Below are positions 1 through 64,000 of a DNA stretch of 64,000 nucleotides, piece after piece. Below the pieces are notes generated by a model. That model saw only the letters and a list, made by a program, of their open reading frames with translations, was not told where the DNA came from and did not search any database. The position numbers and the translations under genes are program-made. The DNA comes from Brevundimonas naejangsanensis (GTDB lineage: Bacteria; Pseudomonadota; Alphaproteobacteria; Caulobacterales; Caulobacteraceae). The stretch lies in contig NZ_CP032707.1 of NCBI RefSeq assembly GCF_003627995.1, positions 62,001-126,000 of the forward strand. The letters run 5' to 3'. Positions within the stretch are counted from its first letter, which is position 1, and each line of letters begins with the position of its first letter.

Positions 1-297
1 CTCTGCCTGGCGGCGATCTTCGCGCCGGGCCTTCTGCTGGTGACGGGAGTGCTGCCCTTCTGGGACGCCCTGCGCGCGCGGCCGCTGGCGCAGGCCGCCA
101 TGCGCGGCGCCAACGCCGCCGTCGTCGGCGTCCTGGCTTCGGCGCTCTACAGTCCAGTGTGGACCAGCGCGGTGCTGAGCCCCCGCGACTTCGCCGTGGC
201 GCTGGTCGGCTTCGTCCTGCTCACGGTCTGGAAATGCCCGCCCTGGATCGTCGTGGTGCTGACCGCCGTCGGCAGCATGGGCCTGGCCCTGATTTGA
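1..297 (+). CDS. chrA: Chromate transporter ChrA, C-terminal part (cut by window edge)
   Basis: The reading frame is open from base 1 and ends at TGA 295-297, so only the last 98 residues are visible. They form hydrophobic helices separated by short basic loops and match what I recall of the C-terminal half of CHR-family transporters: a PFWDALR-type loop, a RGANAAVVG helix start and a final pair of helices near WKCPPWIVV. CHR proteins are inner-membrane chromate/sulfate exporters of about 400 residues in the long form. The GTG at 40 is internal, not a real start. Family assignment rests on pattern recall from a fragment, so it is good but not certain. Confidence 0.7.
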   Translation, partial: LCLAAIFAPGLLLVTGVLPFWDALRARPLAQAAMRGANAAVVGVLASALYSPVWTSAVLSPRDFAVALVGFVLLTVWKCPPWIVVVLTAVGSMGLALI

Positions 298-400
298 CCG
301 CGCGAGAAAAACAGCGCCCGCTCTGGGGCGGAACCGGCCGCCGTTCGTTCGCTGACCGCCCAGGCGGCGCCGGCCGCGCAAGAAACCGAGGAGATCGACC

Positions 401-892
401 ATGACGACCGCCCCCCCGCAGCGCATCACCCCCTGCCTCTGGTTCGACGGCCAGGCGGAAGAGGCGGCGGCCTTCTACGTCTCCCTGTTCCCCGATTCGC
501 GGATCGACCAGGTGGCGCGCGCCCCGACCGACTATCCCGGCGGCAAGGCGGGCGACGCCCTGACCGTGGCCTTCACCCTGAACGGCGTCGCCTTCACCGG
601 GCTGAACGGCGGCCCCTACTTCAAGTTCAACGAAGCCGTGTCCTTCCAGATCGACTGCGAGGACCAGGTCGAGATGGACCGGATGACCAACGCCCTGTCG
701 GCCGTGCCCGAAGCCGAGCAGTGCGGCTGGGTCAAGGACCGCTACGGCCTGTCATGGCAGATCGTGCCACGCCGCATGAGCGAGATGCTGACCAGCGGAA
801 CCCCCGATCAGTCCCGCCGCCTCATGGAGGCGATGATGCCGATGAAGCGCCTGGACCTGGCCGCCCTGGAGCGCGCCTGGGCGGGCGGCTGA
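401..892 (+). CDS. VOC family protein (PhnB / 3-demethylubiquinone methyltransferase-like fold)
   Basis: 163-residue cytosolic protein. The N-terminus reads RITPCLWFDGQAEEAAAFYVSLF, followed by PGGKAGDALTVAFTLNG and YGLSWQIVP, the signature of the PhnB-type branch of the vicinal oxygen chelate superfamily. Members are usually about 160 residues and form domain-swapped dimers; most have no proven substrate, and the 3-demethylubiquinone label in databases is a fold label rather than an activity. The ATG has a GAGGAG ribosome binding site 7 bases upstream. It ends directly against the stop of the convergent arsC gene, with no spare base between the two stop codons. Confidence 0.85.
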   Translation: MTTAPPQRITPCLWFDGQAEEAAAFYVSLFPDSRIDQVARAPTDYPGGKAGDALTVAFTLNGVAFTGLNGGPYFKFNEAVSFQIDCEDQVEMDRMTNALSAVPEAEQCGWVKDRYGLSWQIVPRRMSEMLTSGTPDQSRRLMEAMMPMKRLDLAALERAWAGG

Positions 893-1240
893 TCAGTCGG
901 CCAGCAGGGGCAGGATAGCCTCGACCGGGCGGCCGATGGCCGCGCCCTTGGGCGTCTCCACGATGGGGCGCTCGACGAGGACGGGGCTGGCCATCATGGC
1001 CGCCAGGACGGCCGCGTCATCGGCGTCGGCGGCCAGAAGCTCGGCGGCCTCGGCCTCCTTCTTGCGCAGCAGGCCCTTGAGGCCGCCCCCCGTCTCGCGC
1101 GCCAGACGGTTCAGGGTCTCGGCGTCCCAGCCCGTTTTCAGATACTCGACCACGTTCGGCTGAACGCCCTTCTCCTGCAGCATCTCCAGCGCCTTGCGCG
1201 AGGTCGAGCATTTCGGGTTGTGAAAGATCGTGACGGTCAT
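893..1240 (-). CDS. arsC: ArsC-family arsenate reductase (glutaredoxin type)
   Basis: 115 residues with a thioredoxin-like start IFHNPKCSTSRKAL; Cys11 is the catalytic cysteine of the glutaredoxin-dependent ArsC/Spx family. ERPIVETPKGAAIGRP near the C-terminus supplies the conserved arginine region. The family reduces arsenate to arsenite with glutathione and glutaredoxin. No arsR, arsB or acr3 is visible nearby, so this is probably the solitary housekeeping or YffB/Spx-like branch, where arsenate reduction is unproven. The start ATG lies 3 bases after the stop of the upstream membrane-protein gene, so the two are probably cotranscribed. Confidence 0.85.
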   Translation of the reverse strand: MTVTIFHNPKCSTSRKALEMLQEKGVQPNVVEYLKTGWDAETLNRLARETGGGLKGLLRKKEAEAAELLAADADDAAVLAAMMASPVLVERPIVETPKGAAIGRPVEAILPLLAD

Positions 1241-1243
1241 GGT

Positions 1244-1777
1244 TCAGACGCTCCGTTTCAACTGCTCAAGCATACGCCCGCCGCGCAGCGCGGCCACATG
1301 GACAAGGCCCGTCGCCAGCATGACGACCCACTGGACGACGGCCAACGGGGTATAAAACTGGCCGGCCTTCTCGCCCAGCATCGCCACCCCGCTCAGGGCG
1401 CTAAGCAGGCTGTAGGCCAGCAGGCCGAGCATGACGGCCGGGATGACCCAGGTCATCCGTCGCCATTGCACCACGGCCAGCACCAGATAGAGGATCGAAA
1501 AGACCACGACGCCGATCATCATCATCGGCGTCATCGCCGCCATGGCGGCCTCTATGAAGGCTTGATCTTCAGCGGCCAGGCCTGCCCCCTGCTGCATCAT
1601 CAGGTCCGTCGACTGCGTCATCCTTTCGGGCATCAGTGGAAGGATGGCCAAGCTTTGGATCGCGCCGATCGCCAACGCCACAGCGCCGGCCCGCGCAGCC
1701 CGCTGCGCCTCGGCCATGCCGCGCGGCGGCGTGAAGGGATTGGCCGCCCGCAGCCAGAGTTTCAGGTTCCGGTTCAT
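1244..1777 (-). CDS. Small integral membrane protein, paralogue of the upstream gene
   Basis: 177 residues with about four transmembrane helices and a soluble N-terminal segment carrying KLWLRAANPFTPPRG. I do not recognise a named family. Its third region has VVQWRRMTWVIP and it ends with LVHVAALRGGRML; the neighbouring gene at 1793-2266 has MQWRRPNRILP and LLHIGGLRGAAAL at the same relative places, so the two look like diverged tandem paralogues. It lies in a minus-strand run ending in arsC, with a 3-base gap to arsC and 15 bases to the upstream paralogue. Function unknown. Confidence 0.75.
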   Translation of the reverse strand: MNRNLKLWLRAANPFTPPRGMAEAQRAARAGAVALAIGAIQSLAILPLMPERMTQSTDLMMQQGAGLAAEDQAFIEAAMAAMTPMMMIGVVVFSILYLVLAVVQWRRMTWVIPAVMLGLLAYSLLSALSGVAMLGEKAGQFYTPLAVVQWVVMLATGLVHVAALRGGRMLEQLKRSV

Positions 1778-1792
1778 CTCGCCCCCTTGGGT

Positions 1793-2266
1793 TCAAGGCT
1801 TGCCGGCAGGCCGGGTAGGCGCGGACTGCGCCAGCGCCGCCGCCCCGCGCAGGCCGCCGATGTGCAGCAGCAGGCACAGGACCATGGCCGCCCCCGCCAG
1901 GGCGATGCTCCAGTCCGGCAGCCCCGGCGCCGCCAGGGGCGCGCCGACCAGAAGGCCGACCGACAGGGCGCTGAGCTCATACAGCGCCCAGGCCAGGCCG
2001 AACCCCGGCAGGATGCGGTTGGGGCGTCGCCACTGCATCCATCCCAGCAGGATCGCGAAACCGGCGAAGACGATCATGAAGCCCGTCGTCGCCCCGCGCG
2101 TCTCCTGGTGCGCCGCATCGCCGTGGAACCAGACCAGCCCCGCCTGCATCAGGCCGATCCCCGCCCAGATCCAGAAGGCCCAGGCGCTGCCGCGCGCGAG
2201 CGCCTTCGCCGTCTCGGTCGAATCGACCGGGGCGAAGGGTTGAGGCGGTGCGATCCGACGGTTCAT
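1793..2266 (-). CDS. Small integral membrane protein, first of a paralogous pair
   Basis: 157 residues, four predicted transmembrane helices after a roughly 25-residue polar N-terminus (MNRRIAPPQPFAP). It shares the QWRR loop and the C-terminal (L/V)H(I/V)-x-x-LRG motif with the next gene downstream, at the same order and spacing, which suggests local duplication. No catalytic motif is visible. It is the first gene of the minus-strand run 2266-893, so any promoter should lie in the 117-base gap before the divergent M20 peptidase gene at 2384. Function unknown. Confidence 0.72.
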   Translation of the reverse strand: MNRRIAPPQPFAPVDSTETAKALARGSAWAFWIWAGIGLMQAGLVWFHGDAAHQETRGATTGFMIVFAGFAILLGWMQWRRPNRILPGFGLAWALYELSALSVGLLVGAPLAAPGLPDWSIALAGAAMVLCLLLHIGGLRGAAALAQSAPTRPAGKP

Positions 2267-2383
2267 GCGCGACTCCCTGACTGAGGCGGCGAAACTATCC
2301 CGCCGCGCGCCGTTTTCCCAAGGGCGCGGGAGAGAAACCGCCTCGCCTTCACCTTTGCCGTCGCCCCGTTTAGGGTTTCAGCC

Positions 2384-3640
2384 ATGCGGATCGACCCTCA
2401 CGACCACGCCGTCCTGGATCATGTCGCGGCCCAAGGCGACGCCATCGTCCAACGGGCGGTGGACTGGTCCAACCTCAACTCAGGCAGCCGCCACGCCCAA
2501 GGGCTGGCGCGGGTTCTGGATGTGCTGGAGACGACGGCGCGCGCCGCGTTCAGCCAGACCGCGGTCGAGCGCTTGCCGACGCAAGGGTCGACCACCGTCG
2601 CCGACAGCGGCGCGGTGATCCCCGAGAGCTACGCCGACTGTCTGAAGATCACCGCCCGGCCCGAGGCGCCGATCCAGGTCGTCCTGACCGGCCACTACGA
2701 CACCGTCTTCCCCGCCGACAGCGCCTTCCAGACCGTCGTGAGCCGCGCCGACGGCGCCCTGAACGGCCCCGGCATCGCCGACATGAAGGGCGGGATCAGC
2801 GTCATGATGGCCGCGCTGGAAGCCTTCGAGACGCACCCGGACAAGGCCCGCGTCGGCTGGACCGTGCTGCTGTCCCCCGACGAAGAGATCGGCTCGCCCG
2901 CTTCGGCGCCCCTGCTGGCGGAACTGGGCGCGCGGGGCCATGTGGGCCTGACCTATGAGCCCGCCCTTTCCGACGGAACCCTGGCGGGCGAGCGCAAGGG
3001 CAGCGGCAACTTCCACCTGATCGTCACCGGCAAGGCCGCCCACGCGGGCCGCGCCTTCCACGAGGGCGCCAACGCCGTCGCCGGCGCCGCCATCATCGCC
3101 GCCCGCCTGCACGCCCTGAACGGCCAGCGCGAGGGCGTCACCGTCAATGTCGCCAAGATCGCCGGCGGCGGCCCGCTGAACGTCGTGGCCGACAACGCTG
3201 TCGTGCGCTTCAACGTGCGCGTGCCGGACGCCCAGAGCGCGACGTGGATCGACGAGACGGTGCGCGCCCTCGCCGCCGAGCCGCCCTTCCCCGGCCTGAC
3301 GCTGGACCTGCACGGCGGCATGACCCGGGCGCCCAAGCCGATGGACGCATCGCAGACGGCCCTGTTCCACGCCGTGCGCGACGCAGGCGAACTGCTGGGC
3401 CAGACCATCGCCTGGAAACCCTCGGGCGGCGTCTGCGAGGGCAACAACCTGCACGCCGCGGGCCTGCCCAACGTCGACACCCTGGGCGTCGTCGGCGGCG
3501 ACATTCATTCGGATCAGGAGTTCGCCTGGCCCTCCAGCTTCGTCGAGCGCGCCCAGTTGTCAGCCCTGATCCTGTGCAAGATCGCCTCGGGCGAGATCGA
3601 CGCCCTCAAACTGAAACAGCTCCGACTGGAGACGATGTAA
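2384..3640 (+). CDS. M20-family metallopeptidase, candidate N-succinylglutamate desuccinylase
   Basis: 418 residues with the full M20/CPG2 zinc set: HYDTVFP (about residues 104-110), GPGIADMKGG, SPDEEIGS with the catalytic and ligand glutamates, the dimerisation-domain GKAAHAGRAFHEGANA, and the final ligand in GGDIHSDQEF. M20 enzymes hydrolyse N-acyl amino acids (ArgE, DapE, carboxypeptidase G2). It lies 4 bases before astA and is probably cotranscribed with the ast genes. The usual pathway desuccinylase, AstE, belongs to an unrelated zinc family and is not in this window. Because DapE-type M20 enzymes cleave N-succinyl amides, replacement of AstE is a plausible inference, not something the sequence proves. 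Confidence 0.85.
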   Translation: MRIDPHDHAVLDHVAAQGDAIVQRAVDWSNLNSGSRHAQGLARVLDVLETTARAAFSQTAVERLPTQGSTTVADSGAVIPESYADCLKITARPEAPIQVVLTGHYDTVFPADSAFQTVVSRADGALNGPGIADMKGGISVMMAALEAFETHPDKARVGWTVLLSPDEEIGSPASAPLLAELGARGHVGLTYEPALSDGTLAGERKGSGNFHLIVTGKAAHAGRAFHEGANAVAGAAIIAARLHALNGQREGVTVNVAKIAGGGPLNVVADNAVVRFNVRVPDAQSATWIDETVRALAAEPPFPGLTLDLHGGMTRAPKPMDASQTALFHAVRDAGELLGQTIAWKPSGGVCEGNNLHAAGLPNVDTLGVVGGDIHSDQEFAWPSSFVERAQLSALILCKIASGEIDALKLKQLRLETM

Positions 3641-3644
3641 CCGC

Positions 3645-4652
3645 ATGCTCGTTGTTCGCCCCGCCGGTCCCGCCGACCTCCATCACCTGCTCGAACTGGC
3701 CATCCTGTCGGGCCCCGGCTTCACAAGCCTGCCCGAGGACGCCGATGTCCTGAGCGAGCGGCTGGAACTCAGCAAGGCCAGCTTTGAAGGCAAGGTCGCG
3801 CCCGAAGAGGCCTGGTACACCCTGATGCTGGAAGACGGCGACACGGGCGATGTCGACGGCATCGGCTCGGTCAAGGCGACGGTTGGGCTGAAGCGGCCCT
3901 TCTTCAGCTTCCGCGTGGTCAACAACACCGTCCAGTCGCCGTCGCTGAACGTGAAGCTGAACCATCAGACGCTGGTGCTGGTCAACGAATGCACCGGCTG
4001 GACCGAGGTCGGCTCCCTGTTCCTCAAGGCCGACCGGCGCAAGGGCGGCGCCGGGCGCCTGCTCAGCCAGTCGCGCTATATGCTGATCGGCGCCCAGCCG
4101 GACCTGTTCGCCGACAATGTGTTGGCCGAACTGCGCGGCGTCTTCACCCCCGACGGCTACTGCCCGTTCTGGGATCACGTGGCGCACAAATTCTTCCCGA
4201 TGGACTTTGACGACGCCGACCGCATGACCGGCTCGACCGACAAGCAGTTCATCCTCGACCTGGCCCCGCGCCACCCCATCTACATCGACTTGCTGCCCGA
4301 ACCGGCCCGCGCCGTGATCGGCAAGGTCCACCCGCAGGGCGTGCCCGCCATGGCCCTGCTGGAAAGCGAGGGCTTCCGCCCCAACGGCCTGATCGACATC
4401 TTCGACGCCGGTCCGACCGTGGCCTGCGGCCGCGACAATATCCGCACCGTCCGCGACGCCCGCGCCCTGACCGCCCGCATCGAGACGGAGGTCGAGGTCG
4501 ACCTGCCCTCCCTGGTCTCGACCGACAGCGTCGCCGCCTTCCGCGCCGTCCGCGCCCGCGTCCTGATCGACGGCGACCAGGCCCGCATGACTCCCGACGT
4601 CGCCGCCGCCCTTAAGATCAAGGACGGCGCCACGGTACGGGTGAAGTCGTGA
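3645..4652 (+). CDS. astA: Arginine N-succinyltransferase
   Basis: 335 residues, close to the roughly 340 usual for AstA. It transfers succinyl from succinyl-CoA to arginine, the first step of the arginine succinyltransferase (AST) pathway in the cytosol. Recognised from VRPAGPADLHHLLELA at the start, NHQTLVLVNECTGWTEVGSLFL, RGVFTPDGYCPFWDHVAHKFF and the C-terminal GPTVACGRDNIRT, all typical of this family. It starts 4 bases after the M20 gene stop. Between it and astD lies a 217-base gap filled by an inverted pair of structured repeats, which could attenuate or stabilise the operon transcript. Confidence 0.93.
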   Translation: MLVVRPAGPADLHHLLELAILSGPGFTSLPEDADVLSERLELSKASFEGKVAPEEAWYTLMLEDGDTGDVDGIGSVKATVGLKRPFFSFRVVNNTVQSPSLNVKLNHQTLVLVNECTGWTEVGSLFLKADRRKGGAGRLLSQSRYMLIGAQPDLFADNVLAELRGVFTPDGYCPFWDHVAHKFFPMDFDDADRMTGSTDKQFILDLAPRHPIYIDLLPEPARAVIGKVHPQGVPAMALLESEGFRPNGLIDIFDAGPTVACGRDNIRTVRDARALTARIETEVEVDLPSLVSTDSVAAFRAVRARVLIDGDQARMTPDVAAALKIKDGATVRVKS

Positions 4653-4695
4653 TACCCGCGCTCAAGCAGCCGCAGGCGATAGCGCACAAGAATGT

Positions 4696-4858
4696 CCTTC
4701 TCCCCTCGTGGGAGAAGGTGGCCTGCGAAGCAGGTCGGATGAGGGGTGTCGCCGCGACGTCCACCCTTTATCCTGGCGACAGCGCCGCCCTGTCAGACGT
4801 CGCCGCAACCCCTCATCCGGTCGCTGCCGCGACCACCTTCTCCCACAAGGGGAGAAGG
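4696..4858. repeat. Inverted pair of dispersed two-hairpin repeats (copies A and A')
   Basis: Copy A runs left to right at 4696-4747 and copy A' right to left at 4808-4858. Each has an invariant hairpin CTTCTCCC-loop-GGGAGAAG, a short GTG linker, a second hairpin and a GGATGAGGGGT tail. The second stem differs between the copies but stays paired: CCTGC/GCAGG in A and GTCGC/GCGAC in A'. The pair fills the gap between astA and astD and could fold into one large structure in the transcript. Other copies are at 8001, 8097, 40265, 40360 and 63907. Confidence 0.9.
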
Positions 4859-4869
4859 GGAGAAAACGC

Positions 4870-6288
4870 ATGACCCACTTCACCTCCACCAACCCCGCCA
4901 CCGGCGAAACCGTCTGGGAGGGCGAAGCCGCCTCCGCCGAACAGGTCGGCGCCGCCGTCGAAGCCGCCCGCGCCGCCTTCCCCGACTGGGCCGACCGCCC
5001 GCGTCAGGACCGCATCGACGCGGTGAAACGCTATCAGGCCATCCTGAAAGAGCGCGCGCCCGAAATCGCCGAGACCATCGCCAGGGAAACCGGCAAGGCC
5101 CTGTGGGAGACCAAGGCCGAAGCCGCCGCCATGCAGGGCAAGGTCGACATCTCCATCCGCGCCTATGACGAGCGCACCGGCGAGCGCAGCAGCGACACCG
5201 CCTTCGGCCGCGCCGTCCTGCGGCACCGCCCGCACGGCGTCTCGGCTGTGCTCGGCCCGTTCAACTTCCCCGGCCACCTGCCCAACGGCCACATCGTCCC
5301 GGCCCTGCTGGCGGGCGATACGGTCGTGTTCAAGCCGTCCGAGGAAACGCCCCTGACCGGCCAGCTGATGGCCGAATGCCTTGAGGCCGCCGACCTGCCG
5401 ACCGGCGTGTTCAACATGGTGCAGGGCGGGCGCGACACCGGCGCGGCCCTGCTGGATCAGCCGATCGACGCCCTGATGTTCACCGGCTCGGGCGCGGCGG
5501 GCGCCCACTTCCGGCGCAAGTTCGCCGACGATCCCCACGTCATCCTGGCGCTGGAGCTGGGCGGCAACAACCCGCTGGTCGTCTGGGACGCCGCCGACGC
5601 CGAAGCTGTCGCCGGCATCGTGGTCCAGTCCGCCTTCGTCACCACCGGCCAGCGCTGCTCCTGCGCGCGCCGCCTGATCGTGCCGGAAGGCGCGCAGGGC
5701 GACGCCATCGTCGAGGCCGTCGCCGCCCTGTCGGATCGCCTGAACTTCGCCCCGTGGGACAGCGACCCTGAGCCCTACGCCGGCCCTCTGATCTCGGAAA
5801 AGGCCGCCAGCAACGCTCTGGCCGCCCTGCAACAGCGCATCGACGCGGGCGCTCGCGTGATCCGCGCCTCAGGCCCCGTCGACAACCTGCCGGGCGCCTT
5901 CGTGAAGCCTGCGATCATCGACGTCACCGGCGTCACGGTCGAGGACGAGGAAATGTTCGCCCCCTTCCTGCAGGTGCTTCGCGTCCCGAGCTTTGACGCC
6001 GCCATCGCCGCCGCCAACGCCACCAAGTACGGCCTGTCCGCGGGTCTGGTCAGCGATGAGGCGAAGAACTGGGACCGCTTCATCAACCGCATCCGCGCCG
6101 GCGTGGTGAACTTCAACCGCCCGACCACGGGGGCGGCGGGCGACATGCCTTTCGGCGGCCTCGGCGCCAGCGGCAACCACCGCCCCAGCGCCTGGTACGC
6201 CGCCGACTACTGCGCCTACCCGGTCGCCAGCTTCGAGGCCGGTTCGGTCAAGAACATCGAAAGCGAGATCAAGGGCTTGCGGGGATGA
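4870..6288 (+). CDS. astD: Succinylglutamate-semialdehyde dehydrogenase
   Basis: 472-residue aldehyde dehydrogenase superfamily enzyme oxidising N-succinylglutamate semialdehyde to N-succinylglutamate with NAD, the fourth AST step. Landmarks are FNFPGHLPNGHIVPALLAG, FTGSGAAGAHFRR (NAD binding), ELGGNNPLVVWD with the general-base Glu, and TTGQRCSCARR with the nucleophilic Cys. GHLPNGH is characteristic of AstD. The ATG at 4870 was chosen because the family begins close to TSTNPATGETVWEG; the frame is open further upstream through the repeats, but that is not coding. Its stop overlaps the next start as ATGA. Confidence 0.95.
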   Translation: MTHFTSTNPATGETVWEGEAASAEQVGAAVEAARAAFPDWADRPRQDRIDAVKRYQAILKERAPEIAETIARETGKALWETKAEAAAMQGKVDISIRAYDERTGERSSDTAFGRAVLRHRPHGVSAVLGPFNFPGHLPNGHIVPALLAGDTVVFKPSEETPLTGQLMAECLEAADLPTGVFNMVQGGRDTGAALLDQPIDALMFTGSGAAGAHFRRKFADDPHVILALELGGNNPLVVWDAADAEAVAGIVVQSAFVTTGQRCSCARRLIVPEGAQGDAIVEAVAALSDRLNFAPWDSDPEPYAGPLISEKAASNALAALQQRIDAGARVIRASGPVDNLPGAFVKPAIIDVTGVTVEDEEMFAPFLQVLRVPSFDAAIAAANATKYGLSAGLVSDEAKNWDRFINRIRAGVVNFNRPTTGAAGDMPFGGLGASGNHRPSAWYAADYCAYPVASFEAGSVKNIESEIKGLRG

Positions 6289-6656
6289 TCACCGACTGGC
6301 GCGGAGATCGTCGGATAGGTCCTCCTCCGCTGATCCAGCGGCTGGATATCTATTGGAAGCTCCCGCTCATCGCTTTCGTCGGTACTGCGTTACTCGTGCC
6401 CTTCATATTGCTGGTGAAGTTCGGTTGGCCTCCGGCGCTTGAGCCTCGCCGACTTGTCTTCATGTGGTGTGCGATGTTCACGCTAATGATGGTGGTCGTC
6501 AGTGAAGCTATTTGGCGCAATGGGCTATGGCGGGAACTCGCCGGGCTCATCGTCGTCACTGCAACCATTGTCACCGTCGTGTGGCTTTTCGCCTTACCTG
6601 TGGCGGCCGCCATCGGGCTGAGCCCGCCAGTAATGATCATCCCGGTGAGTTCATGA
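6285..6656 (+). CDS. Small membrane protein wedged between astD and astB
   Basis: 123 residues: a polar start (MITDWRGDRRIGPPPLIQRLD) followed by about three or four transmembrane helices and no charged catalytic residues. I do not recognise a family. Its base composition is visibly lower in GC than the flanking ast genes, with many T- or A-ending codons (for example GCT, ATC/ATA mixes, TTG), unlike the C/G-ending codons of the neighbours. It overlaps both neighbours by ATGA, at 6285-6288 with astD and 6653-6656 with astB, so it is translationally coupled. The picture is a transferred or fast-evolving gene fitted into the operon; a transport or accessory role is only a guess. Confidence 0.7.
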   Translation: MITDWRGDRRIGPPPLIQRLDIYWKLPLIAFVGTALLVPFILLVKFGWPPALEPRRLVFMWCAMFTLMMVVVSEAIWRNGLWRELAGLIVVTATIVTVVWLFALPVAAAIGLSPPVMIIPVSS

Positions 6657-7987
6657 CCCACGCCATCGAAGCCAACGCCGACGGCCTGATCGGGCCGACG
6701 CACTCCTACGCGGGGCTGTCGCCCGGCAACCTCGCCTCCAGCCTGAACAAGGGCCAAGCGTCGAACCCGGGCGCGGCCGTGCTGCAGGGCCTCGACAAGA
6801 TGAAGACCCTGGCCGACCTGGGCCTGCCCCAGTTCGTCCTGCCCCCGCACGAGCGGCCGAACATCCCCTTCCTGCGCGACCTCGGCTTTGCGGGCTCCGA
6901 CGCCCAGGTGCTGGAGCGGGCGTGGAAGGACGCGCCCTCCTTCGCCGCCGCCGCCTGTTCCGCCTCGCCCATGTGGGCCGCCAACGCCGCCACGGTGACG
7001 CCCAGCGCCGACGCCGCCGACGGCCGCGTCCACTTCACCCCCGCCAACCTGATCACCAACCTGCACCGCAGCCTGGAGCATGATCAGACGAAGCGCGCGC
7101 TGGACGCCCTCTTCCCCGACGCCAGCCGGTTCGCCGTCCACGACGCCCTGCCCTCCGTCGCCCACCTCGCCGACGAAGGCGCCGCCAACCACGTCCGCCT
7201 GTGCCGCGATCACGGCGAGGCGGGCGTCAATCTGATGGTTTGGGGCCGCGAGGCCTGGGAGCATTGGGACGGCCCCTACCCCGCCCGCCAGACGCGCGAG
7301 GCGTCCGAGGCGATCATGCGCCGCCACGCCGCGTCCGGCGCCGTCCTGGCCCGTCAGGGCAAGGCCGCCATCGCCGGCGGAACCTTCCACAACGACGTGG
7401 TCTGCGTCGGCGCCCTGGACACCCTCTTCTTCCACGAGCTGGCCTTCGAAGATACGAACGGAACCAAGGCCGCCATCCGCGCCGCCGCCGACGGCCGCTT
7501 CGAGCCGCAGTTCGTCGAGGTTTCGGCCGCCGACCTGCCGCTGGCCGACGCCATCAGCTCCTACCTGTTCAACTCCATGCTGATCCGGGTTCCGGGCCAG
7601 GACCGCCTGACCCTGATCTGTCCGACCGAGACGCGCGACAACCCGCGCAGCCATGCGGTGGCGCAGAGCCTCGCCGCCTCCAACGGCCCGATCGGCCATG
7701 TCGAATACGTCGACGTGCGCCAGTCGATGCGCAACGGCGGCGGCCCGGCCTGCCTGCGCCTGCGCGTCGTCCTGACCGAAGCCGAACTGGCGGCGACCAA
7801 CCCGGCCATGCGCCTGACCGACGCCCTGCACGTCCGTCTCAGCGACTGGGGCCGCCGCTGGTATCGCGACCGCCTGACCGCCCGCGACCTGGCCGATCCC
7901 AGCCTGCTCGACGAGACGCGCGGCGCCCTGGACGAGCTGACGCAGATCCTGAACCTGGGCGGCGGCTTCTACCCGTTCCAGCGCTGA
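6653..7987 (+). CDS. astB: N-succinylarginine dihydrolase
   Basis: 444 residues (E. coli enzyme 447). It converts succinylarginine to succinylornithine, CO2 and two ammonia, the second AST step. Family landmarks are DGLIGPTHSYAGLSPGNLAS at the start, MWAANAATVTPSADAADGR, GGTFHNDVVCVG, and the C-terminal NGGGPACLRLRV containing the catalytic cysteine of this guanidino-group modifying (penta-beta/alpha propeller) enzyme. The ATG at 6653 was chosen because it overlaps the preceding stop and gives the expected family N-terminus. astC (succinylornithine transaminase) is not in the window; a general ArgD-type transaminase elsewhere could supply that step. Confidence 0.95.
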   Translation: MTHAIEANADGLIGPTHSYAGLSPGNLASSLNKGQASNPGAAVLQGLDKMKTLADLGLPQFVLPPHERPNIPFLRDLGFAGSDAQVLERAWKDAPSFAAAACSASPMWAANAATVTPSADAADGRVHFTPANLITNLHRSLEHDQTKRALDALFPDASRFAVHDALPSVAHLADEGAANHVRLCRDHGEAGVNLMVWGREAWEHWDGPYPARQTREASEAIMRRHAASGAVLARQGKAAIAGGTFHNDVVCVGALDTLFFHELAFEDTNGTKAAIRAAADGRFEPQFVEVSAADLPLADAISSYLFNSMLIRVPGQDRLTLICPTETRDNPRSHAVAQSLAASNGPIGHVEYVDVRQSMRNGGGPACLRLRVVLTEAELAATNPAMRLTDALHVRLSDWGRRWYRDRLTARDLADPSLLDETRGALDELTQILNLGGGFYPFQR

Positions 7988-8000
7988 CGCCCTCCATCTC

Positions 8001-8149
8001 CCTTCTCCCCTTGTGGGAGAAGGTGGCCCGCGCAGCGGGTCGGATGAGGGGTCTTGCGACAGTAGATGAAGCGGATGATCGGTGAGGGACGGCGCAACCC
8101 CTCATCCGTCAGGCTTACGCCTGACACCTTCTCCCACAAGGGGAGAAGG
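8001..8149. repeat. Inverted pair of dispersed two-hairpin repeats (copies B and B')
   Basis: Copy B is at 8001-8052 on the plus strand and copy B' at 8097-8149 on the minus strand. The first hairpin is identical to the other copies; the second stem is CCCGC/GCGGG in B and a longer GTCAGGC/GCCTGAC in B'. The tail GGATGAGGGGT is conserved. The pair lies between the convergent ends of astB and phhA, where it may also act as a bidirectional transcription stop. Confidence 0.9.
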
Positions 8150-8338
8150 AAGACGCCAGGGCATCGCCAAACATCCTAATCCGACGCCTCTATCCCTGAA
8201 AAACATGGGGTTTGCGGGCGTCCGGAACGCTTTTGCGCGCCCGCCCTTCGTCGCGCGCCATCATCGCCTCCCAGCCAGCGCCACGAAGGAGATTTCAGAC
8301 GATTCAGACGAATTGGACTCTGTTTTTCCGAGAGCCGC
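8150..8338. other. Non-coding gap between repeat pair and phhA end
   Basis: No convincing gene. GGGCG at about 8215 and CGCCC at about 8242 could form a weak stem, and a T-rich patch (TGTTTTTC) lies just before the phhA stop, so this may be the phhA terminator area. Nothing else was seen. Confidence 0.4.
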
Positions 8339-9214
8339 TCAGGCGGCGAACCGCCCGCCCTTGGCGGCGTAGGCCTGCGTCCCGCGCGTGAAGACGTGAT
8401 CGGTCGGCAGGATGGTCTCGATCGGCAAGTCCTCGGCCCCCTTCAGCCGCTCGTAGATCGGGCCGAAGTCCTGCAGCGTCTCGCGCTTCAGCTGCTCGAT
8501 GCTGTCGATGACGAAATAGACCTGCTGGAAGTCGTCGATGCGATAGAGGGTCTTCATCACCCGCTCCAGGTCGAAGCCCAGGCGGTTCGGCGAGGCGTCC
8601 TCAAGGCTAAAGACGCTCTCGGTCGCCGACGACACGATGCCCGCGCCGTAGATGCGAAGGCCGCCCGCCTCCTGCATCAGGCCGAACTCGACCGTGTACC
8701 AGTAGAGCCGCGCCAGGTTCTGCAGCATCCCCAGCGACGCCGCGCGCTGCCCGCCCTTGCCATAGGCCTCCATATAGGCGGCGAAGTCGGGATCGGTCAG
8801 CATCGGCACATGGCCGAACACGTCGTGGAAGATGTCCGGCTCCTGCAGATAGTCCAGTTGATCCGGCTTGCGGATGAACTGCCCCGAGACGAAGCGGCGG
8901 TTGGCCAGGTGGTCGAAGAAGACGTCGTCCGGCACCAGGCCGGGAACGCAGACCACGGTCCAGCCGGTCAGGGCCTGAAGCTTGGGGTTCATCACCTCGA
9001 AGTCGGGGATGCCGCCCATGTTCAGGTCAAGGGCGTCCAGCCCGCGCAGGAAGGCCTCGCAGGCCCGGCCCGGCAGGATCTTCATCTGCCGCGCATAGAG
9101 GGTGTTCCAGGTCTCGTGCTCGACTTCGGTATAGGCCCCCCAATTCTGGGGAATGGTCCAGTCGGCGGCGGCGCCTTCCGGCGGCTGCTCGAAAACGTGC
9201 TCGAAGTCGGACAT
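8339..9214 (-). CDS. phhA: Phenylalanine 4-monooxygenase
   Basis: 291 residues, the usual bacterial monodomain length. A cytosolic, non-heme iron and tetrahydropterin enzyme that hydroxylates phenylalanine to tyrosine. The two iron-binding histidines are in EPDIFHDVFGHVP and the glutamate ligand is in YWYTVEFGLM; GIPDFEVMNPKL and RFVSGQFIRKPDQLDYLQ are further family landmarks. The start at 9214 (MSDFEHVFEQP) follows a GAGAGGAG site; an upstream GTG in frame would add 22 arginine-rich residues unlike the family. No pterin recycling gene (phhB) is adjacent. Confidence 0.96.
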   Translation of the reverse strand: MSDFEHVFEQPPEGAAADWTIPQNWGAYTEVEHETWNTLYARQMKILPGRACEAFLRGLDALDLNMGGIPDFEVMNPKLQALTGWTVVCVPGLVPDDVFFDHLANRRFVSGQFIRKPDQLDYLQEPDIFHDVFGHVPMLTDPDFAAYMEAYGKGGQRAASLGMLQNLARLYWYTVEFGLMQEAGGLRIYGAGIVSSATESVFSLEDASPNRLGFDLERVMKTLYRIDDFQQVYFVIDSIEQLKRETLQDFGPIYERLKGAEDLPIETILPTDHVFTRGTQAYAAKGGRFAA

Positions 9215-9286
9215 GGGGACGCTCCTCTCGGCTCTACGGCCGTTTCGAGGCAGATTAGCGCGCCGTCTCGCCCGCGTCACGCACGG

Positions 9287-9601
9287 CTATTGCAACGTTT
9301 GAGAGCGGGGCGCGTGGCGGCCATGGGCATCGATGGTGAACCACTCCCGCTCGTCTTCGGGGGACAAGGGTTCGATCTCCGGCGTCGCGACAAGGACGTC
9401 CTCGGCTGCGTAGGCCATCACGCCGCCTTCGGTGTCCGCGATGAGGATGCGGTAGAAAGGCTGGTCGCTGACGACCACGCCCGTCTCTGCGGCCGAACCT
9501 GCGTATTGGGCGTCCACATCGAGAACCAGACCATGGAAGGCGTGGTCGCGATGCCGGACGATCTGTCCGAGGCCGAACCGGGCTGTGTGAACCTGGGTCA
9601 T
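9287..9601 (-). CDS. hspQ: Heat shock protein HspQ / YccV-like hemimethylated DNA-binding protein
   Basis: 104 residues (E. coli HspQ 105). Typical segments are ARFGLGQIVRHRDHAFHGLVLDVD, VSDQPFYRILI and MAYAAEDVLV, giving the small beta-barrel YccV fold. In enterobacteria it binds hemimethylated oriC-type DNA in vitro and acts as a Lon specificity enhancer; in alphaproteobacteria the role is inferred only. The start at 9601 gives MTQVHTARFGLGQ, matching the family; a more upstream in-frame ATG would add 17 non-conserved residues. Its divergent partner is the Ppx/GppA gene, leaving a 162-base shared promoter region. Confidence 0.9.
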   Translation of the reverse strand: MTQVHTARFGLGQIVRHRDHAFHGLVLDVDAQYAGSAAETGVVVSDQPFYRILIADTEGGVMAYAAEDVLVATPEIEPLSPEDEREWFTIDAHGRHAPRSQTLQ

Positions 9602-9763
9602 GACCGCAGCATAGGCCGGGCCGTCTGAAGCCCATGAGGATGCGCTGTTCATCCTCCGGTCATCAGGTCGGCCGTCAGGTCACGGCTTTGCAGATGACGG
9701 CTTGGCGCGACAGGGCGCGAGGGTTTACCTTGTCGGGGACGGGCGCCGCTTCGGACCGCCCAC

Positions 9764-10882
9764 ATGAGAACTCGGCCCATGCCGGAGACCCCTGGCGCGC
9801 CCGGACGGCGCGACACGCGGTCCCTGCCTCGAAGGCCCCGCAGCAGCGGGCATTTCGATCGGGACGCGCCCCTCTATGGCGCGCTCGACCTGGGGACCAA
9901 CAATTGCCGCCTGCTGATCGCGCGCCCCGCGCGCGACGGCTTTCGCGTGGTCGATTCCTTCAGCCGCATCGTGCGCCTGGGCGAGAGTCTGTCGCGCACG
10001 GGCCGCCTGGACGACCGCGCGATGGACCGGGCCTATGACGCCCTGGCCCTGTGCGCCGAACGTCTGGTGCGCAAGGGGGTCGATCCCCAGCGCCTGACCG
10101 CCGTCGCCACCCAGGCCTGCCGCATGGCCGAGAACGGCCCCGCCTTCGTCGAGCGGGTGCGGCGCGGCACGGGCCTGCGCCTCACGATCATCGACCCGGC
10201 CGAAGAGGCCGCCCTGTCGGTCGCGGGCTGCCTCAACCTGTTCGACCCGCGCGCCGAGGCGGTGCTGGTCATCGACGTCGGCGGCGGCTCGACCGAGCTG
10301 TCCTGGCTGATGAAGGGCGCGCGCGGCTTCGACACCGTGGCCTGGATGTCGGCGCCGCTGGGTGTGGTCAGCCTGGCCGAGCGCCATCCCGAGCCCGAGG
10401 GCAGCCCGCCCGAGTGGTACGAGGCCATGGTCTCCGACTTCGGCGCCGCCATCGCCGCCGGGGGCCCCGGGGCCGCCGACTTCATGGCCCGCGTCCGCGA
10501 CGGCCGTGGCCACATGGTCGGCACCTCGGGCGCCATCACCAGCCTGGCCGGCATTCACCTGGGCCTGAAACGCTATCAGCGCGACCTGGTCGACGGCCTG
10601 TGGATGACGCGTGGCGACTGCGAGAAGGCGGCCGACCGCCTGATCGCCCTGGGCCCCGCGGGCCGCGCGGCGGAAAGCTGCATCGGGCCTGACCGCGCCG
10701 ACCTGGTGCTTGCCGGCGCGGCCATCCTGGAGGCGGTGCAGCGCGCCTGGCCGTGCGAGCGGGTGCGCGTCGCCGACCGCGGCCTGCGCGAAGGCCTGCT
10801 GCTGCGGAAGATGCGCGAGGACCGGCAGCAGAAGCCGCGTCGACGCAGGCGTCGCAAGCGTGGCGGCGGCGGCGGCGAATAA
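9764..10882 (+). CDS. Ppx/GppA-family phosphatase
   Basis: 372 residues of the actin/ASKHA fold. Phosphate-binding loops are visible as YGALDLGTNNCRLLIA, the glutamate-containing middle region, DVGGGSTELSWL and GTSGAITSLAGIH. The family hydrolyses inorganic polyphosphate or pppGpp. This is the short, single-catalytic-unit version common in alphaproteobacteria, lacking the C-terminal HD-like domain of the 500-residue E. coli enzymes, so substrate cannot be assigned. The first roughly 30 and last roughly 25 residues are arginine-rich and low in complexity (RRRRRRKRGGGGGE at the end). An alternative ATG lies 15 bases downstream. A partial repeat starts just after the stop. Confidence 0.9.
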   Translation: MRTRPMPETPGAPGRRDTRSLPRRPRSSGHFDRDAPLYGALDLGTNNCRLLIARPARDGFRVVDSFSRIVRLGESLSRTGRLDDRAMDRAYDALALCAERLVRKGVDPQRLTAVATQACRMAENGPAFVERVRRGTGLRLTIIDPAEEAALSVAGCLNLFDPRAEAVLVIDVGGGSTELSWLMKGARGFDTVAWMSAPLGVVSLAERHPEPEGSPPEWYEAMVSDFGAAIAAGGPGAADFMARVRDGRGHMVGTSGAITSLAGIHLGLKRYQRDLVDGLWMTRGDCEKAADRLIALGPAGRAAESCIGPDRADLVLAGAAILEAVQRAWPCERVRVADRGLREGLLLRKMREDRQQKPRRRRRRKRGGGGGE

Positions 10883-10885
10883 CAG

Positions 10886-10908
10886 CCTTCTCCCCTTGTG
10901 GGAGAAGG
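10886..10908 (+). repeat. Solo first hairpin of the dispersed repeat family
   Basis: Only the invariant hairpin CCTTCTCCCC-TTGT-GGGAGAAGG is present; the variable hairpin and GGATGAGGGGT tail are missing. It sits between the convergent Ppx/GppA gene and cyclophilin gene ends, 4 bases after one stop and 9 before the other, so it may serve as their shared terminator. Confidence 0.7.
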
Positions 10909-10916
10909 ATGCCGCG

Positions 10917-11798
10917 TCACTTCACCTCGACCGGCAGGTCGATGTCGCAAACCGAAAAGTCCGCGCCCCGCGCCGTTCGCGTCCTCTCAACCAGATCGCG
11001 GAACGGCGCGCTCGCCGTGCTCAGCACCCGCGCAACCGGCCGCTCCGCCTCGGCCATGTCGCCGGCCACACGCACACGCGTCATCCGGTCTGGCTCGGCG
11101 ACGATGCCGTCCGGCTTGGGGCTGAACTTCAGGGCGCGGACCACGTCCAGGCCCGACACAACCCGGCCCCACACCGTGTAGCGCTTGTCCAGCGCCGGAT
11201 AGGGCTGGCGCATCAGGAAGAACTGGCTGTTGGCGCTGTCGGGGGCCTCATCGCGCGCCATGCCGGCGACGCCGGGGCAGTACAGGCCCCAGGCATGGAC
11301 CTTGCCGTCCGCCGTCGTGGCCATCACCGCGTCGGGCTGGGTCTGGACCGGCAGGGACTGGACGAAGCCGACCAGGGCGCCCGCCGGGGCGGCCACGGCG
11401 GCGAAGGGCGTCTGGGCGTCGCGGCGGAAGGTGAACTCGGCCTTGAGATCAGGGTGCCAGCTCTGGCCCTCGCCCGTGCCGAGCGGATCGCCGGTCTGGG
11501 CCATGAAGCCGTCGATGACCCGATGCCAGGGCACGCCGTCATAGAAGCCCGCCTTGGCCAGCAGGCGGATGCGGGCGACGTGGCCGGGCGCGGCCTCGGG
11601 CGTCATCTCCACCAGGACGCGGCCCTTGGTGGTGTCGATGACCAGCAGATTGTCGGGTGCCACGACGCGCCAGTCGCCGGCGGCGATCACCGGCGTGGCG
11701 TCGCTGGGCGCCGGGGCCTGCGCCCAGGCCACGGGCGCCGCGCAGGCGGCCGCCGCCAGAATAGCGGCTCCCGCCGCCCGAAGTCCTTGCCTCGTCAT
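10917..11798 (-). CDS. Exported cyclophilin-type peptidyl-prolyl isomerase (second copy)
   Basis: 293 residues. An N-terminal signal peptide (hydrophobic run ending AAPVAWAQA, about residues 8-27) points to the periplasm. The cyclophilin core is present: VPWHRVIDGFMAQTGDPLGTG supplies the catalytic Arg, Phe and Gln, MARDEAPDSANSQFF the second active-site segment, and YTVWGRVVSGLDVV the C-terminal loop. Compared with minimal 165-residue cyclophilins it carries an inserted loop around PAGALVGFVQSL and an extended C-terminus ending FSVCDIDLPVEVK. The gene just upstream encodes a paralogue with the same plan, so this is a tandem duplication. Confidence 0.92.
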   Translation of the reverse strand: MTRQGLRAAGAAILAAAACAAPVAWAQAPAPSDATPVIAAGDWRVVAPDNLLVIDTTKGRVLVEMTPEAAPGHVARIRLLAKAGFYDGVPWHRVIDGFMAQTGDPLGTGEGQSWHPDLKAEFTFRRDAQTPFAAVAAPAGALVGFVQSLPVQTQPDAVMATTADGKVHAWGLYCPGVAGMARDEAPDSANSQFFLMRQPYPALDKRYTVWGRVVSGLDVVRALKFSPKPDGIVAEPDRMTRVRVAGDMAEAERPVARVLSTASAPFRDLVERTRTARGADFSVCDIDLPVEVK

Positions 11799-11830
11799 GC
11801 CTCGCCCCTCCCCGGCGTGGTTAGCGGCGT

Positions 11831-12682
11831 TCAGCCTCCCTGGACGGGCGGCTGGACGTCGCAGATGTTGAAGGTCGCGCCCTTCTCGGCCCGAGCGGCC
11901 TCGACGGCGGCGTTGAACGGCGCCGAGCCGGGCACGGCCACGCGCACGGTCGGCCGCTCGGCCTCCGGCAGGGCCGAGGCCAGGCGCACGCGGGTCATGG
12001 CGTCGGCGTCGGGACCGACAGCGCCGTCGTTGGCGTCATTGCCGGCCTTGAGCGCGTGCACCACGTCCAGGCCCTGCACCACCCGGCCGAAGACCGTGTA
12101 GCCGCCGTTCAGATTGTCATTGCGGCCGGTCATCAGGAAGAACTGGCTGTTGGCGCTGTCGGGCGAACCGGCGCGCGCCATGCCCGCGACACCCGGGCAG
12201 AACAGGCCCTGGGCCGAGGTCTTCAGGTCGGCGGTAACGTACATCTGGGCGTCGGGCTGGGTGACGATGGGGATGGAGCCCATGATCCCGCGCAGGCCCG
12301 CGCCACTGTTGTCGACCGGGGCGAAGCCGCTGTCGCGGCCGCGACGGAAGGTGAACTCCCCCTTCAGGTCCGGCAATTCGCTGCCGCCCGCGCCAGTGCC
12401 CTGCGGGTCGCCGGTCTGGGCCATGAAGTTCGGGATGACGCGGTGGAACTTCAGCCCATCATAGAAACCCTGGCCCGTCAGGGCGCGGATGCGCTCGACG
12501 TGGGTGGGCGCCGCGCGCGGCTCCAGCTCGACCAGGACGCGGCCCTTGGCCGTGTCGATCACCCAGAGGTTCTCCGGCGCCACCGTGCGCCACTCGTTCG
12601 ACTGAGCCGCAGCTCCGCCGGCCAGCAGGGCGGCGGCCGCCGCCAGCGCCATCACAGACTTGATCTTCAAACCCGACCTCAA
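11831..12682 (-). CDS. Exported cyclophilin-type peptidyl-prolyl isomerase (first copy)
   Basis: 283 residues with a signal peptide (hydrophobic residues about 9-26, ending GGAAAQS). Active-site segments are LKFHRVIPNFMAQTGDPQGTG, MARAGSPDSANSQFF and YTVFGRVVQGLDVV. It shares with the downstream paralogue the WRTVAPENLWVIDTAKGRVLVE start and the cysteine-containing C-terminal tail (FNICDVQ), features beyond the core domain. Its ATG overlaps the coaD stop as ATGA (12679-12682), so it is translationally coupled to coaD. It likely assists folding of outer-membrane or periplasmic proteins; substrates are unknown. Confidence 0.93.
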   Translation of the reverse strand: MRSGLKIKSVMALAAAAALLAGGAAAQSNEWRTVAPENLWVIDTAKGRVLVELEPRAAPTHVERIRALTGQGFYDGLKFHRVIPNFMAQTGDPQGTGAGGSELPDLKGEFTFRRGRDSGFAPVDNSGAGLRGIMGSIPIVTQPDAQMYVTADLKTSAQGLFCPGVAGMARAGSPDSANSQFFLMTGRNDNLNGGYTVFGRVVQGLDVVHALKAGNDANDGAVGPDADAMTRVRLASALPEAERPTVRVAVPGSAPFNAAVEAARAEKGATFNICDVQPPVQGG

Positions 12683-13164
12683 CCCTTCTTGACCTTGGCC
12701 AACACGCTCGCGGCGACCGCCGGGCTGACGAAGCTGTCGATCCGGCCGTCGAGCCGCGCGATTTCCTTCACCAGCCGCGAGGCGATGGCCTGGTGCCGCG
12801 GATCGGCCATCAGAAACACCGTCTCTATGTCGCTGTTGAGGCGCTGATTCATCGCCGTCATCTGGAACTCATACTCGAAATCCGCGACGGCGCGCAGTCC
12901 GCGCACGATGACGTTGGCGTTCAGGTCCTCGGCGAAATGCATCAGCAGGCTGGAGAAGGGCCTGACCTCGATGTCGGCGTTGAAGCGCGCCACCTCGGCC
13001 TTGATCATCTCGACCCGCTCGGCGGTGGAGAAGAGCGGACCCTTCTCGTCGTTCTGGGCCACGCCGATGACCAGGCGATCGACCAGCTTCACCGCCCGCC
13101 CGATGATGTCGAGGTGGCCGTTGGTGACCGGATCGAAGGTGCCCGGATAAAGTCCGATACGCAT
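12679..13164 (-). CDS. coaD: Pantetheine-phosphate adenylyltransferase
   Basis: 161 residues, standard length. It adenylates 4'-phosphopantetheine to dephospho-CoA, the fourth step of coenzyme A synthesis. The nucleotidyltransferase start GLYPGTFDPVTNGHLDII contains the TxGH motif; VRGLRAVADFEYEFQM and the C-terminal ISRDGR-equivalent segment ARLDGRIDSFVSP are also typical. It is encoded between gyrA/aminotransferase and two cyclophilin genes on the same strand, an arrangement I recall from Caulobacter. Its stop overlaps the first cyclophilin start. Confidence 0.96.
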   Translation of the reverse strand: MRIGLYPGTFDPVTNGHLDIIGRAVKLVDRLVIGVAQNDEKGPLFSTAERVEMIKAEVARFNADIEVRPFSSLLMHFAEDLNANVIVRGLRAVADFEYEFQMTAMNQRLNSDIETVFLMADPRHQAIASRLVKEIARLDGRIDSFVSPAVAASVLAKVKKG

Positions 13165-13218
13165 GGCCAGCGGCCTCCCCGTCGTTTGGGCCCGTTTAGC
13201 AGGTGCGAAATGAACGGC

Positions 13219-14022
13219 CTAGATTTTCTGACACGGCTGTGAACGCCAAAGATCGCCGATCCGCTGCACGGCGGCCGCGCCGGGCGGAAAGACATGCCCG
13301 TCGATGGCGGCGATCGCGGCGGCAGGCGTGGCGCTGTTGCACAGGAAGGCGGCGTCGAAGCGCGACAGGTCCGAAAGACGCACGACCTCGGTCCGCTGCG
13401 GCGATCCCGCGCGGTCCAGGGCGTCGCGGATCAGGGCCTGGGCCACGCCGTCCAGCATGGGCGCGTCGGGCCAGACCACCGTCTCGCCCGCGATGAAGCC
13501 GATGTTCCACAGCGAGCCTTCGGAAATCCGCCCCTGCCCGTCCGTGAACAGGGCGTCGTCGAAGCCCGCCAGCCGCGCCGTGCGCCGCGCCCGCAGCAGG
13601 CCCATCGTCGCGACGTGCTTCAGGTGCAGCGCCTCGCGCTCATGGACCTGGCTTTGCAGGCGCACCCCGTGCGGCAGAGGCGGCGTCGGCGGCGACACGC
13701 TGATCATCACCTGCGGGACGCCGATCCAGTCGGGACGGCGCAGGGTCAGTTCGCTGGAGAACAGGCTAACCCGCAGCCAGGCGTCCCAACGCCCGGCCAG
13801 GGCCGTCCGCATCAGCTCGCGCAGGCGGTCTTCGTCAACGGCCTCGCCGAAGAGTTCGACCGCCGAGCGATTGAGGCGGTCCAGATGCCGGTCCAGCCCT
13901 CGCACCCCTCCCGCCTCCACGCCGAAGGAGGTCAGGGCGCCGTAGTTGACCAGGGCCTGACGGCCCAGGTCTTCGACCGTGGCGGGCCGGCCGTCGATCC
14001 AGAGCTCAGGAACGACGGCCAT
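13219..14022 (-). CDS. Class IV aminotransferase (BCAT / aminodeoxychorismate lyase-like)
   Basis: 267 residues of fold-type IV PLP enzyme. HLKHVATMGLLRARRTA contains the likely PLP lysine and FDDALFTDGQGRISEGSLWNIGFI carries the conserved Glu-Gly-Ser phosphate/cofactor segment. Substrate cannot be told from sequence: branched-chain aminotransferase, D-amino-acid aminotransferase and PabC all share this fold. It starts 6 bases after the gyrA stop and is probably cotranscribed. A pabA/pabB context that would support a folate role is absent. Confidence 0.85.
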   Translation of the reverse strand: MAVVPELWIDGRPATVEDLGRQALVNYGALTSFGVEAGGVRGLDRHLDRLNRSAVELFGEAVDEDRLRELMRTALAGRWDAWLRVSLFSSELTLRRPDWIGVPQVMISVSPPTPPLPHGVRLQSQVHEREALHLKHVATMGLLRARRTARLAGFDDALFTDGQGRISEGSLWNIGFIAGETVVWPDAPMLDGVAQALIRDALDRAGSPQRTEVVRLSDLSRFDAAFLCNSATPAAAIAAIDGHVFPPGAAAVQRIGDLWRSQPCQKI

Positions 14023-14028
14023 GCGGGA

Positions 14029-16794
<2,766 letters not shown>

Positions 16795-16917
16795 GGAAAT
16801 CAGGCTTTAAATGGCCGGAATCGGAACGTGATCCGCTGTTCCGGTTTCTAGCATCCGGGGGCCGTGGTGGCAAAGAAACGCCGCTGAAATCCCCATGCCG
16901 AAATGGACAGGAAAGCC

Positions 16918-17529
16918 ATGCGTTTAACCACTTCGACCCTGATCACCTCCAGCGCTCTCGCCCTGGCGCTCGTCGCCGGGGCGGCCTCGGCCCAGCAGCA
17001 CGAGGGCCACGCCGCCCACACGCCGGACCAGCACGCCGCCCACATGGCCATGATGCGCGCCACGCCGGGCCAGACGACCCAGGCCGCCATCATCAACGGC
17101 CAGGGCGCCGCCATCGGTCAGGCGACCCTGACGCAAGGCTCGACTGGCCTGCTGATCAAGGTCGAGGCCTCGGGCCTGACGCCCGGCTGGCACGGCATCC
17201 ACATCCACGCCACGGGCCAATGCGAGTCGCCTTTCACCTCGGCCGGGGCCCACATCAACCACGGCGATCCCAAGAAGCCCCACGGCCTGCTGAACGCCGA
17301 AGGGCCGGATGACGGCGACCTGCCGAACGTCTTCGCCGACGCTACCGGAGCCGTACACGCCGAGGTCTTCACCAGCCACGCCCGTCTGTCCCAGAACGGC
17401 CCCGGCCAGTGGCTGCTGGACGCCGACGGCTCGGCCCTGGTGATCCACGCCAACGCCGACGACCACTCCAGCCAGCCGATCGGCGGCGCCGGTGAGCGCG
17501 TGGCCTGCGCTGTGATCAAGGCGCCGTAA
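16918..17529 (+). CDS. sodC: Exported Cu/Zn superoxide dismutase, His-rich N-terminus
   Basis: 203 residues with a signal peptide to about Ala25 (GAASAQQ). It dismutates superoxide in the periplasm. Copper ligands are His95, His97, His112 (bridging) and His177; Arg194 is the electrostatic guide, and Cys102/Cys197 form the conserved disulfide. Zinc ligands His122 and Asp134 are present, but the position of human His80 is Asp131 (DDGDLPN instead of HVGDLGN). The mature N-terminus is histidine-rich (HEGHAAH and HAAHM), as in some SodC proteins that scavenge metal. The ATG at 16918 starts the signal peptide directly; an in-frame ATG 15 bases upstream is less likely. Confidence 0.94.
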   Translation: MRLTTSTLITSSALALALVAGAASAQQHEGHAAHTPDQHAAHMAMMRATPGQTTQAAIINGQGAAIGQATLTQGSTGLLIKVEASGLTPGWHGIHIHATGQCESPFTSAGAHINHGDPKKPHGLLNAEGPDDGDLPNVFADATGAVHAEVFTSHARLSQNGPGQWLLDADGSALVIHANADDHSSQPIGGAGERVACAVIKAP

Positions 17530-17541
17530 GCGATTGAAGGA

Positions 17542-18438
17542 TCAGGCCTTGGCGGCGCCCGCGCGCAAGCCGCGCTCCGCCAGGGCCACCGTCGCCACCC
17601 CGGCCATTGCGATGGCCACGCCGCTCAGGATTTGCGGCGTCAGCACGTCGCCCATGAACAGGCCGCCGATCAGGATCGACACCACCGGCGAGCCCAGCAG
17701 ATAGGGCGTCACCCGCCCGGCCTCGCGCCGCTGCACCAACCAGAAGACCAGGCTGGTCGCGAACACCGAAGAAATCAGCCCCGCCCAGACCAGCGTGCCC
17801 CAGACCAGAGGCGTCGCCGCCTTGGCTGCCTCCCACTGCCCCGTCTCGAACACGGCCGACCCCAGGGTCAGGACCGGCAGGGCCATCAGAGCCAGAAGCC
17901 CCTGCATCTTCAGCGGCGGGATGGAGGTCGTCCGTCGCGCGATCACCGTCACCAGGGCCCAGGCCGAAGCCCCCGTCGCTCCCACCAGGATGGCCTTCCA
18001 GTCCTGCAAGGCATGAGCGTCCAGCGTCATCCACGCGACGCCCAGGAAGGCGATGACCAGGCCGGCCACCGCCCCCTTCGACAGCCGCTCGCCCAGCATG
18101 AGGAATGCGAACAGCGACGTCAGCGGAATCCACAGCTGGGTCGAGACCGTCACCGGACTGACGTCATGGGCCAGCCAGAAGGCCAGATAGATCAGGCCGT
18201 AGTGGATCGGACCGCCCACCAGGGCGATGATCAGCAGGCTCTTCCAGTTCGGAAACGGCGGCCGCACGAACCAGACCAGGCAGGCGGCGGCGATGGCGAA
18301 GCGCAGCGCCCCCGTCATCAGCGGCGGCAAGATTTCGGTCGCGACCTTGGCGGCGGCGTTGTTCACGCCCCAGATGACCAACACGGCCACAATGGCGGCG
18401 ATTTCGAGCGGCGTCAGCGATTGCGAGGATCTGGACAC
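17542..18438 (-). CDS. DMT-superfamily (EamA) inner-membrane transporter
   Basis: About 298 residues with ten predicted transmembrane helices in two EamA repeats; the first begins IAAIVAVLVIWGVNNAAAK and the second ALVTVIARRTTS onward. Members export amino acids, purines or other metabolites; nothing here fixes the substrate. The start is uncertain: the GTG at 18438 puts a short polar segment before helix 1, as is usual, while an ATG at 18486 would add 16 residues with no clear ribosome binding site. It converges on sodC, with 12 bases between the stops. Confidence 0.88.
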   Translation of the reverse strand: MSRSSQSLTPLEIAAIVAVLVIWGVNNAAAKVATEILPPLMTGALRFAIAAACLVWFVRPPFPNWKSLLIIALVGGPIHYGLIYLAFWLAHDVSPVTVSTQLWIPLTSLFAFLMLGERLSKGAVAGLVIAFLGVAWMTLDAHALQDWKAILVGATGASAWALVTVIARRTTSIPPLKMQGLLALMALPVLTLGSAVFETGQWEAAKAATPLVWGTLVWAGLISSVFATSLVFWLVQRREAGRVTPYLLGSPVVSILIGGLFMGDVLTPQILSGVAIAMAGVATVALAERGLRAGAAKA

Positions 18439-18568
18439 GCCCCAATGCTTGCCACAAGGCGCGACGATTGGCCTCTCACGAAGCATGACCACAGGTTACC
18501 CTGACACGGCCCCTGCCCCGCCATGCCGAAACGGCTATAGAACGCCCGCCGCCGCACGGAGCCCCGCC

Positions 18569-19138
18569 ATGAAGATGTCCGCCGTCCTGTTCGCCCTGGC
18601 CGCCCTGGCCCCCGGCCTCGCTGTCGTCGGACCCGCCGCCGCAGGGCCGACGGTCGTGGTCTCGCCCCAGCCCCTGCCGATCGACAGCGCCCGGCCGCGA
18701 GTCTTCCTGGGCGGCAGCATCGACATGGGCGGCGCGCCCGACTGGCAGGCGGCGCTGACGGCGGCGCTGGGCGACATGGACGTCACCATCCTGAATCCGC
18801 GCCGTCCGGACTGGAACCCCGCCTGGCGTCCCGAGGCCGACGAGCCCGAGTTCCGCCGCCAGGTCGAGTGGGAGCTGGCTGCGCTGGAAAGCGCCGACGT
18901 CATCGTCATGTATTTCGCGCCCGGCACGCAGAGCCCGATCAGCCTGTTGGAAATGGGCCTGCACGCACGCGGCGGAAAGCTGATCGTGCTGGCGCCCGAG
19001 GGCTTCTGGCGCAAGGGCAATGTCGACATCACCGCCCGCGTCTATGGCGTGCGCCAGGTGCAGGCCATGGACGAACTGACCGCCGCCGTCCGCCAGGCCC
19101 TGAGCAACGCCGCCGCGAAGGGCCGCTTCGCCCGCTAG
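18569..19138 (+). CDS. Exported nucleoside 2-deoxyribosyltransferase-like protein
   Basis: 189 residues. The N-terminus is a classic signal peptide (hydrophobic residues 5-24, ending GPAAAGPT). After it comes a Rossmann-like domain: RVFLGGSIDMGGAPDWQ, a WRPEADEPEFRRQVEWELAAL helix, VIVMYFAPGTQSPISLLEMGLHA and GKLIVLAPEGFWRKGNVD. These match the nucleoside 2-deoxyribosyltransferase-like family (TIR-related fold), whose catalytic glutamate is probably that of LLEMG. Known members act in the cytosol on free nucleosides, so export is unusual. The start ATG is the only one giving the signal peptide. Confidence 0.8.
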   Translation: MKMSAVLFALAALAPGLAVVGPAAAGPTVVVSPQPLPIDSARPRVFLGGSIDMGGAPDWQAALTAALGDMDVTILNPRRPDWNPAWRPEADEPEFRRQVEWELAALESADVIVMYFAPGTQSPISLLEMGLHARGGKLIVLAPEGFWRKGNVDITARVYGVRQVQAMDELTAAVRQALSNAAAKGRFAR

Positions 19139-19547
19139 AAGACGGGCTTGGCCACCATCAGCCAGTAGATGGCGATGACCCCGGCGAAGGCGGGCCAGCC
19201 CAGGACGAACTAGCCCCGGAACAGGCGGTGATAGGCGGGCGGCAGCGCCTCGCCCGCATCCGCCGCCGCCTGGGCCAGGCGCGTCATCTTCATCTGCATC
19301 ACACCACCGTCAGCCAGCAGGCGCCGATCAGCACATAGAGGGCGTAGGCCGCCAGCAGCCACGGCTCGGTCAGGGCGTAACCCTGCAGGTGGATCAGGCC
19401 CAGGCCGCTGATCGGCTGGACCACCACGGCTGTCGCCGTGAAGACGAAGTCGGCCAGCACCACCATCTTGCCCACCGCCGCAATGGTCGCGATGTTGCGG
19501 CTCATGTGGGCGCGCAGCATGAAGAAGGCGATGCCCGCCCCCGTGCC
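19135..19547 (-). pseudogene. DUF2269 membrane-domain remnant with several lesions
   Basis: Read on the minus strand, 19547-19301 encodes GTGAGIAFFMLRAHMSRN through ACWLTVV, the middle of a DUF2269 membrane protein whose N-terminus is missing. At 19299-19301 a TGA interrupts it; deleting one lost base would give a tryptophan and continue into MTRLAQAAADAGEALPPAY. That continuation is then cut by an in-frame TAG at 19210-19212 and resumes as FVLGWPAFAGVIAIYWLMVAKPVF to a final stop at 19135. Lost 5' end, frameshift and nonsense codon together indicate decay. Family recall, not a search, supports the DUF2269 label. Confidence 0.75.
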
Positions 19548-20203
19548 ATGCTGACCGCCTCCGGCCCCGGCATGTCGAAGGTTTCCCGCACCGGCGCGCC
19601 CGGCTTCAGGGCGGCCACAACCGCCTCGCCCAGATCGGCCAGGGCGACAGGACGGAACACCTGATCGCCGCCCACCACCGGACTGAACAGCGGAAAGGCC
19701 GCCAGCGCCCGGATCAGGCCGGTCCCGCCGAACGCCGCCCGGTCCACTACCAGCGAAGGACGCAGGATCAGCCAGTGCAGGTCGGCGGCGCGGACCAGCC
19801 GCTCGGTCTCGGCCTTGGTGCGGGCGTAGGCCGTGCCCGCCGCCTCGTCGGCGCCCACGGCGGAAATATGGATCAGGCGGCGCACGCCCGCCCGCTCGCA
19901 CGCCTGGATCAGGGCGCGCGGCCCCACGACGTGAGCCAGCGACGTGCTGTCCCCGGCGCCATCCTGCAGCACACCGACGCAGTTCACCACGGCGTCGACG
20001 CCGTTCAGCAGCGGCGCCCACGCTTCCGGCGTCGTCAGGCGGGCGAAGTCAGCCTTGACCCAGTCGAAGGCGGGCGCCCGGCGCGCGGCCTCGAACGGCC
20101 TCCGCGCCCCAGCCCGAACCGTCCAGCCCGCGACCGACAGGGCCGCCGCCAGATGCGATCCGATGAAGCCGTTGGCCCCCAGGACCAGAACCCGTCCGCT
20201 CAT
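19502..20203 (-). CDS. NAD(P)-binding SDR-like protein, C-terminally truncated
   Basis: 233 residues. The start VLVLGANGFIGSHLAAAL is the GxxGxxG NAD(P)-binding loop of atypical short-chain dehydrogenases (NDUFA9/NmrA type); VNCVGVLQDG and LIHISAVGAD follow. Related proteins in this bacterial group run on into a C-terminal membrane domain. Here the frame leaves homology at about 19547-19555 after DMPGPEAVSM, reads 13 unrelated residues and stops, while the membrane part continues in another frame. An internal deletion has most likely joined the two. The NAD domain itself looks intact and may still be made, but the full protein is broken. Confidence 0.65.
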   Translation of the reverse strand: MSGRVLVLGANGFIGSHLAAALSVAGWTVRAGARRPFEAARRAPAFDWVKADFARLTTPEAWAPLLNGVDAVVNCVGVLQDGAGDSTSLAHVVGPRALIQACERAGVRRLIHISAVGADEAAGTAYARTKAETERLVRAADLHWLILRPSLVVDRAAFGGTGLIRALAAFPLFSPVVGGDQVFRPVALADLGEAVVAALKPGAPVRETFDMPGPEAVSMARGRASPSSCCAPT

Positions 20204-20213
20204 GATCGCCGCA

Positions 20214-20663
20214 TCACCCCAGCACCCGGTCCGTCATGTCCACGCCGTCGGGCGGCAGGGCGCACCAGGCCTGGCCCGGAAAGCGCCGTCGATGACGTGC
20301 GACCCAATCATAGAGGGCGTCCCGCAGCGGCCGCGGAACCAGGCGTCCCGCCGTCGCCAGGCGATAGGGAAACGGCAGGGTCGCGGCCAGATGCAGCACC
20401 CCGTCCGAGCGGCCGATGGCGCGCCCATTCTCGATCACCAGCATGGTCGAGGGATCGTCAGGCGACAGGCCGTAGTGCCGCAGCAGGGCCCGACCCAGTT
20501 CCGACTGCGTCGGCGCCAGACGGAACCTCGGCCCGTGCTTCAGCAGGGTGCGCGCGGAGTGGGAGCACAGGGCGCAGTCGCCGTCGAACAGGACCAGCGG
20601 CCGGTCGTCCGCAAAGGACGGCACGGCCGGGTCGTCGCGATAGCTGTAGGCCCCCTGCCCCAC
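20214..20663 (-). CDS. DCC-family thiol-disulfide oxidoreductase-like protein (DUF393)
   Basis: 149 residues. The signature VLFDGDCALCSHSART carries the DxxCxxC motif that names the DCC family, followed by the usual LRRHYGL-like and DGVLHLAATLPFPYRLATAGRLVPRPLRDALYDWVA segments. The family is thioredoxin-like and of unproven role. The start is a GTG at 20663; the frame stays open upstream into ssb, but the family usually begins just before LVLFDGDC. It lies 22 bases after ssb and 10 bases before the truncated SDR gene; DCC and SDR/DUF2269 genes being neighbours suggests they once worked together. Confidence 0.85.
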   Translation of the reverse strand: MGQGAYSYRDDPAVPSFADDRPLVLFDGDCALCSHSARTLLKHGPRFRLAPTQSELGRALLRHYGLSPDDPSTMLVIENGRAIGRSDGVLHLAATLPFPYRLATAGRLVPRPLRDALYDWVARHRRRFPGQAWCALPPDGVDMTDRVLG

Positions 20664-20685
20664 GCCGCGCTCGTTCGCGTCGAAC

Positions 20686-21180
20686 TTAGAACGGAATGTC
20701 GTCGTTCAGGTCGTAGCTTTCCTTCGGGCCCGAGGGCTTGTTGGCGCCGCCGGTCGAGAAGCCCGAGGAGTAGTCGTCGTCGCGGCCGCCGCGGTCACCG
20801 CCGCCCATGCCGCCGCCCTGGCTGTCGCCGCGGCCGCCCAGCATGGTCAACTGGCCGTTGAAGCGCTGGATGACGATCTCGGTCGTGTATTTCTCGACGC
20901 CCTGCTGATCGGTCCACTTGCGCGTCTGCAGCGCGCCTTCGACGTAAACGGTCGAGCCCTTCTTCAGATAGTTCTCGGCCACCTTGACGATGTTGTCGTT
21001 GAAGATGACCACCGAGTGCCACTCGGTCTTTTCCTTGCGCTCGCCCGTCGCCTTGTCGCGCCACGTCTCCGAGGTGGCGATGCGCAGGTTGGCGACGCGG
21101 TCGCCGTTGTTCAACGAGCGGATTTCCGGGTCCCGCCCCAGATTGCCGACCAGAATGACCTTGTTGACGCTGCCCGCCAT
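20686..21180 (-). CDS. ssb: Single-stranded DNA-binding protein
   Basis: 164 residues. The OB-fold starts [20 protein letters not shown] and includes [25 protein letters not shown] and [12 protein letters not shown]; a glycine-rich linker leads to the acidic tip DLNDDIPF that binds replication and repair partners. It coats single-stranded DNA during replication, recombination and SOS repair. A perfect alphaproteobacterial LexA box lies 57 bases upstream of the start codon, so the gene is expected to be DNA-damage inducible. Confidence 0.98.
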
Positions 21181-21236
21181 GACCGATGTCCTTTTATTTG
21201 TCTTGTCGTCCGTCCCTTAACCGAGACCGACGAAAT

Positions 21237-21251
21237 GTTCCAGTTTTGTTC
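21237..21251 (-). promoter_or_regulatory. LexA (SOS) box upstream of ssb
   Basis: GTTC-CAGTTTT-GTTC on the plus strand, a direct repeat with exactly 7 bases between halves, which is the LexA operator known in alphaproteobacteria. It lies 57-71 bases before the ssb start codon, in the expected core-promoter zone of a gene whose transcript starts near an A/T-rich stretch. I infer LexA repression of ssb. Confidence 0.75.
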
Positions 21252-21272
21252 GCTCCACAAAGGGAGGCGGAT

Positions 21273-21692
21273 TTAGTTGGGCGCCACGGCGACGGGGCGC
21301 CCGTCGATTTCCCGCTGGATGGCGCCCGGAATGGCCAGACGGCCGTCGCCGGTGCGCGCCAGGGCGAAATAGCGCTGGCCTGTCAGGCTCTTGCCGAACT
21401 GAACACCTTCGCGATCAACGAAGATGAACTGCCCCTGATAGGCGCCGACCACCTCGCTCTTGCTGCCCCCCAGGCCGAGAAAGCGCAGGCGCATCTCTTC
21501 GAGCCGTGCAGCGCAGAACTCGATCTGCGGCTGGTCGCGGGCCACCACGTTGAACAGGGGCTTGCCGCTGGCGATCTCGCCCGCGTGATAGCAGACGCCC
21601 TCGTCCAGAGGCGCCTTGACCTGCTGGCTGTTGCAGGCGGCCAACCCCGTCGCGCCGAGCACGGCGACCAGTCCAATGATGGGGAAACGCAT
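21273..21692 (-). CDS. Small lipoprotein of unknown function
   Basis: 139 residues. The N-terminus MRFPIIGLVAVLG leads to lipobox LAAC with the lipidated cysteine at residue 20. The mature part has VCYHAGEIASGKPLFNVVARDQ and a C-terminal region GQFIFVDREGVQF that alternates beta-strand-like residues; there is no catalytic motif I recognise. The stop is 20 bases beyond the LexA box of ssb, and the start is 5 bases after the upstream gene, with which it is probably cotranscribed. Both proteins appear to be envelope-bound. Function unknown. Confidence 0.75.
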   Translation of the reverse strand: MRFPIIGLVAVLGATGLAACNSQQVKAPLDEGVCYHAGEIASGKPLFNVVARDQPQIEFCAARLEEMRLRFLGLGGSKSEVVGAYQGQFIFVDREGVQFGKSLTGQRYFALARTGDGRLAIPGAIQREIDGRPVAVAPN

Positions 21693-21697
21693 CGTCG

Positions 21698-22366
21698 TCA
21701 CAGCTCCGGGAACTGACAGTTGCGGTCCTGTTGGGCCAGGGTGCGGAAGCGGCTGTTGTCGGTGGACTGCTCCACGCGACGCGGCACCAGGCGCAGGGTG
21801 GTGTCGCCCCAGCGGCCATAAAGGGCGTCGCCCGGCCGCACGCAGGTGCCAGCGTAGAGCGCCTGGACGCAAGCCCCAAGGCTCATGCCGCCAGACACCT
21901 GGCGCCATTCCGATCCCGTGTGACGCAGGCAGGCCGAGCCGGAGGCGGCGGGCGCGGGACGCGGGGCCTCGGCCGGGCTCGGCTGGCCGGCGGGGGCGAC
22001 TTCGACCATGGCGACGGCGGGGGCCTCGGGCGGAGGAGCGAAGGAGGCCGTCGGAGCCGCCGCCAGGGCGCCCGTCGAATCCAGCCCCACATCCAGGGCG
22101 CTGGTGGCCACGCCGTTGCGTCTGGCGCAGTCGGCCAGGGTGGCTAGGCCGACGAACTGGCCATCAACGAAGCAGCGCAACTCACGCGTCGGCTCCAGCG
22201 TCGGCGCCTCGGCCACATCGATGGTCAGCCCGCCTTTGGACGCCGGCGGCGCCTCGACCGGACCGCCGCGCCCGCCGCTGAAGACCAGGGCGGCCGCCAC
22301 CGCGCCGACGACGGCCAGGCCGGCGCCGACGATGAGGACCGTGCGATTGTCTTTGGAAAGGGCCAT
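21698..22366 (-). CDS. Membrane-anchored periplasmic protein of unknown function
   Basis: 222 residues: a short cytosolic start, one transmembrane helix (about residues 10-29, VLIVGAGLAVVGAVAAALVF), then a periplasmic part with two cysteine-containing segments (LRCFVDGQFVGLATLADCA and ACLRHTGSEWRQVSGGMS... CVQALYAGTC) separated by a proline/alanine-rich linker. GDALYGRWGDTTLRLVPRRVE near the end may bind a ligand. No named family recognised. The paired cysteines suggest disulfides. It is the first gene of a two-gene unit with the lipoprotein at 21273-21692. Confidence 0.75.
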   Translation of the reverse strand: MALSKDNRTVLIVGAGLAVVGAVAAALVFSGGRGGPVEAPPASKGGLTIDVAEAPTLEPTRELRCFVDGQFVGLATLADCARRNGVATSALDVGLDSTGALAAAPTASFAPPPEAPAVAMVEVAPAGQPSPAEAPRPAPAASGSACLRHTGSEWRQVSGGMSLGACVQALYAGTCVRPGDALYGRWGDTTLRLVPRRVEQSTDNSRFRTLAQQDRNCQFPEL

Positions 22367-22445
22367 GCAGCTCTCAACGCTAACGAAGGCCCCACTAACC
22401 CCGTCCGCCCCACGGCCGTCAACCGAAAGCGCCGTCCGCCCCAGC

Positions 22446-25148
22446 TTAGCCTGTGAGTCGCGCCAAAGCCGCCTGATAGTTGGCCAACTGAGCCTTAAGA
22501 TAGGCGGGCGCCTTGCCGGTGACGGGCGGCTTGGACGCCTCGGGCGACAGGGCGCGATAGGCGTCGCGCATGGCCTTGATCGCCAGCACGAGCTGATCCT
22601 TGGCCTTGGCGATGCCCTCGGCGCTCGACAGGTTGAGCGTGGCCGGCAGGTTCACGCCGAAGGTCTTCTTCTCGTCCGCCGTCTTGCCGATGAAGCCGGC
22701 TGACAGGCCCAGCCCCGCCAGAGCATCGCGGCCCGCCTCGCCGGGAATCAGCACCGCCCCGCCCCGCCCGTCGGCGCCGGTGATCGACAGGCGCTGGACC
22801 CCGCCGCTGGTCACGCGGGTGTCGCCGTCCATGCCGGTGACATAGTCCCGGTCGGTCTTGATCGTCACCTTGAGCTGGCGCCCGGATGCCAGTTCGATCT
22901 TGCGCGCCAGGGTTTGCAGGGTGTCCTTGGCCTCGATGGTCACGGCCGTCTGGCGCCCCGTCGCGGGGTTCTGCACATAGAAGCGATCGCCCGCGCGCAA
23001 GGCGGTGGCGTCCACCAGGGCCTTGGAATCCTTCTGGTCGATCTCGCCCTGGGGCAGACCCAGCCGGTCCAGGACGCTGGCGCCGCCGGACGACACCGTC
23101 AGGGCCAGCGGCTTGGCCTGATTATCCGCCGCCGCCCAGGTCTGGCTCCATTCGACCTGACCGGTCAGGGGATCCAGTCGCGCCAGATAGCCACGCGACG
23201 GAACATCCTCCTTGGCGCCCAGGGCGCGATCCGAGACGCCGGTCAGCCAGACCTTGCCGTCGTGCACCTTGACGTCGGCGGCGCTGTCGTCCCCCGCCCC
23301 GCCGTAATAGGTCAGCCGATCAGCGCCGGAAGCGGTGAGGTCAGTCGACAGGGCGGCGACGAAGGCGTCCATGCCGCCCGCATGGGCGTTGTTTACCTGG
23401 CCCGCGTCCAGGCCGCCGTTCCGCGTGGCGCCCGAGACGATCAACCGCCCGTTGGCCACCGCCAGGCCGGCGATCTCTCCGCCCCGGGCCGCCCCGAGAT
23501 CGCGCGTGGCCAGGAGTTCGGGCGCGCCGCTGGGACCAATGCGAAAATGGCGGATGACGAAGGCGCCGTTCTCGACCCCCGCCGTATAGAGGTTGTCGCC
23601 GTCGACGGTCATGGCCTGGACGTTGTCGTCGCCGGCCGTGCCGAACTGGGTCGATCCCGTCGCCGTCGCCTTGATCGGGGCCAGGCTGTGAACCTGGCTC
23701 TCGCTGAAGGCCTGCACGTAGCCGTCCCAGCCGCCCACAACCGAGGCGCCCGGCATGGCCGACTTGGCCCGCCCCGCCACATAGACGCGCCCGTCAGCGT
23801 CGAAAGAAACGGCCGTGGCCTCGTCCTCGGCCTTGGCCCCGCGCCTATGGGTCCACTGCTCGCGGCCGTCGGCGTCGAAGACCGTGACGAAGCTGTCCGC
23901 CAGCGTCGTCGAGACGCCGGTTTCGCCTGGCGCCAGCCCGCCGACCACCGAACCCGCCACCGCCACGCGCCCGTCCGCATCCACGGCGATGGCGTAGCCG
24001 CTGGCCGTCGAGGCGGCGCCCAAGGCGCGGCTGACCACGACCTTGCCCGCCGAATCCAGCTTCATCAGGACGACGTCGGCCTGCCCCTTGATGGGCTGGG
24101 TCGACGATCCGGCGCTGACGTCGGCGACGACCCACATCGAGCCGTCCGGCCCGGCCGCGCTGGCCCGAACCGTTTCGACGCCTTCGGGCAGGCCGGAGAC
24201 GCCGCTGCGTCCTTCGACCCAGAAGCGCTCTCCCGGTCCTGCGGCCGGATTGCCGTCGGGGTCGAACTTGAGCACCTCGTGCCCGCCCTTGGTCCCCGCG
24301 CCCTGCACCACCTGGACCGCGTCGCGGCTTTCCGCCGGAACGAAGCTGATCGTCTCGATCGACGTTCCGCTGACCGTCAAGCCCCAGCGCGTCGGCCCGG
24401 CCGGCAGGGTGATGGTCTTGTCGCCCACCTTAAGGGTGCGCGGCTCGCTCTCGATCTGCTGGCGATGAATGCGCGTCTCGACGCCCGCGGCCTCCAGTTT
24501 GCCGTTGATATGCCCCAGCACAGCGTCGAGCGTGCGCGGCGTCGCCCCCATCTCCGCCAGGTCGATGTCGACCGTCCGGGTTCCCAGGATCGTCTTGACC
24601 GAGATGCCGAAGCGCACGTCGCCCTGGAAGGCTGCGACTTCGTCCGCCAGGCCGCCTTCGTGAATCGGGCCCGTCATATATTTCGGATTGTCGCGCGCGA
24701 CGGCCGCCGTGGTCTGGCGCTGCGTCGCCGAGGTTCCCTGCACGATGTTCACGCCCTCGAACTGGGCCGACGCCAGGAAATCCGTCACCTCGGTCAGGCC
24801 CACCGTGAAGCGGCGAGCCAACTGATCGGATTCCAGCCGGGTGAGGTTCCGCTCCGACGCCCGCATGACGATGGCCTCGAGCATGGACAGGCCCTGATAC
24901 AGGGCGAAGATCTTGCGATAGTCCCCGGCCGACGCGCCTTTGACATCAAGGACAGCGCTGTTCTCGTTGACGAATTTCCGACCGCTCAGCGCCGTGCGGA
25001 GAAGCTCGGTCTGGCTGGGCTTTTCCTGGGCCGCCAGGTTCCAGGGCGCCGTGGGCTGGGTCTTGGGCTTGCGTGCGGACGGCAAGGCGCCGACGCCGCC
25101 CTCGGCGCCGAACAGACCAAGCAGATAGCTGTTATTGATCGCCGCCAC
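22446..25148 (-). CDS. flaEY: FlaEY-like flagellar protein: beta-propeller between flagellin-like ends
   Basis: 900 residues. The first 160 residues are helical and flagellin/FlgL-like (YRKIFALYQGLSMLEAIVMRA, TDFLASAQFEGVNIVQG). Residues of about 290-700 contain repeated strands such as YAIAVDADGRVAVAGSV and ATAVSFDADGRVYVAGRAKS, typical of SBBP-type beta-propeller repeats. The C-terminal 200 residues return to a filament-like part with helices and KDQLVLAIKAMRDAYRAL. I recall a Caulobacter protein called FlaEY with this plan, affecting flagellin and filament assembly; the symbol is given on that recall. The start is GTG with a GGAGG site. It is last in the flagellin cluster. Confidence 0.7.
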   Translation of the reverse strand: MAAINNSYLLGLFGAEGGVGALPSARKPKTQPTAPWNLAAQEKPSQTELLRTALSGRKFVNENSAVLDVKGASAGDYRKIFALYQGLSMLEAIVMRASERNLTRLESDQLARRFTVGLTEVTDFLASAQFEGVNIVQGTSATQRQTTAAVARDNPKYMTGPIHEGGLADEVAAFQGDVRFGISVKTILGTRTVDIDLAEMGATPRTLDAVLGHINGKLEAAGVETRIHRQQIESEPRTLKVGDKTITLPAGPTRWGLTVSGTSIETISFVPAESRDAVQVVQGAGTKGGHEVLKFDPDGNPAAGPGERFWVEGRSGVSGLPEGVETVRASAAGPDGSMWVVADVSAGSSTQPIKGQADVVLMKLDSAGKVVVSRALGAASTASGYAIAVDADGRVAVAGSVVGGLAPGETGVSTTLADSFVTVFDADGREQWTHRRGAKAEDEATAVSFDADGRVYVAGRAKSAMPGASVVGGWDGYVQAFSESQVHSLAPIKATATGSTQFGTAGDDNVQAMTVDGDNLYTAGVENGAFVIRHFRIGPSGAPELLATRDLGAARGGEIAGLAVANGRLIVSGATRNGGLDAGQVNNAHAGGMDAFVAALSTDLTASGADRLTYYGGAGDDSAADVKVHDGKVWLTGVSDRALGAKEDVPSRGYLARLDPLTGQVEWSQTWAAADNQAKPLALTVSSGGASVLDRLGLPQGEIDQKDSKALVDATALRAGDRFYVQNPATGRQTAVTIEAKDTLQTLARKIELASGRQLKVTIKTDRDYVTGMDGDTRVTSGGVQRLSITGADGRGGAVLIPGEAGRDALAGLGLSAGFIGKTADEKKTFGVNLPATLNLSSAEGIAKAKDQLVLAIKAMRDAYRALSPEASKPPVTGKAPAYLKAQLANYQAALARLTG

Positions 25149-25263
25149 CCAAACCTCCGCGAACCACCTTCGCCCGCCACGGTAACGAACTGTTTAACAG
25201 TCGCCCGGAACCGTCGCTGTTCGCCGCCGTTCCCGCCTCGCTACAGCCGAGGTGAGATCGCCC

Positions 25264-25386
25264 ATGTCACGCGTGCGCTGGATGTTGATGAGGCTGATGA
25301 GCCTCTACGGCCTGTTCCCCCGACCGGCGCGTCGTCGACCGCCGCCGCTGTCGCTGGGGCACGGTCCGTCCCGCCGCCTCGGCTAG
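25264..25386 (+). CDS. Possible 40-residue basic protein opposite the flagellin cluster
   Basis: A short frame on the strand opposite to all flagellar genes. It begins MSRVRWMLMRLMSLYGLF, a hydrophobic, amphipathic stretch, then becomes arginine/proline-rich. The start ATG has a strong site, GAGGTGAG, 7 bases upstream, better than most genes here. It stops at TAG 25384-25386, 8 bases before the stop of the convergent flagellin gene. It could equally be chance in GC-rich DNA; no homologue is known to me. Confidence 0.35.
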   Translation: MSRVRWMLMRLMSLYGLFPRPARRRPPPLSLGHGPSRRLG

Positions 25387-25394
25387 GAGCCCCC

Positions 25395-26222
25395 TCAGCC
25401 CTTGAACAGGGACAGGATGATCTGCGGTGCCTGGTTGGCGATCGACAGGGCCTGGGCGCCCAACTGCTGCTGGACCTGCAAGGCCTGCAACCGCGCGCTT
25501 TCCCGCGCCATGTCCGCATCCACCAGATTGCCGATGCCGGTCTCCAGCGAGTCCATCAGCTTGCCGACGAAGATGGTGTGCTTTTCGATCTGCTTGGCCT
25601 GAGCGCCGAGTTCGGCCAGACGGCTGTTTGCCGTAGTCAGCGCCGTTTCAACCGCCGCCAGGGCCGTGTCAGCGTTGGTCTGGCTCGTCAGATCCAAGCC
25701 GCCATCGAGCGCCAGGCCGACCAAGGTCAGATTCTGCCGGTTCATCGAGATCGTTTCGGACGCATCGGCGTTGGCGAGGAAGTCGAGCACTGCCGCCGAA
25801 CTTCCATCAAGAATGTTTTCGCCGTCAAAGGACGCATTCTTGGCGAAGGACTCCAGCGACAACAGCAGCGACTGGAACTCATCGTCGAACGCCTTGCGCG
25901 TCGCTGCCGAAGCGGACGGATCCGCCGCCGCCGTCGCCTTCTGACGGATTTCCACCAGAATGTCAGAGATCTGCTGCCCCGCAGCCAGAGCCACGTCGGC
26001 GACCGAGGTCGCGCGATTCAGGCTGGTCTTGACCGATTCCAGCGCGCTCATGTCCGAACGCTGGTTCTGGGCGATGGCCCAGGTGGCGGCGTTGTCCTTG
26101 GCGCCCTGAACCTTCAGGCCCGTATTCACTCGTCCCTGAGTCGCCGCCAGCTTCTGTGTGGTGGCGTTCAGGTTCTGAAGCGCGATCAGCGCCGGCGCAT
26201 TCGTGATTACGCTGTTGGTCAT
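25395..26222 (-). CDS. Flagellin (second gene of cluster)
   Basis: 275 residues, the size of the Caulobacter-type short flagellins without a D2/D3 surface domain. The N-terminal D0/D1 helix reads NAPALIALQNLNATTQKLA and GLKVQGAKDNAATWAIAQNQRSDM; the C-terminal half has LGAQAKQIEKHTIFVGKLMDS, GNLVDADMARESARLQALQVQQQL and QALSIANQAPQIILSLF. It is secreted through the flagellar type III apparatus and polymerises into the filament. Relative to the other flagellin it keeps the terminal helices but differs in the middle. No sigma-54 site is evident directly upstream; it may be read from the cluster promoter or an unrecognised one. Confidence 0.96.
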   Translation of the reverse strand: MTNSVITNAPALIALQNLNATTQKLAATQGRVNTGLKVQGAKDNAATWAIAQNQRSDMSALESVKTSLNRATSVADVALAAGQQISDILVEIRQKATAAADPSASAATRKAFDDEFQSLLLSLESFAKNASFDGENILDGSSAAVLDFLANADASETISMNRQNLTLVGLALDGGLDLTSQTNADTALAAVETALTTANSRLAELGAQAKQIEKHTIFVGKLMDSLETGIGNLVDADMARESARLQALQVQQQLGAQALSIANQAPQIILSLFKG

Positions 26223-26306
26223 GGCAGTTCTCGCCCCAGATTCGATTCTGGCGAGCAGTAATGACGCTGATTCCTGATCGTATGGTTAACGGCGCGGAAA
26301 GGCCTG

Positions 26307-26332
26307 AGCCGCCGTCCGGTCAACCGGCGGCT
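26307..26332 (-). terminator. Stem-loop between flaG and the second flagellin gene
   Basis: AGCCGCCG and CGGCGGCT form a perfect 8-base stem around a 10-base loop that itself contains CCGGT/ACCGG. It lies 24 bases after the flaG stop. There is only a weak T stretch (CCTTTCC) downstream on the minus strand, so it may act as a partial terminator or an mRNA stabiliser that sets relative flagellin levels. Confidence 0.45.
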
Positions 26333-26355
26333 CCAGGCGACAAAGCTACGTTCGA

Positions 26356-26637
26356 CTAAGCCTTGGTGGCGATGAGCTCGCCGACGTCATAGGCGGGGCT
26401 TTCCCGCATCTTGAGCACTTCTTCACGCGGCAGTTGGCGAATGACCTCGCCGGTCACGCGATCAAGGGTCTTGTAAACGAAGCCCGAGGCTTCCTTCTCG
26501 ATCGTCAGGCGATAGCGCCCGGCGTCGATGGTGTCGTCCTGCGTCGCGCGCGCGGCCTGCTGGACATCGTAGCCGGCGGCGTGGGCGTCGGGATTGATGA
26601 AGGTTACGCTGGACAGTCCTGCGACATTATCAGCCAT
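26356..26637 (-). CDS. flaG: FlaG-family flagellar protein
   Basis: 93 residues. The C-terminal half, LTIEKEASGFVYKTLDRVTGEVIRQLPREEVLKM, is the signature of FlaG, in which the I-R-Q-(L/I)-P turn is near invariant. FlaG proteins affect filament length or flagellin handling in several bacteria. The ATG at 26637 (MADNVAGLSS) was chosen because the next upstream start adds only non-conserved residues running into the intergenic hairpin. It lies between two flagellin genes in the same direction, which supports a filament role. Confidence 0.85.
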   Translation of the reverse strand: MADNVAGLSSVTFINPDAHAAGYDVQQAARATQDDTIDAGRYRLTIEKEASGFVYKTLDRVTGEVIRQLPREEVLKMRESPAYDVGELIATKA

Positions 26638-26684
26638 TTCCTTATTGCGCGGCCTGGCCGCGCCTCCCGTCATGACGCGGGATC

Positions 26685-26713
26685 AGGGGCGGACCTGACG
26701 ATCCGCCCCCTTT
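26685..26713 (-). terminator. Stem-loop after the first flagellin gene
   Basis: GGGGCGGA and TCCGCCCC pair around an 8-base loop, 15 bases past the flagellin stop. The T stretch (CCTTTC) is on the plus-strand side, so it is not a textbook terminator for the minus-strand transcript; it may slow 3' decay of the flagellin mRNA. Confidence 0.45.
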
Positions 26714-26727
26714 CAACCGTGTCGTGT

Positions 26728-27504
26728 TTAGCGGAACAGACCCAGCAACATCGAGCTGGACTGGTTCGCGATCGACAGCGCCTGCACGCCCAGCTGCTGC
26801 TTGGTCTGCAGAGCCGTCAGGCGAGCGCTTTCCTTGGCCAGGTCGGCGTCCACCAGGTTGCCGATGCCGGTTTCCATGGCGTCTTGCAGCTTGGTGTTGA
26901 ACGTCAGCTGACGATCCAACGTCTTCGACTGCGTGCCCAGCTCTTGCATCACCGTGGCCAAGCCGTCGATGGCCGCCTGGACATCATCGGCGGTCGAAGC
27001 CGAAGTCAGAGCCGGATCCGCATAGGCGACGCCCAGGTCGACCGTGCTGGCGCTATCCAGGCCGGTCCGAACGCCGCCCGTGCTGACGGCGAAAGCGTTG
27101 ACGTCGTCGAACTTTGCTGCGCCGTGCGCGGCGGTGATTTCCGCGGCCAGCGCCGTCATATCCGTCTCATAGGCCGTAGTATCTTCGCCGGCGGCCGTGC
27201 CGGCTTCGATGGCGACGGCCAGAGCCTTCATTTCGCTCAGAGCCGCCATGATCGTGTCGCCGGCGGCCAGGCCGACGTCCACCACCGAGCGGCCGCGCTG
27301 GATCGAGTTCTGGACGGCGTCCAGCGCCCCCATGTCGGCGCGCAGCGTCTGAGCAACGGCCCAGATGGCGCCGTTGTCCTTGGCCGAAGAAACCTTCTGG
27401 CCGGTGTTGACGCGGTTCTGGGTGGTTTCGAGCGCCTTGTTGGTGGCGTTCAGGTTTTGCAGCGCAATTTGAGCGCCATAGTTCGTGTTGATGCTGTTAG
27501 CCAT
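26728..27504 (-). CDS. Flagellin (first gene of cluster)
   Basis: 258 residues, filament subunit. N-terminal landmarks are NTNYGAQIALQNLNATNKAL and NTGQKVSSAKDNGAIWAVAQTLRADM; C-terminal ones are LGTQSKTLDRQLTFNTKLQDAME, GNLVDADLAKESARLTALQTKQQLG and QALSIANQSSSMLLGLFR. The hypervariable middle is reduced to about 60 residues. It is the promoter-proximal gene: a sigma-54 site with exact spacing lies 76 bases before its ATG, and two FlbD-like dyads lie further upstream, so it should be a late (class IV) flagellar gene as in Caulobacter. AAAGGA precedes the start. Confidence 0.97.
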   Translation of the reverse strand: MANSINTNYGAQIALQNLNATNKALETTQNRVNTGQKVSSAKDNGAIWAVAQTLRADMGALDAVQNSIQRGRSVVDVGLAAGDTIMAALSEMKALAVAIEAGTAAGEDTTAYETDMTALAAEITAAHGAAKFDDVNAFAVSTGGVRTGLDSASTVDLGVAYADPALTSASTADDVQAAIDGLATVMQELGTQSKTLDRQLTFNTKLQDAMETGIGNLVDADLAKESARLTALQTKQQLGVQALSIANQSSSMLLGLFR

Positions 27505-27580
27505 TTTGGCTGTCCTTTGTCTTCGACGATGTCCGACGCCATTTTGGCTGCCGGGAGCATTCTGCTCGGTCGACCCCGTC

Positions 27581-27595
27581 GCAAGGAGCGGGCCA
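27581..27595 (-). promoter_or_regulatory. Sigma-54 (RpoN) promoter for the first flagellin gene
   Basis: On the minus strand the site reads TGGCCCG-CTCC-TTGC, with the essential GG and GC 10 bases apart as in the consensus TGGCACG-N4-TTGCW. Transcription would start near 27569, giving a leader of about 65 bases before the flagellin ATG. Only the A of GGCAC is changed. Confidence 0.75.
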
Positions 27596-27670
27596 AGGCA
27601 GGCCGCCAGGGACCAAATCTCAGGTCATTGAATTTGCTGCGTTAGGTTTTGGAAACCATGTCGCGCCACC

Positions 27671-27714
27671 CGGCACTTTCTGCCGCTGGGCGGCAAGGGC
27701 GGCAGAAAGTGCCG
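27671..27714. promoter_or_regulatory. Paired FlbD-type (ftr-like) enhancer dyads
   Basis: A perfect 16-base inverted repeat with a 12-base spacer. Each arm is itself a dyad, CGGCA-N5-TGCCG (27671-27685 with CTTTC in the middle, 27700-27714 with GAAAG). The arms lie about 100-145 bases upstream of the predicted sigma-54 start, the distance I recall for the FlbD enhancer elements of Caulobacter flagellin genes. An A/T-rich patch at 27609-27650 between enhancer and promoter could bind IHF. FlbD binding is inferred. Confidence 0.65.
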
Positions 27715-27732
27715 AGCGGGTCGGCAGGATTT

Positions 27733-27757
27733 GCCCTCCCCCATCGTGGGGAAGGGC
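27733..27757. terminator. Hairpin downstream of the spanin genes
   Basis: GCCCTCCCCC and GGGGAAGGGC pair with one mismatch around a short ATCGT loop, 10 bases past the Rz1 stop. It resembles the CCCTCTCCC-type hairpins found elsewhere in the window and probably ends the lysis-module transcript before the flagellin enhancer region. Confidence 0.5.
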
Positions 27758-27766
27758 TTTGGCGGT

Positions 27767-28069
27767 TCAGGCGGCGGTGCGCGCCCAGGCGTCGATCAGG
27801 GCGCGTTCGGCGGCCAGGGTCTCGACCGCCAGACGCCGCGCGGCGTCGCAGGCGACCAACTGTCCGCCGCGCCGCGCATAGGCCGCCTCCAGATCGGCCG
27901 CCGTAGCCCCTTCCGGAAGAACCGCCAGATCGCACGGCCTGGCCGCGGCCTCAGGCAGGATCAGCCGGGGCGGCGCAACCGGCGACGGCGGGCGCGAGGC
28001 GGCACAGCTCGCGGTCATGATCATGCAGGCGCTGAGCGCGAGCAGGGTCCAGGGGCGTATCGGCGTCAT
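27767..28069 (-). CDS. Rz1-like outer-membrane spanin lipoprotein
   Basis: 100 residues, starting inside the Rz-like gene in another frame (119-base overlap), the classic nested Rz/Rz1 layout. The N-terminus has two possible lipoboxes, LSAC15 and TASC22, followed by a proline-rich stretch (RPPSPVAPPR), both typical of Rz1. The C-terminal half is alanine-rich and helical with two further cysteines. Spanins fuse inner and outer membranes in the last step of phage lysis. Identity is from architecture rather than sequence similarity. The start ATG at 28069 was chosen because it begins directly before the hydrophobic lipoprotein signal. Confidence 0.7.
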   Translation of the reverse strand: MTPIRPWTLLALSACMIMTASCAASRPPSPVAPPRLILPEAAARPCDLAVLPEGATAADLEAAYARRGGQLVACDAARRLAVETLAAERALIDAWARTAA

Positions 28070-28373
28070 CGGCGGTCCTCGCTCGGGTTTCGGCCGTGGC
28101 GGTCGCCCGTTCCACGGCCTGGGCATGACGGTGAAAGGCGTCGAGGCCTTCGATCTGGCGGCCGCGCGCTGCGGCCTCCAGCGCGCGGGCGGAGGTCTCG
28201 GCCTCGGCTCGCTCGGCCCGGCGCTGGGCGGTTTCGAGCCGGCGCGCCTGGAGGTGCAGCGGGTCCCAGCGCAGGCCCAGCCCCCGCCCGGCGATCAGAA
28301 GCAGCAGCAGCGCCGCGCCGACCACCGCCAGCCAGCCCAGCGGCGTCAGCACCCGGAAGTAACGGCCGCTCAT
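27951..28373 (-). CDS. Rz-like inner-membrane spanin
   Basis: 140 residues: a short N-terminus, one transmembrane helix (about residues 10-30, LGWLAVVGAALLLLLIAGR), then a long alanine/arginine/glutamate-rich helix (LETAQRRAERAEAETSARALEAAARGRQ) likely to form a coiled coil in the periplasm, as in Rz. It starts with ATGA overlap on the endolysin stop (28370-28373) and contains the start of the Rz1-like gene. The C-terminal cysteines (ELCRLAPAVAGC) could support disulfide-linked dimers, known for lambda Rz. Assignment is by position, topology and nesting. Confidence 0.7.
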   Translation of the reverse strand: MSGRYFRVLTPLGWLAVVGAALLLLLIAGRGLGLRWDPLHLQARRLETAQRRAERAEAETSARALEAAARGRQIEGLDAFHRHAQAVERATATAETRARTADDADTPLDPARAQRLHDHDRELCRLAPAVAGCAAPADPA

Positions 28374-28753
28374 GGGTAGATCCTCCGATCCAGTTCGAAG
28401 TGCGGCCCGTCGCGCAGGCGCGGCCAGTCGCCGCCCCAGACCAGGGCCACGTCCGAGGCCGCAGCCGCCGCCTTGAAGGCCTCGGCGATGCGAGGATAGA
28501 GCGGCCAGTCCCAGCGCACCCCGCCGTCGACCCAGGCCGCCACGTCGACAGCATGGCCGGTCAGATGGCGCGAGTTCAGGGTTCGGCTGGCCCCCGCGCG
28601 GACCAACTCCGTCTGACGCGCCGGCGTGCGCAGGCCCTCGGTGATCATGAAGTCCACCGGCGTCAGGCGGATCGCCGTCTCGACCACGGCGATCAGATCG
28701 GGATGGACGCCCTTCAGCCGGTCGCGCGAGCGTTGCGACAGGCGAAAGCTCAT
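28370..28753 (-). CDS. Phage-type endolysin, peptidase M15 (VanY/L-Ala-D-Glu peptidase class)
   Basis: 127 residues with no signal peptide. The zinc motif SRHLTGHAVDVAAW supplies the SxHxxGxAxD ligands, ITEGLRTPARQTELV is the upstream M15 signature, and WGGDWPRLRDGPHFEL holds the last histidine. This is the compact M15 domain used by phage and gene-transfer-agent endolysins to cut the peptide cross-links of peptidoglycan. Its ATG overlaps the holin-like stop (28750-28753) and its stop overlaps the Rz-like start. Lack of a signal sequence fits delivery by a holin. Confidence 0.9.
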   Translation of the reverse strand: MSFRLSQRSRDRLKGVHPDLIAVVETAIRLTPVDFMITEGLRTPARQTELVRAGASRTLNSRHLTGHAVDVAAWVDGGVRWDWPLYPRIAEAFKAAAAASDVALVWGGDWPRLRDGPHFELDRRIYP

Positions 28754-29034
28754 GACCGCCCGCCCGCGCGCAAGCGCATCAGGTTGAGAACCTGCTGGGC
28801 GCTGGGCGCCACCAGATACAGCAGCAGCATCAAGGCGATCAGCCCCATCAGCCCCTCGGCGATGCGCGGCAGATCGGACGCCGCCGCCCGCGTCACCGCC
28901 AGGCGCAGCAGCAGCCACAGCGCCAGGCTGGCCGCATAGACGTAGAGACGCCGCCACAGCCAGCGGCCTTCAGCCAATTCTGCGGGGGCCGGGGCCGGTT
29001 CCACGGCCGGCTTGTCGAGATGATCTGACATCAT
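28750..29034 (-). CDS. Holin-like small membrane protein
   Basis: 94 residues. A polar N-terminus rich in Pro/Ala/Glu precedes two transmembrane helices (about residues 30-48, YVYAASLALWLLLRLAV, and 60-78, IAEGLMGLIALMLLLYLVA), with a basic C-terminus. Size, topology and position directly before an endolysin without signal peptide support a holin or holin-like role; the family itself is not recognised. The ATG overlaps the stop of the 63-residue gene as ATGA (29031-29034), and a second ATG follows immediately (MM), a dual start that in some phages distinguishes holin from antiholin. Confidence 0.65.
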   Translation of the reverse strand: MMSDHLDKPAVEPAPAPAELAEGRWLWRRLYVYAASLALWLLLRLAVTRAAASDLPRIAEGLMGLIALMLLLYLVAPSAQQVLNLMRLRAGGRS

Positions 29035-29222
29035 TGCTCATCTTCTGGATCATGTGGACGGACGGGACCGCGCCAGTCGCTGCCCAGGTGGTCGAAACAG
29101 TCGTCGGACGAGAGGCGCTCGGGCGCGGCCCAGGTCTCCTCGTCCAGCAGGGCCTCCAGCTCGTCCAAGGCGGGCAGGAGCTCGGTCTCGATGAGGCGGT
29201 GCAGGCGCCGGGTCATGGCCAT
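29031..29222 (-). CDS. Small acidic protein of the phage-derived module
   Basis: 63 residues, acidic and helical (HRLIETELLPALDELEALLDEE), with no signal peptide or membrane segment and no recognised family. Its ATG at 29222 shares one base with the stop of the DUF2793 gene, and its stop overlaps the holin-like start. A second ATG at 29216 is also possible. The strict overlaps on both sides make it very likely a real gene; position between tail fibre and holin suggests a chaperone or assembly factor, but this is a guess. Confidence 0.6.
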   Translation of the reverse strand: MAMTRRLHRLIETELLPALDELEALLDEETWAAPERLSSDDCFDHLGSDWRGPVRPHDPEDEQ

Positions 29223-30709
29223 CACCCGATCGCCGTCAGCCAGACGACGCCCGGCGCGCCCGCGCCTCCGGCCCCGGGCGAGGTCAGGCCCGCGCCGCCG
29301 CCTCCGCCTCCGGCGCCATGGAGGCCGCCCGCGCCGCCCGCATGGCCCGCGCCCGAGGCGTTGGCCCCGCCGCCCGAGCCGCCGCCGCCCGCCCAGTGCA
29401 GGCTCGGCTGCGGCGCCGCCTGTCCCGCCGCGCCCGTCGAGGCGCCGCCGACGGCCCCCGCCGCCCGCACGCCCAGGAGCGCGCCGTCCCCGCCCGATCC
29501 GCCCGCCTGAGCCTGATTGGCTGCGCTGAGACCGCCGCCCGCGCCGCCGCCGCCCGGTCCGTCGGGTCGCGACAAGGCCTGCCCCGCGGCGCCCGCCGCC
29601 GAGATCGAGGACGCCCCGCCCGCGTTGGAGGACGGCAGACCTCCGCCACCGGCGCCGCCCGCGCCTGAGGCGGCCGAGCCGCCCGCCCCGCCTCGGCCGC
29701 CCTCGCCGGTCAGCAGGGTCGAAGCGCCGGTCTTGATCAGGCTGGCCTCGCCCGGGCTTCCGGCCGCGCCGGAGCTGCTTCCGCCCGCCCCGCCGCCGCC
29801 GACCGTGACCGCCAGCCCGGCGGACAGGGCATCGGCCGGCCACAGGGCGGTCATGACGCCGCCCGCGCCGCCGCCCCCGCCGCCGTGCCGGGCCGAGCCC
29901 GAGGCGCCGGACAGGCCGGCCCCGCCGCCCCCGCCGCCGCCGAGACAGACCGCCTCGACCCAGCGCGCCCAGGCGGGCGGGCTCCAGCTGCCGTTGGCGC
30001 TCAGGATCGTGGTCTCGCGCCGCGTCGCGCCCTGGGCGAACCAGGCCCGGCCGGTGTTGCGGTCGGCCATCAGCACCTCGCGCCAGTTCCCGCCGTCGGA
30101 GCTGACCTTGAGCCGCAGGTCGTCGTCGCCGACCAGGCCCAGTTCGGCCCGCCCGCCCCAGCCGCTCTGGAACAGCAGGGACAGGACGTCGCCCGCCGTC
30201 TGCTTGTTGAAGGTGAAGCGCAGGTCGCCGTCGCCGCCGCTCTCGCTTTCCAGCGCGGTCCACAGCGCCTTATTGGCCCGCACGGCGACGACGTTGACGG
30301 CGTCGGCCGTGGTGTTCACGCCCAGGCGGGTGATCTGCTGGATTTCCTCGGGCAGGCCGAACGACAGGGGCGACCAGGCGCCGCCGCGCCGGACCAGGAT
30401 CTCCTCGCTGTCCAGCACCGCCGCCAACAGGCCGTCAGGCGCGGGGACCGGGGTCCAGCCGCCGCGTTCGTGGCGCATCAGTTCGCCCGCCGCGCGGCCC
30501 GACCAGTCCGCGCCGCTCGCGCCCTCCGGCAGGATGTAGAGGGCCCCCTCGGCCGGATCGGCGGGCTGGTCCGGGGTGGCGCGGCTGACCACGGCCGTCT
30601 GGATCAGAGCGTCCAGCCGTGTCAGGGCCTCGTTCAGGGTCACGTGTTTCTGCAGCTGTCCGGCCGCCAGATAGGGCAGGCCCAGCCGCGCGCTGACGTC
30701 GTCGTTCAT
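29222..30709 (-). CDS. DUF2793 phage/GTA tail-type protein with glycine-rich C-terminus
   Basis: 495 residues. The first 45 residues (ARLGLPYLAAGQLQKHVTLNEALTRLD) are the DUF2793 signature found in phage tail and gene-transfer-agent host-range proteins. GDLRFTFNKQTAGDVLSLLFQ and WREVLMADRNTGRAW form a middle beta domain. Residues of about 255 to the end are dominated by Gly, Ala and Ser, a low-complexity repeat likely to make a fibre or adhesive tip. The start at 30709 was chosen over an ATG 12 bases upstream because DUF2793 begins there. It opens the minus-strand lysis module; no other structural phage gene is nearby. Confidence 0.85.
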   Translation of the reverse strand: MNDDVSARLGLPYLAAGQLQKHVTLNEALTRLDALIQTAVVSRATPDQPADPAEGALYILPEGASGADWSGRAAGELMRHERGGWTPVPAPDGLLAAVLDSEEILVRRGGAWSPLSFGLPEEIQQITRLGVNTTADAVNVVAVRANKALWTALESESGGDGDLRFTFNKQTAGDVLSLLFQSGWGGRAELGLVGDDDLRLKVSSDGGNWREVLMADRNTGRAWFAQGATRRETTILSANGSWSPPAWARWVEAVCLGGGGGGGAGLSGASGSARHGGGGGGAGGVMTALWPADALSAGLAVTVGGGGAGGSSSGAAGSPGEASLIKTGASTLLTGEGGRGGAGGSAASGAGGAGGGGLPSSNAGGASSISAAGAAGQALSRPDGPGGGGAGGGLSAANQAQAGGSGGDGALLGVRAAGAVGGASTGAAGQAAPQPSLHWAGGGGSGGGANASGAGHAGGAGGLHGAGGGGGGAGLTSPGAGGAGAPGVVWLTAIG

Positions 30710-30923
30710 GGCGGTCTCCAAGGTTGAGACCGCAGTCTGCTCAGGCCCCGAACCCCGGCGCGCCGATGCGGCCCGGCGCCCGCCAATGCCGGGAATCTAC
30801 AGGGATTGGCCCGCCCTGACGCGCTATCGCGAGGCCTCGGGCGCGCGCATGGGCCGCGCTCGACAGGACGGGCGGCGGCGCGCTAACCGATGCCCCTCCC
30901 CCTTCTTTCGCCAAGACGGACGC

Positions 30924-31871
30924 ATGACCCCGACCCAGGCCCTGATGCGCGCGGCGGCCCTGGCCCTGCTGGCGCCGCCCGCCCTCGTCGCCGTCGCGGC
31001 GCTGAGCCACGTCGGCCACCGCCTGCCCGACCTGCTGACCCAATTCACGGCGCCCGCCCTGATCGCCGCCGTGGTGCTGTGCGGCGTCTTCCTGCTGGGC
31101 CGCCTGTGGGGCATGGCGGCGCTGGGCGCGGGCGTGGCGGGGCTTCTGCTGCTGGCGGCCTGGCCCCAGTGGACTCCCGAGCGGGGCCGCGCCGTCGGGC
31201 CGGAGAGCCTCACCGTCTATTCCGCCAACTTGTGGGCGCGGAATGCGGATGTGGACGCCATCGCCCGCTCCATCGAACAGGCCGACGCCGACGTGGTCAT
31301 GCTGATCGAACTGGGCGACGCCCCAGCCGCGCGGCTGGACACGATCCTGGCCGCCTATCCCCACCGCGTCAGCACCCCGCGCCGGGACCGGACCAGCGGG
31401 GCGGCGCGCTCGGTGATCGCCTCGCGCCGCCCGCTGAAACGGCTGCGCGACGCCGAGGGCCAGGGGCTGGCCGTTCTGGTCGCCGAGGCCGAGACGTCAT
31501 TGGGGCCGATCAACCTCGTCGCCGTCCACCTGACCCGGCCCTGGCCCTTCCAGCACCCTTACGGCCAGATCAGCCAGGCCCGGCGCCTGGCCGGGCTGCG
31601 CGCCGGACTGGACGGGCCGGTCGTCGTCGCCGGGGACTTCAACAGCGTGTCCAGCGGGCGCATCGGCCGTCAGATCCAGGCCGAGACCGGCCTGATCCCC
31701 GCCCCCGCCTGGCCGGGCACCTGGCCGTCAGCCCTTCCGTCCTTCCTCGGCATCGCCATCGACCACGTCTGGCGCTCGCCCGACCTGGCCCTAGTCGAGC
31801 GGCGGCTGGGCGCGAAGACGGGGTCGGACCACCGGCCGGTGATCGTGCGCCTCAAGCGGGCGGAGCCATAA
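30924..31871 (+). CDS. Membrane-anchored endonuclease/exonuclease/phosphatase-family protein
   Basis: 315 residues. Residues 1-95 contain three transmembrane helices; the rest is an EEP domain facing the periplasm or outside: LTVYSANLWARNAD (metal-binding Asn), MLIELGDA (Glu), AVHLTRPW (His), VVVAGDFNSVSS (Asp, Asn) and GSDHRPVIVRL (catalytic Asp-His). The superfamily cleaves phosphodiesters in nucleic acids, sphingomyelin or inositides; substrate here is unknown, but membrane-anchored versions often act outside the cytoplasm. The ATG at 30924 lies directly before the first helix. Its 3' end overlaps the convergent cca gene by 20 bases. Confidence 0.85.
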   Translation: MTPTQALMRAAALALLAPPALVAVAALSHVGHRLPDLLTQFTAPALIAAVVLCGVFLLGRLWGMAALGAGVAGLLLLAAWPQWTPERGRAVGPESLTVYSANLWARNADVDAIARSIEQADADVVMLIELGDAPAARLDTILAAYPHRVSTPRRDRTSGAARSVIASRRPLKRLRDAEGQGLAVLVAEAETSLGPINLVAVHLTRPWPFQHPYGQISQARRLAGLRAGLDGPVVVAGDFNSVSSGRIGRQIQAETGLIPAPAWPGTWPSALPSFLGIAIDHVWRSPDLALVERRLGAKTGSDHRPVIVRLKRAEP

Positions 31872-33060
31872 GCGCCTTCAGCCGCGCCTCGTGGCCGTGG
31901 TCGGGGAAGTCGTCGGCGATCCAGCCTTCCTCGAAGGCCTTGAGCAGCCGTCCCGTCTCCGGCCCCGGCTTGAGGCCCAGCCGCGCCAGGTCGCGCCCGC
32001 CGACCGGCATCCGGGGCGGGGTCCAGTCCGCCGCCAGGGCCAGCAGGCATCGAACGGCCTCTCCCTCCGCCCCCGCCGCCCAGGCGCGATGCAGCCGGTC
32101 CTCGACGGCCTGACGCCCGGCGCGCCAGACGGCGGCGCGCGCCTCGGCGTCGCTCATCGCCGGATCGGCCTCGACGGCGACGGCGGCGACCAGCCGGTCC
32201 CTCTGAGCGTTCGACAGCCGCAGCCGCAGCGCCGCCGCCCCCACGGCCTCGCCGTCGTCGGGCAGCAGGGCCGACAGGCGCAGCAGGGGATCATCGGTGA
32301 CTTCCACCATGGCCTCGAACAGGCCGAGGCCTACCGGCGGTGGCAGGACGCGGCCCAGCACGCCCGCCTGATCCATCAACCGCACCGCCGGGCGCGGGTC
32401 GGGCGCGGCCAGCAGCTTGAGCAGTTCCTTGGACACCCGCTCGGCCGACAGCCGCTCCACGCCCTCGGCCAGGGCGGCGCAGGCCGCGACCGCCGCCGCA
32501 TCGGGCGCGCCGCGCCCGTACCAGGCGTAGAAGCGGTAGAAGCGCAAGATGCGCAGATAGTCCTCGGCGATGCGCTGCTCCGGGTCGCCGACGAAGACGA
32601 TCCGGCCGGCCTGGGCGTCGTCATAGCCCGCGCCCGTGGGGTCCAGGATCACCCCGTCGGCGTCGGCGTAGAGGGCGTTCAGGCGGAAGTCCCGCCGCGC
32701 CGCGTCCTCGGCCCAGTCGTCGGTGAAGGCGACCGTGGCGCGTCGCCCGTCGGTCGAGACATCGCGCCGCAAGGTGGTGATCTCGAACGGCTGGCGCTCG
32801 GCGATGGCGGTCACCGTGCCGTGCTCGATGCCGGTCGGCACGCTTTTCAGACCCGCGGCCTTGAGGGCCTTCACCACCGCTTCGGGTTGAAGGGTGGTGG
32901 CGATGTCCACGTCGTCGATAGGCGCGCCCAGCACGGCGTTGCGCACGCAGCCGCCGACGAAGCGGGCGCAGCCCGGCCCGCCCGCCGCCGCCAGGGCCGC
33001 CATCACCGCCTGGGTGGCGCCGGCCGTCAGCCAGGCCTGGTCCTGCAGGACGCGGCTCAT
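31852..33060 (-). CDS. cca: CCA tRNA nucleotidyltransferase / poly(A) polymerase-family protein
   Basis: 402 residues. The class II nucleotidyltransferase core is clear: FVGGCVRNAVLGAPIDDVDIAT (with the metal-binding Asp-x-Asp), GTVTAI, ITTLRRDVSTDGRRA, RRDFRLNALYAD and EDYLRILRFYRFYAWYG. It adds or repairs the 3' CCA end of tRNAs. The GRRA and RRDF/N segments fit the alphaproteobacterial CCA enzymes, but poly(A) polymerase cannot be excluded by eye. The start ATG overlaps the NUDIX stop (33057-33060), and the gene is third in a coupled trio with DUF1285 and NUDIX genes. Confidence 0.92.
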   Translation of the reverse strand: MSRVLQDQAWLTAGATQAVMAALAAAGGPGCARFVGGCVRNAVLGAPIDDVDIATTLQPEAVVKALKAAGLKSVPTGIEHGTVTAIAERQPFEITTLRRDVSTDGRRATVAFTDDWAEDAARRDFRLNALYADADGVILDPTGAGYDDAQAGRIVFVGDPEQRIAEDYLRILRFYRFYAWYGRGAPDAAAVAACAALAEGVERLSAERVSKELLKLLAAPDPRPAVRLMDQAGVLGRVLPPPVGLGLFEAMVEVTDDPLLRLSALLPDDGEAVGAAALRLRLSNAQRDRLVAAVAVEADPAMSDAEARAAVWRAGRQAVEDRLHRAWAAGAEGEAVRCLLALAADWTPPRMPVGGRDLARLGLKPGPETGRLLKAFEEGWIADDFPDHGHEARLKALMAPPA

Positions 33061-33731
33061 TCCGCGCACTCGATCGCGTCGGCCTGGGCGGCCTCCAGGG
33101 GGGCGGCCTCCTCGCCGTACAGCCGTGCGAACAGGCCCTTGAGGATGCCCGCCGTCGCCCCCCAGATGTAGCGCTCGCGATAGGGCATGGCCCAGAACCA
33201 GCGGCGCGGTCCGGTGTCGGGGTCGTAGTAGTCGCGGCGATGGTTGACCGGGTCCATCAGGAAGTTCCACGGGGCCTCGAACACCTCGGCCACCTCGGCG
33301 GGCGACGGCGTGACCTGCGGCGGCGCCGCCAGCCAGCCGACCACCGGCGTCACCAGGAAGCCCGTGACCGTCTCATAGGGATCGCCCAGCCCCAGGGGCT
33401 CGACCACGGCGGGATCCAAGGCGATCTCCTCCCAGGCTTCGCGCAGGGCGGCGTCGAGGGCGGTCTCGCCGGGATCCAGGCGGCCGCCGGCGAAGGCGAT
33501 TTGGCCCGTGTGGCTGGCCAGGCTGTCCGAGCGGCGGGTCAGCAGGACGCTCGGCCCCTCCGCGCGGGCGATCACCGGCACCAGCACCGCCGCCGGGCGC
33601 AGTTCGCGCGCCGGTCGGCTGTGGCCGGGGTTCAGGTCGTAGTCCGAGCGCCCCGCCGTGCGCCCCGGCGACCAGGCGGAGACCGGGTCCAGCCGCGCCT
33701 CCAGACGCGCCTTCAGGCTGCTGCAGGTCAC
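33057..33731 (-). CDS. NUDIX hydrolase, CoA pyrophosphatase-like
   Basis: 224 residues. The NUDIX box is GRLDPGETALDAALREAWEEIAL, with Ala in place of the usual last Gly. LLTRRSDSLASHTGQIAFAGG just before it is the extra signature of the CoA/acyl-CoA pyrophosphatase subgroup (NudL-like). The C-terminal WFWAMPYRERYIWGATAGILKGL is also typical. It would hydrolyse CoA or derivatives to phosphopantetheine and 3',5'-ADP. It overlaps both neighbours by ATGA, implying translational coupling DUF1285-NUDIX-cca. Confidence 0.92.
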   Translation of the reverse strand: MTCSSLKARLEARLDPVSAWSPGRTAGRSDYDLNPGHSRPARELRPAAVLVPVIARAEGPSVLLTRRSDSLASHTGQIAFAGGRLDPGETALDAALREAWEEIALDPAVVEPLGLGDPYETVTGFLVTPVVGWLAAPPQVTPSPAEVAEVFEAPWNFLMDPVNHRRDYYDPDTGPRRWFWAMPYRERYIWGATAGILKGLFARLYGEEAAPLEAAQADAIECAE

Positions 33732-34303
33732 AGGCCCGCTCCTTGCGGCCCAAGCGGAAAGGCCAGGCCGCCGGAACGCACGACCAGCCGCCCGTCCTGC
33801 TCCACCGCCCGCTCGACCAGTTCATAGAAGACCGGGCGCGTGATCCGCGCCCACAGGTCGCCGCGCACATGGACGCGCGGCGCGGGCTCGCCCGTGGCCG
33901 GGTCCGTGTCGACCACCAGGGCGTGGTCCGGCCCGGCGCCCGCCTCGTCGCCCTGATCCGTGGTGAAGACCAGGGCGTCGCCCGCCTCGCGCACGGCGAC
34001 AGCGCGGAACGGCAGGTCCTCGACCGCGATCTTCAGCTTCTCGACCGGCGTGACCAGGTGATAGCCGTCGGGGTCCTTGCGCAGCACGGTCGAGAACAGC
34101 CGCACCAGTTCGGCCCGGCCGATGGGCGAGCCTTCGTGCATCCACACGCCGTCGGCGCAGATCACGATGTCGATCTCGCCGCAATGGGCGGGGTTCCACA
34201 GGTGAACCGGGGGCAGGCCCCGTCCCGGCGCCTGGCGCGCGGCTTCGGCCACGCTTTTCAGGCCGCCCTCAGACTGGCCCGACGATGTCGGTTTGTTCGG
34301 CAT
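33728..34303 (-). CDS. DUF1285 family protein
   Basis: 191 residues. [31 protein letters not shown] and [36 protein letters not shown] are the hallmark of DUF1285, followed by [20 protein letters not shown]. The family has a two-domain beta fold with no proven activity. The ATG at 34303 was preferred to an earlier GTG because the family has a short polar N-terminus. First gene of the coupled DUF1285-NUDIX-cca unit, a linkage I recall as common in alphaproteobacteria. A 54-base gap separates it from the GNAT gene upstream. Confidence 0.88.
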   Translation of the reverse strand: [191 protein letters not shown]

Positions 34304-34357
34304 AAGCAAACTATGGGGCGCGCCGCGTCCCAAAGGAAGGTCGGGCCGAAGCCGTCG

Positions 34358-34867
34358 TCAGGCGGGACGCACCGCGCCGACCGGCGCCGCCTCGGTGATC
34401 GGCAGCCACATGACCCGGCGCTGATCCACCGGCCCCGGCAGCACGGCCTGGGGCGCCGGCAGGAAGCCGAAGCGCGAGAAATAGGGCGGATCGCCGACGA
34501 GCAGGATTCCGTCCAGCTGCTGCGCCCTGGCCTCGGCGATGCAGGCCCGCACCAGATGCCCGCCCAGGCCGGTGCTGCGGCTGGACTTGTCCACGGCGAT
34601 GGGGCCCAGGAAGACCGAGCGCGCCTCGCCCGTGAGGATGGACCACAGGCGGACCGAACCGATCAGGCGCCCGTCTTCATGCAGGCAGAAGCCCGCCGCC
34701 AGGGACGCCCGTTCACGCAGCCGCTCGGCCGTCTTGGCGAAGCGGCCGGGACCGAAGGCGGCCATGACCAGGGCGTCGACGGCGGCCGCGTCCTGCGGCG
34801 TCTCGCGCGTGATCGCCCCGGCGGGTTGCGGGTCATCTGGAGGGACGGAGGCGGGCGCGGCGTTCAT
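34358..34867 (-). CDS. GNAT-family N-acetyltransferase
   Basis: 169 residues. Motif B/A is SVFLGPIAVDKSSRSTGLGGHLVRACIAEARA, where RSTGLGGHL is the acetyl-CoA pyrophosphate loop; motif DGILLVGDPPYFSRFGFLPAPQ follows, which is characteristic of the YhbS-like branch. ITRETPQDAAAVDALVMAAFGPGRFAKTAERLRE is the N-terminal substrate side. The acetyl acceptor is unknown. It stands between the DUF1285 unit and the enoyl-CoA hydratase gene on the same strand. Confidence 0.9.
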   Translation of the reverse strand: MNAAPASVPPDDPQPAGAITRETPQDAAAVDALVMAAFGPGRFAKTAERLRERASLAAGFCLHEDGRLIGSVRLWSILTGEARSVFLGPIAVDKSSRSTGLGGHLVRACIAEARAQQLDGILLVGDPPYFSRFGFLPAPQAVLPGPVDQRRVMWLPITEAAPVGAVRPA

Positions 34868-34903
34868 GCGCGGCCCGTAGTCCCCCGCGCCCCTCGAATC
34901 AAT

Positions 34904-34935
34904 CGCGTTCTGGCGAAATCGCGTTCTGGCGAAAT
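34904..34935. repeat. 16-base perfect tandem duplication
   Basis: CGCGTTCTGGCGAAAT occurs twice head to tail (34904-34919 and 34920-34935), ending at the first base of the enoyl-CoA hydratase stop codon. It looks like a slippage duplication in the intergenic space and could vary in copy number between strains. Confidence 0.8.
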
Positions 34936-35708
34936 CAGCCCAGTTTGGAGAAGTCGGGCACCCGCTTCTGGGTGAAGGCCATGAACGCCTCCATCGCCTC
35001 GGGGCTGCGCATCTGCGAGCCGAAGGCCTCGGCCTCGCGCTGCATCACCGCCCACAGCACCTCGGCGTCGCGCATCAGGGCCTTGGTCTTGCGGATGGAG
35101 TTGGGCGCGCGCGCCGCCAGCCTGGCCGCCAGATCGGCCGCCGTCGCCTCGACCTGATCGGCCGGAACCGCGCGGTTGGCCAGCCCCCAGGCCAGGGCGG
35201 TGCGGCCGTCGATCGCCTCGCCCAGGGCGAACAGCTCGAACGCCCGCCGATGACCGATAGTGGCCGCCAGCAGCAGGGAGGACGCCGCCTCGGGCGCCAG
35301 GGCCAGGTTGACGAAGGGCACGGACAGAAGGGCGTCCTCGGCCACCACCACCATGTCGCAATGCAGCAGCAGGGTCAGGCCGATGCCCACGGCCCGGCCG
35401 CGCACCGCCGCCACCGCCGGCTTGTCCAGATCGGCCAGGGCCTTGAGGAAGCGGAACACGCCCATCTGGACCAGGTCGCCCGTCGTCTGGCCGATGGCGA
35501 TGAAGTCGGCGATATCGTTGCCCGCCGAGAAGGCGTCGCCCTCGCTGCGGAACAGGATGACGCGCACGGCGTCGTGGGTCCGCGCCCGCTCCGTCGCATC
35601 GGCCAGGGCCGAATACATGGCCTGGGTGATGGCGTTCTTCTTGTCCGCCCGGTCGAAGACGACCGTCAGGACGCCGCCGTCCAGATGGGTCCGAATATGC
35701 TCGCTCAT
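34935..35708 (-). CDS. Enoyl-CoA hydratase/isomerase family protein
   Basis: 257 residues of the crotonase fold. LTVVFDRADKKNAITQAMYSAL is the CoA-binding strand, SEGDAFSAGNDIADF forms the first oxyanion-hole peptide, and AVRGRAVGIGLTLLLHCDMVV the second; the second has Gly-Ile-Gly-Leu where true hydratases have a catalytic Glu, so isomerase or another crotonase chemistry is possible. FAMTFTQKRVPDF-like end matches family length. It is translationally coupled to the upstream MBL gene (ATGA 35705-35708). Role probably in fatty-acid or aromatic acyl-CoA breakdown. Confidence 0.9.
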   Translation of the reverse strand: MSEHIRTHLDGGVLTVVFDRADKKNAITQAMYSALADATERARTHDAVRVILFRSEGDAFSAGNDIADFIAIGQTTGDLVQMGVFRFLKALADLDKPAVAAVRGRAVGIGLTLLLHCDMVVVAEDALLSVPFVNLALAPEAASSLLLAATIGHRRAFELFALGEAIDGRTALAWGLANRAVPADQVEATAADLAARLAARAPNSIRKTKALMRDAEVLWAVMQREAEAFGSQMRSPEAMEAFMAFTQKRVPDFSKLG

Positions 35709-36745
35709 GCGCCTGTCTCCCAAAGGCTCCACCAGTCCACGCCGTCCCCGTCCCGCGCGCGGCGGACCCGTCCCTGGCGTTCCAGATAGTTGAGGTGCGC
35801 CAGCGCCTCGCCGGTCGCCATGCCCAGCACGGCGTCCCCGACCGGGCGGGCGAACAGGGCGCCGAAAACGTCGACGGCGCGACACGGCGTCCGCAGCGTC
35901 TTTTCCAGCCGTTTCAGCGCCACCTCATGGCCGCGCAGCAGGGCCTCCAGCCGCGTCGTCACGCCGTAGAAGGGCTCGCCATGCGACGGCAGCACCAGCA
36001 GATCGCCCGGCAGGCGCGCCTTCAAATCCTCCAGCGAACGCAGCCAGTCGCCCAGGGGATCGGCGTCCGGCTCGGTCGGCCAGATGGAAACGTTCGAGGA
36101 GATGCGCGGCAGGATCTGGTCGCCGGCGATGAAGACGCCGTCCGTCTCGCGCCACAGGCAGACATGCTCGGGGCTGTGGCCTTCGCCGACCACCACCCGC
36201 CAGGCCTCGCCCCCGAGAGTCAGGACATCGTTCTCGGCAAGCCGCCGATACTCGCGCGGGAAGGCCTCCACCGCGCGGCCGAAACCGCCGTAGCCGCTGC
36301 GCCAACGGCCGATCTGTTCATCCGTCCAACCGGCGGCGCGGTAGAAGGCCTCGGCCCCCGCCGGCGGCCCCAGGGCCTCGTCAGCGAGCAGAATCCGCGT
36401 CGTGACGAACTCCAGCCGCGACATCAGCATGGGCGCGCCGAAGCGCTCCGCCAGCCAGCCGGCCAGGCCCACGTGGTCCGGGTGCATGTGGGTGCAGATC
36501 ACCTGCGTCACCGGGCGGCCGCCCAAGGGACCGGCCAGGGCCGCCTCCCACCCCGCCTTGGCCGCCGCGGTCGACAGGCCCGTGTCGATGAGGGCCCAGC
36601 CCTCGCCGTCCTCGACCGCATAGACGTTGATGTGGTTCAGCGCCAAGGGCAGCGGCAGACGCAGCCACAGCACGCCGGGCGCGACGGACACGGCCTCGCC
36701 GACCGAGGGAACGGCCCTGAACGGATAGGTCAGTCCGCGTTCCAC
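35705..36745 (-). CDS. MBL-fold metallo-hydrolase
   Basis: 346 residues from the preferred start. The zinc motif THMHPDHVGLAGWLAERFGA (HxHxDH), VGEGHSPEHVCLW (second His) and FIAGDQILPRISSNVSIWP (Asp) are complete; LVLPSHGEPFYGV provides the last His. A C-terminal winged-helix-like region (LNYLERQGRVRRARD) resembles the LACTB2/RNase Z-like group used on thioesters. GTG 36745 has a GGGAG site and fits the family N-terminus (LTYPFRAVP); a TTG at 36796 would add 17 residues and cover the operator-like dyad. Coupled to the enoyl-CoA hydratase gene, so a CoA-thioester substrate is plausible. Confidence 0.88.
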   Translation of the reverse strand: MERGLTYPFRAVPSVGEAVSVAPGVLWLRLPLPLALNHINVYAVEDGEGWALIDTGLSTAAAKAGWEAALAGPLGGRPVTQVICTHMHPDHVGLAGWLAERFGAPMLMSRLEFVTTRILLADEALGPPAGAEAFYRAAGWTDEQIGRWRSGYGGFGRAVEAFPREYRRLAENDVLTLGGEAWRVVVGEGHSPEHVCLWRETDGVFIAGDQILPRISSNVSIWPTEPDADPLGDWLRSLEDLKARLPGDLLVLPSHGEPFYGVTTRLEALLRGHEVALKRLEKTLRTPCRAVDVFGALFARPVGDAVLGMATGEALAHLNYLERQGRVRRARDGDGVDWWSLWETGA

Positions 36746-36790
36746 GCGGCTCCCTGCGAAAGCATCACCGTCGGCCAAGTCCGTCTCCAA

Positions 36791-36808
36791 TTGCAACTAT
36801 CGTTGTAA
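36791..36808. promoter_or_regulatory. Operator-like dyad between divergent genes
   Basis: TTGCAAC-TATC-GTTGTAA, a 7-base inverted repeat with one mismatch, in the 145-base space between the MBL gene and the secreted repeat protein gene. Its A/T-rich ends contrast with the GC-rich surroundings. It could bind a TetR-, MerR- or GntR-type repressor; no regulator gene is adjacent. Confidence 0.4.
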
Positions 36809-36890
36809 GGAGGTTTTCGGGCCACGTCCATTCTTGACCCGGGACGTCGCGGCCTTCAGGGATGTTCAACCTGTTCAAAGGAGCGCCTTC

Positions 36891-37826
36891 GTGTCTCGTA
36901 ATGCTCGCACCCTCGTCGCCCTGACCGCGGCGGTCCTCATCTCGGGCTTGACCTCGCCCGCTTTCGCCCAACAAGCGCCTCAAGACTCGGAGCACCCGCA
37001 GGTCACCGAGGCCCAAAACCGCACCGCGCGCAACCGCCAACGCCAGTCCCGCCAGGCTCAGCCCAAGCCGCCCAGCGCCGAAGAGATTCAAGCGGCCGCC
37101 CAGGGCGTCCTGACCGCGACCAACACCAACTGCAGCATCACCGAAGCCAAGCTTCTGGGCCAATCGGCCGCCAAGGAGTCGCTGTACGAAGTCTCGTGCG
37201 CGTCCGGCCCCGGCTATCTGCTGCTGACCTCCACCCCGCCGCAGGCGACCGACTGCCTGGTGCTGGCCGCCTCGGCCCAGCAGGTGCGCGCTCGTGACCC
37301 GGAGGCCGACGTCGGCTCCCAGTGCACCCTGCCCGCCAATGACAACGCCATGGCCGTGTTCACCGCCTTCGCCAAGGAAGCCGGCCTCGCCTGCACGGTG
37401 GATCAGGGCGCCATCATCGGCAGCAAGCCGGGCGGCGCCGTGGTCTATGAAATCGGCTGCGCCGGCGTCGACGGCGCCCAGATCAACAAGGCCGCCGGCG
37501 GCTGGGAGATCGCCTCCTGCCTCGAACTGGCCTCGGCCAACGCGACCTGCCGCTTCACCACGCCCCAGGAACAGGCCGCCACCCTGAAGCGCTGGCTGGC
37601 CGGCTCGGAAGCTGCCGGCTGCGACGTGGCTCAGGCCCGCTACATGGGCAAGAACGCCAACGGCGCCTTCTATGAGGTCGCCTGCCAGGGCGCCGAGGGC
37701 TTCATCACCCGCCTGAATGCCGAACACGCCGTGCAGCAGATCTACCCCTGCGCCACCGCCCAGCAGATCGGCGGCGGCTGCAAGCTGACCGCGGCCGCTC
37801 CGGCCGCGACCGAGCCGAACAGCTGA
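36891..37826 (+). CDS. Secreted protein with three cysteine-containing repeats
   Basis: 311 residues. Signal peptide to about Ala28 (ISGLTSPAFAQQ), then a Gln/Arg-rich linker and three tandem units of about 75-90 residues, each with four cysteines. Units begin CSITEAKLLGQ, CTVDQGAIIGSK and CDVAQARYMGK; each continues with (L/V/F)YEV/I-x-C and a later C pair. Repeats 1 to 3 shorten progressively. I do not recognise the domain. Regular cysteines in an exported protein imply disulfides and perhaps ligand binding. The start is GTG 36891, preceded by AAAGGAG; an upstream ATG-like frame lacks such a site. A strong terminator follows at 37849. Confidence 0.82.
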   Translation: MSRNARTLVALTAAVLISGLTSPAFAQQAPQDSEHPQVTEAQNRTARNRQRQSRQAQPKPPSAEEIQAAAQGVLTATNTNCSITEAKLLGQSAAKESLYEVSCASGPGYLLLTSTPPQATDCLVLAASAQQVRARDPEADVGSQCTLPANDNAMAVFTAFAKEAGLACTVDQGAIIGSKPGGAVVYEIGCAGVDGAQINKAAGGWEIASCLELASANATCRFTTPQEQAATLKRWLAGSEAAGCDVAQARYMGKNANGAFYEVACQGAEGFITRLNAEHAVQQIYPCATAQQIGGGCKLTAAAPAATEPNS

Positions 37827-37848
37827 TCCTCGGCCCAGGCTGACCTTC

Positions 37849-37885
37849 AGACGCCGTCGGAGCGATCCGGCGGCGTCTTTGTTTT
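37849..37885 (+). terminator. Rho-independent terminator
   Basis: AGACGCCG and CGGCGTCT form an 8-base stem with a 14-base partly paired loop, followed by TTGTTTT. It ends the secreted repeat protein transcript 23 bases past the stop, before xthA. Confidence 0.85.
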
Positions 37886-37933
37886 GCGCGGCCCTCTTCC
37901 CGTTCGGCGCGGCTCACCTTAGCCTTGCGTCCC

Positions 37934-38719
37934 ATGCGCATCGCCACCTGGAACGTGAACTCGGTCAACGCCCGCCTGCCCACGGTGCTGGAGTGGATTC
38001 AGGCCGCCAACCCCGACGTCGCCTGCTTCCAGGAAATCAAATGCCTGGACGAGAAGTTCCCGCGCGAGGCGTTCGAGGACCTCGGCTACAACGTCGAGAC
38101 CTACGGCCAGAAGAGCTACAACGGCGTCGCCCTGCTCTCGAAATATCCGCTGTCGGACGTGCGGCGCGGCCTGCCCGGCGATGATGGGGACGAACAGGCC
38201 CGCTATCTCGAGGCCCTGATCGAGGCGCCCCGCCCGATCCGCGTCGCCTCCATCTACCTGCCCAACGGCAACCCGATCGGCACCGAGAAGTTCGCCTACA
38301 AGCTGGCCTGGTTCCAGCGGCTGCACAACCACGCGCGCGAGCTGCTGGCGCTGGAGGAGCCGCTGGCCCTGTGCGGCGACTACAACGTCATCCCCGAGGC
38401 CGAGGACGCCAAGAACCCCGCCGCCTGGGCCGACGACGCCCTGTTTCAGGTCGAGAGCCGCGAGGCCTTCCGCGCCCTGAAATGGCTGGGCCTGGCCGAT
38501 TCCCATGAACTGGGCAGCGAGCCCGCCGGCACCTTCACCTTCTGGGACTATCAGGCGGGGGCCTGGCGGCGGGACCACGGCATCCGCATCGACTTCGCCC
38601 TGCTGTCGCCCCAGGCGGCCGACCGCTTCCGGGCCATCGAGACGCACCGCGAGGCCCGCGACATGGACAAGCCCAGCGATCACGTCCCGGTCGTGGTCGA
38701 GCTGGATCTGGGGGCCTGA
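37934..38719 (+). CDS. xthA: Exodeoxyribonuclease III
   Basis: 261 residues, standard length. An EEP-fold AP endonuclease and 3'-5' exonuclease of base excision repair. Landmarks are MRIATWNVNSVNARL, ACFQEIKCLDEKFP (catalytic Glu), NGVALLSKYPLSDV, YLPNGNPIGTEKFAYK (Tyr/Asn region), CGDYNVIPEAEDAKNP and the C-terminal RIDFALLS with KPSDHVPVVVEL holding the Asp-His pair. The ATG at 37934 rather than 37925 gives the canonical N-terminus. A hypothetical membrane protein gene follows 3 bases downstream. Confidence 0.96.
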   Translation: MRIATWNVNSVNARLPTVLEWIQAANPDVACFQEIKCLDEKFPREAFEDLGYNVETYGQKSYNGVALLSKYPLSDVRRGLPGDDGDEQARYLEALIEAPRPIRVASIYLPNGNPIGTEKFAYKLAWFQRLHNHARELLALEEPLALCGDYNVIPEAEDAKNPAAWADDALFQVESREAFRALKWLGLADSHELGSEPAGTFTFWDYQAGAWRRDHGIRIDFALLSPQAADRFRAIETHREARDMDKPSDHVPVVVELDLGA

Positions 38720-38722
38720 TCC

Positions 38723-39265
38723 ATGGGGGAGACGTTCAGGGCCATTCTGCTGATCGCCCTGATCGCCGCCTTCCTGACCACCGGCGCCCTGTTGCTGTCC
38801 TGGTGGATGGAGTCGGAGCGGCGGCTGCGGCGAGCGATGAAGAAGGCGCTGGGCGCGCCCGCCGACACCCTGGCCCTGTCCGCGTCCGAGGGCCGGGCGG
38901 CGGGTCTGGACCTCGACGGCGGTCAGTTGGCCGTTCTGTGGAACCGCGGCGGCCTGGGCCTGATCTATGCCTTCGAGGAGGTGCTGGGCGGCGAGATCAT
39001 CGTCGACGGCCATGTGATCGCCCGCGTCCTGCGCGGCCAGTTGCGCAAGGAGATCGACCTGGACGCCCCCGACGCGGAACTGGTGGTGCTAAGGCTGATG
39101 TTCAGCGACCCGCACAACCCCGAATTCGAGGTCGCCCTGTGGAACGGGTCGCGCACGGCGCCCGCTTCCGAGGTCGAGACGGCGACCGGCACGCGGTCCC
39201 CCGGCGAAGGCCTGCGTCTGGGGCGCCGCTGGTTGTCGCATGTCGAAGCCTTGATGCAACGCTGA
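38723..39265 (+). CDS. Hypothetical protein with N-terminal membrane anchor
   Basis: 180 residues: a transmembrane helix at about residues 6-28 (RAILLIALIAAFLTTGALLLSWW), a basic stretch (RRLRRAMKKALG), then a soluble mixed alpha/beta part with GGQLAVLWNRGGLGLIYAFEEVLGGEIIVDGHVIARVLRG and LVVLRLMFSDPHNPEFEVALW. The last part, a predicted beta-rich domain ending in the RLGRRWLSHVEALMQ helix, resembles a sensor or adaptor, but no family is recognised. The start is 3 bases after the xthA stop with the xthA tail as its likely ribosome binding region, so the pair is cotranscribed. Confidence 0.78.
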   Translation: MGETFRAILLIALIAAFLTTGALLLSWWMESERRLRRAMKKALGAPADTLALSASEGRAAGLDLDGGQLAVLWNRGGLGLIYAFEEVLGGEIIVDGHVIARVLRGQLRKEIDLDAPDAELVVLRLMFSDPHNPEFEVALWNGSRTAPASEVETATGTRSPGEGLRLGRRWLSHVEALMQR

Positions 39266-39342
39266 TCGCCCTTCACGGCTTGAGTATGGACGGCTAGAAG
39301 CCCCCGTTCCTGTTCTTTCGCTTCCTTTCTTCAGGAGCCCCC

Positions 39343-40263
39343 GTGGCCCGCCTTTTCGACGCCTACATCATCGCCAACTGGACCGCCGCCGAGGGCAAGA
39401 AGCTGGGCGAACAGACCCTGTGGGTCGGCGTCGCCAAGCGCGACGTGCGCTTCCGCCTCTATGCCGAGACCCACAACGTCGCCACGCGCGCCGAGGGCGA
39501 GAAGCTGATCGCCGACCTGCTGGCCGAGCACCGCAAGCGGGGCGACCGCGTTCTGGTCGGCTTCGACTTCGACTTCGGCTTCCCGGCCGGCACGGCCGCG
39601 CGGCTGAAGCTGGACGGCCGCCCGTGGGACGCCATGGGCAAGTTCCTGGCCGCCAACATCGTCGACAAGGCCGACAATTCGAACAACCGCTATCAGGTCG
39701 CGGCCAAGATGAACCGCCTGATGACGGACGAGCCCTGGCCCTTCTGGGGCGCGCCCGCCAGCCAGGCCCAGCGCTGGCTGACCACGACCAAGCCGCCCGA
39801 AGGCGCCGGCGCCGACATCCCCGAATTCCGCGCCACGGAACTGGCCGCGCGCAAGGACAAACTGCCGCCCAAGAGCGTCTGGCAGATGCACGGCGCGGGC
39901 GCCATCGGCGGCCTGACCCTGGTCGGCGTGCCCATGCTGCGTCGCCTGCTGGATACGCTGGGCGCGTCGGCGGCGGTCTGGCCGTTCGGCACCGGCTGGC
40001 GCGAGCTGACCGAGGCCGACATCGAGCCCCTGTCGGCCGTTGTGGTCGAGGTCTGGCCGCTGATGTTCGAGGCCAAGCGCGCCGTGAACGCCGAAGGCGT
40101 CAAGGAATACAAGACGCAGGCCCAGGTCCGCGCCGCCGCCGAAGCCTTCGCCCGCATGGACGACGCGGGAACCTTGCAGAAGGCCTTTGCGCCGCCTGCG
40201 GGAGCCACGGCGGAGCTGGTGGAGCAGGTCGAGGGCGAAGAAGGCTGGATTCTGGGCGTCTGA
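39343..40263 (+). CDS. Conserved protein, possible RNase H-like (DUF429-type) fold; sometimes labelled CbiG
   Basis: 306 residues. The start FDAYIIANWTAAEGKKLGEQTLWVGV and the central VLVGFDFDFGFPAGTAARL recall the acidic strands of DUF429-type RNase H-like proteins. I recall that alphaproteobacterial homologues are often annotated as cobalamin biosynthesis protein CbiG, but I see no CbiG motif and no cobalamin genes nearby, so that label is doubtful. QMHGAGAIGGLTLVGVPMLRRL and VVEVWPLMFEAKR are further conserved-looking parts. The start is GTG 39343 with AGGAG 5 bases upstream. A repeat pair follows the stop. Confidence 0.7.
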   Translation: MARLFDAYIIANWTAAEGKKLGEQTLWVGVAKRDVRFRLYAETHNVATRAEGEKLIADLLAEHRKRGDRVLVGFDFDFGFPAGTAARLKLDGRPWDAMGKFLAANIVDKADNSNNRYQVAAKMNRLMTDEPWPFWGAPASQAQRWLTTTKPPEGAGADIPEFRATELAARKDKLPPKSVWQMHGAGAIGGLTLVGVPMLRRLLDTLGASAAVWPFGTGWRELTEADIEPLSAVVVEVWPLMFEAKRAVNAEGVKEYKTQAQVRAAAEAFARMDDAGTLQKAFAPPAGATAELVEQVEGEEGWILGV

Positions 40264-40264
40264 G

Positions 40265-40411
40265 CCTTCTCGCCTTATGGGAGAAGGTGGCAGGCGGAGC
40301 CTGACGGATGAGGGGTGGCGCTGGCCTGACATCCCGCCCCCTTCATCCGCTGTTGCAAGACCCCTCATCCGAGCGCCTCCGGCGCCCACCTTCTCCCACA
40401 AGGGGAGAAGG
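40265..40411. repeat. Inverted pair of dispersed two-hairpin repeats (copies C and C')
   Basis: Copy C is at 40265-40316 (plus) and C' at 40360-40411 (minus). In C the first hairpin has two loop changes (CGCCTTAT); its second stem is CAGGC/GCCTG. In C' the second stem is GCGCC/GGCGC. Both keep the GGATGAGGGGT tail. The pair occupies the gap between two convergent genes (306-residue protein and recN). Confidence 0.9.
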
Positions 40412-40417
40412 AAAGAC

Positions 40418-42115
40418 TCAGCCGATCAGCACCCGCGCCGCGGCGCGGGCCTCGTCGGTGATCTCGGCCCCCGACAGCATCCGGGCGATCTCTTCCTGAC
40501 GCGGGCCAGGCTCCAGCACGTCGATGGAGGTGCGGGTGCGGCCCTCCACGTCGGCCTTGCGAACCTTCCAGTGCGCGTGGCCGCGCGCGGCGACCTGGGG
40601 GCTGTGGGTCACGACCAGGACCTGAGCCCCGCGCGACAGGCGTTGCAGGCGCCCGCCGACGGCTTCGGCCACGGCGCCGCCGACGCCCTGATCCACTTCG
40701 TCGAAGATCATGACCGGCTGGCGCTGATCCTCGCGGCTGGCCAGGGCCGCCTTCATGGCCAGGGCGAACCGCGCCAGTTCGCCGCCCGAGGCCACCGTGT
40801 CCAGCGGCCCGAAGGCGGTTCCGGCGTTGGTGGCGACCTCGAAGCGAATCGTCTCGACGCCCAACGGACCGCGACGCCCCTCGATCGGCTCCAGCGTCAC
40901 GCGGAAGCGGGCTCGCTCCAGCTTCAGCGGACCGAGCTCGTCCATGACGGCGGCGACCAGGCGGTCCCCCGCCGCCTCGCGCGCCGAGGTCAGCAGCAGG
41001 GCGGCGACGTCATAGGCCTCGATGGCGGCGGCGACGTCGCGGCGGGCCTTGGTCAGGGCCTCCTCCCCGTCCTCGATCAGGCGCAACTGTTCGCGCAGGC
41101 GCACCCGCAGGGCCGGCAGGGCGTCGACCGTGGTGTTCAGCTTGCGGGCGGCGGCGCGCAGGGCGAACAGTCGCTCCTCCGCCTTGTCCAGTCGGCCGGG
41201 CTCGAAGTCGAAGGCGTCGGCGGCGGCGTCGACGGCGGCCACGGCCTCGGTCGCCTCGACCAGGGCGCGGTCGACCGCCTCGGCCGCCAGGCCCAGTTTC
41301 ACGATGACGGGGTTGTCGCCCTCGGCCCCCGCCTGCGCCGCGCGCTGGCGCGCGTGCTCCACGGCGCGCAGGGCCGAGGCCAGGCGCTGGCTCAGCTTGT
41401 CCCCGCCCAGCAGGTTGCGCGCATCGGCCAGGTCGGCGACCGCCTTTTCCGCCGCCCCCAGCATGGCGCGTTCGCCCGCCAGGTCGACTTCCTCGTCCGG
41501 CTGGGGATCAAGGTCGTCCAGGTCGGCCAGGGTGAGGATGATTTCTTCCTGGCGTGCGGCGGCCTCGGCGGCGGAGGCTTCCAACTCGTCCAGTCGGGTC
41601 TGCGCGGCCTTCAGCCGGTCGGCGGCGTCGGCGACGCCTCCCAGCTGGGGCTGAAGCCCGCCGTAGTTGTCGAGCAGGGCGCGGTGGGTCTTCCAGTCCA
41701 GCAGGCCGACGGTCTCGTGCTGGCCGTGCACCTCGACCAGCAGGGCGCCGATCTCGCGCAGGGCCGTCACGCCGGCGGGCTGGTCGTTGACATAGGCGCG
41801 GCTGCGGCCGTCGGCCGAGACGACGCGGCGCAGGATCAGTTCCTCGCCCGGCGCGACCTCAAAGCCGCGCTCGGACAACAGGACGATCAGGGCCTCGTCG
41901 TCAGGCGCGGTGAAGACGGCGGTGGCCGAGGCCTGCTTGGCCCCTGCCCGCACTAGACCGGCGTCGGAGCGCGCGCCCAGGGCCAGGCCCAGGGCGTCGA
42001 GAATGATGGACTTGCCGGCGCCGGTCTCGCCCGTCAGCACGGTCAGGCCGTCCTCGACCTCCAGGTCGAGGGCGTCGACGAGGACGACGTCGCGGATCGA
42101 GAGGGTGGTCAGCAT
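40418..42115 (-). CDS. recN: DNA repair protein RecN
   Basis: 565 residues, SMC-like ATPase of double-strand-break repair. Walker A is LTGETGAGKSIILDALGLALG near residue 30; a long coiled coil occupies about 160-360; the ABC signature is TVASGGELARFALAMKAAL, Walker B is VMIFDEVDQGVGGAVAEAVG, and LVVTHSPQVAARG is the H-loop. It bridges DNA ends during recombination. In many bacteria it is SOS-induced, but I see no GTTC-N7-GTTC box here. It lies 95 bases after bamD in the same direction, the bamD-recN order known in Caulobacter. Confidence 0.97.
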   Translation of the reverse strand: MLTTLSIRDVVLVDALDLEVEDGLTVLTGETGAGKSIILDALGLALGARSDAGLVRAGAKQASATAVFTAPDDEALIVLLSERGFEVAPGEELILRRVVSADGRSRAYVNDQPAGVTALREIGALLVEVHGQHETVGLLDWKTHRALLDNYGGLQPQLGGVADAADRLKAAQTRLDELEASAAEAAARQEEIILTLADLDDLDPQPDEEVDLAGERAMLGAAEKAVADLADARNLLGGDKLSQRLASALRAVEHARQRAAQAGAEGDNPVIVKLGLAAEAVDRALVEATEAVAAVDAAADAFDFEPGRLDKAEERLFALRAAARKLNTTVDALPALRVRLREQLRLIEDGEEALTKARRDVAAAIEAYDVAALLLTSAREAAGDRLVAAVMDELGPLKLERARFRVTLEPIEGRRGPLGVETIRFEVATNAGTAFGPLDTVASGGELARFALAMKAALASREDQRQPVMIFDEVDQGVGGAVAEAVGGRLQRLSRGAQVLVVTHSPQVAARGHAHWKVRKADVEGRTRTSIDVLEPGPRQEEIARMLSGAEITDEARAAARVLIG

Positions 42116-42210
42116 GGGCGATCTGATTCGAGGTTTCGCCGCATCCTAGACAGAAACGGAACGGGAACGCAGCGTCTTAATCGCCATGCCCCCTTCCCTT
42201 TTCGACAGGA

Positions 42211-43077
42211 TCAGGCGCCGCCGGGGATCAGGCGCTGCAGCCAGGATTCACGCTTGCCCTGCGGCGCGACGTCGGGGCGCTGGCCGCGCTCGGTCAGCAG
42301 GGCGTAGGCTTCGGCGTACCAGGGGCTGCCCGGGAAGTTGTAGCCCAGAACGGCGGCGTTGCGCGTCGCCTCCTCGGTCAGGCCCAGGCTCAGGTTGACC
42401 TCGACCAGGCGATACAGGGCCTCGGGCGTGTGCGAGGTGCGCTGGAAATCGGGGTTGTTGATGACCGCCTTGTAGCGGTTCAGGGCGCCCAGCGGCTGGT
42501 TGGCGCGCTGATAGAAGCGGCCCACGGCCATCTCCTTGCCCGCCAGCTGGTCGTTGACCATGTCGATCTTGACCCGCGCGTCGGTGGCGTAGGACGAGCC
42601 CGGATAGCGGCGCACCACGTCGCGCAGGCCCGCCAGGGCGGCCTCGGCGTAGCCCTGGTCGCGGCCCACGTCGACGATCTGCTCGAAGTTGCAGACGGCC
42701 TTCATGTAGAAGGCGTAGCCCGCCGAAGGATTGCCGGGGAACAGGGCGATGAAGCGGTCGGCCGCGGCGATCGCGTCCTGATAGTTGTTGTTCTGATAGT
42801 AGGCGTAAACCTGCATCAGGATCGCGCGGCGGGCCCACTCCGAATAGGGGTGCTGACGCTCCACCTCCTGGAAGTAGTCGACGGCATCCATCCAGCGCTT
42901 GGACTGCAGGCGCTGATAGCCGGTGTTGTAGAGAGCCTCGACCGGACGCTCTTCATAGGCCAGGCGCGTGCGGGGCTTGGTCCCCGAGCAGGCGGCGACC
43001 GACAGGGCCGCGACCACGGCGGCCAGCACGACCAGGCCGGAACGAGACTTCGAAGCGAGCAAGGGCGACCTCATCAA
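42211..43077 (-). CDS. bamD: Outer membrane assembly lipoprotein BamD
   Basis: 288 residues. The signal ends in lipobox VAAC with lipidated Cys30. The mature part has TPR-like helical repeats: ALYNTGYQRLQSKRWMDAVDYFQEVE, YQDAIAAADRFIALFPGNPSAGYA, LAGLRDVVRRYPGSSYATDAR and GRFYQRANQPLGALNRYKAVI, exactly the BamD/ComL set. It is an essential subunit of the complex that folds outer-membrane beta-barrel proteins. The last roughly 25 residues extend past the fold. No lpxC gene lies upstream here; the divergent neighbour is prs. Confidence 0.96.
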   Translation of the reverse strand: MMRSPLLASKSRSGLVVLAAVVAALSVAACSGTKPRTRLAYEERPVEALYNTGYQRLQSKRWMDAVDYFQEVERQHPYSEWARRAILMQVYAYYQNNNYQDAIAAADRFIALFPGNPSAGYAFYMKAVCNFEQIVDVGRDQGYAEAALAGLRDVVRRYPGSSYATDARVKIDMVNDQLAGKEMAVGRFYQRANQPLGALNRYKAVINNPDFQRTSHTPEALYRLVEVNLSLGLTEEATRNAAVLGYNFPGSPWYAEAYALLTERGQRPDVAPQGKRESWLQRLIPGGA

Positions 43078-43285
43078 GATGCCTTCGGGACGCGGACACG
43101 CGACACGCGCCCTCGGTAGCAGGTTGTGTTCTCTATAACAGCGCCCGCGTCCAAGCCAATCCGCCGAAATCGATGATCGAACCGGAACACGGCTGGACGC
43201 CGCATCGTTCGCCGCCTAGAGAGCGCGTCCAGAAACGCATCCGCAACTATTGGCGGAGCGATGACGGCGAAAGGATGACCGGTCA

Positions 43286-44221
43286 ATGAAGCTGCTTGCT
43301 GGCAATTCGAACCGGAGCTTGGCCCAGGCCATCGCCACCCACCTGGACATGCCGCTGACCAAGGCCCAGGTGAAACGCTTCGCTGACAACGAGGTGTTCG
43401 CCGTCGTCGAGGAGAACGTCCGCGGCGAGGACGTCTTCATCATCCAGTCGACCTCCTATCCGGCCAACGACAACCTGATGGAGCTGCTGATCATGACCGA
43501 CGCGCTGGTGCGCGCCTCGGCCAAGCGGATCACGGCCGTCATGCCCTATTTCGGCTACGCCCGTCAGGACCGGAAGACCGGCGGCCGCACGCCCATCTCG
43601 GCCAAGCTGGTGGCCAATCTGATCACCCGCGCGGGCGCCGACCGGGTGCTGACCATGGACCTGCACGCCGGTCAGATTCAGGGCTTCTTCGACATCCCGA
43701 CCGATAACCTGGTCGCCACCCCCGTGCTGGCCCAGGACATCAAGGATCACTATCCGAAGGGCGACGACCTGATGATCGTCTCGCCCGACGTCGGCGGCGT
43801 GGTGCGCGCCCGCTCGCTGGCCAGCCGCCTGAACGCCGACCTGGCCATCGTCGACAAGCGCCGCCCCAAGGCCGGCGAGAGCGAGGTCATGAACATCATC
43901 GGCGACGTCGAAGGCCGCCGCTGCATCCTGTTCGACGACATCGTCGATTCGGGCGGCACCCTGGTGAACGCGGCCAAGGCCCTGATCGACCGCGGCGCGA
44001 CCGAAGTGTCGGCCTACATCAGCCACGGCGTCCTGTCGGGCCCGGCGGTCAACCGCGTCGCCGACGGCCCGCTGAAGGAGCTGGTCATCACCGACTCCAT
44101 CGAACAGCCTGACGAAGTTTTGAACTGCTCGAAGATCCGCCGCGTCTCCGTGGCGCCGCTGATGGGCGAGGCGATCCGGCGCATCGCCAACGAAGAGTCG
44201 GTCTCCAAGCTCTTCGATTAA
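43286..44221 (+). CDS. prs: Ribose-phosphate pyrophosphokinase
   Basis: 311 residues, standard length. It makes PRPP from ribose 5-phosphate and ATP for purine, pyrimidine, histidine and tryptophan synthesis. Landmarks are [61 protein letters not shown] (ATP loop), [11 protein letters not shown] and the PRPP-binding [20 protein letters not shown]. Divergent from bamD with a 208-base intergenic region that holds no other gene I can support. Confidence 0.98.
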
Positions 44222-44333
44222 GCGTCGGCTAACCATTCCCTTCGCGATATAAGGGCTCGAAGATCAGGGGGCGCGCATCCCGTGTCCCCTGTCGCTTTCA
44301 GTGCGTATCGCTTGCTCAAAGGGAAGACCGCCG

Positions 44334-45383
44334 ATGTCCCAGGCCTTCTTGCGCCGCGGCCTGTCCGTCGCCGCCATCGCCGCCGCCGCCGTCCTGGCCA
44401 GCTGTTCGACGCCGCAGCCCGAGGCCCCGCCGCCCGCCCCGCCGCCCCCGCCGCCTCCGGCGCTGGCCCTGAACCAGAGCGTGGCCGAGGCGGCCTCGGT
44501 CTATGTCGCCTTCGTGCGCGAGGTCGGATCGATCCAGGCCGGCTTCCCCAACGCCGAATCCATCCAGGCCGCCCTGCGCAAGGGCGCGGCCGTCGAAGCC
44601 GGGCAACTGTCGCGCGGCATGATCGCCTACGGCGCCATCCTGGCCCTGCAGTCCCCCGAATACGTCGCGGGCGTGCGCCAGTTCGCCGCCGATCCCGCCC
44701 AGCGCCAGCAGATGGTGGCGCGAATCATCGCCGACCCGGCCTACGCCGCCACCCTGCCGGGCGCGGATTCGGCCGCCGGCCTGATCGTGTCGACCATGGG
44801 CAAGGACATCGCGGCCATCACCGCCATCGCCGAGGCGGTGGAAGGCGACGCCTACACCATTCAGGAACGCCGCGATCCGCGCCGCCGCTGGGCCGTCCAG
44901 CCCGTCGCCGACCGTGTGGGTCGACTGGAGGGCGCCAAGTCTCTGTCGGCGGTCCCGCGCCTGCCCTCCGCCGAGGACAGCGCCCGCCTGTTCGCCGCCG
45001 CCAACAGCGGCTCGGGCCTGAACCTGACGCCCGCCCAGCGCAGCGCTCCCTTCACGCCCGCGATCGCCAACTCCCTGGCCATCGCCGCCCTGGCCGCCCT
45101 GGGCGCCGCAGGCGACGACGCCAAGGCCAACACCGACGCGCTGACCAGCGAATCAAACAACGAATTCTGCTTCAACATGTCCAAGCTGATGCTGTTCCAG
45201 TGCCTGGCCGCGTCCAAGCCCAGCTACGAGGACATGTTCTGCGCCGGCCGCCACATCGCGCGCGACCTGGCCCAGTGCACGGCCCAGTACACCGGGCCGA
45301 TGCCGACCCTTACGGCGGAGCTCCCGCCGCCGGGGCCGACCCCCATGGCGGCGGCGGCGGCTTCCGCGCCTCCCAAGGGCTGA
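44334..45383 (+). CDS. Proline-rich lipoprotein of unknown function
   Basis: 349 residues. The signal leads to lipobox LASC with lipidated Cys24, then a proline run (QPEAPPPAPPPPPPPA) that probably spans the gap from the outer membrane. The body is helical and alanine-rich (NQSVAEAASVYVAFVREVGSIQAGF, SRGMIAYGAILALQSPEYV); the C-terminal part has four cysteines in NEFCFNMSKLMLFQC and MFCAGRHIARDLAQC, likely disulfides. A second Pro/Ala tail follows. No family recognised. The ATG at 44334 was chosen because it directly precedes the lipoprotein signal; an upstream start would add 11 residues. Stands alone between prs and rplY. Confidence 0.82.
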   Translation: MSQAFLRRGLSVAAIAAAAVLASCSTPQPEAPPPAPPPPPPPALALNQSVAEAASVYVAFVREVGSIQAGFPNAESIQAALRKGAAVEAGQLSRGMIAYGAILALQSPEYVAGVRQFAADPAQRQQMVARIIADPAYAATLPGADSAAGLIVSTMGKDIAAITAIAEAVEGDAYTIQERRDPRRRWAVQPVADRVGRLEGAKSLSAVPRLPSAEDSARLFAAANSGSGLNLTPAQRSAPFTPAIANSLAIAALAALGAAGDDAKANTDALTSESNNEFCFNMSKLMLFQCLAASKPSYEDMFCAGRHIARDLAQCTAQYTGPMPTLTAELPPPGPTPMAAAAASAPPKG

Positions 45384-45409
45384 GAACGATATACCGGGCG
45401 CGGCGGAGC

Positions 45410-45431
45410 CGGGGCGGTTGCGTCCGCCCCG
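45410..45431 (+). terminator. GC-rich stem-loop after the lipoprotein gene
   Basis: CGGGGCGG and CCGCCCCG form a perfect 8-base stem with a TTGCGT loop, 27 bases past the stop. No T stretch follows, so termination would be incomplete or Rho-aided. Confidence 0.5.
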
Positions 45432-45534
45432 CGTTCCGTGTAATAGCCCGCGCTCTTGAATTCGAAGGGTTCATGACCCCGCCGCGCGGGACCCGGTTCT
45501 GCGACGGCGTTTACTTGTATTGAAGGCGAGCCCG

Positions 45535-46140
45535 ATGGCCGAGATCATTCTGAACGTTGACTTGCGCGAAAACGTGGGCACCGGCGGCGCCCGCGCCGCG
45601 CGCCGCGACGGCGCCGTGCCCGGCGTGCTGTACGGCGGCGACAAGGCCCCGGTGGCCCTCTCCGTGAACGAGCGCGAGTTCCGCAAGTCGCTCTACACGG
45701 GCAAGCTGATCGGTCACCTGGTGACCCTGAAGTACGGCAATGAGACCCAGCCGGTCATCGCCAAGGACATCCAGTTCGATCCGGTCACCGACCGCCCGCT
45801 GCACTTCGACCTGATGCGCGTCGGCGCCAAGGAAGAGATCAAGATCGAAATTCCGGTCGCCTTCGTCAACGCTGACGAAGCTCCCTACACCCGTCAGGGC
45901 GGGATGCTGGAAGTCGTTCGCCACACCGTCGAGATCCTGGTCCGCGCCGACCGCATCCCGTCCGAGCTGATCGTCGACCTGAAGGGCCGCGAGATCGGCG
46001 AGAACATCCGCATCTCGGACATCCAGCTGCCGGAAGGCGCCACGCCGGTCATCACCGACCGCGACTTCATGATCGCCGCGATCAAGAACTCGGCCGCCTC
46101 GCAGTCCGACGCCGGCGACACGACGGCTGAAGCTGAATAA
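45535..46140 (+). CDS. rplY: 50S ribosomal protein L25 (CTC/TL5 form)
   Basis: 201 residues, the long CTC-type L25: the 5S rRNA-binding N-terminal domain (ILNVDLRENVGTGGARAARRDGAVPGVLYGG, the last part diagnostic) plus a C-terminal beta domain (IKIEIPVAFVNADEAPYTRQGGML, HTVEILVRADRIPSELIVDL) and a short acidic tail. It binds 5S rRNA at the central protuberance and helps stress survival in some bacteria. MAEIIL at 45535 was chosen as start; an upstream TTG frame adds only five residues. A strong terminator at 46165 separates it from pth, its usual neighbour. Confidence 0.97.
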   Translation: MAEIILNVDLRENVGTGGARAARRDGAVPGVLYGGDKAPVALSVNEREFRKSLYTGKLIGHLVTLKYGNETQPVIAKDIQFDPVTDRPLHFDLMRVGAKEEIKIEIPVAFVNADEAPYTRQGGMLEVVRHTVEILVRADRIPSELIVDLKGREIGENIRISDIQLPEGATPVITDRDFMIAAIKNSAASQSDAGDTTAEAE

Positions 46141-46164
46141 GCTTCCTTTCCCGTCGAAGATTTC

Positions 46165-46199
46165 AGCCCCGCCTGGTTCGCCCGGCGGGGCTTTTCTTT
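46165..46199 (+). terminator. Rho-independent terminator after rplY
   Basis: AGCCCCGCC and GGCGGGGCT form a 9-base stem around a 10-base loop, followed by TTTCTTT. It lies 25 bases past the rplY stop and 28 bases before pth, and should limit read-through. Confidence 0.88.
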
Positions 46200-46226
46200 G
46201 CCCGAAGCACGGGGCATGAGGGCCGT

Positions 46227-46832
46227 ATGATCATCATCGCCGGGCTGGGCAATCCGGGGCCCAAATACGAAAAGAACCGCCACAACATCGGCTTCATGGC
46301 CGTGGACGAGATCGCCAGCCGCTGGCGCTTCGGCCCGTCGCGCGCCAAGTTCCAGTCGATCGTCGCCGACGGCGAGATCGAGGGGACCAAGGTCCTGCTG
46401 ATGAAGCCCCAGACCTATATGAACGAGAGCGGCCGGGCCGTGGGCGAGGCGGCGCGTTTCTACAAGGTGAAGCCCGAGCACGTCATCGTCTTCCACGACG
46501 AGATCGACCTGGCTCCGGGCCGCTTCCGCATGAAGAAGGGCGGCGGCGCAGCGGGCCAGAACGGCGTGCGCAGCCTGATCAGCCACCTCGGCGCCGACTT
46601 CCGCCGCGCCCGCATGGGCATCGGCCACCCTGGCGAGCCGCAGCTGGTCCACGCCCACGTCCTGGGCGACTTCCACAAGGCCGACAAGCCCTGGCTGGAC
46701 GCCCTGCTGCAGGCCTGCGCCGACGCCCTCCCCTTCGCCGTGGCGGGCGACGACGAACGCTATCAGGGCGAGGTCATGCGCCTGGCCCCCGCGCCGAAGT
46801 TCAGCCCGAGGCAGGCGGCCAGAGGCGACTGA
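46227..46832 (+). CDS. pth: Peptidyl-tRNA hydrolase
   Basis: 201 residues, typical. It releases tRNA from prematurely dropped peptidyl-tRNA. The start IIIAGLGNPGPKYEKNRHNIGFMAVDEI contains the catalytic His; LLMKPQTYMNESGRAV (Asn), FHDEIDLAPGRFRMKKGGGAAGQNGVRSL (Asp and the Gly-rich loop) and HLGADFRRARMGIGHPG follow. It lies directly downstream of rplY, the usual order. The stop shares its last base with a hairpin that probably terminates both this gene and the convergent DUF4139 gene. Confidence 0.97.
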   Translation: MIIIAGLGNPGPKYEKNRHNIGFMAVDEIASRWRFGPSRAKFQSIVADGEIEGTKVLLMKPQTYMNESGRAVGEAARFYKVKPEHVIVFHDEIDLAPGRFRMKKGGGAAGQNGVRSLISHLGADFRRARMGIGHPGEPQLVHAHVLGDFHKADKPWLDALLQACADALPFAVAGDDERYQGEVMRLAPAPKFSPRQAARGD

Positions 46833-46854
46833 CCCTCTCCCATCGGGAGAGGGT
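46832..46854. terminator. Bidirectional hairpin between pth and DUF4139 gene
   Basis: ACCCTCTCCC and GGGAGAGGGT form a perfect 10-base stem with an ATC loop, between two convergent stops (46832 and 46858). It belongs to the CCCTCTCCC-type hairpins that also appear at 53627 and 53834. Confidence 0.7.
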
Positions 46855-46857
46855 TGA

Positions 46858-48474
46858 TCAATCCGTCGTCGTCCAGGCGGCCTTCAGCGTCGCCGCGCCG
46901 TTGGCGGGCACGGTCAGCGTCCAGACCGGATAGCCGGTGTCGTCCACCCGACTGCGCACCGACTGGCTGCGGATACGAAAGCCGCGCTGCATGGCGGCGT
47001 TGGCGACCAGTTCCACAGTGACCGCCTCGGAGCGGGCGTTGGTGACCGTGGTCTCGATTTCGGAACGCTGCGTCGTCACCGCCCCCCGTCGGGAACTCTC
47101 GCTCTTCACCAGCCGCGTCTGCACCTGAACATCCGGCGACTGACCGAAGTTCAGCCGCACCGGCAGGCCCACGCCCTTGTCCTCGAATCGGTCCTGACCG
47201 GCCAGCAGCACGCCGCCCGCGCCATCCGGCTGCATCACCGCCACCGAGCCGCCCGGCAGGGCCACGCCGAGCCCCGCGCGCTCCTCGTTGCGCAGCTTCA
47301 TGACGATGGCCGTGGGCTGCGTCTCCTCGTCTGCGTTCAGCACTCCGGCGCGATAGACGCGCTCATAAGCCACGCCCTCGCGCTCCAGAAAGCGCACCTG
47401 TTTAGTCTGGCGCGCCGCGACGGTCGTCGGTTCGGGCAGGGTATAAATCTTGTAGTCGCCCAGTTCACCTTGCCGGGCGATCCGACTGCCGGTGACGACG
47501 ATGTCCTCGACCGCCGAACGCATGGCCATACGAGCGGGAGCAGGCATTCCCGGTACGATCACGGGCGGACCGTTGTATTCGACGCGATCCTGTTTGTAAG
47601 CCGGTTCGAGCCCGCTGCCGAGGGTCGTCGTCCCCTGCGGCCAGCATTCGTTCTGCTGATAGCGGACCATCGGCTCGACCGGCGTGGTGCCCGCATCCTT
47701 CCGCAGCGTCCCGGCCACCACCTGGACCGGGGCGTCGGGGAAGCCGGTGCCGCCGAAGTTGGCCAGCGTCACCCAACCAGTCAGATCCAGCGTGCCGTCC
47801 GTCGGGTCCAGCCGCGCCACATAGTCGGCCGACCACTGCAGCCCCGTGGTCAGATAGGCCAGCGTCACCTTGTGCCGCCCCGCCCGCTCGGCGCGCGTCC
47901 GCACCGACAGCACCGGCTGGTCGCCCAACCCCTCGGGGATGCGGTCGAAAACGACCCGCTCGGTCTGGCCCGAGCAGTCCAGCGCCTCGAACCGGCCGTC
48001 GATCTCCAGCACCGTGCCTTGCGCGCCCGCGCGGATCACGGCGGGCTTTTCGACCTGTTCGCCGGTCGCGGGGTTGGTGCGGACGACGCGCACCACCTCG
48101 CCGACGGACTTCTCCATCAGGCTGGCGGGCGACAGCAGGTCGAAGTCGGCGTTGCGCTCGACCACATGGGCCGGCAGGCCCTCCAGCACCGCGCTCTGCG
48201 GCACGACGCCGGTAGCCAGGCCGCGAAAGCGGATGATCCCCTCGCCCGCCGGAAGATCGACCGTGCGCGTCTCGACGATCAGGGCCAGGCCCTGCCGGTC
48301 CAGCCGATTCCATGGCTGACGCGACTGCGCCATCAGGGCGACCGTATCGACCGGCTGGTCGCGATAGATCACCACCGTCGCTGTGTCCGGCCGCGCGGAC
48401 ACGCTCTCGGTCTGCGCCCAGGCGGCGGGCGCCAGCAACGTCAGGGCCGTGGTGATCGCCAGCAGGCGGCGCAT
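46858..48474 (-). CDS. Exported DUF4139 protein (second of tandem pair)
   Basis: 538 residues with a signal peptide (ALTLLAPAAWAQTE). DUF4139-type strands recur: LDRQGLALIVETRTVDLPAGEGIIRF, LLSPASLMEKSVGEVVRVVRTNPATG, HKVTLAYLTTGLQWSADYVARLDPTDGTLDLTGWVTLAN and the C-terminal EIETTVTNARSEAVTVELVAN. The family is periplasmic or surface-exposed, of unknown role, sometimes tied to mucoidy or conjugation. It starts 3 bases after the upstream paralogue's stop. It lacks nothing obvious compared with the paralogue but has an inserted region rich in Pro/Gly (PPVIVPGMPAPARM). Confidence 0.85.
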   Translation of the reverse strand: MRRLLAITTALTLLAPAAWAQTESVSARPDTATVVIYRDQPVDTVALMAQSRQPWNRLDRQGLALIVETRTVDLPAGEGIIRFRGLATGVVPQSAVLEGLPAHVVERNADFDLLSPASLMEKSVGEVVRVVRTNPATGEQVEKPAVIRAGAQGTVLEIDGRFEALDCSGQTERVVFDRIPEGLGDQPVLSVRTRAERAGRHKVTLAYLTTGLQWSADYVARLDPTDGTLDLTGWVTLANFGGTGFPDAPVQVVAGTLRKDAGTTPVEPMVRYQQNECWPQGTTTLGSGLEPAYKQDRVEYNGPPVIVPGMPAPARMAMRSAVEDIVVTGSRIARQGELGDYKIYTLPEPTTVAARQTKQVRFLEREGVAYERVYRAGVLNADEETQPTAIVMKLRNEERAGLGVALPGGSVAVMQPDGAGGVLLAGQDRFEDKGVGLPVRLNFGQSPDVQVQTRLVKSESSRRGAVTTQRSEIETTVTNARSEAVTVELVANAAMQRGFRIRSQSVRSRVDDTGYPVWTLTVPANGAATLKAAWTTTD

Positions 48475-48477
48475 GGA

Positions 48478-49905
48478 TCAGCCGCCCGTGGTGATGGTCG
48501 CGGTCAGCTTGGTCTCGCCGTTGGCGGGCACCGGCACGCGCCAGACGACGGTGCGCGCGTCGCGCATCTCGCCCGTGATGCTCTGATCCGACAGTTCGGT
48601 GTCGCGGCCCAGACCGCGCTGGCGCACCTCGACCATCACCGGCTCGGGCCGGGCGTTGCGAACGGTGTATTCCATCGCATAGCGGGTGCGGAAATAGTCG
48701 ACCAGGCGCTTGGACACCCGCTCGGACGAGACCAGGCGCGGCTGCACCGTCACGTCGAAGGCGTCGCCCGTCGTCACCACGATCTCGGACCCGGCGGGCG
48801 AGTGGTCGACCTGGCTTTCGCCGATGAAGCGCGGCTCGCCCGCCTCGTCCTTCACATAGACGCGGATCACCCCGGCCGGCAGGGCGCGCGCGGCGGCGCC
48901 CGAGCCGTTGGCGAAGATGACCCCGACCTCGGCGGCGATCGGCTCCTCGGCGGTGGAGAACCCGTTGAAGACGTTCAGGTAGCGCTTGGTCGCCGGCACG
49001 CCCGCCGCGTCGATCAGGCCGACCTGCTTGGTCTGGTTGTTGGCGACGGTGACAGCCTCCGGCAGCGGATAGACATAGACGTCGGCCAGGGCGCCCTGCC
49101 CGCCCGTCTGCGTGCCGTTTCCGCGCGTCGGACGCGGCGGCTGGCCATAGCGGGGGTTGTAGCCGCCCTGGTTGACCAGGTTGACGTCGCCCGCCACCAC
49201 CCGCGTCTGGGCGTTGCTGAAGGTCGCGCCGGAGTTGTTGGTGATCGTCACCCAGCCGGTCAGGTCCAGCTTGCCCGCCTTCTCGTCGAACCGGGCGACA
49301 TAGTCCGCCTTCCACGCCAGGCCGGTGGTCAGGTAGCTGAGCGTTGTCTCGCGCCGCCCCGCGCCCTCGGCGTCCAGGGTGACGCTGAGCGTCGGGCGCG
49401 GGCGCAGGTTCTGCGGCACCCGGTCGAAGATGACGCGCGTGGGCACGCCGTCGTCGCGCAGCACCTCGATGCGGTTGCCGATCTGCAGCACCACGCCCTG
49501 ATTCGCCGCGAGGACGCGGGCGCGCTCGGTCTCTTGCGCGCCCGAGCCGGGGTTGGTGCGGACGATGCCGATCTCGTTGCCGACGGCGCTTTCCATCAGC
49601 TTGCCCGGCGTCAGCAGGTCATAGTCGAAGTTCTGTTCCACCACCGACAGGCCGCGCCCGGACAGGCCGACCGTCTCGGGCCGGATGCTGGCGGACACGC
49701 CCGGAAACTCCTGACGCGAGCGCCCGGCGGGCACGTTCAGGGTCCGCACGTCCTCCACCAGGGCGATGTTCTGGTTGTAGACGGTCAGGGAGACGCGGTC
49801 GGGACCGCCCGGCCCCTCCTCCACCTGTTGCGCCGCTGCCTGAGAAAGACTGGGGGACGCGGCCAGCAGCATGGCGACGGCGAAGGGTCCGAGGGCGCGG
49901 ATCAT
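48478..49905 (-). CDS. Exported DUF4139 protein (first of tandem pair)
   Basis: 475 residues with a signal peptide (VAMLLAASPSLSQAAAQQ). It shares with the downstream paralogue the pattern LVEDVRTLNVPAGRSRQEFP, LLTPGKLMESAVGNEIGIVRTNPGSG, TTLSYLTTGLAWKADYVARFDEKAGKLDLTGWVTITN and VRNARPEPVMVEVRQRG. The ATG at 49905 has a GGAGG site and begins the signal peptide. Together the two genes form a two-cistron unit. Both are predicted to be exported; a shared surface complex is possible. Function unknown. Confidence 0.87.
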   Translation of the reverse strand: MIRALGPFAVAMLLAASPSLSQAAAQQVEEGPGGPDRVSLTVYNQNIALVEDVRTLNVPAGRSRQEFPGVSASIRPETVGLSGRGLSVVEQNFDYDLLTPGKLMESAVGNEIGIVRTNPGSGAQETERARVLAANQGVVLQIGNRIEVLRDDGVPTRVIFDRVPQNLRPRPTLSVTLDAEGAGRRETTLSYLTTGLAWKADYVARFDEKAGKLDLTGWVTITNNSGATFSNAQTRVVAGDVNLVNQGGYNPRYGQPPRPTRGNGTQTGGQGALADVYVYPLPEAVTVANNQTKQVGLIDAAGVPATKRYLNVFNGFSTAEEPIAAEVGVIFANGSGAAARALPAGVIRVYVKDEAGEPRFIGESQVDHSPAGSEIVVTTGDAFDVTVQPRLVSSERVSKRLVDYFRTRYAMEYTVRNARPEPVMVEVRQRGLGRDTELSDQSITGEMRDARTVVWRVPVPANGETKLTATITTGG

Positions 49906-50062
49906 GAAGGGCCTCCTTGGCGGTCCGACGGCCACGCTGGCACGGAGAAACGGCCGTTGTCGAGGGCGCGCGGCGTCCGGTCGCCCCTGTCGCGTCTGGC
50001 TTCCCCGCATGGGAAGGTTTAAGCCCGACCGCGTGACCCGATCCCAGAGCGAAAACTGGTCG

Positions 50063-50419
50063 ATGACGCGCTCGCTGGCCTTCCTGGCCGCGACGTTCGC
50101 CATCGTGATCGGCAGCCTGATGCCCTTCGCGGCCATGGCAGCGGCCCAGCCGGGCCAGCCCATCGTCATCTGCTCGGCCGAGGGGCTGCAGACCATCCAG
50201 ACGGGCGGACTGGACGGGCCGATCAAGCAACAGGTCGGGGCCAAATGCGCCGCCTGCGTCATGCCCCTGCTGGCGGCCCTGCCCGCCCCGGCGCCCCCGC
50301 AACCGGCGCCGGTCCTGCGTCTCGCCGAGGCGGTGGTCTACGCGCCCTTCGTCGCCGCGCCCCCGCCGCCCGCCCGGGCGCCGCCGCGCCCGCCGTCCCG
50401 CGCTCCGCCCCACGCCTGA
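50063..50419 (+). CDS. DUF2946 family protein, likely copper-linked
   Basis: 118 residues from the preferred start. A signal peptide or anchor (SLAFLAATFAIVIGSLMPFAAMAAA) precedes PGQPIVICSAEGLQTI and GAKCAACVMPLLA, the conserved cysteine layout of DUF2946, then a proline/alanine-rich tail. Two cysteines in CAAC could bind a metal. Candidate starts are ATG 50063, GTG 50033 and ATG 50009; 50063 is chosen because it begins the signal peptide. It precedes a TonB receptor, YcnI and PCuAC genes on the same strand, so it most likely belongs to a copper uptake or handling operon. Confidence 0.7.
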   Translation: MTRSLAFLAATFAIVIGSLMPFAAMAAAQPGQPIVICSAEGLQTIQTGGLDGPIKQQVGAKCAACVMPLLAALPAPAPPQPAPVLRLAEAVVYAPFVAAPPPPARAPPRPPSRAPPHA

Positions 50420-50497
50420 AACCAGAACCTTCGCCTCGTCGCGCGCGTCCAATGACGACGCCCGAGGCCGCACCTCTGTTTTCAGGATTCCAGTCTC

Positions 50498-52582
50498 ATG
50501 TCCCTCAAGACCCATGCGGCGCCGTGCGCGCTGCTGATCGGCGCCTGTCTGGCGCCCGCCTCCGCCCAAGCCGCTGATCTGGCGGCCGACCTCGCGGCGG
50601 TTGAAGACCCCGTCACCGTCGTCGACAGCATCATCGTCACCGGCCGCCGCCACGCCGAGGATCCGGCCGTGGTGGCCGAGGCCCGCGACCGCCTCAGCCG
50701 CACCCCCGGCGCCGTGGCCGTCGTCTCGGCCGAAAGCTATGCCGACCGCTTCGCCCAGGGCTTTTCCGACACCCTGCGCAACGTCCCCGGCGTCCTGGCG
50801 CAGAAGCGCTATGGCGAGGAAAGCCGCCTCTCCATCCGCGGCTCGGGCATCGCCCAGGGCTTTCACCAGCGCGGCGTCCTGCTGGCCCAGGACGGCGTGC
50901 CCTTCGCCGACGCCGACGGCTTTTCCGACTTCCAGGGCGTGGACGCGCTGAGCGCCCGTTATGTCGAGGTGTGGAAGGGATCGAACACCCTGCGCTTCGG
51001 CGGGGCGCAGTTGGGCGGGGCGATCAACCTGGTCACGCCGACCGGCCGCACGGCGCGCCAGCGCGCCCTGATGCAGGTCGAGGGCGGCAGTTACGGCTTC
51101 CTGCGCGGCCACGCCGCCGTGGCCGGGACGCATGGCGACTGGGACCTCTACGCCGCCGCCACGGCGATGCAGGGCGACGGCTGGCGGGACCACAGCGAGC
51201 AGTCGCAGGGGCGTCTGACCGTCAACGCAGGCCGTTCGTTCGGCGAAGACCGCGAGGTGCGCCTGATCGCCCAGGCGGCGGACATCAAGCAGGACCTGCC
51301 CGGCCCCCTGACGCTGAAACAGGCGCTGGAGACTCCGCGCATGGCCTCGACCAGCGCCCTGTCCGGCGACCAGGCGCGCGATCTGACGGTCAAACGGCTG
51401 ACGCTTCAGACCCGCTGGCGCTTCGACGAGTCGACCCTGTTCGAGGGCGCCGTCTGGGGCTGGGAGAAGTCGCTCTACCATCCGATCTTCCAGGTGATGG
51501 ACCAGGACAGCGCCACGCGTGGCGCCTTCGGCCGCATCGACTGGACCGGCCAGGTCGGGGGCCTGCGCGCCGACGCCTTCTACGGCTTCTCCTGGCGCGA
51601 CGGAGCAATCGACGCCCTGCGCTATGTGAACCTGGCGGGGCTGCGCGGCGCCAAGACCGCCGATGCGCGGCAGGAGGCGTCGGGCCTCGACGTCTTCGCC
51701 GAGGGACGGCTGTTCGTCACCGACCGACTGGCCCTGGTCGCGGGCGGGTCGTGGGGCCGAGCGACGCGCGACTACGCCGACCGCCTGACCCCGGCGAACG
51801 ACGACAGCGTCGACTACGACTGGTTCTCGCCGCGCCTGGGCCTGCTGTGGGAGGCGGAAGACGGCGCCCAGGTCTTCGCCAACCTGACCCGCTCGGTCGA
51901 GCCGCCGACCTATGGCGCCCTGGTGCAGGCGCCGCTGACCGGCTTCGCCCCGGTTCGGGTTCAGGACGCCTGGACCGCCGAGATCGGCACGCGCGGGCGA
52001 CGCGGCCCCCTGGCCTGGGACCTGACCGCCTATCGCAGCGAGATCGACGGCGAGATGCTGAATTTCATCACCGGCCCCGATATCCCGGCCGCGACCTTCA
52101 ACGCCGACAAGACCCTCCATCAGGGGATCGAGGCCGGGCTGGACTGGACCCTGCCGATCGAGCTGGCGGGCGGCTCCCTGATGCTGCGTCAGGTCTATAA
52201 CTGGAGCGACTTCCGTTTCGACGGCGATGCGCGCTGGGGCGACAACCGCCTGCCGGTCGTGCCTGAGCACCAGTACCGGGCCGAACTGACCTGGCGCCAT
52301 CCCTCGGGTGTCTTCCTCACCCCGTCGGTCAAGTGGCGGATTTCGAGCCCCTTCGTCGACTACGCCAACACCCTGCAGGCGCCGGACTATGCGGTGCTGG
52401 GCCTGACCGGCAGCTTCAACGTCGGGGCGAACACCTCAGTCTATGTCGATGCACGCAACCTGACGGATGAGCGTTACGTCGGCGAGTTCTCGGCGGTGAC
52501 CGACGCCCGAACGGCGTCCACGGCCGTCTTCTTCCCCGGCGAGGGCCGTTCGGTCTTCGTCGGCCTGCGGCTGGCCTATTGA
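50498..52582 (+). CDS. TonB-dependent outer-membrane receptor, probable copper type
   Basis: 694 residues. After the signal peptide (IGACLAPASAQAAD), DSIIVTGRRHA is a TonB-box region; the plug domain contains RTPGAVAVVSAESYADRF, RLSIRGSGIAQGFHQRGVLLAQDG and GSNTLRFGGAQLGGAINLVT; the beta-barrel ends with AVFFPGEGRSVFVGLRLAY, finishing in Tyr as outer-membrane barrels usually finish in an aromatic residue. The context (DUF2946 upstream, YcnI and PCuAC downstream) and the short barrel point to an OprC/NosA-type copper receptor rather than a siderophore receptor; this rests on neighbours. The next gene begins about 15 bases after the stop. Confidence 0.88.
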   Translation: MSLKTHAAPCALLIGACLAPASAQAADLAADLAAVEDPVTVVDSIIVTGRRHAEDPAVVAEARDRLSRTPGAVAVVSAESYADRFAQGFSDTLRNVPGVLAQKRYGEESRLSIRGSGIAQGFHQRGVLLAQDGVPFADADGFSDFQGVDALSARYVEVWKGSNTLRFGGAQLGGAINLVTPTGRTARQRALMQVEGGSYGFLRGHAAVAGTHGDWDLYAAATAMQGDGWRDHSEQSQGRLTVNAGRSFGEDREVRLIAQAADIKQDLPGPLTLKQALETPRMASTSALSGDQARDLTVKRLTLQTRWRFDESTLFEGAVWGWEKSLYHPIFQVMDQDSATRGAFGRIDWTGQVGGLRADAFYGFSWRDGAIDALRYVNLAGLRGAKTADARQEASGLDVFAEGRLFVTDRLALVAGGSWGRATRDYADRLTPANDDSVDYDWFSPRLGLLWEAEDGAQVFANLTRSVEPPTYGALVQAPLTGFAPVRVQDAWTAEIGTRGRRGPLAWDLTAYRSEIDGEMLNFITGPDIPAATFNADKTLHQGIEAGLDWTLPIELAGGSLMLRQVYNWSDFRFDGDARWGDNRLPVVPEHQYRAELTWRHPSGVFLTPSVKWRISSPFVDYANTLQAPDYAVLGLTGSFNVGANTSVYVDARNLTDERYVGEFSAVTDARTASTAVFFPGEGRSVFVGLRLAY

Positions 52583-52596
52583 GAAGGATCGGATCC

Positions 52597-53106
52597 ATGA
52601 CCCTTAGCCCCCTGATGACGGCCCTGGCGGCCGCCGCCCTGCTGCCGTCGGCCGCCTCGGCGCACATCGGCCTGACCCAGCGCCAGGGCGAGGCGGGCGC
52701 CTATCACGGCGCCTTCTCCCGCGTCGGCCACGGCTGGGGCGAGGCGGCGACCACGGCGTTCACCGTCCGCCTGCCCGACGCCGTTCCCGCCGTTCGGCCC
52801 CAGCCCAAGCCGGGCTGGACGATCACCGTCGAGCGCGAGCCGCTGGACCCGCCCATGATGCAGAACGGGCGGCCGCTGACCGAGCGCATCCGTTCCGTCA
52901 CCTGGAACGGCGGCCCCCTGGCGGCCGATCAGTTCGACGACTTCGGCCTGCTGATGCCGCTGCCGTCCACGCCGGGCGACCTCGCCTTCACGGCCGTGCA
53001 GACCTGCGGCGCCGAGAGCGTGGCCTGGGACGGCGCCGACGCGGCCCATCCGCAACCCATCCTGACCGTGGCGCCCGCCGCGCCGACGGTCCATCATCAC
53101 CAATGA
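52597..53106 (+). CDS. YcnI-family copper-binding protein (DUF1775)
   Basis: 169 residues. The signal peptide ends PSAASA; the mature protein would start with His23 (HIGLTQRQ), the N-terminal copper ligand of the YcnI/DUF1775 fold. GAYHGAFSRVGHGWGEAATTAFTVRLPDAVPAV, WTITVEREPLDPP and ITVTWNGG-like strands match the family. It ends in HHHQ, which may add a second metal site. YcnI proteins bind Cu(II) in the periplasm. The ATG at 52597 follows GAGAAGGA; a TTG 18 bases earlier is less likely. PCuAC follows. Confidence 0.85.
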   Translation: MTLSPLMTALAAAALLPSAASAHIGLTQRQGEAGAYHGAFSRVGHGWGEAATTAFTVRLPDAVPAVRPQPKPGWTITVEREPLDPPMMQNGRPLTERIRSVTWNGGPLAADQFDDFGLLMPLPSTPGDLAFTAVQTCGAESVAWDGADAAHPQPILTVAPAAPTVHHHQ

Positions 53107-53126
53107 GCCCTCTGGAGACCCCAAGC

Positions 53127-53624
53127 ATGAAGACTGTTTCCGCCGCCCTGCCCCAGCCCCTGCTGCTGGCCGCCGCCGCCCTGGCCCTGACCGCCTGCGG
53201 TCAGCCGACGGAGAAGGCGGTCGACGCCGCCGCCGTCGCTCCGGGGACCGTCCAGGCGGCCGACGCCTGGTGCCGTCCGACGCCCAAGGGCGCCAAGGTC
53301 GGCGGCTGCTACCTGACCCTGACGGCGGGGTCGGATGATCGGCTGGTCAGCGTCTCGACCGCCCTGGCCCAGTCGGCCGAGGTGCATGAGATGAAGACCG
53401 AGAACGGCGTGATGAGCATGGGCCACCTGCACGACGGCCTGGCCCTGCCCGCCGGAACCCCGGTCGAACTGAAGCCCGGCGGGAACCACATCATGCTGAT
53501 GGGCCTGCGCGATCCGCTGGTCGACGGCGGCGTGGCGTCCTTCACCCTGACGTTCGAGAAGGCCGGGCCGATCAGCGTCCACGCGGCGGTGAAGCAGCCG
53601 CCGGTGGTGGATTCGGAGGAGTAG
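53127..53624 (+). CDS. PCu(A)C copper chaperone, lipoprotein
   Basis: 165 residues. The signal ends in lipobox LTAC with lipidated Cys24, so it is anchored rather than free. The copper motif H-x-M...M...H-x-M is present: EVHEMKTENGVMSM and GGNHIMLMGL. AADAWCRPTPKGAKVGGCYLTL is the family start and carries two extra cysteines. PCuAC proteins pass Cu(I) to cytochrome oxidase subunits. Start 53127 was chosen because it begins the signal; an ATG at 53103 overlaps the ycnI stop and would add 8 residues. It ends the copper operon, followed by family-2 repeats. Confidence 0.88.
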   Translation: MKTVSAALPQPLLLAAAALALTACGQPTEKAVDAAAVAPGTVQAADAWCRPTPKGAKVGGCYLTLTAGSDDRLVSVSTALAQSAEVHEMKTENGVMSMGHLHDGLALPAGTPVELKPGGNHIMLMGLRDPLVDGGVASFTLTFEKAGPISVHAAVKQPPVVDSEE

Positions 53625-53626
53625 AA

Positions 53627-53854
53627 CCCTCTCCCAATGGGAGAGGGCTTGAGCCTCCAAGAGCCGAAGGCGATTGGTAAAGGCGAAAGGGTGAGGGTTC
53701 GCGGTTGAAGGCGGCCAAAGGCCGTCATGCAACGGCTCACGCCGACTGAAAGGACAAGCCCCTCACCCTTTGGCTGCTTCGCGCCGCCCTTCGGGTCGCG
53801 CCAGAACGACGGCTCTGCCGCCGTGCGCTCAAGCCCTCTCCCGCCGGGAGAGGG
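53627..53854. repeat. Inverted pair of a second dispersed hairpin family
   Basis: Plus copy about 53627-53698: hairpin CCCTCTCCC-AAT-GGGAGAGGG, then CTTGAGC and a downstream AAGGGTGAGGG. Minus copy about 53758-53854: the same hairpin with GCC loop, CTTGAGC, and AAGGGTGAGGG reached after a longer middle with its own stems (for example ACGGC/GCCGT). Only the first hairpin and tail are conserved. The 301-base gap between the PCuAC gene and ychF holds this pair and otherwise nothing I can support. Confidence 0.75.
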
Positions 53855-53925
53855 TTCCCTGTCTGTCGCCCGCACCTGACAAACCGGACCGAACCGGCTA
53901 AAGGCACGCGCTCACGAGGAATACC

Positions 53926-55023
53926 ATGGCTCTTAAAGTCGCGATCGTCGGCCTGCCCAACGTCGGCAAGTCCACCCTGTTCAACGCCCTGACCAAGACG
54001 GCGGCGGCCCAGGCCGCCAACTATCCGTTCTGCACCATCGAGCCGAACACCGGCGACGTGGCCGTGCCGGAAGAACGCCTGAACGCCTTGGCGGCCATCG
54101 CCGGGTCCAAGGAGATCATCCCCGCGCGGATCACCTTCGTCGACGTGGCCGGCCTGGTGCGCGGCGCGTCCAAGGGCGAGGGCCTGGGCAACCAGTTCCT
54201 GGCCAACATCCGCGACTGCGACGCCATCGCCTTCGTCGCCCGCTGCTTCGTCGACGACGACATCACCCACGTCGAGAACCGCATCGACCCCATCTCGGAC
54301 CTCGAGATCATCGAGACCGAGCTGATGCTGGCCGACCTGGAGAGCCTGGAGCGCCGCCGCGTCCAGATCGAGAAGCGCGCCAAGGGCGGCGACAAGGAAT
54401 CCCAGCTGAACCTCAAGCTGATCGACGCGGCCCTGGCGCAACTGCGCGACGGCAAGCCCGCGCGTCTGGCCGAGGTGTCCAAGGAAGACCGCAAGGCCTG
54501 GGACATGCTGCAACTGCTGACCGCCCTGCCCGCCCTCTACGTCGCCAACGTCGAGGAAGGCTCGGCGGCCGAGGGCAACGACCTGTCGGCCAAGGTCGCC
54601 GAGCGCGCCAAGGCGGACAACGCCCAGACCGTGGTCATCTCGGCCCAGATCGAGTCCGAGATCGCCGTGCTGGACGACGCCGAACAGGCCGAATTCCTGG
54701 ACACCCTGGGTCTGACGGAGCCGGGCCTGAACCGCCTGATCCGCGGCGCCTACGACCTGCTGGGCCTGCAGACCTATTTCACCGTCGGGCCGAAGGAAGC
54801 GCGCGCCTGGACCATCCCCGTCGGCGCCACGGCCCCGCAGGCCGCGGGCGTGATCCACACCGACTTTGAAAAGGGCTTTATCCGCGCCGAAACCATCGCC
54901 TTCGACGACTACGTCACGCTGAAGGGCGAAGCCGGCGCCAAGGAAGCCGGCAAGATGCGCGCCGAGGGCAAGGCCTACGTCGTCAAGGACGGCGACGTCA
55001 TGCACTTCCTGTTCAACAACTGA
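53926..55023 (+). CDS. ychF: Ribosome-binding P-loop ATPase/GTPase YchF
   Basis: 365 residues. G motifs are VGLPNVGKSTLFNALTKT (P-loop), DVAGLVRGASKGEGLGNQFLANIRDCDAI and the N-x-E/x specificity region NVEE (ATP preferred over GTP in this subfamily). TGS-like C-terminal domain: LGLQTYFTVGPKEARAWTI, AGVIHTDFEKGFIRAETIAFDDY, RAEGKAYVVKDGDVMHFLFN. It binds ribosomes and influences stress responses. The start has AGGAATACC upstream. Solitary on this strand between repeats and metY. Confidence 0.97.
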   Translation: MALKVAIVGLPNVGKSTLFNALTKTAAAQAANYPFCTIEPNTGDVAVPEERLNALAAIAGSKEIIPARITFVDVAGLVRGASKGEGLGNQFLANIRDCDAIAFVARCFVDDDITHVENRIDPISDLEIIETELMLADLESLERRRVQIEKRAKGGDKESQLNLKLIDAALAQLRDGKPARLAEVSKEDRKAWDMLQLLTALPALYVANVEEGSAAEGNDLSAKVAERAKADNAQTVVISAQIESEIAVLDDAEQAEFLDTLGLTEPGLNRLIRGAYDLLGLQTYFTVGPKEARAWTIPVGATAPQAAGVIHTDFEKGFIRAETIAFDDYVTLKGEAGAKEAGKMRAEGKAYVVKDGDVMHFLFNN

Positions 55024-55035
55024 CGCCTTCCTGCA

Positions 55036-55060
55036 GGGCGGTTAGAAAATCTGACCGCCC
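55036..55060 (+). terminator. Stem-loop after ychF
   Basis: GGGCGGTTAGA and TCTGACCGCCC pair over 11 positions (one G-U) with an AAA loop, 12 bases past the stop; outer CTGC/GCAG may extend it. A poly-A rather than poly-T run follows, so it is not a textbook terminator. Confidence 0.6.
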
Positions 55061-55153
55061 TCGCAGAAAAACTGAAATCCCATTTCACGGCGGGCTTTGC
55101 TAAGCCTCGGGATGAATCGGCGCGATCCGGCGCCGCTCCTCCCGGGGACAGCC

Positions 55154-56425
55154 ATGAAGTTCGACACCCTCGCCGTGCACGCCGGCTATGCGCCGGATCC
55201 GACCACCCGGTCGGTGGCCGTGCCCATCTATCAGACCACCAGCTACGCCTTCGACGACACCCAGCACGGGGCGGACCTGTTCGACCTGAAGGTGGCGGGC
55301 AACATCTACACCCGCATCATGAACCCGACGTCCGACGTGCTGGAGCAGCGTCTGGCGGCGCTGGAAGGCGGCATAGCGGCCCTGACGGTGGCCTCGGGCC
55401 AAGCGGCGATCACCTACGCCATCCTGACCATCGCCGAGGCGGGCGACAACATCATCGCCACCTCGACCCTGTACGGCGGCACCTACAATCTGTTCGCCCA
55501 CACCCTGCCCCAGTACGGGATCACGGTGCGCTTCATCGACGCCGCTGATCCGGCGGCCATCGCCGCCAACACGGATGAGCGCACCAAGGCGGTCTTCTGC
55601 GAGTCCATCGGCAACCCGTTGGGCAATGTCGTGGACTTCGGCGCCCTGGCCGACGCGGCCCACGCGCAAGGGTTGCCGCTGATCGTCGACAACACCGTGC
55701 CGACCCCCTACCTGACCCGCCCGATCGAGCATGGGGCGGACATCGTCATCCATTCCCTGACCAAATACATCGGCGGGCACGGCACCTCGATCGGCGGCGC
55801 CATCGTCGACAGCGGCAACTTCCCCTGGGCCGAGCACAAGGCGCGCTTCCGTCGTCTGAACGAGCCGGAGGTCAGCTACCACGGCGTCGTCTATACCGAG
55901 GCGCTGGGCCCGGCGGCCTTCATCGGCCGGGTGCGGACGGTGCTGCTGAGGAACACCGGCGCCGCCATCTCGCCGTTCAACAGCTTCCTGATCCTGCAGG
56001 GGCTGGAGACCCTGGCCCTGCGCATGGATCGCCACGTCGAGAACGCCACCGCCATCGCCCAGTGGCTGAAGGCCCACCCCAAGGTGGAATGGGTCAACTA
56101 CGCCGGCCTGGAAGATCATCCCTCCAACCCGCTGATTCAGAAGTATTTCGGCGGCAAGGCGTCGGGCCTGCTGACCTTCGGCGTGAAGGGCGGGCGTGAG
56201 GCCGGCGCCCGCTTCCAGGACGCGGTCAAGCTGTTCACCCGCCTGGTCAACATCGGCGACGCCAAGTCGCTGGTCTGCCACCCGGCCTCGACCACCCACC
56301 GTCAGCTGTCGCCGGACGAGCTGAGGAAGGCGGGCGTGACCGAGGACACGGTGCGCCTGTCGGTCGGCATCGAGCACATCGACGACCTGATCGCCGACCT
56401 GGATCAAGCGCTGGCGGCGGTCTGA
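55154..56425 (+). CDS. metY: O-acetyl/O-succinylhomoserine sulfhydrylase (PLP-dependent)
   Basis: 423 residues of the Cys/Met-metabolism PLP family. FDTLAVHAGYAPDPTTRSVAVPIYQTTSYAF is the MetY-type start; YTRIMNPTSDVLEQRLAALEGG, ASGQAAITYAI, and HSLTKYIGGHGTSIGGAIVD with the PLP lysine follow; SLVCHPASTTHRQLSPDELRKAGV is the C-terminal signature. It makes homocysteine from O-acylhomoserine and sulfide. Length and start favour MetY (acetyl) over the shorter MetZ, but the acyl group is not provable by eye. A 130-base leader contains a hairpin but no SAM-II core I could recognise. Confidence 0.93.
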   Translation: MKFDTLAVHAGYAPDPTTRSVAVPIYQTTSYAFDDTQHGADLFDLKVAGNIYTRIMNPTSDVLEQRLAALEGGIAALTVASGQAAITYAILTIAEAGDNIIATSTLYGGTYNLFAHTLPQYGITVRFIDAADPAAIAANTDERTKAVFCESIGNPLGNVVDFGALADAAHAQGLPLIVDNTVPTPYLTRPIEHGADIVIHSLTKYIGGHGTSIGGAIVDSGNFPWAEHKARFRRLNEPEVSYHGVVYTEALGPAAFIGRVRTVLLRNTGAAISPFNSFLILQGLETLALRMDRHVENATAIAQWLKAHPKVEWVNYAGLEDHPSNPLIQKYFGGKASGLLTFGVKGGREAGARFQDAVKLFTRLVNIGDAKSLVCHPASTTHRQLSPDELRKAGVTEDTVRLSVGIEHIDDLIADLDQALAAV

Positions 56426-56428
56426 GGG

Positions 56429-56908
56429 TCAGTTCGCCAGACTGGTGCAGCGGATCAGCCGGACCGGCAGAGCCGTCCCCTGGTCCAGCCAGGTCAGGCG
56501 TAAGGTCTCCTCCGTGGCCTCGAAGCGCACGCGCTCGCGGCTGGAGGCGCCCTCGGCTTCACAATCAAGCACGGCGTCATAGCCCATGCCCCGCTCGTCG
56601 ATGCTCACGATGGCGCAGCGGTTCTCATAGCCCCGCAATTCAGTGGTGGTGATCTCGATCGGCACGCGATCGCCGCGTGGATTGGCGCACCAGTCGGCCG
56701 CGGCGGCCCAACGCCCGATGAAGCTGGCCGCCCCCGCGCCGCGCATCAGGGGCTCCATGCCCGGCGGCCGGGGCGGCGGGGCCGCCGAGGTTCCCGGCCC
56801 CTGGACAGGGAGCGCCGGCTCGGTCGGCGGGTTGACGCGCTGAGGTCCGTCGCAGGCGGTCAGGGCCACCGTCAGGCCCGCGACGGACAAGATAGGATGA
56901 GGTTTCAT
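56429..56908 (-). CDS. Small lipoprotein of unknown function
   Basis: 159 residues. The signal ends in lipobox LTAC with lipidated Cys19, followed by a proline/glycine-rich linker and a compact domain ASFIGRWAAAADWCANPRGDRVPIEITTTELRGYENRCAIVSI with two cysteines, then DCEAEGASSRERVRFEAT and LRCTSLAN-like end, three or more cysteines in all. The domain resembles small exported proteins that begin GxWxxxxxxC, of unknown role, common in alphaproteobacteria. It converges on metY, with 3 bases between the stops. Confidence 0.82.
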   Translation of the reverse strand: MKPHPILSVAGLTVALTACDGPQRVNPPTEPALPVQGPGTSAAPPPRPPGMEPLMRGAGAASFIGRWAAAADWCANPRGDRVPIEITTTELRGYENRCAIVSIDERGMGYDAVLDCEAEGASSRERVRFEATEETLRLTWLDQGTALPVRLIRCTSLAN

Positions 56909-57013
56909 CCGCGTTCCAACGTCCGAAAGGTTCGGGACGTTGCGCCTGCCCCCCGGGCGCCGGCAGGCTTCCCCAGCCCGGCCTCCGTTGAGACCCGGCT
57001 TATGACTGCACGC

Positions 57014-58612
57014 CTACTGCCGCGCGGCGTCGCTGCGGGCGCGGACCTGGCCGAACTCGGAGGTCGGCTTCCAGCTCGGCCAGTGGTCGCCGTTGGCCAG
57101 TTGCAAGCCCAGGCGATACAGCAGCGTCAGGTTCTCGACCGCCGAGCGCAGGTCCCAGTCGGCCGACCATTCGTCGCTGGCGCGGTGATAATCGGCCCCG
57201 AACTTGGCCTTCCACGCCGCCAGCCCCGCCTCGCGGCCGCCCTCTACCCAGTCCACCCCGTGCCACGGCATCAGGGCGGGCACGCCCGCGCGGGCGAAGG
57301 GGAAATGGTCGGAGCGATAGTAGAAGTTCTGCTCGGGCTGGCCGTCGTCGGAGACGTAGCGGCCCTGGGCGTCGGCCAGGGTCTGCAGGTCATCCTCAAG
57401 GCTGGTCTGGCCCTTGCCGAAGATGGCCACGTCGCGCGTCGGCCCGCTGAGGGGCAGCATGTCGATGTTGATATCGGCCACGGTCATCTCCAGCGGGTAG
57501 ACCGGATCGGCGGCATAGGCGTAGGCCCCCATCAGGCCCATCTCCTCGGCGGCCATGTGGGCGAAGACAATGGTGCGGCTGGGCGCGGGCGCGGCCTTCA
57601 GCTGGCGCGCCATCTCGACCACGCCGATGGTGCCCGAGGCGTTGTCCCAGGCGCCGTTGAACACCTGATCCGCGCCCGCTCCGTGGCCGCCGACGCCCAG
57701 ATGGTCCCAGTGGGCCGAATAGATGATCACCTCGTCAGGCCGTGTCGTGCCGGGCAGCTTCGCCAGCAGATTGCGGGTGCGAAGGACCTTGATCGTCTCC
57801 TGGGCCGAGGCGGTCAGGCGAACGTCGGGAAGGGCGAAGGCGCGGAAGTCGCCGGTCTGCAGATGCGGCCGCAGCGCGGTCAGGTCCAGCCCCAGGGCCA
57901 TGGCCGTCTCGCGGGTCAGCGCGCCGCCCAACTCCAGATCGGCGGCGCCGGGCGTCATGGTGCGGGTGCGCGTCGCGCCGTTCGTCTCGCGCCGCCAGGC
58001 CGCCTCATCGTCGATGACCGTGAGCACGGCCAGTGCGCCGCGCCGCTTGGCCTCGTCGGCCTTGTAGGAGGCGTATTGATAGGCGGTGGCGTAGGGGCCG
58101 TTGAACAGGTCGCCGTCCGGCTCGCCCGCCACGACCAGAACCACCTTGCCGCGCACGTCCAGGTCGCCGTAGTCGTCCCAGCCTCGCTCGGGCGCGAAGA
58201 TGCCGTAGCCGGCGAAGACGACGGGCGCGTCAGCGACCGCGCCCCGGCCGCGCGGGTTCACGGCGCGCAGCGTCAGGTCCGTTCCCGGCGTCAGGGGATG
58301 GCGCACGCCGTCCATGCCCGTCCAGGCGGCGACAGCGGCTCCCGCGGGCGTCAGTTGCAGCAGGTCGACGGGCTGCAGCCACTGGCCGTTCGGGCCGCCG
58401 GGCGCCAACCCCATGGCCTCATACTGGGCCTGCAGCCAGTCCAGGGTCTTCTTTTCGCCGTCCGTGCCCGGATAGCGGCCCTGGAAGTCGTCGGCGCTGA
58501 TGATGCGGATCTCGTCCGAAAGGCGCTGGGCCGAGAAGTCCTGGGCCGAGGCCGCGCCCGCGACGAGCAGCAGAGCGGCGGCGGCGACGCCGCGAATGAG
58601 ACGATGATACAT
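57014..58612 (-). CDS. Exported M28 metallopeptidase (second copy)
   Basis: 532 residues with a signal peptide (ALLLVAGAASAQD). A PA-like insert (VVFAGYGIFAPERGWDDYGDLDVRGKVVLVVA) precedes the M28 zinc domain: YSAHWDHLG (His, Asp), NGAWDNASGTIG (bridging Asp), HMAAEEMGLMGA (catalytic Glu pair), DINIDMLPLSG and SDHFPFARAG (His). It is an aminopeptidase-type exopeptidase acting in the periplasm or medium. It lies about 100 bases downstream of a paralogue, 58712-60361, with the same plan; a stem-loop separates them. Confidence 0.93.
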   Translation of the reverse strand: MYHRLIRGVAAAALLLVAGAASAQDFSAQRLSDEIRIISADDFQGRYPGTDGEKKTLDWLQAQYEAMGLAPGGPNGQWLQPVDLLQLTPAGAAVAAWTGMDGVRHPLTPGTDLTLRAVNPRGRGAVADAPVVFAGYGIFAPERGWDDYGDLDVRGKVVLVVAGEPDGDLFNGPYATAYQYASYKADEAKRRGALAVLTVIDDEAAWRRETNGATRTRTMTPGAADLELGGALTRETAMALGLDLTALRPHLQTGDFRAFALPDVRLTASAQETIKVLRTRNLLAKLPGTTRPDEVIIYSAHWDHLGVGGHGAGADQVFNGAWDNASGTIGVVEMARQLKAAPAPSRTIVFAHMAAEEMGLMGAYAYAADPVYPLEMTVADINIDMLPLSGPTRDVAIFGKGQTSLEDDLQTLADAQGRYVSDDGQPEQNFYYRSDHFPFARAGVPALMPWHGVDWVEGGREAGLAAWKAKFGADYHRASDEWSADWDLRSAVENLTLLYRLGLQLANGDHWPSWKPTSEFGQVRARSDAARQ

Positions 58613-58653
58613 GGCGATTCCCTTGCCCCCTCGAGGCGCCTGCGCACAGTCAT

Positions 58654-58689
58654 AGGGCGGCCCCTTGCGAGGCCGCCCCTAACTTTTTT
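58654..58689. terminator. Stem-loop between the two M28 genes
   Basis: AGGGCGGCC and GGCCGCCCC form a stem with an 8-base loop; TTTTTT follows on the plus strand, while the genes are on the minus strand. On the transcribed strand it is an A-run then hairpin, so it may only weaken read-through, or terminate antisense transcripts. Confidence 0.45.
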
Positions 58690-58711
58690 GTAATGATCCG
58701 GGACCGGAGCG

Positions 58712-60361
58712 TCAGCGGCGCTGATCGGCGCTCTTGGCGCGTTCGAGGCCGAACTCGGAGCCCGGCTTCCACTGCGGCCAGTCACGGCTGTCAGCCAGGT
58801 CCCGGCCGACCTTGAACAGGACATCCAGATCCTGGAGCATGCCGGAATAGTCCCAGTCGGCCTCCCACTCGTCCGCTGCCTGGTGATAGCGGTTGGCGCG
58901 GTAGTCGGCGGCGCGGGCCTGACGCGGCTCGATCGGCGCGTCGACGAACTCGCCCGTCGAGGACAGATAGGCCATCGGCACCCCCTTCTTGGCGAGCGGG
59001 AAGTGGTCGGAGCGGAAATAGATGCCCGCCGCCGCGCCGGCGTCGCCGACGAAGCCGCGCCCTTGCGCCGCCGCGGCCGCGATAACCGGCTCGTCCAGTT
59101 CCGAATGGCCGTAGCCGGTCACGCCCAGCTTGCTCATCCGGCCGAAGACGGCGGTCGAATCCAGGTTGAACCCGCCGACCGTCTTCGCCAGCGGATACAG
59201 GGGATTGGCGGCGTAGAACTCCGAGCCGAGCAGGCCGCTTTCCTCGCCGGTGAAGCTGATCATGACGATGGTGCGCTCAGGTCGCGGCCCGGCGGCGAAG
59301 GCGCGCGCCAGTTCCAGCAGACCCGCCGTGCCCGAGGCGTTGTCGATGGCGCCGTTGAAGATGCGGTCGCCGTTGGCGTCCGGCTCGCCCATGCCGATGT
59401 GGTCCCAGTGGCCGGTGTAGAGGATGGTCTCGTCCGGATGGGTCGCGCCCTCCAGCTTGGCCACGACGTTGTGGGTGACGATGCGGTCGGTCTTCACGTC
59501 GAAGCTGGCGTCGAGGGTCGCGCCCTTCAGCTCAACCGGCTGGAAGTCGGGGCTGCGCGCCTTGATCTTCTCCTGCTCGAAATCGAGGCCGGCGCGTCGG
59601 AACAGGTCGACGGCCAGGTCGCGCTGGATCCAGCCCTCCATCGGCACGCGCTCGGCCGAGGGGTTCTGGCGCACGATGTCGAACTGCGGCACGCCCCAGG
59701 AGTTGGCGACCGTGGTCCAGCCGTAGGAGGCCGGCTTGGTCTCGTGGACGATCAGCACGCCCGCCGCGCCCTGGCGGGCCGCCTCTTCATACTTGTAGGT
59801 CCAGCGGCCGTAGTAGGTCATGGCCGAGCCGCCGAAGGTGTTCAGCGACGGGTCCTCGAAGTCGGCGTCGTTGACCAGGACCACGATGACCTTGCCGCGC
59901 ACGTCGGTCTTGAAGTCGTTCCACTGGCGCTCGGGGGCGTTGATGCCGTAGCCGACGAAGACGAGGGGCTTGTCCTTCAGGTCCACGGCCGCGCCCGGCA
60001 GGCGGGTGGTCATGGTGACCTCCTGGCCCTGCGTCAGCGACTGGCTCCAGTCGCCCAGCTTGAGGCGGCCCGAGACGTTGGAGACGGCGAAACGGTTCAG
60101 GCCCACGGCCTGGGTCCAGCCGCCGTTCTCGCCGCCCGGGGCGAAGCCTGCGGCCGCATACTGGCGGCTCAGGTAGTCGATGACCTTCTGTTCGGCCGGG
60201 GTGGCGATGCCGCGCCCCTCGAAGCTGTCATCGGACAGGACGCGAATGTCCTCGGAGATGCGCCCGGCGTCGAACTGGGGCGCGGTCTGCGCCTGGGCTG
60301 CGGCGGCGCTCGCCAGGGCGGCGGCGAACGCCAGGACGGCGGCGGAAGAGGAAAGACGCAT
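58712..60361 (-). CDS. Exported M28 metallopeptidase (first copy)
   Basis: 549 residues with a signal peptide (VLAFAAALASAAAAQAQT). PA-like insert LVFVGYGINAPERQWNDFKTDVRGKVIVVLVND; zinc domain YTGHWDHIGMG, NGAIDNASGTAGLLELARAF, FTGEESGLLGSEFYA, FNLDSTAVFGRM and SDHFPLAKKG, all ligands present. The start at 60361 was chosen because it begins the signal; an in-frame start 69 bases upstream adds a non-conserved segment. It follows the cytochrome bc1 terminator. Together the pair would degrade peptides for uptake; specificity unknown. Confidence 0.93.
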   Translation of the reverse strand: MRLSSSAAVLAFAAALASAAAAQAQTAPQFDAGRISEDIRVLSDDSFEGRGIATPAEQKVIDYLSRQYAAAGFAPGGENGGWTQAVGLNRFAVSNVSGRLKLGDWSQSLTQGQEVTMTTRLPGAAVDLKDKPLVFVGYGINAPERQWNDFKTDVRGKVIVVLVNDADFEDPSLNTFGGSAMTYYGRWTYKYEEAARQGAAGVLIVHETKPASYGWTTVANSWGVPQFDIVRQNPSAERVPMEGWIQRDLAVDLFRRAGLDFEQEKIKARSPDFQPVELKGATLDASFDVKTDRIVTHNVVAKLEGATHPDETILYTGHWDHIGMGEPDANGDRIFNGAIDNASGTAGLLELARAFAAGPRPERTIVMISFTGEESGLLGSEFYAANPLYPLAKTVGGFNLDSTAVFGRMSKLGVTGYGHSELDEPVIAAAAAQGRGFVGDAGAAAGIYFRSDHFPLAKKGVPMAYLSSTGEFVDAPIEPRQARAADYRANRYHQAADEWEADWDYSGMLQDLDVLFKVGRDLADSRDWPQWKPGSEFGLERAKSADQRR

Positions 60362-60446
60362 ACAGACGAACCCTTCGGCAAATGACGGTGCGACCGTAGT
60401 GGTCGAAATCGCCCGAGTCGACAGGCGCAAGGGCTGGATCGGACAC

Positions 60447-60476
60447 GAAAAAACCCGCCGGATCGCTCCGGCGGGT
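60447..60476 (-). terminator. Terminator of the petABC operon
   Basis: On the minus strand ACCCGCCGG and CCGGCGGGT form a 9-base stem with a 6-base loop, followed by TTTTTT. It lies 26 bases past the petC stop, a textbook Rho-independent terminator. Confidence 0.93.
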
Positions 60477-60502
60477 CTTGTCGTCTTGCAAAGGCGGACG
60501 CC

Positions 60503-61378
60503 TTAGTGGGCGACACCCTTCCAGATGCGGCGGTAGCTGGCGTAGGTCACGCCGGCGAAGCCCAGCAGGAAGATCAGCACGCCGAAGCCCATCTGCTTGC
60601 GCTCGACCATTTTCGGCTCGGACGTCCAGGCGATGAAGGCCGCGACGTCCTTGGCCATCTGGTCGACCGTGGCCTCGGTGCCGTCGTCAAAGGTGACCTG
60701 GCCGTTCTGCAGCGGCGCGGGCATGGCGATGAAGCCGCCCGGCGGCACGTGGCCCTTGCCTTCCCAGAACGGGGTCATGTCGCCCGCCATATAGGGGTTG
60801 TAGTGCTGGCCCGGCGCCATCTTCAGACCGGCCGGCGGGGTCGAATAGCCCGACAGCAGCGAATAGATGTAGTTGGCGCCGTCGTGGCGAGCCTTGGCCA
60901 TGACCGACAGGTCCGGCGGCATGGCGCCGCCGTTGGCCGCCGCGGCGGCCGTGGCGTTCGGATAGGGATTGGGGAAGCGGTCGGCCGTGGTGGCGTCGCG
61001 CATCAGGGCCTCGCCCGTTTCCGAGTCGATGTCGGCGACCTGGATCTCCTTGGCCAGAGCCTTCACGACCGGGTTGTCGTTCGGGTTCGGATACTTCGGA
61101 TTCCAGAACGGCCCGTGCTTGTCGCCCAGGTTGCGGAAGTGCACCAGGTCCATGCCGTGGCAGGAGGCGCAGACCTCGCGATAGACCTTGTAGCCGCGCT
61201 GCAGCTGGCCCTGATCGAAGGTGCCGAACGGCCCGGCGAAGCTGAAGCCGCCGTCGCGCGGATGCTTGGCGGCCCCGGCGGCCATCGCCGGGGCGGCGAT
61301 GGCGACCAGGCCGACAGCGGCCGTCACGGAAACGAGGATCTTGCGGAAGGACACGGTCTTTTTCTCGTTGCTCATCAT
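60503..61378 (-). CDS. petC: Cytochrome c1 of the bc1 complex
   Basis: 291 residues. The signal/anchor VSVTAAVGLVAIAAPAMAAG is followed by the heme motif YREVCASCHGMDLVHF; AGDMTPFWEGKGHVPPGG contains a conserved region with the axial Met segment further on (NPYMAGDMTPFW), and a C-terminal helix (MGFGVLIFLLGFAGVTYASYRRIW) anchors the protein. Electrons pass from Rieske to c1 and on to cytochrome c. Start chosen at MMSNEK, 6 bases after the petB stop; an immediately following ATG is equally possible. Last gene of petABC, followed by a strong terminator. Confidence 0.96.
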   Translation of the reverse strand: MMSNEKKTVSFRKILVSVTAAVGLVAIAAPAMAAGAAKHPRDGGFSFAGPFGTFDQGQLQRGYKVYREVCASCHGMDLVHFRNLGDKHGPFWNPKYPNPNDNPVVKALAKEIQVADIDSETGEALMRDATTADRFPNPYPNATAAAAANGGAMPPDLSVMAKARHDGANYIYSLLSGYSTPPAGLKMAPGQHYNPYMAGDMTPFWEGKGHVPPGGFIAMPAPLQNGQVTFDDGTEATVDQMAKDVAAFIAWTSEPKMVERKQMGFGVLIFLLGFAGVTYASYRRIWKGVAH

Positions 61379-61383
61379 CGCGC

Positions 61384-62682
61384 TCAGGCCTTCTCGGCTG
61401 CGGTCGACGGGAGCACGGGCTCCGAGATCGTCGCCGGGATCGGCAGCGGCTTCTCCCGCAGGCCGATGAGCGGCATCAGCACCAGGAAGAAGACGAAGTA
61501 GTAGGCCGTGAACAGACGGGTCAGCCACAGGTAGGAGTTCAGCTGGCCGTCGATCAGGTTGAAGCTGGGCATGCCCGGGACCACCGGAGCGTCCGGCAGC
61601 TGCGCGCCGCACCAGCCGAGGCCGAAGCAGACGAACAGGAAGATGATGAAGAAGGTCTTCATCGTCGGGCGGTAGCGCATCGAGCGCACCTTGGACGTAT
61701 CCAGCCAGGGCAGGACGAACAGCACGCCGATCGCCGCGAACATGGCCACCACGCCGCCGAACTTGTCGGGGATGGCGCGCAGGATCGCGTAGAAGGGCAG
61801 CATGTACCACTCAGGCACGATGTGCGCCGGGGTCTGCAGCGGGTTGGCCGGGATGTAGTTGTCGGCGTGGCCCAGGGCGTTCGGGTTGTAGAAGACGAAG
61901 ACCGCGAACAGGATCAGGAACAGGATGATGGCGAAGCCGTCCTTGACCGTGAAGTACGGGTGGAAGGGCAGCATGTCCTTCTTCTGGCGGTCCTTCGGGA
62001 TCAGGATGCCGACCGGGTTGTTCTGACCGGCGGCGTGCAGGGCCCACAGGTGCAGCACCACGCAGCCGGCGATGACGAACGGCAGCAGGTAGTGCAGCGA
62101 GAAGAAGCGGTTCAGGGTGGCGTTGTCGATAGCCGGGCCGCCGCGCAGCCAGACCAGGATCGGCTCGCCGACGACCGGGATGGCCCCGATCAGGTTGGTG
62201 ATGACCTCAGCGCCCCAGAAGGACATCTGGCCCCACGGCAGGACGTAGCCGAGGAAGGCGGTGGCGATCATCAGGAAGAAGATGACGCAGCCGACGATCC
62301 AGATCATCTCGCGCGGCGCCTTGTAGGAGCCGTAGTAGAGACCGCGCAGCATGTGCAGGTAGACGGCGACGAAGAACATCGACGCGCCGTTGGCGTGCAC
62401 ATAGCGGATCAGCCAGCCGCCGTTCACGTCGCGCATGATGCGCTCGACCGAGGCGAAGGCCAGGTCAACGTGCGGGGTGTAGTGCATGGCCAAGACGATG
62501 CCGGTGATGATCTGCGTCATCAGGCAGAGGGCCAGGATGCCGCCGAAGGTCCACCAGTAGTTCAGGTTCTTCGGGGTCGGCAGGTTGGCGTAGTCCATGC
62601 CGAAACGGATGATCGGCAGGCGGGTGTCCATCCACCGCTCAACGGCGGTTTTCGGGACGTAGGTGGATTCGTGATCGCTCAT
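61384..62682 (-). CDS. petB: Cytochrome b of the bc1 complex
   Basis: 432 residues with eight transmembrane helices. Landmarks are [31 protein letters not shown] (first heme-ligand helix), [32 protein letters not shown], the PEWY loop ([16 protein letters not shown], Qo site), and the N-terminal extension typical of alphaproteobacteria. It holds hemes bL and bH and oxidises ubiquinol at Qo. 6 bases before petC, 18 bases after petA. Confidence 0.97.
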
Positions 62683-62699
62683 GGTTCCTCGGTCCGTCC

Positions 62700-63254
62700 T
62701 CAGCCGATCTTCACGCGGGTGTCGGACAAGTATTCGTAGTTCGGCACGATCAGGTTCAACGGCGCCGGTCCCTTACGAATACGGCCCGAGGCGTCGTAGT
62801 GCGAACCGTGGCACGGGCAGAACCAGCCGCCGTAGTCGCCGGCGTTGAAGGTCGGCACGCAGCCCAGGTGGGTGCACGAGCCGATGACCACGAGATATTT
62901 CTCGTGACCCGGCTTGGTGCGTTCGGCGTCGGTCTGAGCCGGGCTGCCCACGGCGCCCTCGTCGATGACCTTCTTGAGCTCGGCCGGGGTGCGATAGCGC
63001 ACGAAGACCGGCTTGCCCTGCCACTTGATGACGACCTGCTGGCCTTCCTGGACCTTGGTGACGTCGAACTCGATCGACGCCAGGGCCAGGGTGTCGGCCG
63101 CCGGGTTCATCTGATTGATCAGGGGCCAGGCCACCATCACGCCGGCGCCGGCCGCAGCCGCGCCCGCCGCAATGTGGATGAAGTCGCGGCGAGTGGCGTC
63201 GCCACCCCCGTGTTGGCCGTCAGGCCCGTCAGCATTCACGACCGATTCGGCCAC
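62700..63254 (-). CDS. petA: Ubiquinol-cytochrome c reductase Rieske iron-sulfur subunit
   Basis: 184 residues. The Tat signal [19 protein letters not shown] is followed by one transmembrane anchor, then the Rieske domain: SCTHLGCVP and [21 protein letters not shown] carry the two Cys and two His ligands of the 2Fe-2S cluster and the disulfide cysteines. It is exported folded by the Tat system. GTG 63254 was preferred because AGAGGTG lies 6 bases upstream; a GTG at 63263 overlaps that site. First gene of petABC; trmL is divergent. Confidence 0.96.
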
Positions 63255-63449
63255 GCGTTTCACCTCTGCAACGCCGGTCGCCCGTCCCGATATGGAACGT
63301 CCACCGGATGGAACCCTTCATGCGATGGCAAACCCCTGCCTGTCCGGCCTCGATTTCGACCCCTTCGGACAAGCTGGAAAGACAGCTTGCGAAACGGTCG
63401 CAACAAAAGCCGCGACAAGGCCCCGCCCCGCGCGTATGAGGGCCTTAGA

Positions 63450-63905
63450 ATGCGTCTCGCCCTTTTTCAACCTGACATCCCCCATAATGTCGGCGCCTGC
63501 ATCCGACTGAGCGCCTGTTTCGGCGTGGAATTGCACGTCATCGAGCCGACGAGCTTCCAATTCGACGACCGCGCCATGAAGCGGGCGGCCCTGGATTACG
63601 GCCCCTTGTCCCATATGACGCGCCACGCCGACTGGGACGCCTTCCAGCGCGACCGGGCGCCGGGGCGGCTGGTGCTGTTCACCACGCGCGCGGCCGAGCC
63701 GCTGACGGATTTCGTCTTCCGTCCCGACGACGTCCTGCTGTTCGGCAAGGAAAGCGCCGGGGCGCCCGACTACGTCCACGCGGCGGCGGATGCGCGAATC
63801 TTCATCCCGATCCGGGCGGAGACCCGGTCGCTGAACCTGTCGGTCAGCGCGGGAATCGGCCTGCACGAGGCGTTGAGGCAGACGCAGGCGTTGCCGTCGC
63901 GCTGA
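63450..63905 (+). CDS. trmL: tRNA (cytidine/uridine-34 2'-O)-methyltransferase
   Basis: 151 residues, SPOUT fold. LALFQPDIPHNVGACIRLSACFGVELHVIEP is the signature of TrmL, which methylates the 2'-O of the wobble base of tRNA-Leu isoacceptors in E. coli. LVLFTTRAAEPL, LLFGKESAGAPD and RIFIPIRAETRSLNLSVSAGIGLHEAL carry the AdoMet-binding trefoil knot. The ATG at 63450 gives the standard N-terminus; about 195 bases separate it from divergent petA. A dispersed repeat starts just after its stop. Confidence 0.95.
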   Translation: MRLALFQPDIPHNVGACIRLSACFGVELHVIEPTSFQFDDRAMKRAALDYGPLSHMTRHADWDAFQRDRAPGRLVLFTTRAAEPLTDFVFRPDDVLLFGKESAGAPDYVHAAADARIFIPIRAETRSLNLSVSAGIGLHEALRQTQALPSR

Positions 63906-63906
63906 T

Positions 63907-63958
63907 CCTTCTCCCCTTGTGGGAGAAGGTGGACGGCGCAGCCGGACGGATGAGGGGT
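63907..63958 (+). repeat. Dispersed two-hairpin repeat, copy D
   Basis: The first hairpin matches the consensus; the second stem is CGGC/GCCG with a GCA loop; the GGATGAGGGGT tail is present. In the other places a copy in opposite orientation follows within about 40-60 bases; here the window ends 42 bases later, so the partner, if any, is outside. Confidence 0.85.
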
Positions 63959-64000
63959 CTCGGGACGCCAAGACCGTGGCCTATTCTCCGCTGAGAAACC

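Follow-up and report, generated by a model that had tools for sequence, protein, structure and literature searches.

What kind of element is the small repeat scattered over a 64,000-nucleotide stretch of the Brevundimonas naejangsanensis genome (the window), and what maintains it? Each copy, or module, begins with a hairpin that hardly varies (hp1), continues with another (hp2) in which the sequence changes but the arms still pair, and closes with the tail GGATGAGGGG. The first-pass annotation had listed seven full copies, and we found all seven in place, with the hp2 arms and the conserved tail as described there; the first hairpin, however, is not quite invariant, as the copy at 40265 reads CTTCTCGC. 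The head-to-head pairing of six copies also held, whereas the seventh, taken as unpaired, has a partner hp1 at genome positions 126022-126045, just beyond the window edge, so that all four window sites are head-to-head dimers. CTTCTCCC occurs 18 times in the window versus 2.1 expected, and CCTTCTCC-N3-9-GGAGAAGG gives seven matches versus none in shuffled sequences. Folded as single-stranded DNA, 7/7 modules form two hairpins (z from -3.3 to -5.8). A search of the window against Rfam returned nothing at the gathering threshold. A lone hp1, lacking both hp2 and tail, had been overlooked in the first pass. The features are as follows (window positions; strand given for modules):

4696-4858: dimer 1, head-to-head module pair, 163 bp
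4696-4746, plus strand: module 1; hp1 4696-4718, hp2 unit 4719-4736 (CCTGC/GCAGG), tail 4737-4746
4809-4858, minus strand: module 2; tail 4809-4818, hp2 unit 4819-4835 (GTCGC/GCGAC), hp1 4836-4858
8001-8149: dimer 2, inverted at the same site in relative G507
8001-8051, plus strand: module 3; hp1 8001-8023, hp2 unit 8024-8041 (CCCGC/GCGGG), tail 8042-8051
8098-8149, minus strand: module 4; tail 8098-8107, hp2 unit 8108-8126 (GTCAGGC/GCCTGAC), hp1 8127-8149
10886-10908: lone hp1 hairpin, similar to those that some relatives carry at the sites of dimers 3 and 4
40265-40411: dimer 3; relatives have dimers in both orders and lone hp1 at this site
40265-40315, plus strand: module 5; hp1 40265-40287 (one mismatch), hp2 unit 40288-40305 (CAGGC/GCCTG), tail 40306-40315
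40361-40411, minus strand: module 6; tail 40361-40370, hp2 unit 40371-40388 (GCGCC/GGCGC), hp1 40389-40411
63907-63957, plus strand: module 7; hp1 63907-63929, hp2 unit 63930-63947 (CGGC/GCCG), tail 63948-63957; partner at the very edge of the window and beyond it

The whole genome (3.0 Mb) holds at least 124 clean modules (a loose regular expression gave 134 matches in 49 genome stretches, of which 10 were dropped; isolated reverse copies may be under-represented), and neighbouring modules are head-to-head in 59/59 pairs. Among 44 unique 18-nt hp2 units, 33 have perfect 5-bp arms (mean 2.3 and maximum 8 in 2000 shuffles), and the covariation score of 0.73 in register falls to 0.03 or less after sliding by 1-3 columns. 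The earlier view of a structured dispersed repeat, with hp2 pairing kept despite sequence change, is thus borne out genome-wide. What the first pass had missed is that the tail is the mirror image of the hp1 purine arm; F1 copies, the family to which the window repeat belongs, have the stem CCTTCTCCC/GGGAGAAGG/GGATGAGGG. By sequence, the repeats thus resemble the triple-helix repeats known as BoxC/PIT, with a hairpin added.

We think it probable that the modules are hairpin-bearing intrastrand triplex repeats of the BoxC/PIT type, arranged in dimers that rearrange in place when single-stranded. Each module would have the potential to form an intrastrand DNA triplex of class II (purine motif): hp1 would provide the duplex, its pyrimidine arm pairing with its purine arm, and the tail would fold back onto this duplex to make the third strand; hp2, free in sequence but conserved in pairing, would replace the 3-nt second loop of TM_ECO, the E. 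coli repeat, and cap the fold. Two head-to-head modules, usually of unlike hp2 type, would behave as a single unit of ~145 bp. When the strand is single, presumably mainly in replication, the modules would fold and the polymerase would stall or switch template, upon which the unit would invert in place or, if the direction of this change is as we suppose, collapse to one hp1. What we infer here is that these modules fold as triplexes, that replication is the step involved and that the fold is under selection.

The elements might alternatively act as RNA, as paired hairpins at 3′ ends, terminating or protecting the transcripts that arrive from either side. According to a crude gene finder, 47 of the 59 dimers are intergenic, with flanking genes that are convergent (22), co-directional (21) or divergent (4), and 12 overlap a predicted gene, the median distance to a gene 3′ end being 9 nt; by DNA parameters, moreover, each module has two stable hairpins. 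However, a T run is absent after the hairpins in the window copies read, and the location at gene ends may reflect no more than tolerance. An RNA role also leaves the tail unexplained. Moreover, Holder et al. (2015, PMC4666352) report that RNA does not form purine-motif triplexes and that PIT elements showed no terminator activity. We regard an RNA function as unlikely.

Comparison with relatives showed changes at the dimer sites. In-place inversion was seen at 2/4 orthologous window sites and a lone hp1 at 2/4. At dimer 2, the spacer matches that of G507 when inverted (z 8.7 versus 0.3 in the same orientation); at dimer 3, the spacer of G446 matches those of G507, G513 and G470 when inverted (z 9.9-11.4 versus 1.2-2.8), the spacer of our genome being unrelated to that of its relatives. 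A lone hp1 occupies the site of dimer 3 in G481, G508, G489 and G493, and that of dimer 4 in G446 and G481, although it could instead represent the pre-insertion state. Ten dimers of our genome (all below 430 kb) were compared with a 400-kb piece of G513, in which 5 were anchored and 5 were not. Among six orthologous dimers at the first site, variable columns numbered 0/36 in hp1 arms, 0/20 in hp2 arms, 1/20 in tails and 25/63 in the spacer.

Strand-switch-like differences of this kind between species (inversions and lone hp1) fit an explanation in which hp2 pairing is kept by template switching during replication (quasi-palindrome correction) rather than by usefulness, and such correction does occur in bacteria. 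Yet hp1 is equally palindromic and keeps its sequence, so that correction alone is insufficient; fast turnover of arms would also predict something other than the unchanged hp2 arms beside a variable spacer at the first site, the one site compared in this way. We doubt that template switching accounts for the pairing of hp2.

The partners within a dimer tend to differ. With an A/B split of hp2 types set post hoc from the same data, they are of unlike type in 53/59 dimers of our genome (29.6 expected; reached in 0/50000 randomisations) and in 45/51 distinct combinations (25.6 expected). Identical hp2 in both partners was found in 0/59 versus 1.9 expected, which alone is not significant (P 0.13). 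Homodimers were likewise 0/53 among the pairs listed for seven relatives (8.9 expected), a significance that is overstated because dimers are copied as units. Outside the genus the rule is not universal, since the partners are identical at L167 and nearly so at L107. The two-type pairing recalls TM_ECO, for which 5/5 inverted pairs in E. coli MG1655 combine type A with type B, as given in the available part of PMC4666352.

It is conceivable, though unlikely, that the dimers are self-contained rearrangement units that need no transposase. As hp1 is palindromic, the end copies of a dimer count both as direct and as inverted repeats of each other, and exchange between them would either flip the ~145-bp core or excise it and leave one hp1; by the reverse of core loss, a site with a lone hp1 could gain a new copy. 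The triplex or hairpin fold of single-stranded DNA would then be a substrate for host replication or recombination enzymes, and a free-but-paired hp2 would keep partners unlike, so that each folds on itself and one long unstable palindrome is avoided.

The mirror relation bears on the triplex reading. It recurs in five families, with arm/tail pairs GGGAGAAGG/GGATGAGGG, GGGGGAAGG/GGAAGGGGG, GGGAGAGGG/GGGTGAGGG, GGGGAGGG/GGGTGGGG and GGGGGAG/GAGGGGG, and, when the tails are allotted to the families in all 120 ways, the true allotment alone attains the observed mirror score (the consensus pairs were hand-chosen, and only asymmetric families discriminate mirror from direct). Over 72 unselected non-F1 rows mirror and direct matching had the same mean, 5.90, with the mirror ahead in 14 rows and behind in 15, because the arm of F3 comes close to mirror symmetry and a large share of the rows do not represent elements. 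There are also misfits: two L132 hairpins, with arms GGGGGAAGG and GGGGAAGG, carry the F1 tail, L094 pairs GGGGGAGGG with GGGCGAGGGG, and some F4 copies of our genome carry GGGCGGGG.

The sister families F1 and F3 differ by one whole base triad. We counted 318 matched F1/F1 arm and tail pairs (120 from our genome) and 372 F3/F3 (385 genomes) against 3 and 2 chimeras, i.e. 5 versus 690 matched (chimeras being sought in the 52 genomes with either family); in the 9 genomes with both families, 65 + 58 were matched versus 1 chimera. One copy in our genome is such a chimera. Their rarity could reflect two non-recombining lineages. Among the matches listed, an F3 module adjoins 9/10 F1 modules in G174, and F1 stands beside F3 three times in G417 and once in G151; in adjoining F1 and F3 modules, each tail matches its own hp1. 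F1 was present in 15/385 sampled alphaproteobacterial genomes (12 families), and the F3 purine arm and tail, which fit the TM_ECO consensus in the available part of PMC4666352, in 46/385 other genomes.

A DNA-binding protein could instead select hp1 and the tail, in which case the mirror look would simply follow from purine tracts that are short and rich in G, and hp2 would be a spacer hairpin. Mirror matches do come easily to a short, G-rich tail, and the unselected rows and the misfits lean this way, as does the fact that the triplex is deduced from sequence. Against this stand the mirror relation kept in five families and the joint exchange of three triad bases between F1 and F3. A dimeric protein would, besides, favour inverted rather than mirror symmetry. 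We consider selection by a protein rather improbable. Triplex folding in vitro, reported for the short-loop relative in PMC4666352, is a further argument against it.

As for a mover, a profile search for Y1_Tnp (PF01797) found no match in our genome. The gene is present in 4/122 genomes of the genus, versus the repeat in 118/121, and these four have 9-22 strict modules each versus 120 in our genome. No modules flank the 15 Y1 loci examined (4 + 11; ~1.5 kb on either side, or as far as the contig reached; L267-L269 left out), the search having covered our genome, 60 family genomes, 122 genus genomes and 16 chosen genomes. At the L228 Y1 locus, an F2 pair lies ~100 bp away. With the gene scarce in the genus and these loci unflanked, we rejected a RAYT or other Y1 transposase as mover, and with it the first-pass suggestion of a RAYT-driven REP: a classical REP/REPIN, which high copy number, head-to-head pairs and a mostly intergenic location would suit, is highly implausible. 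At the ends of the 59 dimers, 2-9 nt direct repeats were no commoner than after shuffling, and the lack of such target site duplication speaks against a DDE-type MITE. Weak matches were found in 4/72,556 plasmid and 1/50,697 phage records, so the repeat is no obvious passenger of either.

If the triplex reading is right, intrastrand triplex repeats would be more widespread than reported, as the 6-nt loop limit of the ITxF search (PMC4666352, available part) would make such a search miss hairpin-bearing modules. Covariation would then be an evolutionary argument that a non-B DNA fold exists, a point that in-cell chemistry has not settled, in vivo footprinting in E. coli not having shown a stable triplex (same source). 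The unlike-partner rule and the in-place flips would make the function of BoxC-type repeats testable by simple reporter constructs, and small genome rearrangements may have a structural origin in these repeats.

Several known systems share features with the modules. RIME of Rhizobium and Bru-RS of Brucella are ~100-bp palindromic repeats of alphaproteobacteria and, by this description, may be relatives. RAYT-associated GTAG REPs and REPINs are likewise short palindromes in head-to-head pairs, but our genome has no detected RAYT and no GTAG tag was seen in the modules read. CGTC REPs (PMC3733652, available part) are common in alphaproteobacteria, form mainly head-to-head dimers (heterodimers in several families) and have no associated transposase, and some hp2 units of our genome, read on the opposite strand as CGTC...CCA, recall them. 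However, CGTC REPs are single 8-9 bp stems almost always starting A-T, with no second hairpin or mirror tail described there, whereas the outermost hp2 pair is G-C in 123/124 modules and the second pair T-A in 5/124; these stem features set the modules apart from that superfamily. A text search with the repeat sequence gave no bacterial-repeat title among the matches listed, and in open-access PMC (titles and abstract openings among the matches listed, besides passages of PMC4666352, PMC3733652, PMC2573895 and PMC2267715) we found no report that the second loop of BoxC-type repeats can hold a hairpin.

The closest likeness is to BoxC/PIT/TM_ECO, here as given in the available part of PMC4666352. 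Oligonucleotides of these repeats form an intrastrand triplex in vitro by CD and NMR (Holder et al. 2015, who also cite earlier work by Hoyne and Maher), and in E. coli the short-loop version causes instability locally. That part gives no account of in-place inversion, and its main text does not name alphaproteobacteria, Caulobacter, Rhizobium or Xanthomonas. TM_ECO is always intergenic in MG1655. Our F1 copies depart from its stem consensus CCCTCNCCC/GGGNGAGGG/GGGNGAGGG, having T-A*A where TM_ECO has C-G*G, and in place of a 3-nt second loop they carry a unit of 14-32 nt that contains the covarying hairpin, beyond the 6-nt limit. The class II core (first loop of 3-6 nt; G*GC, A*AT, T*AT) is matched in sequence by the modules, L132 and L094 excepted. 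Both kinds of repeat have the order pyrimidine arm, short loop, purine arm, loop and mirror-image purine third strand, and both are scattered, vary much in copy number between relatives, form two-type inverted pairs and undergo changes that leave a hairpin.

Reading the sequence at each place confirmed the positions of the seven repeat copies reported by the first-pass annotation. Each module runs, in order, CCTTCTCCC-loop-GGGAGAAGG (a near-invariant hairpin, hp1), TG, a second hairpin of variable sequence (hp2), C and the tail GGATGAGGGG. The genome carrying the window (its bases 62001-126000) is one contig of 3,002,429 bases, in which 121 places match the strict hp1 pattern and none matches the same pattern reversed as a control. 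A loose regular expression over 49 extracted stretches of the genome gave 134 hits, from which 124 clean modules, with 66 distinct hp2 units, were retained. Modules form dimers, found at four sites of the window:

4696-4858: d1
8001-8149: d2
40265-40411: d3
from 63907: d4

Six of the seven copies had been described as paired, which holds; the seventh (63907) is paired as well, its partner lying at the window edge and beyond. Genome-wide, all 59 adjacent module pairs (at most 300 bp apart) have the head-to-head arrangement.

The claim that hp2 changes in sequence while keeping its pairing withstood statistical checking. Perfectly complementary 5-bp arms were present in 33 of 44 unique 18-nt units, as compared with a mean of 2.3 and a maximum of 8 when right arms were shuffled 2000 times. 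In register, 95% of cells were paired with a covariation score of 0.73, which fell to at most 0.03 when the arms were slid by 1-3 columns. With a pattern that did not demand hp2 pairing, we located at least 80 loci in other records; among the matches listed, 44 of 62 unique units had an hp2 stem of at least 4 bp (shuffled, 9.8; maximum 18), and CTTCTCC lay within 20 nt upstream in 84 of 95 modules, though the pattern did not demand it either. In six orthologous dimers at the single site d1, variable columns numbered 0/20 in hp2 arms, 0/36 in hp1 arms, 1/20 in the tail and 25/63 in the spacer. On sequence comparison, the proposed structure of the modules is well supported.

Read in mirror image, the tail matches the hp1 purine arm, provided that T may face one of the A residues. 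A survey of 234 loci for polypurine hairpins with a second hairpin behind them revealed further families, in which the arm goes with a correspondingly altered tail (GGGGGAAGG/GGAAGGGGG; GGGAGAGGG/GGGTGAGGG; GGGGAGGG/GGGTGGGG; GGGGGAG/GAGGGGG). For five tails against five arms, the observed mirror score was attained by the true assignment alone (1/120), and for 46 rows with G-rich tails the score of 336 exceeded all 5000 arm-tail shuffles (308.5, sd 4.1). Across all 72 unselected rows, mirror matching was no better than direct matching; loci L132 and L094, and copies in this genome with GGGCGGGG, do not fit the mirror relation.

The family of this genome (F1) and its sister family (F3) differ by one complete triad. 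Among 385 sampled alphaproteobacterial genomes, F1 arm with F1 tail occurs in 15 (318 matches summed, this genome accounting for 120) and F3 arm with F3 tail in 46 (372 matches summed); the patterns read backwards gave none in the same sample. Chimeras, sought in the 52 genomes carrying either family, numbered 3 and 2. In one genome (G174), 9 of 10 F1 modules among the matches listed are partnered with an F3 module, each retaining its own tail; thus either the arm-tail match is made within the module, or the two lineages do not recombine.

This genome also holds other mirror-type families, CCCTCCCC/GGGGAGGG with GGGTGGGG and CCTCTCCC/GGGAGAGG with GGGTGAGGG, at these extracted loci:

L035, about 2720
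L037, about 170
L061
L068, 2709

A family ATCTCCCCC-loop-GGGGGAGAT, hairpin, GAGGGGG (L130, L144, L158, L168, L181 and L195) is likely a further member of the mirror group.

Partners in a dimer share hp1, loop included, more often than by chance (38/59 versus 19.7 expected), while their hp2 resemble each other less than expected (identity 0.495 versus 0.597, sd 0.021; 0/5000). Exactly identical hp2 occurred in 0/59 dimers against 1.9 expected (P 0.13, not significant). With hp2 classed as AC-ending or other, a split chosen post hoc on data already seen, 53/59 dimers were mixed (29.6 expected), as were 45/51 distinct combinations (25.6 expected). In seven other genus genomes the same arm class occurred twice in 0/53 dimers among the matches listed (8.9 expected, P 5e-5, a value too small because dimers get copied as units). 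The rule is not universal elsewhere: partners have identical hp2 at L167 and nearly identical hp2 at L107.

We compared the four window sites with orthologous intergenic regions in relatives whose loci were extracted. The 68 readable site-genome pairs comprised 18 dimers (one, d4 in G462, half a regex artefact), 4 single modules, 7 lone hp1 (d3 in G524 being doubtful) and 39 with none or another repeat. At d2, hp2 units are swapped between this genome and G507, and the spacers are reverse-complementary (z 8.7 inverted, 0.3 same). At d3, the dimer of G446 runs the other way round from those of G507, G513 and G470 (z 9.9-11.4 inverted versus 1.2-2.8). At d4, type order differs between this genome and G513, with spacers not alignable. 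Within the same flanks, a lone hp1 stands at d3 in G481 (one mismatch), G508, G489 and G493, and at d4 in G446 and G481; as an alternative to collapse of a dimer, it could be the pre-insertion state. The d1 spot is an intergenic hot spot: six genomes including this one have the same dimer, and in others the place is taken by a different dimer or another palindromic repeat, or is empty. At this spot (window 4695-4858), L274 (G489) and L284 (G497) carry a different palindromic repeat, TCATCCCGGCGGACGCCGGGACCCAGT..., which we take to be possibly CGTC/dRS3-like.

By a crude gene finder, 47/59 dimers are intergenic (22 convergent, 21 co-directional, 4 divergent), at a median of 9 nt from gene 3' ends; the other 12 overlap a predicted gene, some such genes looking like wrong starts. 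Some dimers directly adjoin a second repeat, a short palindrome with the sequence GCGCTCAAGCAGCCGAAGGCGTTAGCGC or variants of it:

window, about 4662-4692
genome, about 866280
genome, about 907511
genome, about 1821210

Hairpins at L041 (genome 572238) and L066 (genome 1995665) adjoin a common flank, CAGAGTCCAATTCGTCTGAATCGTCTGAAATC.

The first-pass annotation had proposed looking for a RAYT; no match to Y1_Tnp (PF01797), the transposase group that includes RAYT, was found in this genome. Y1 is present in 4/122 genus genomes and modules in 118/121, with 0 to 120 strict copies per genome. Modules flanked 0/15 Y1 loci examined, and no target duplication was found at dimers. At L228 (about 1160-1290), some 100 bp separate a dimer of a further family, F2, from an inverted repeat bracketing a Y1 transposase gene; this is the sole Y1 neighbourhood with such a module (1/15 examined). 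Modules also occur in records labelled Geobacteraceae, Deltaproteobacteria, Acidobacteriota, Planctomycetota, Legionella and Lysobacter (L104, L118, L121, L138, L160, L164, L173 and L179); several are metagenome bins, and contamination or chance could account for them.

The BoxC/PIT/TM_ECO repeats have the same strand order as these modules (PMC4666352). In that study, triplex is demonstrated on oligonucleotides by CD and NMR, no stable triplex is seen in cells, the E. coli repeats change locally at a high rate, and every pair joins a type A with a type B repeat (5/5). In 4728/5426 E. coli genomes, a typed BoxC-like query was matched over at least 80% of its length at one place or more. For the present modules we infer triplex formation, its part in inversion and collapse, and any mode of spread. 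Their loop 2, unlike that of TM_ECO, holds a hairpin, beyond the 1-6 nt loop range of that study's search. Because they share the strand order but have this hairpin, we regard them as a variant working like BoxC/PIT/TM_ECO rather than a TM_ECO member: a large, apparently overlooked and testable variant of a known repeat type.
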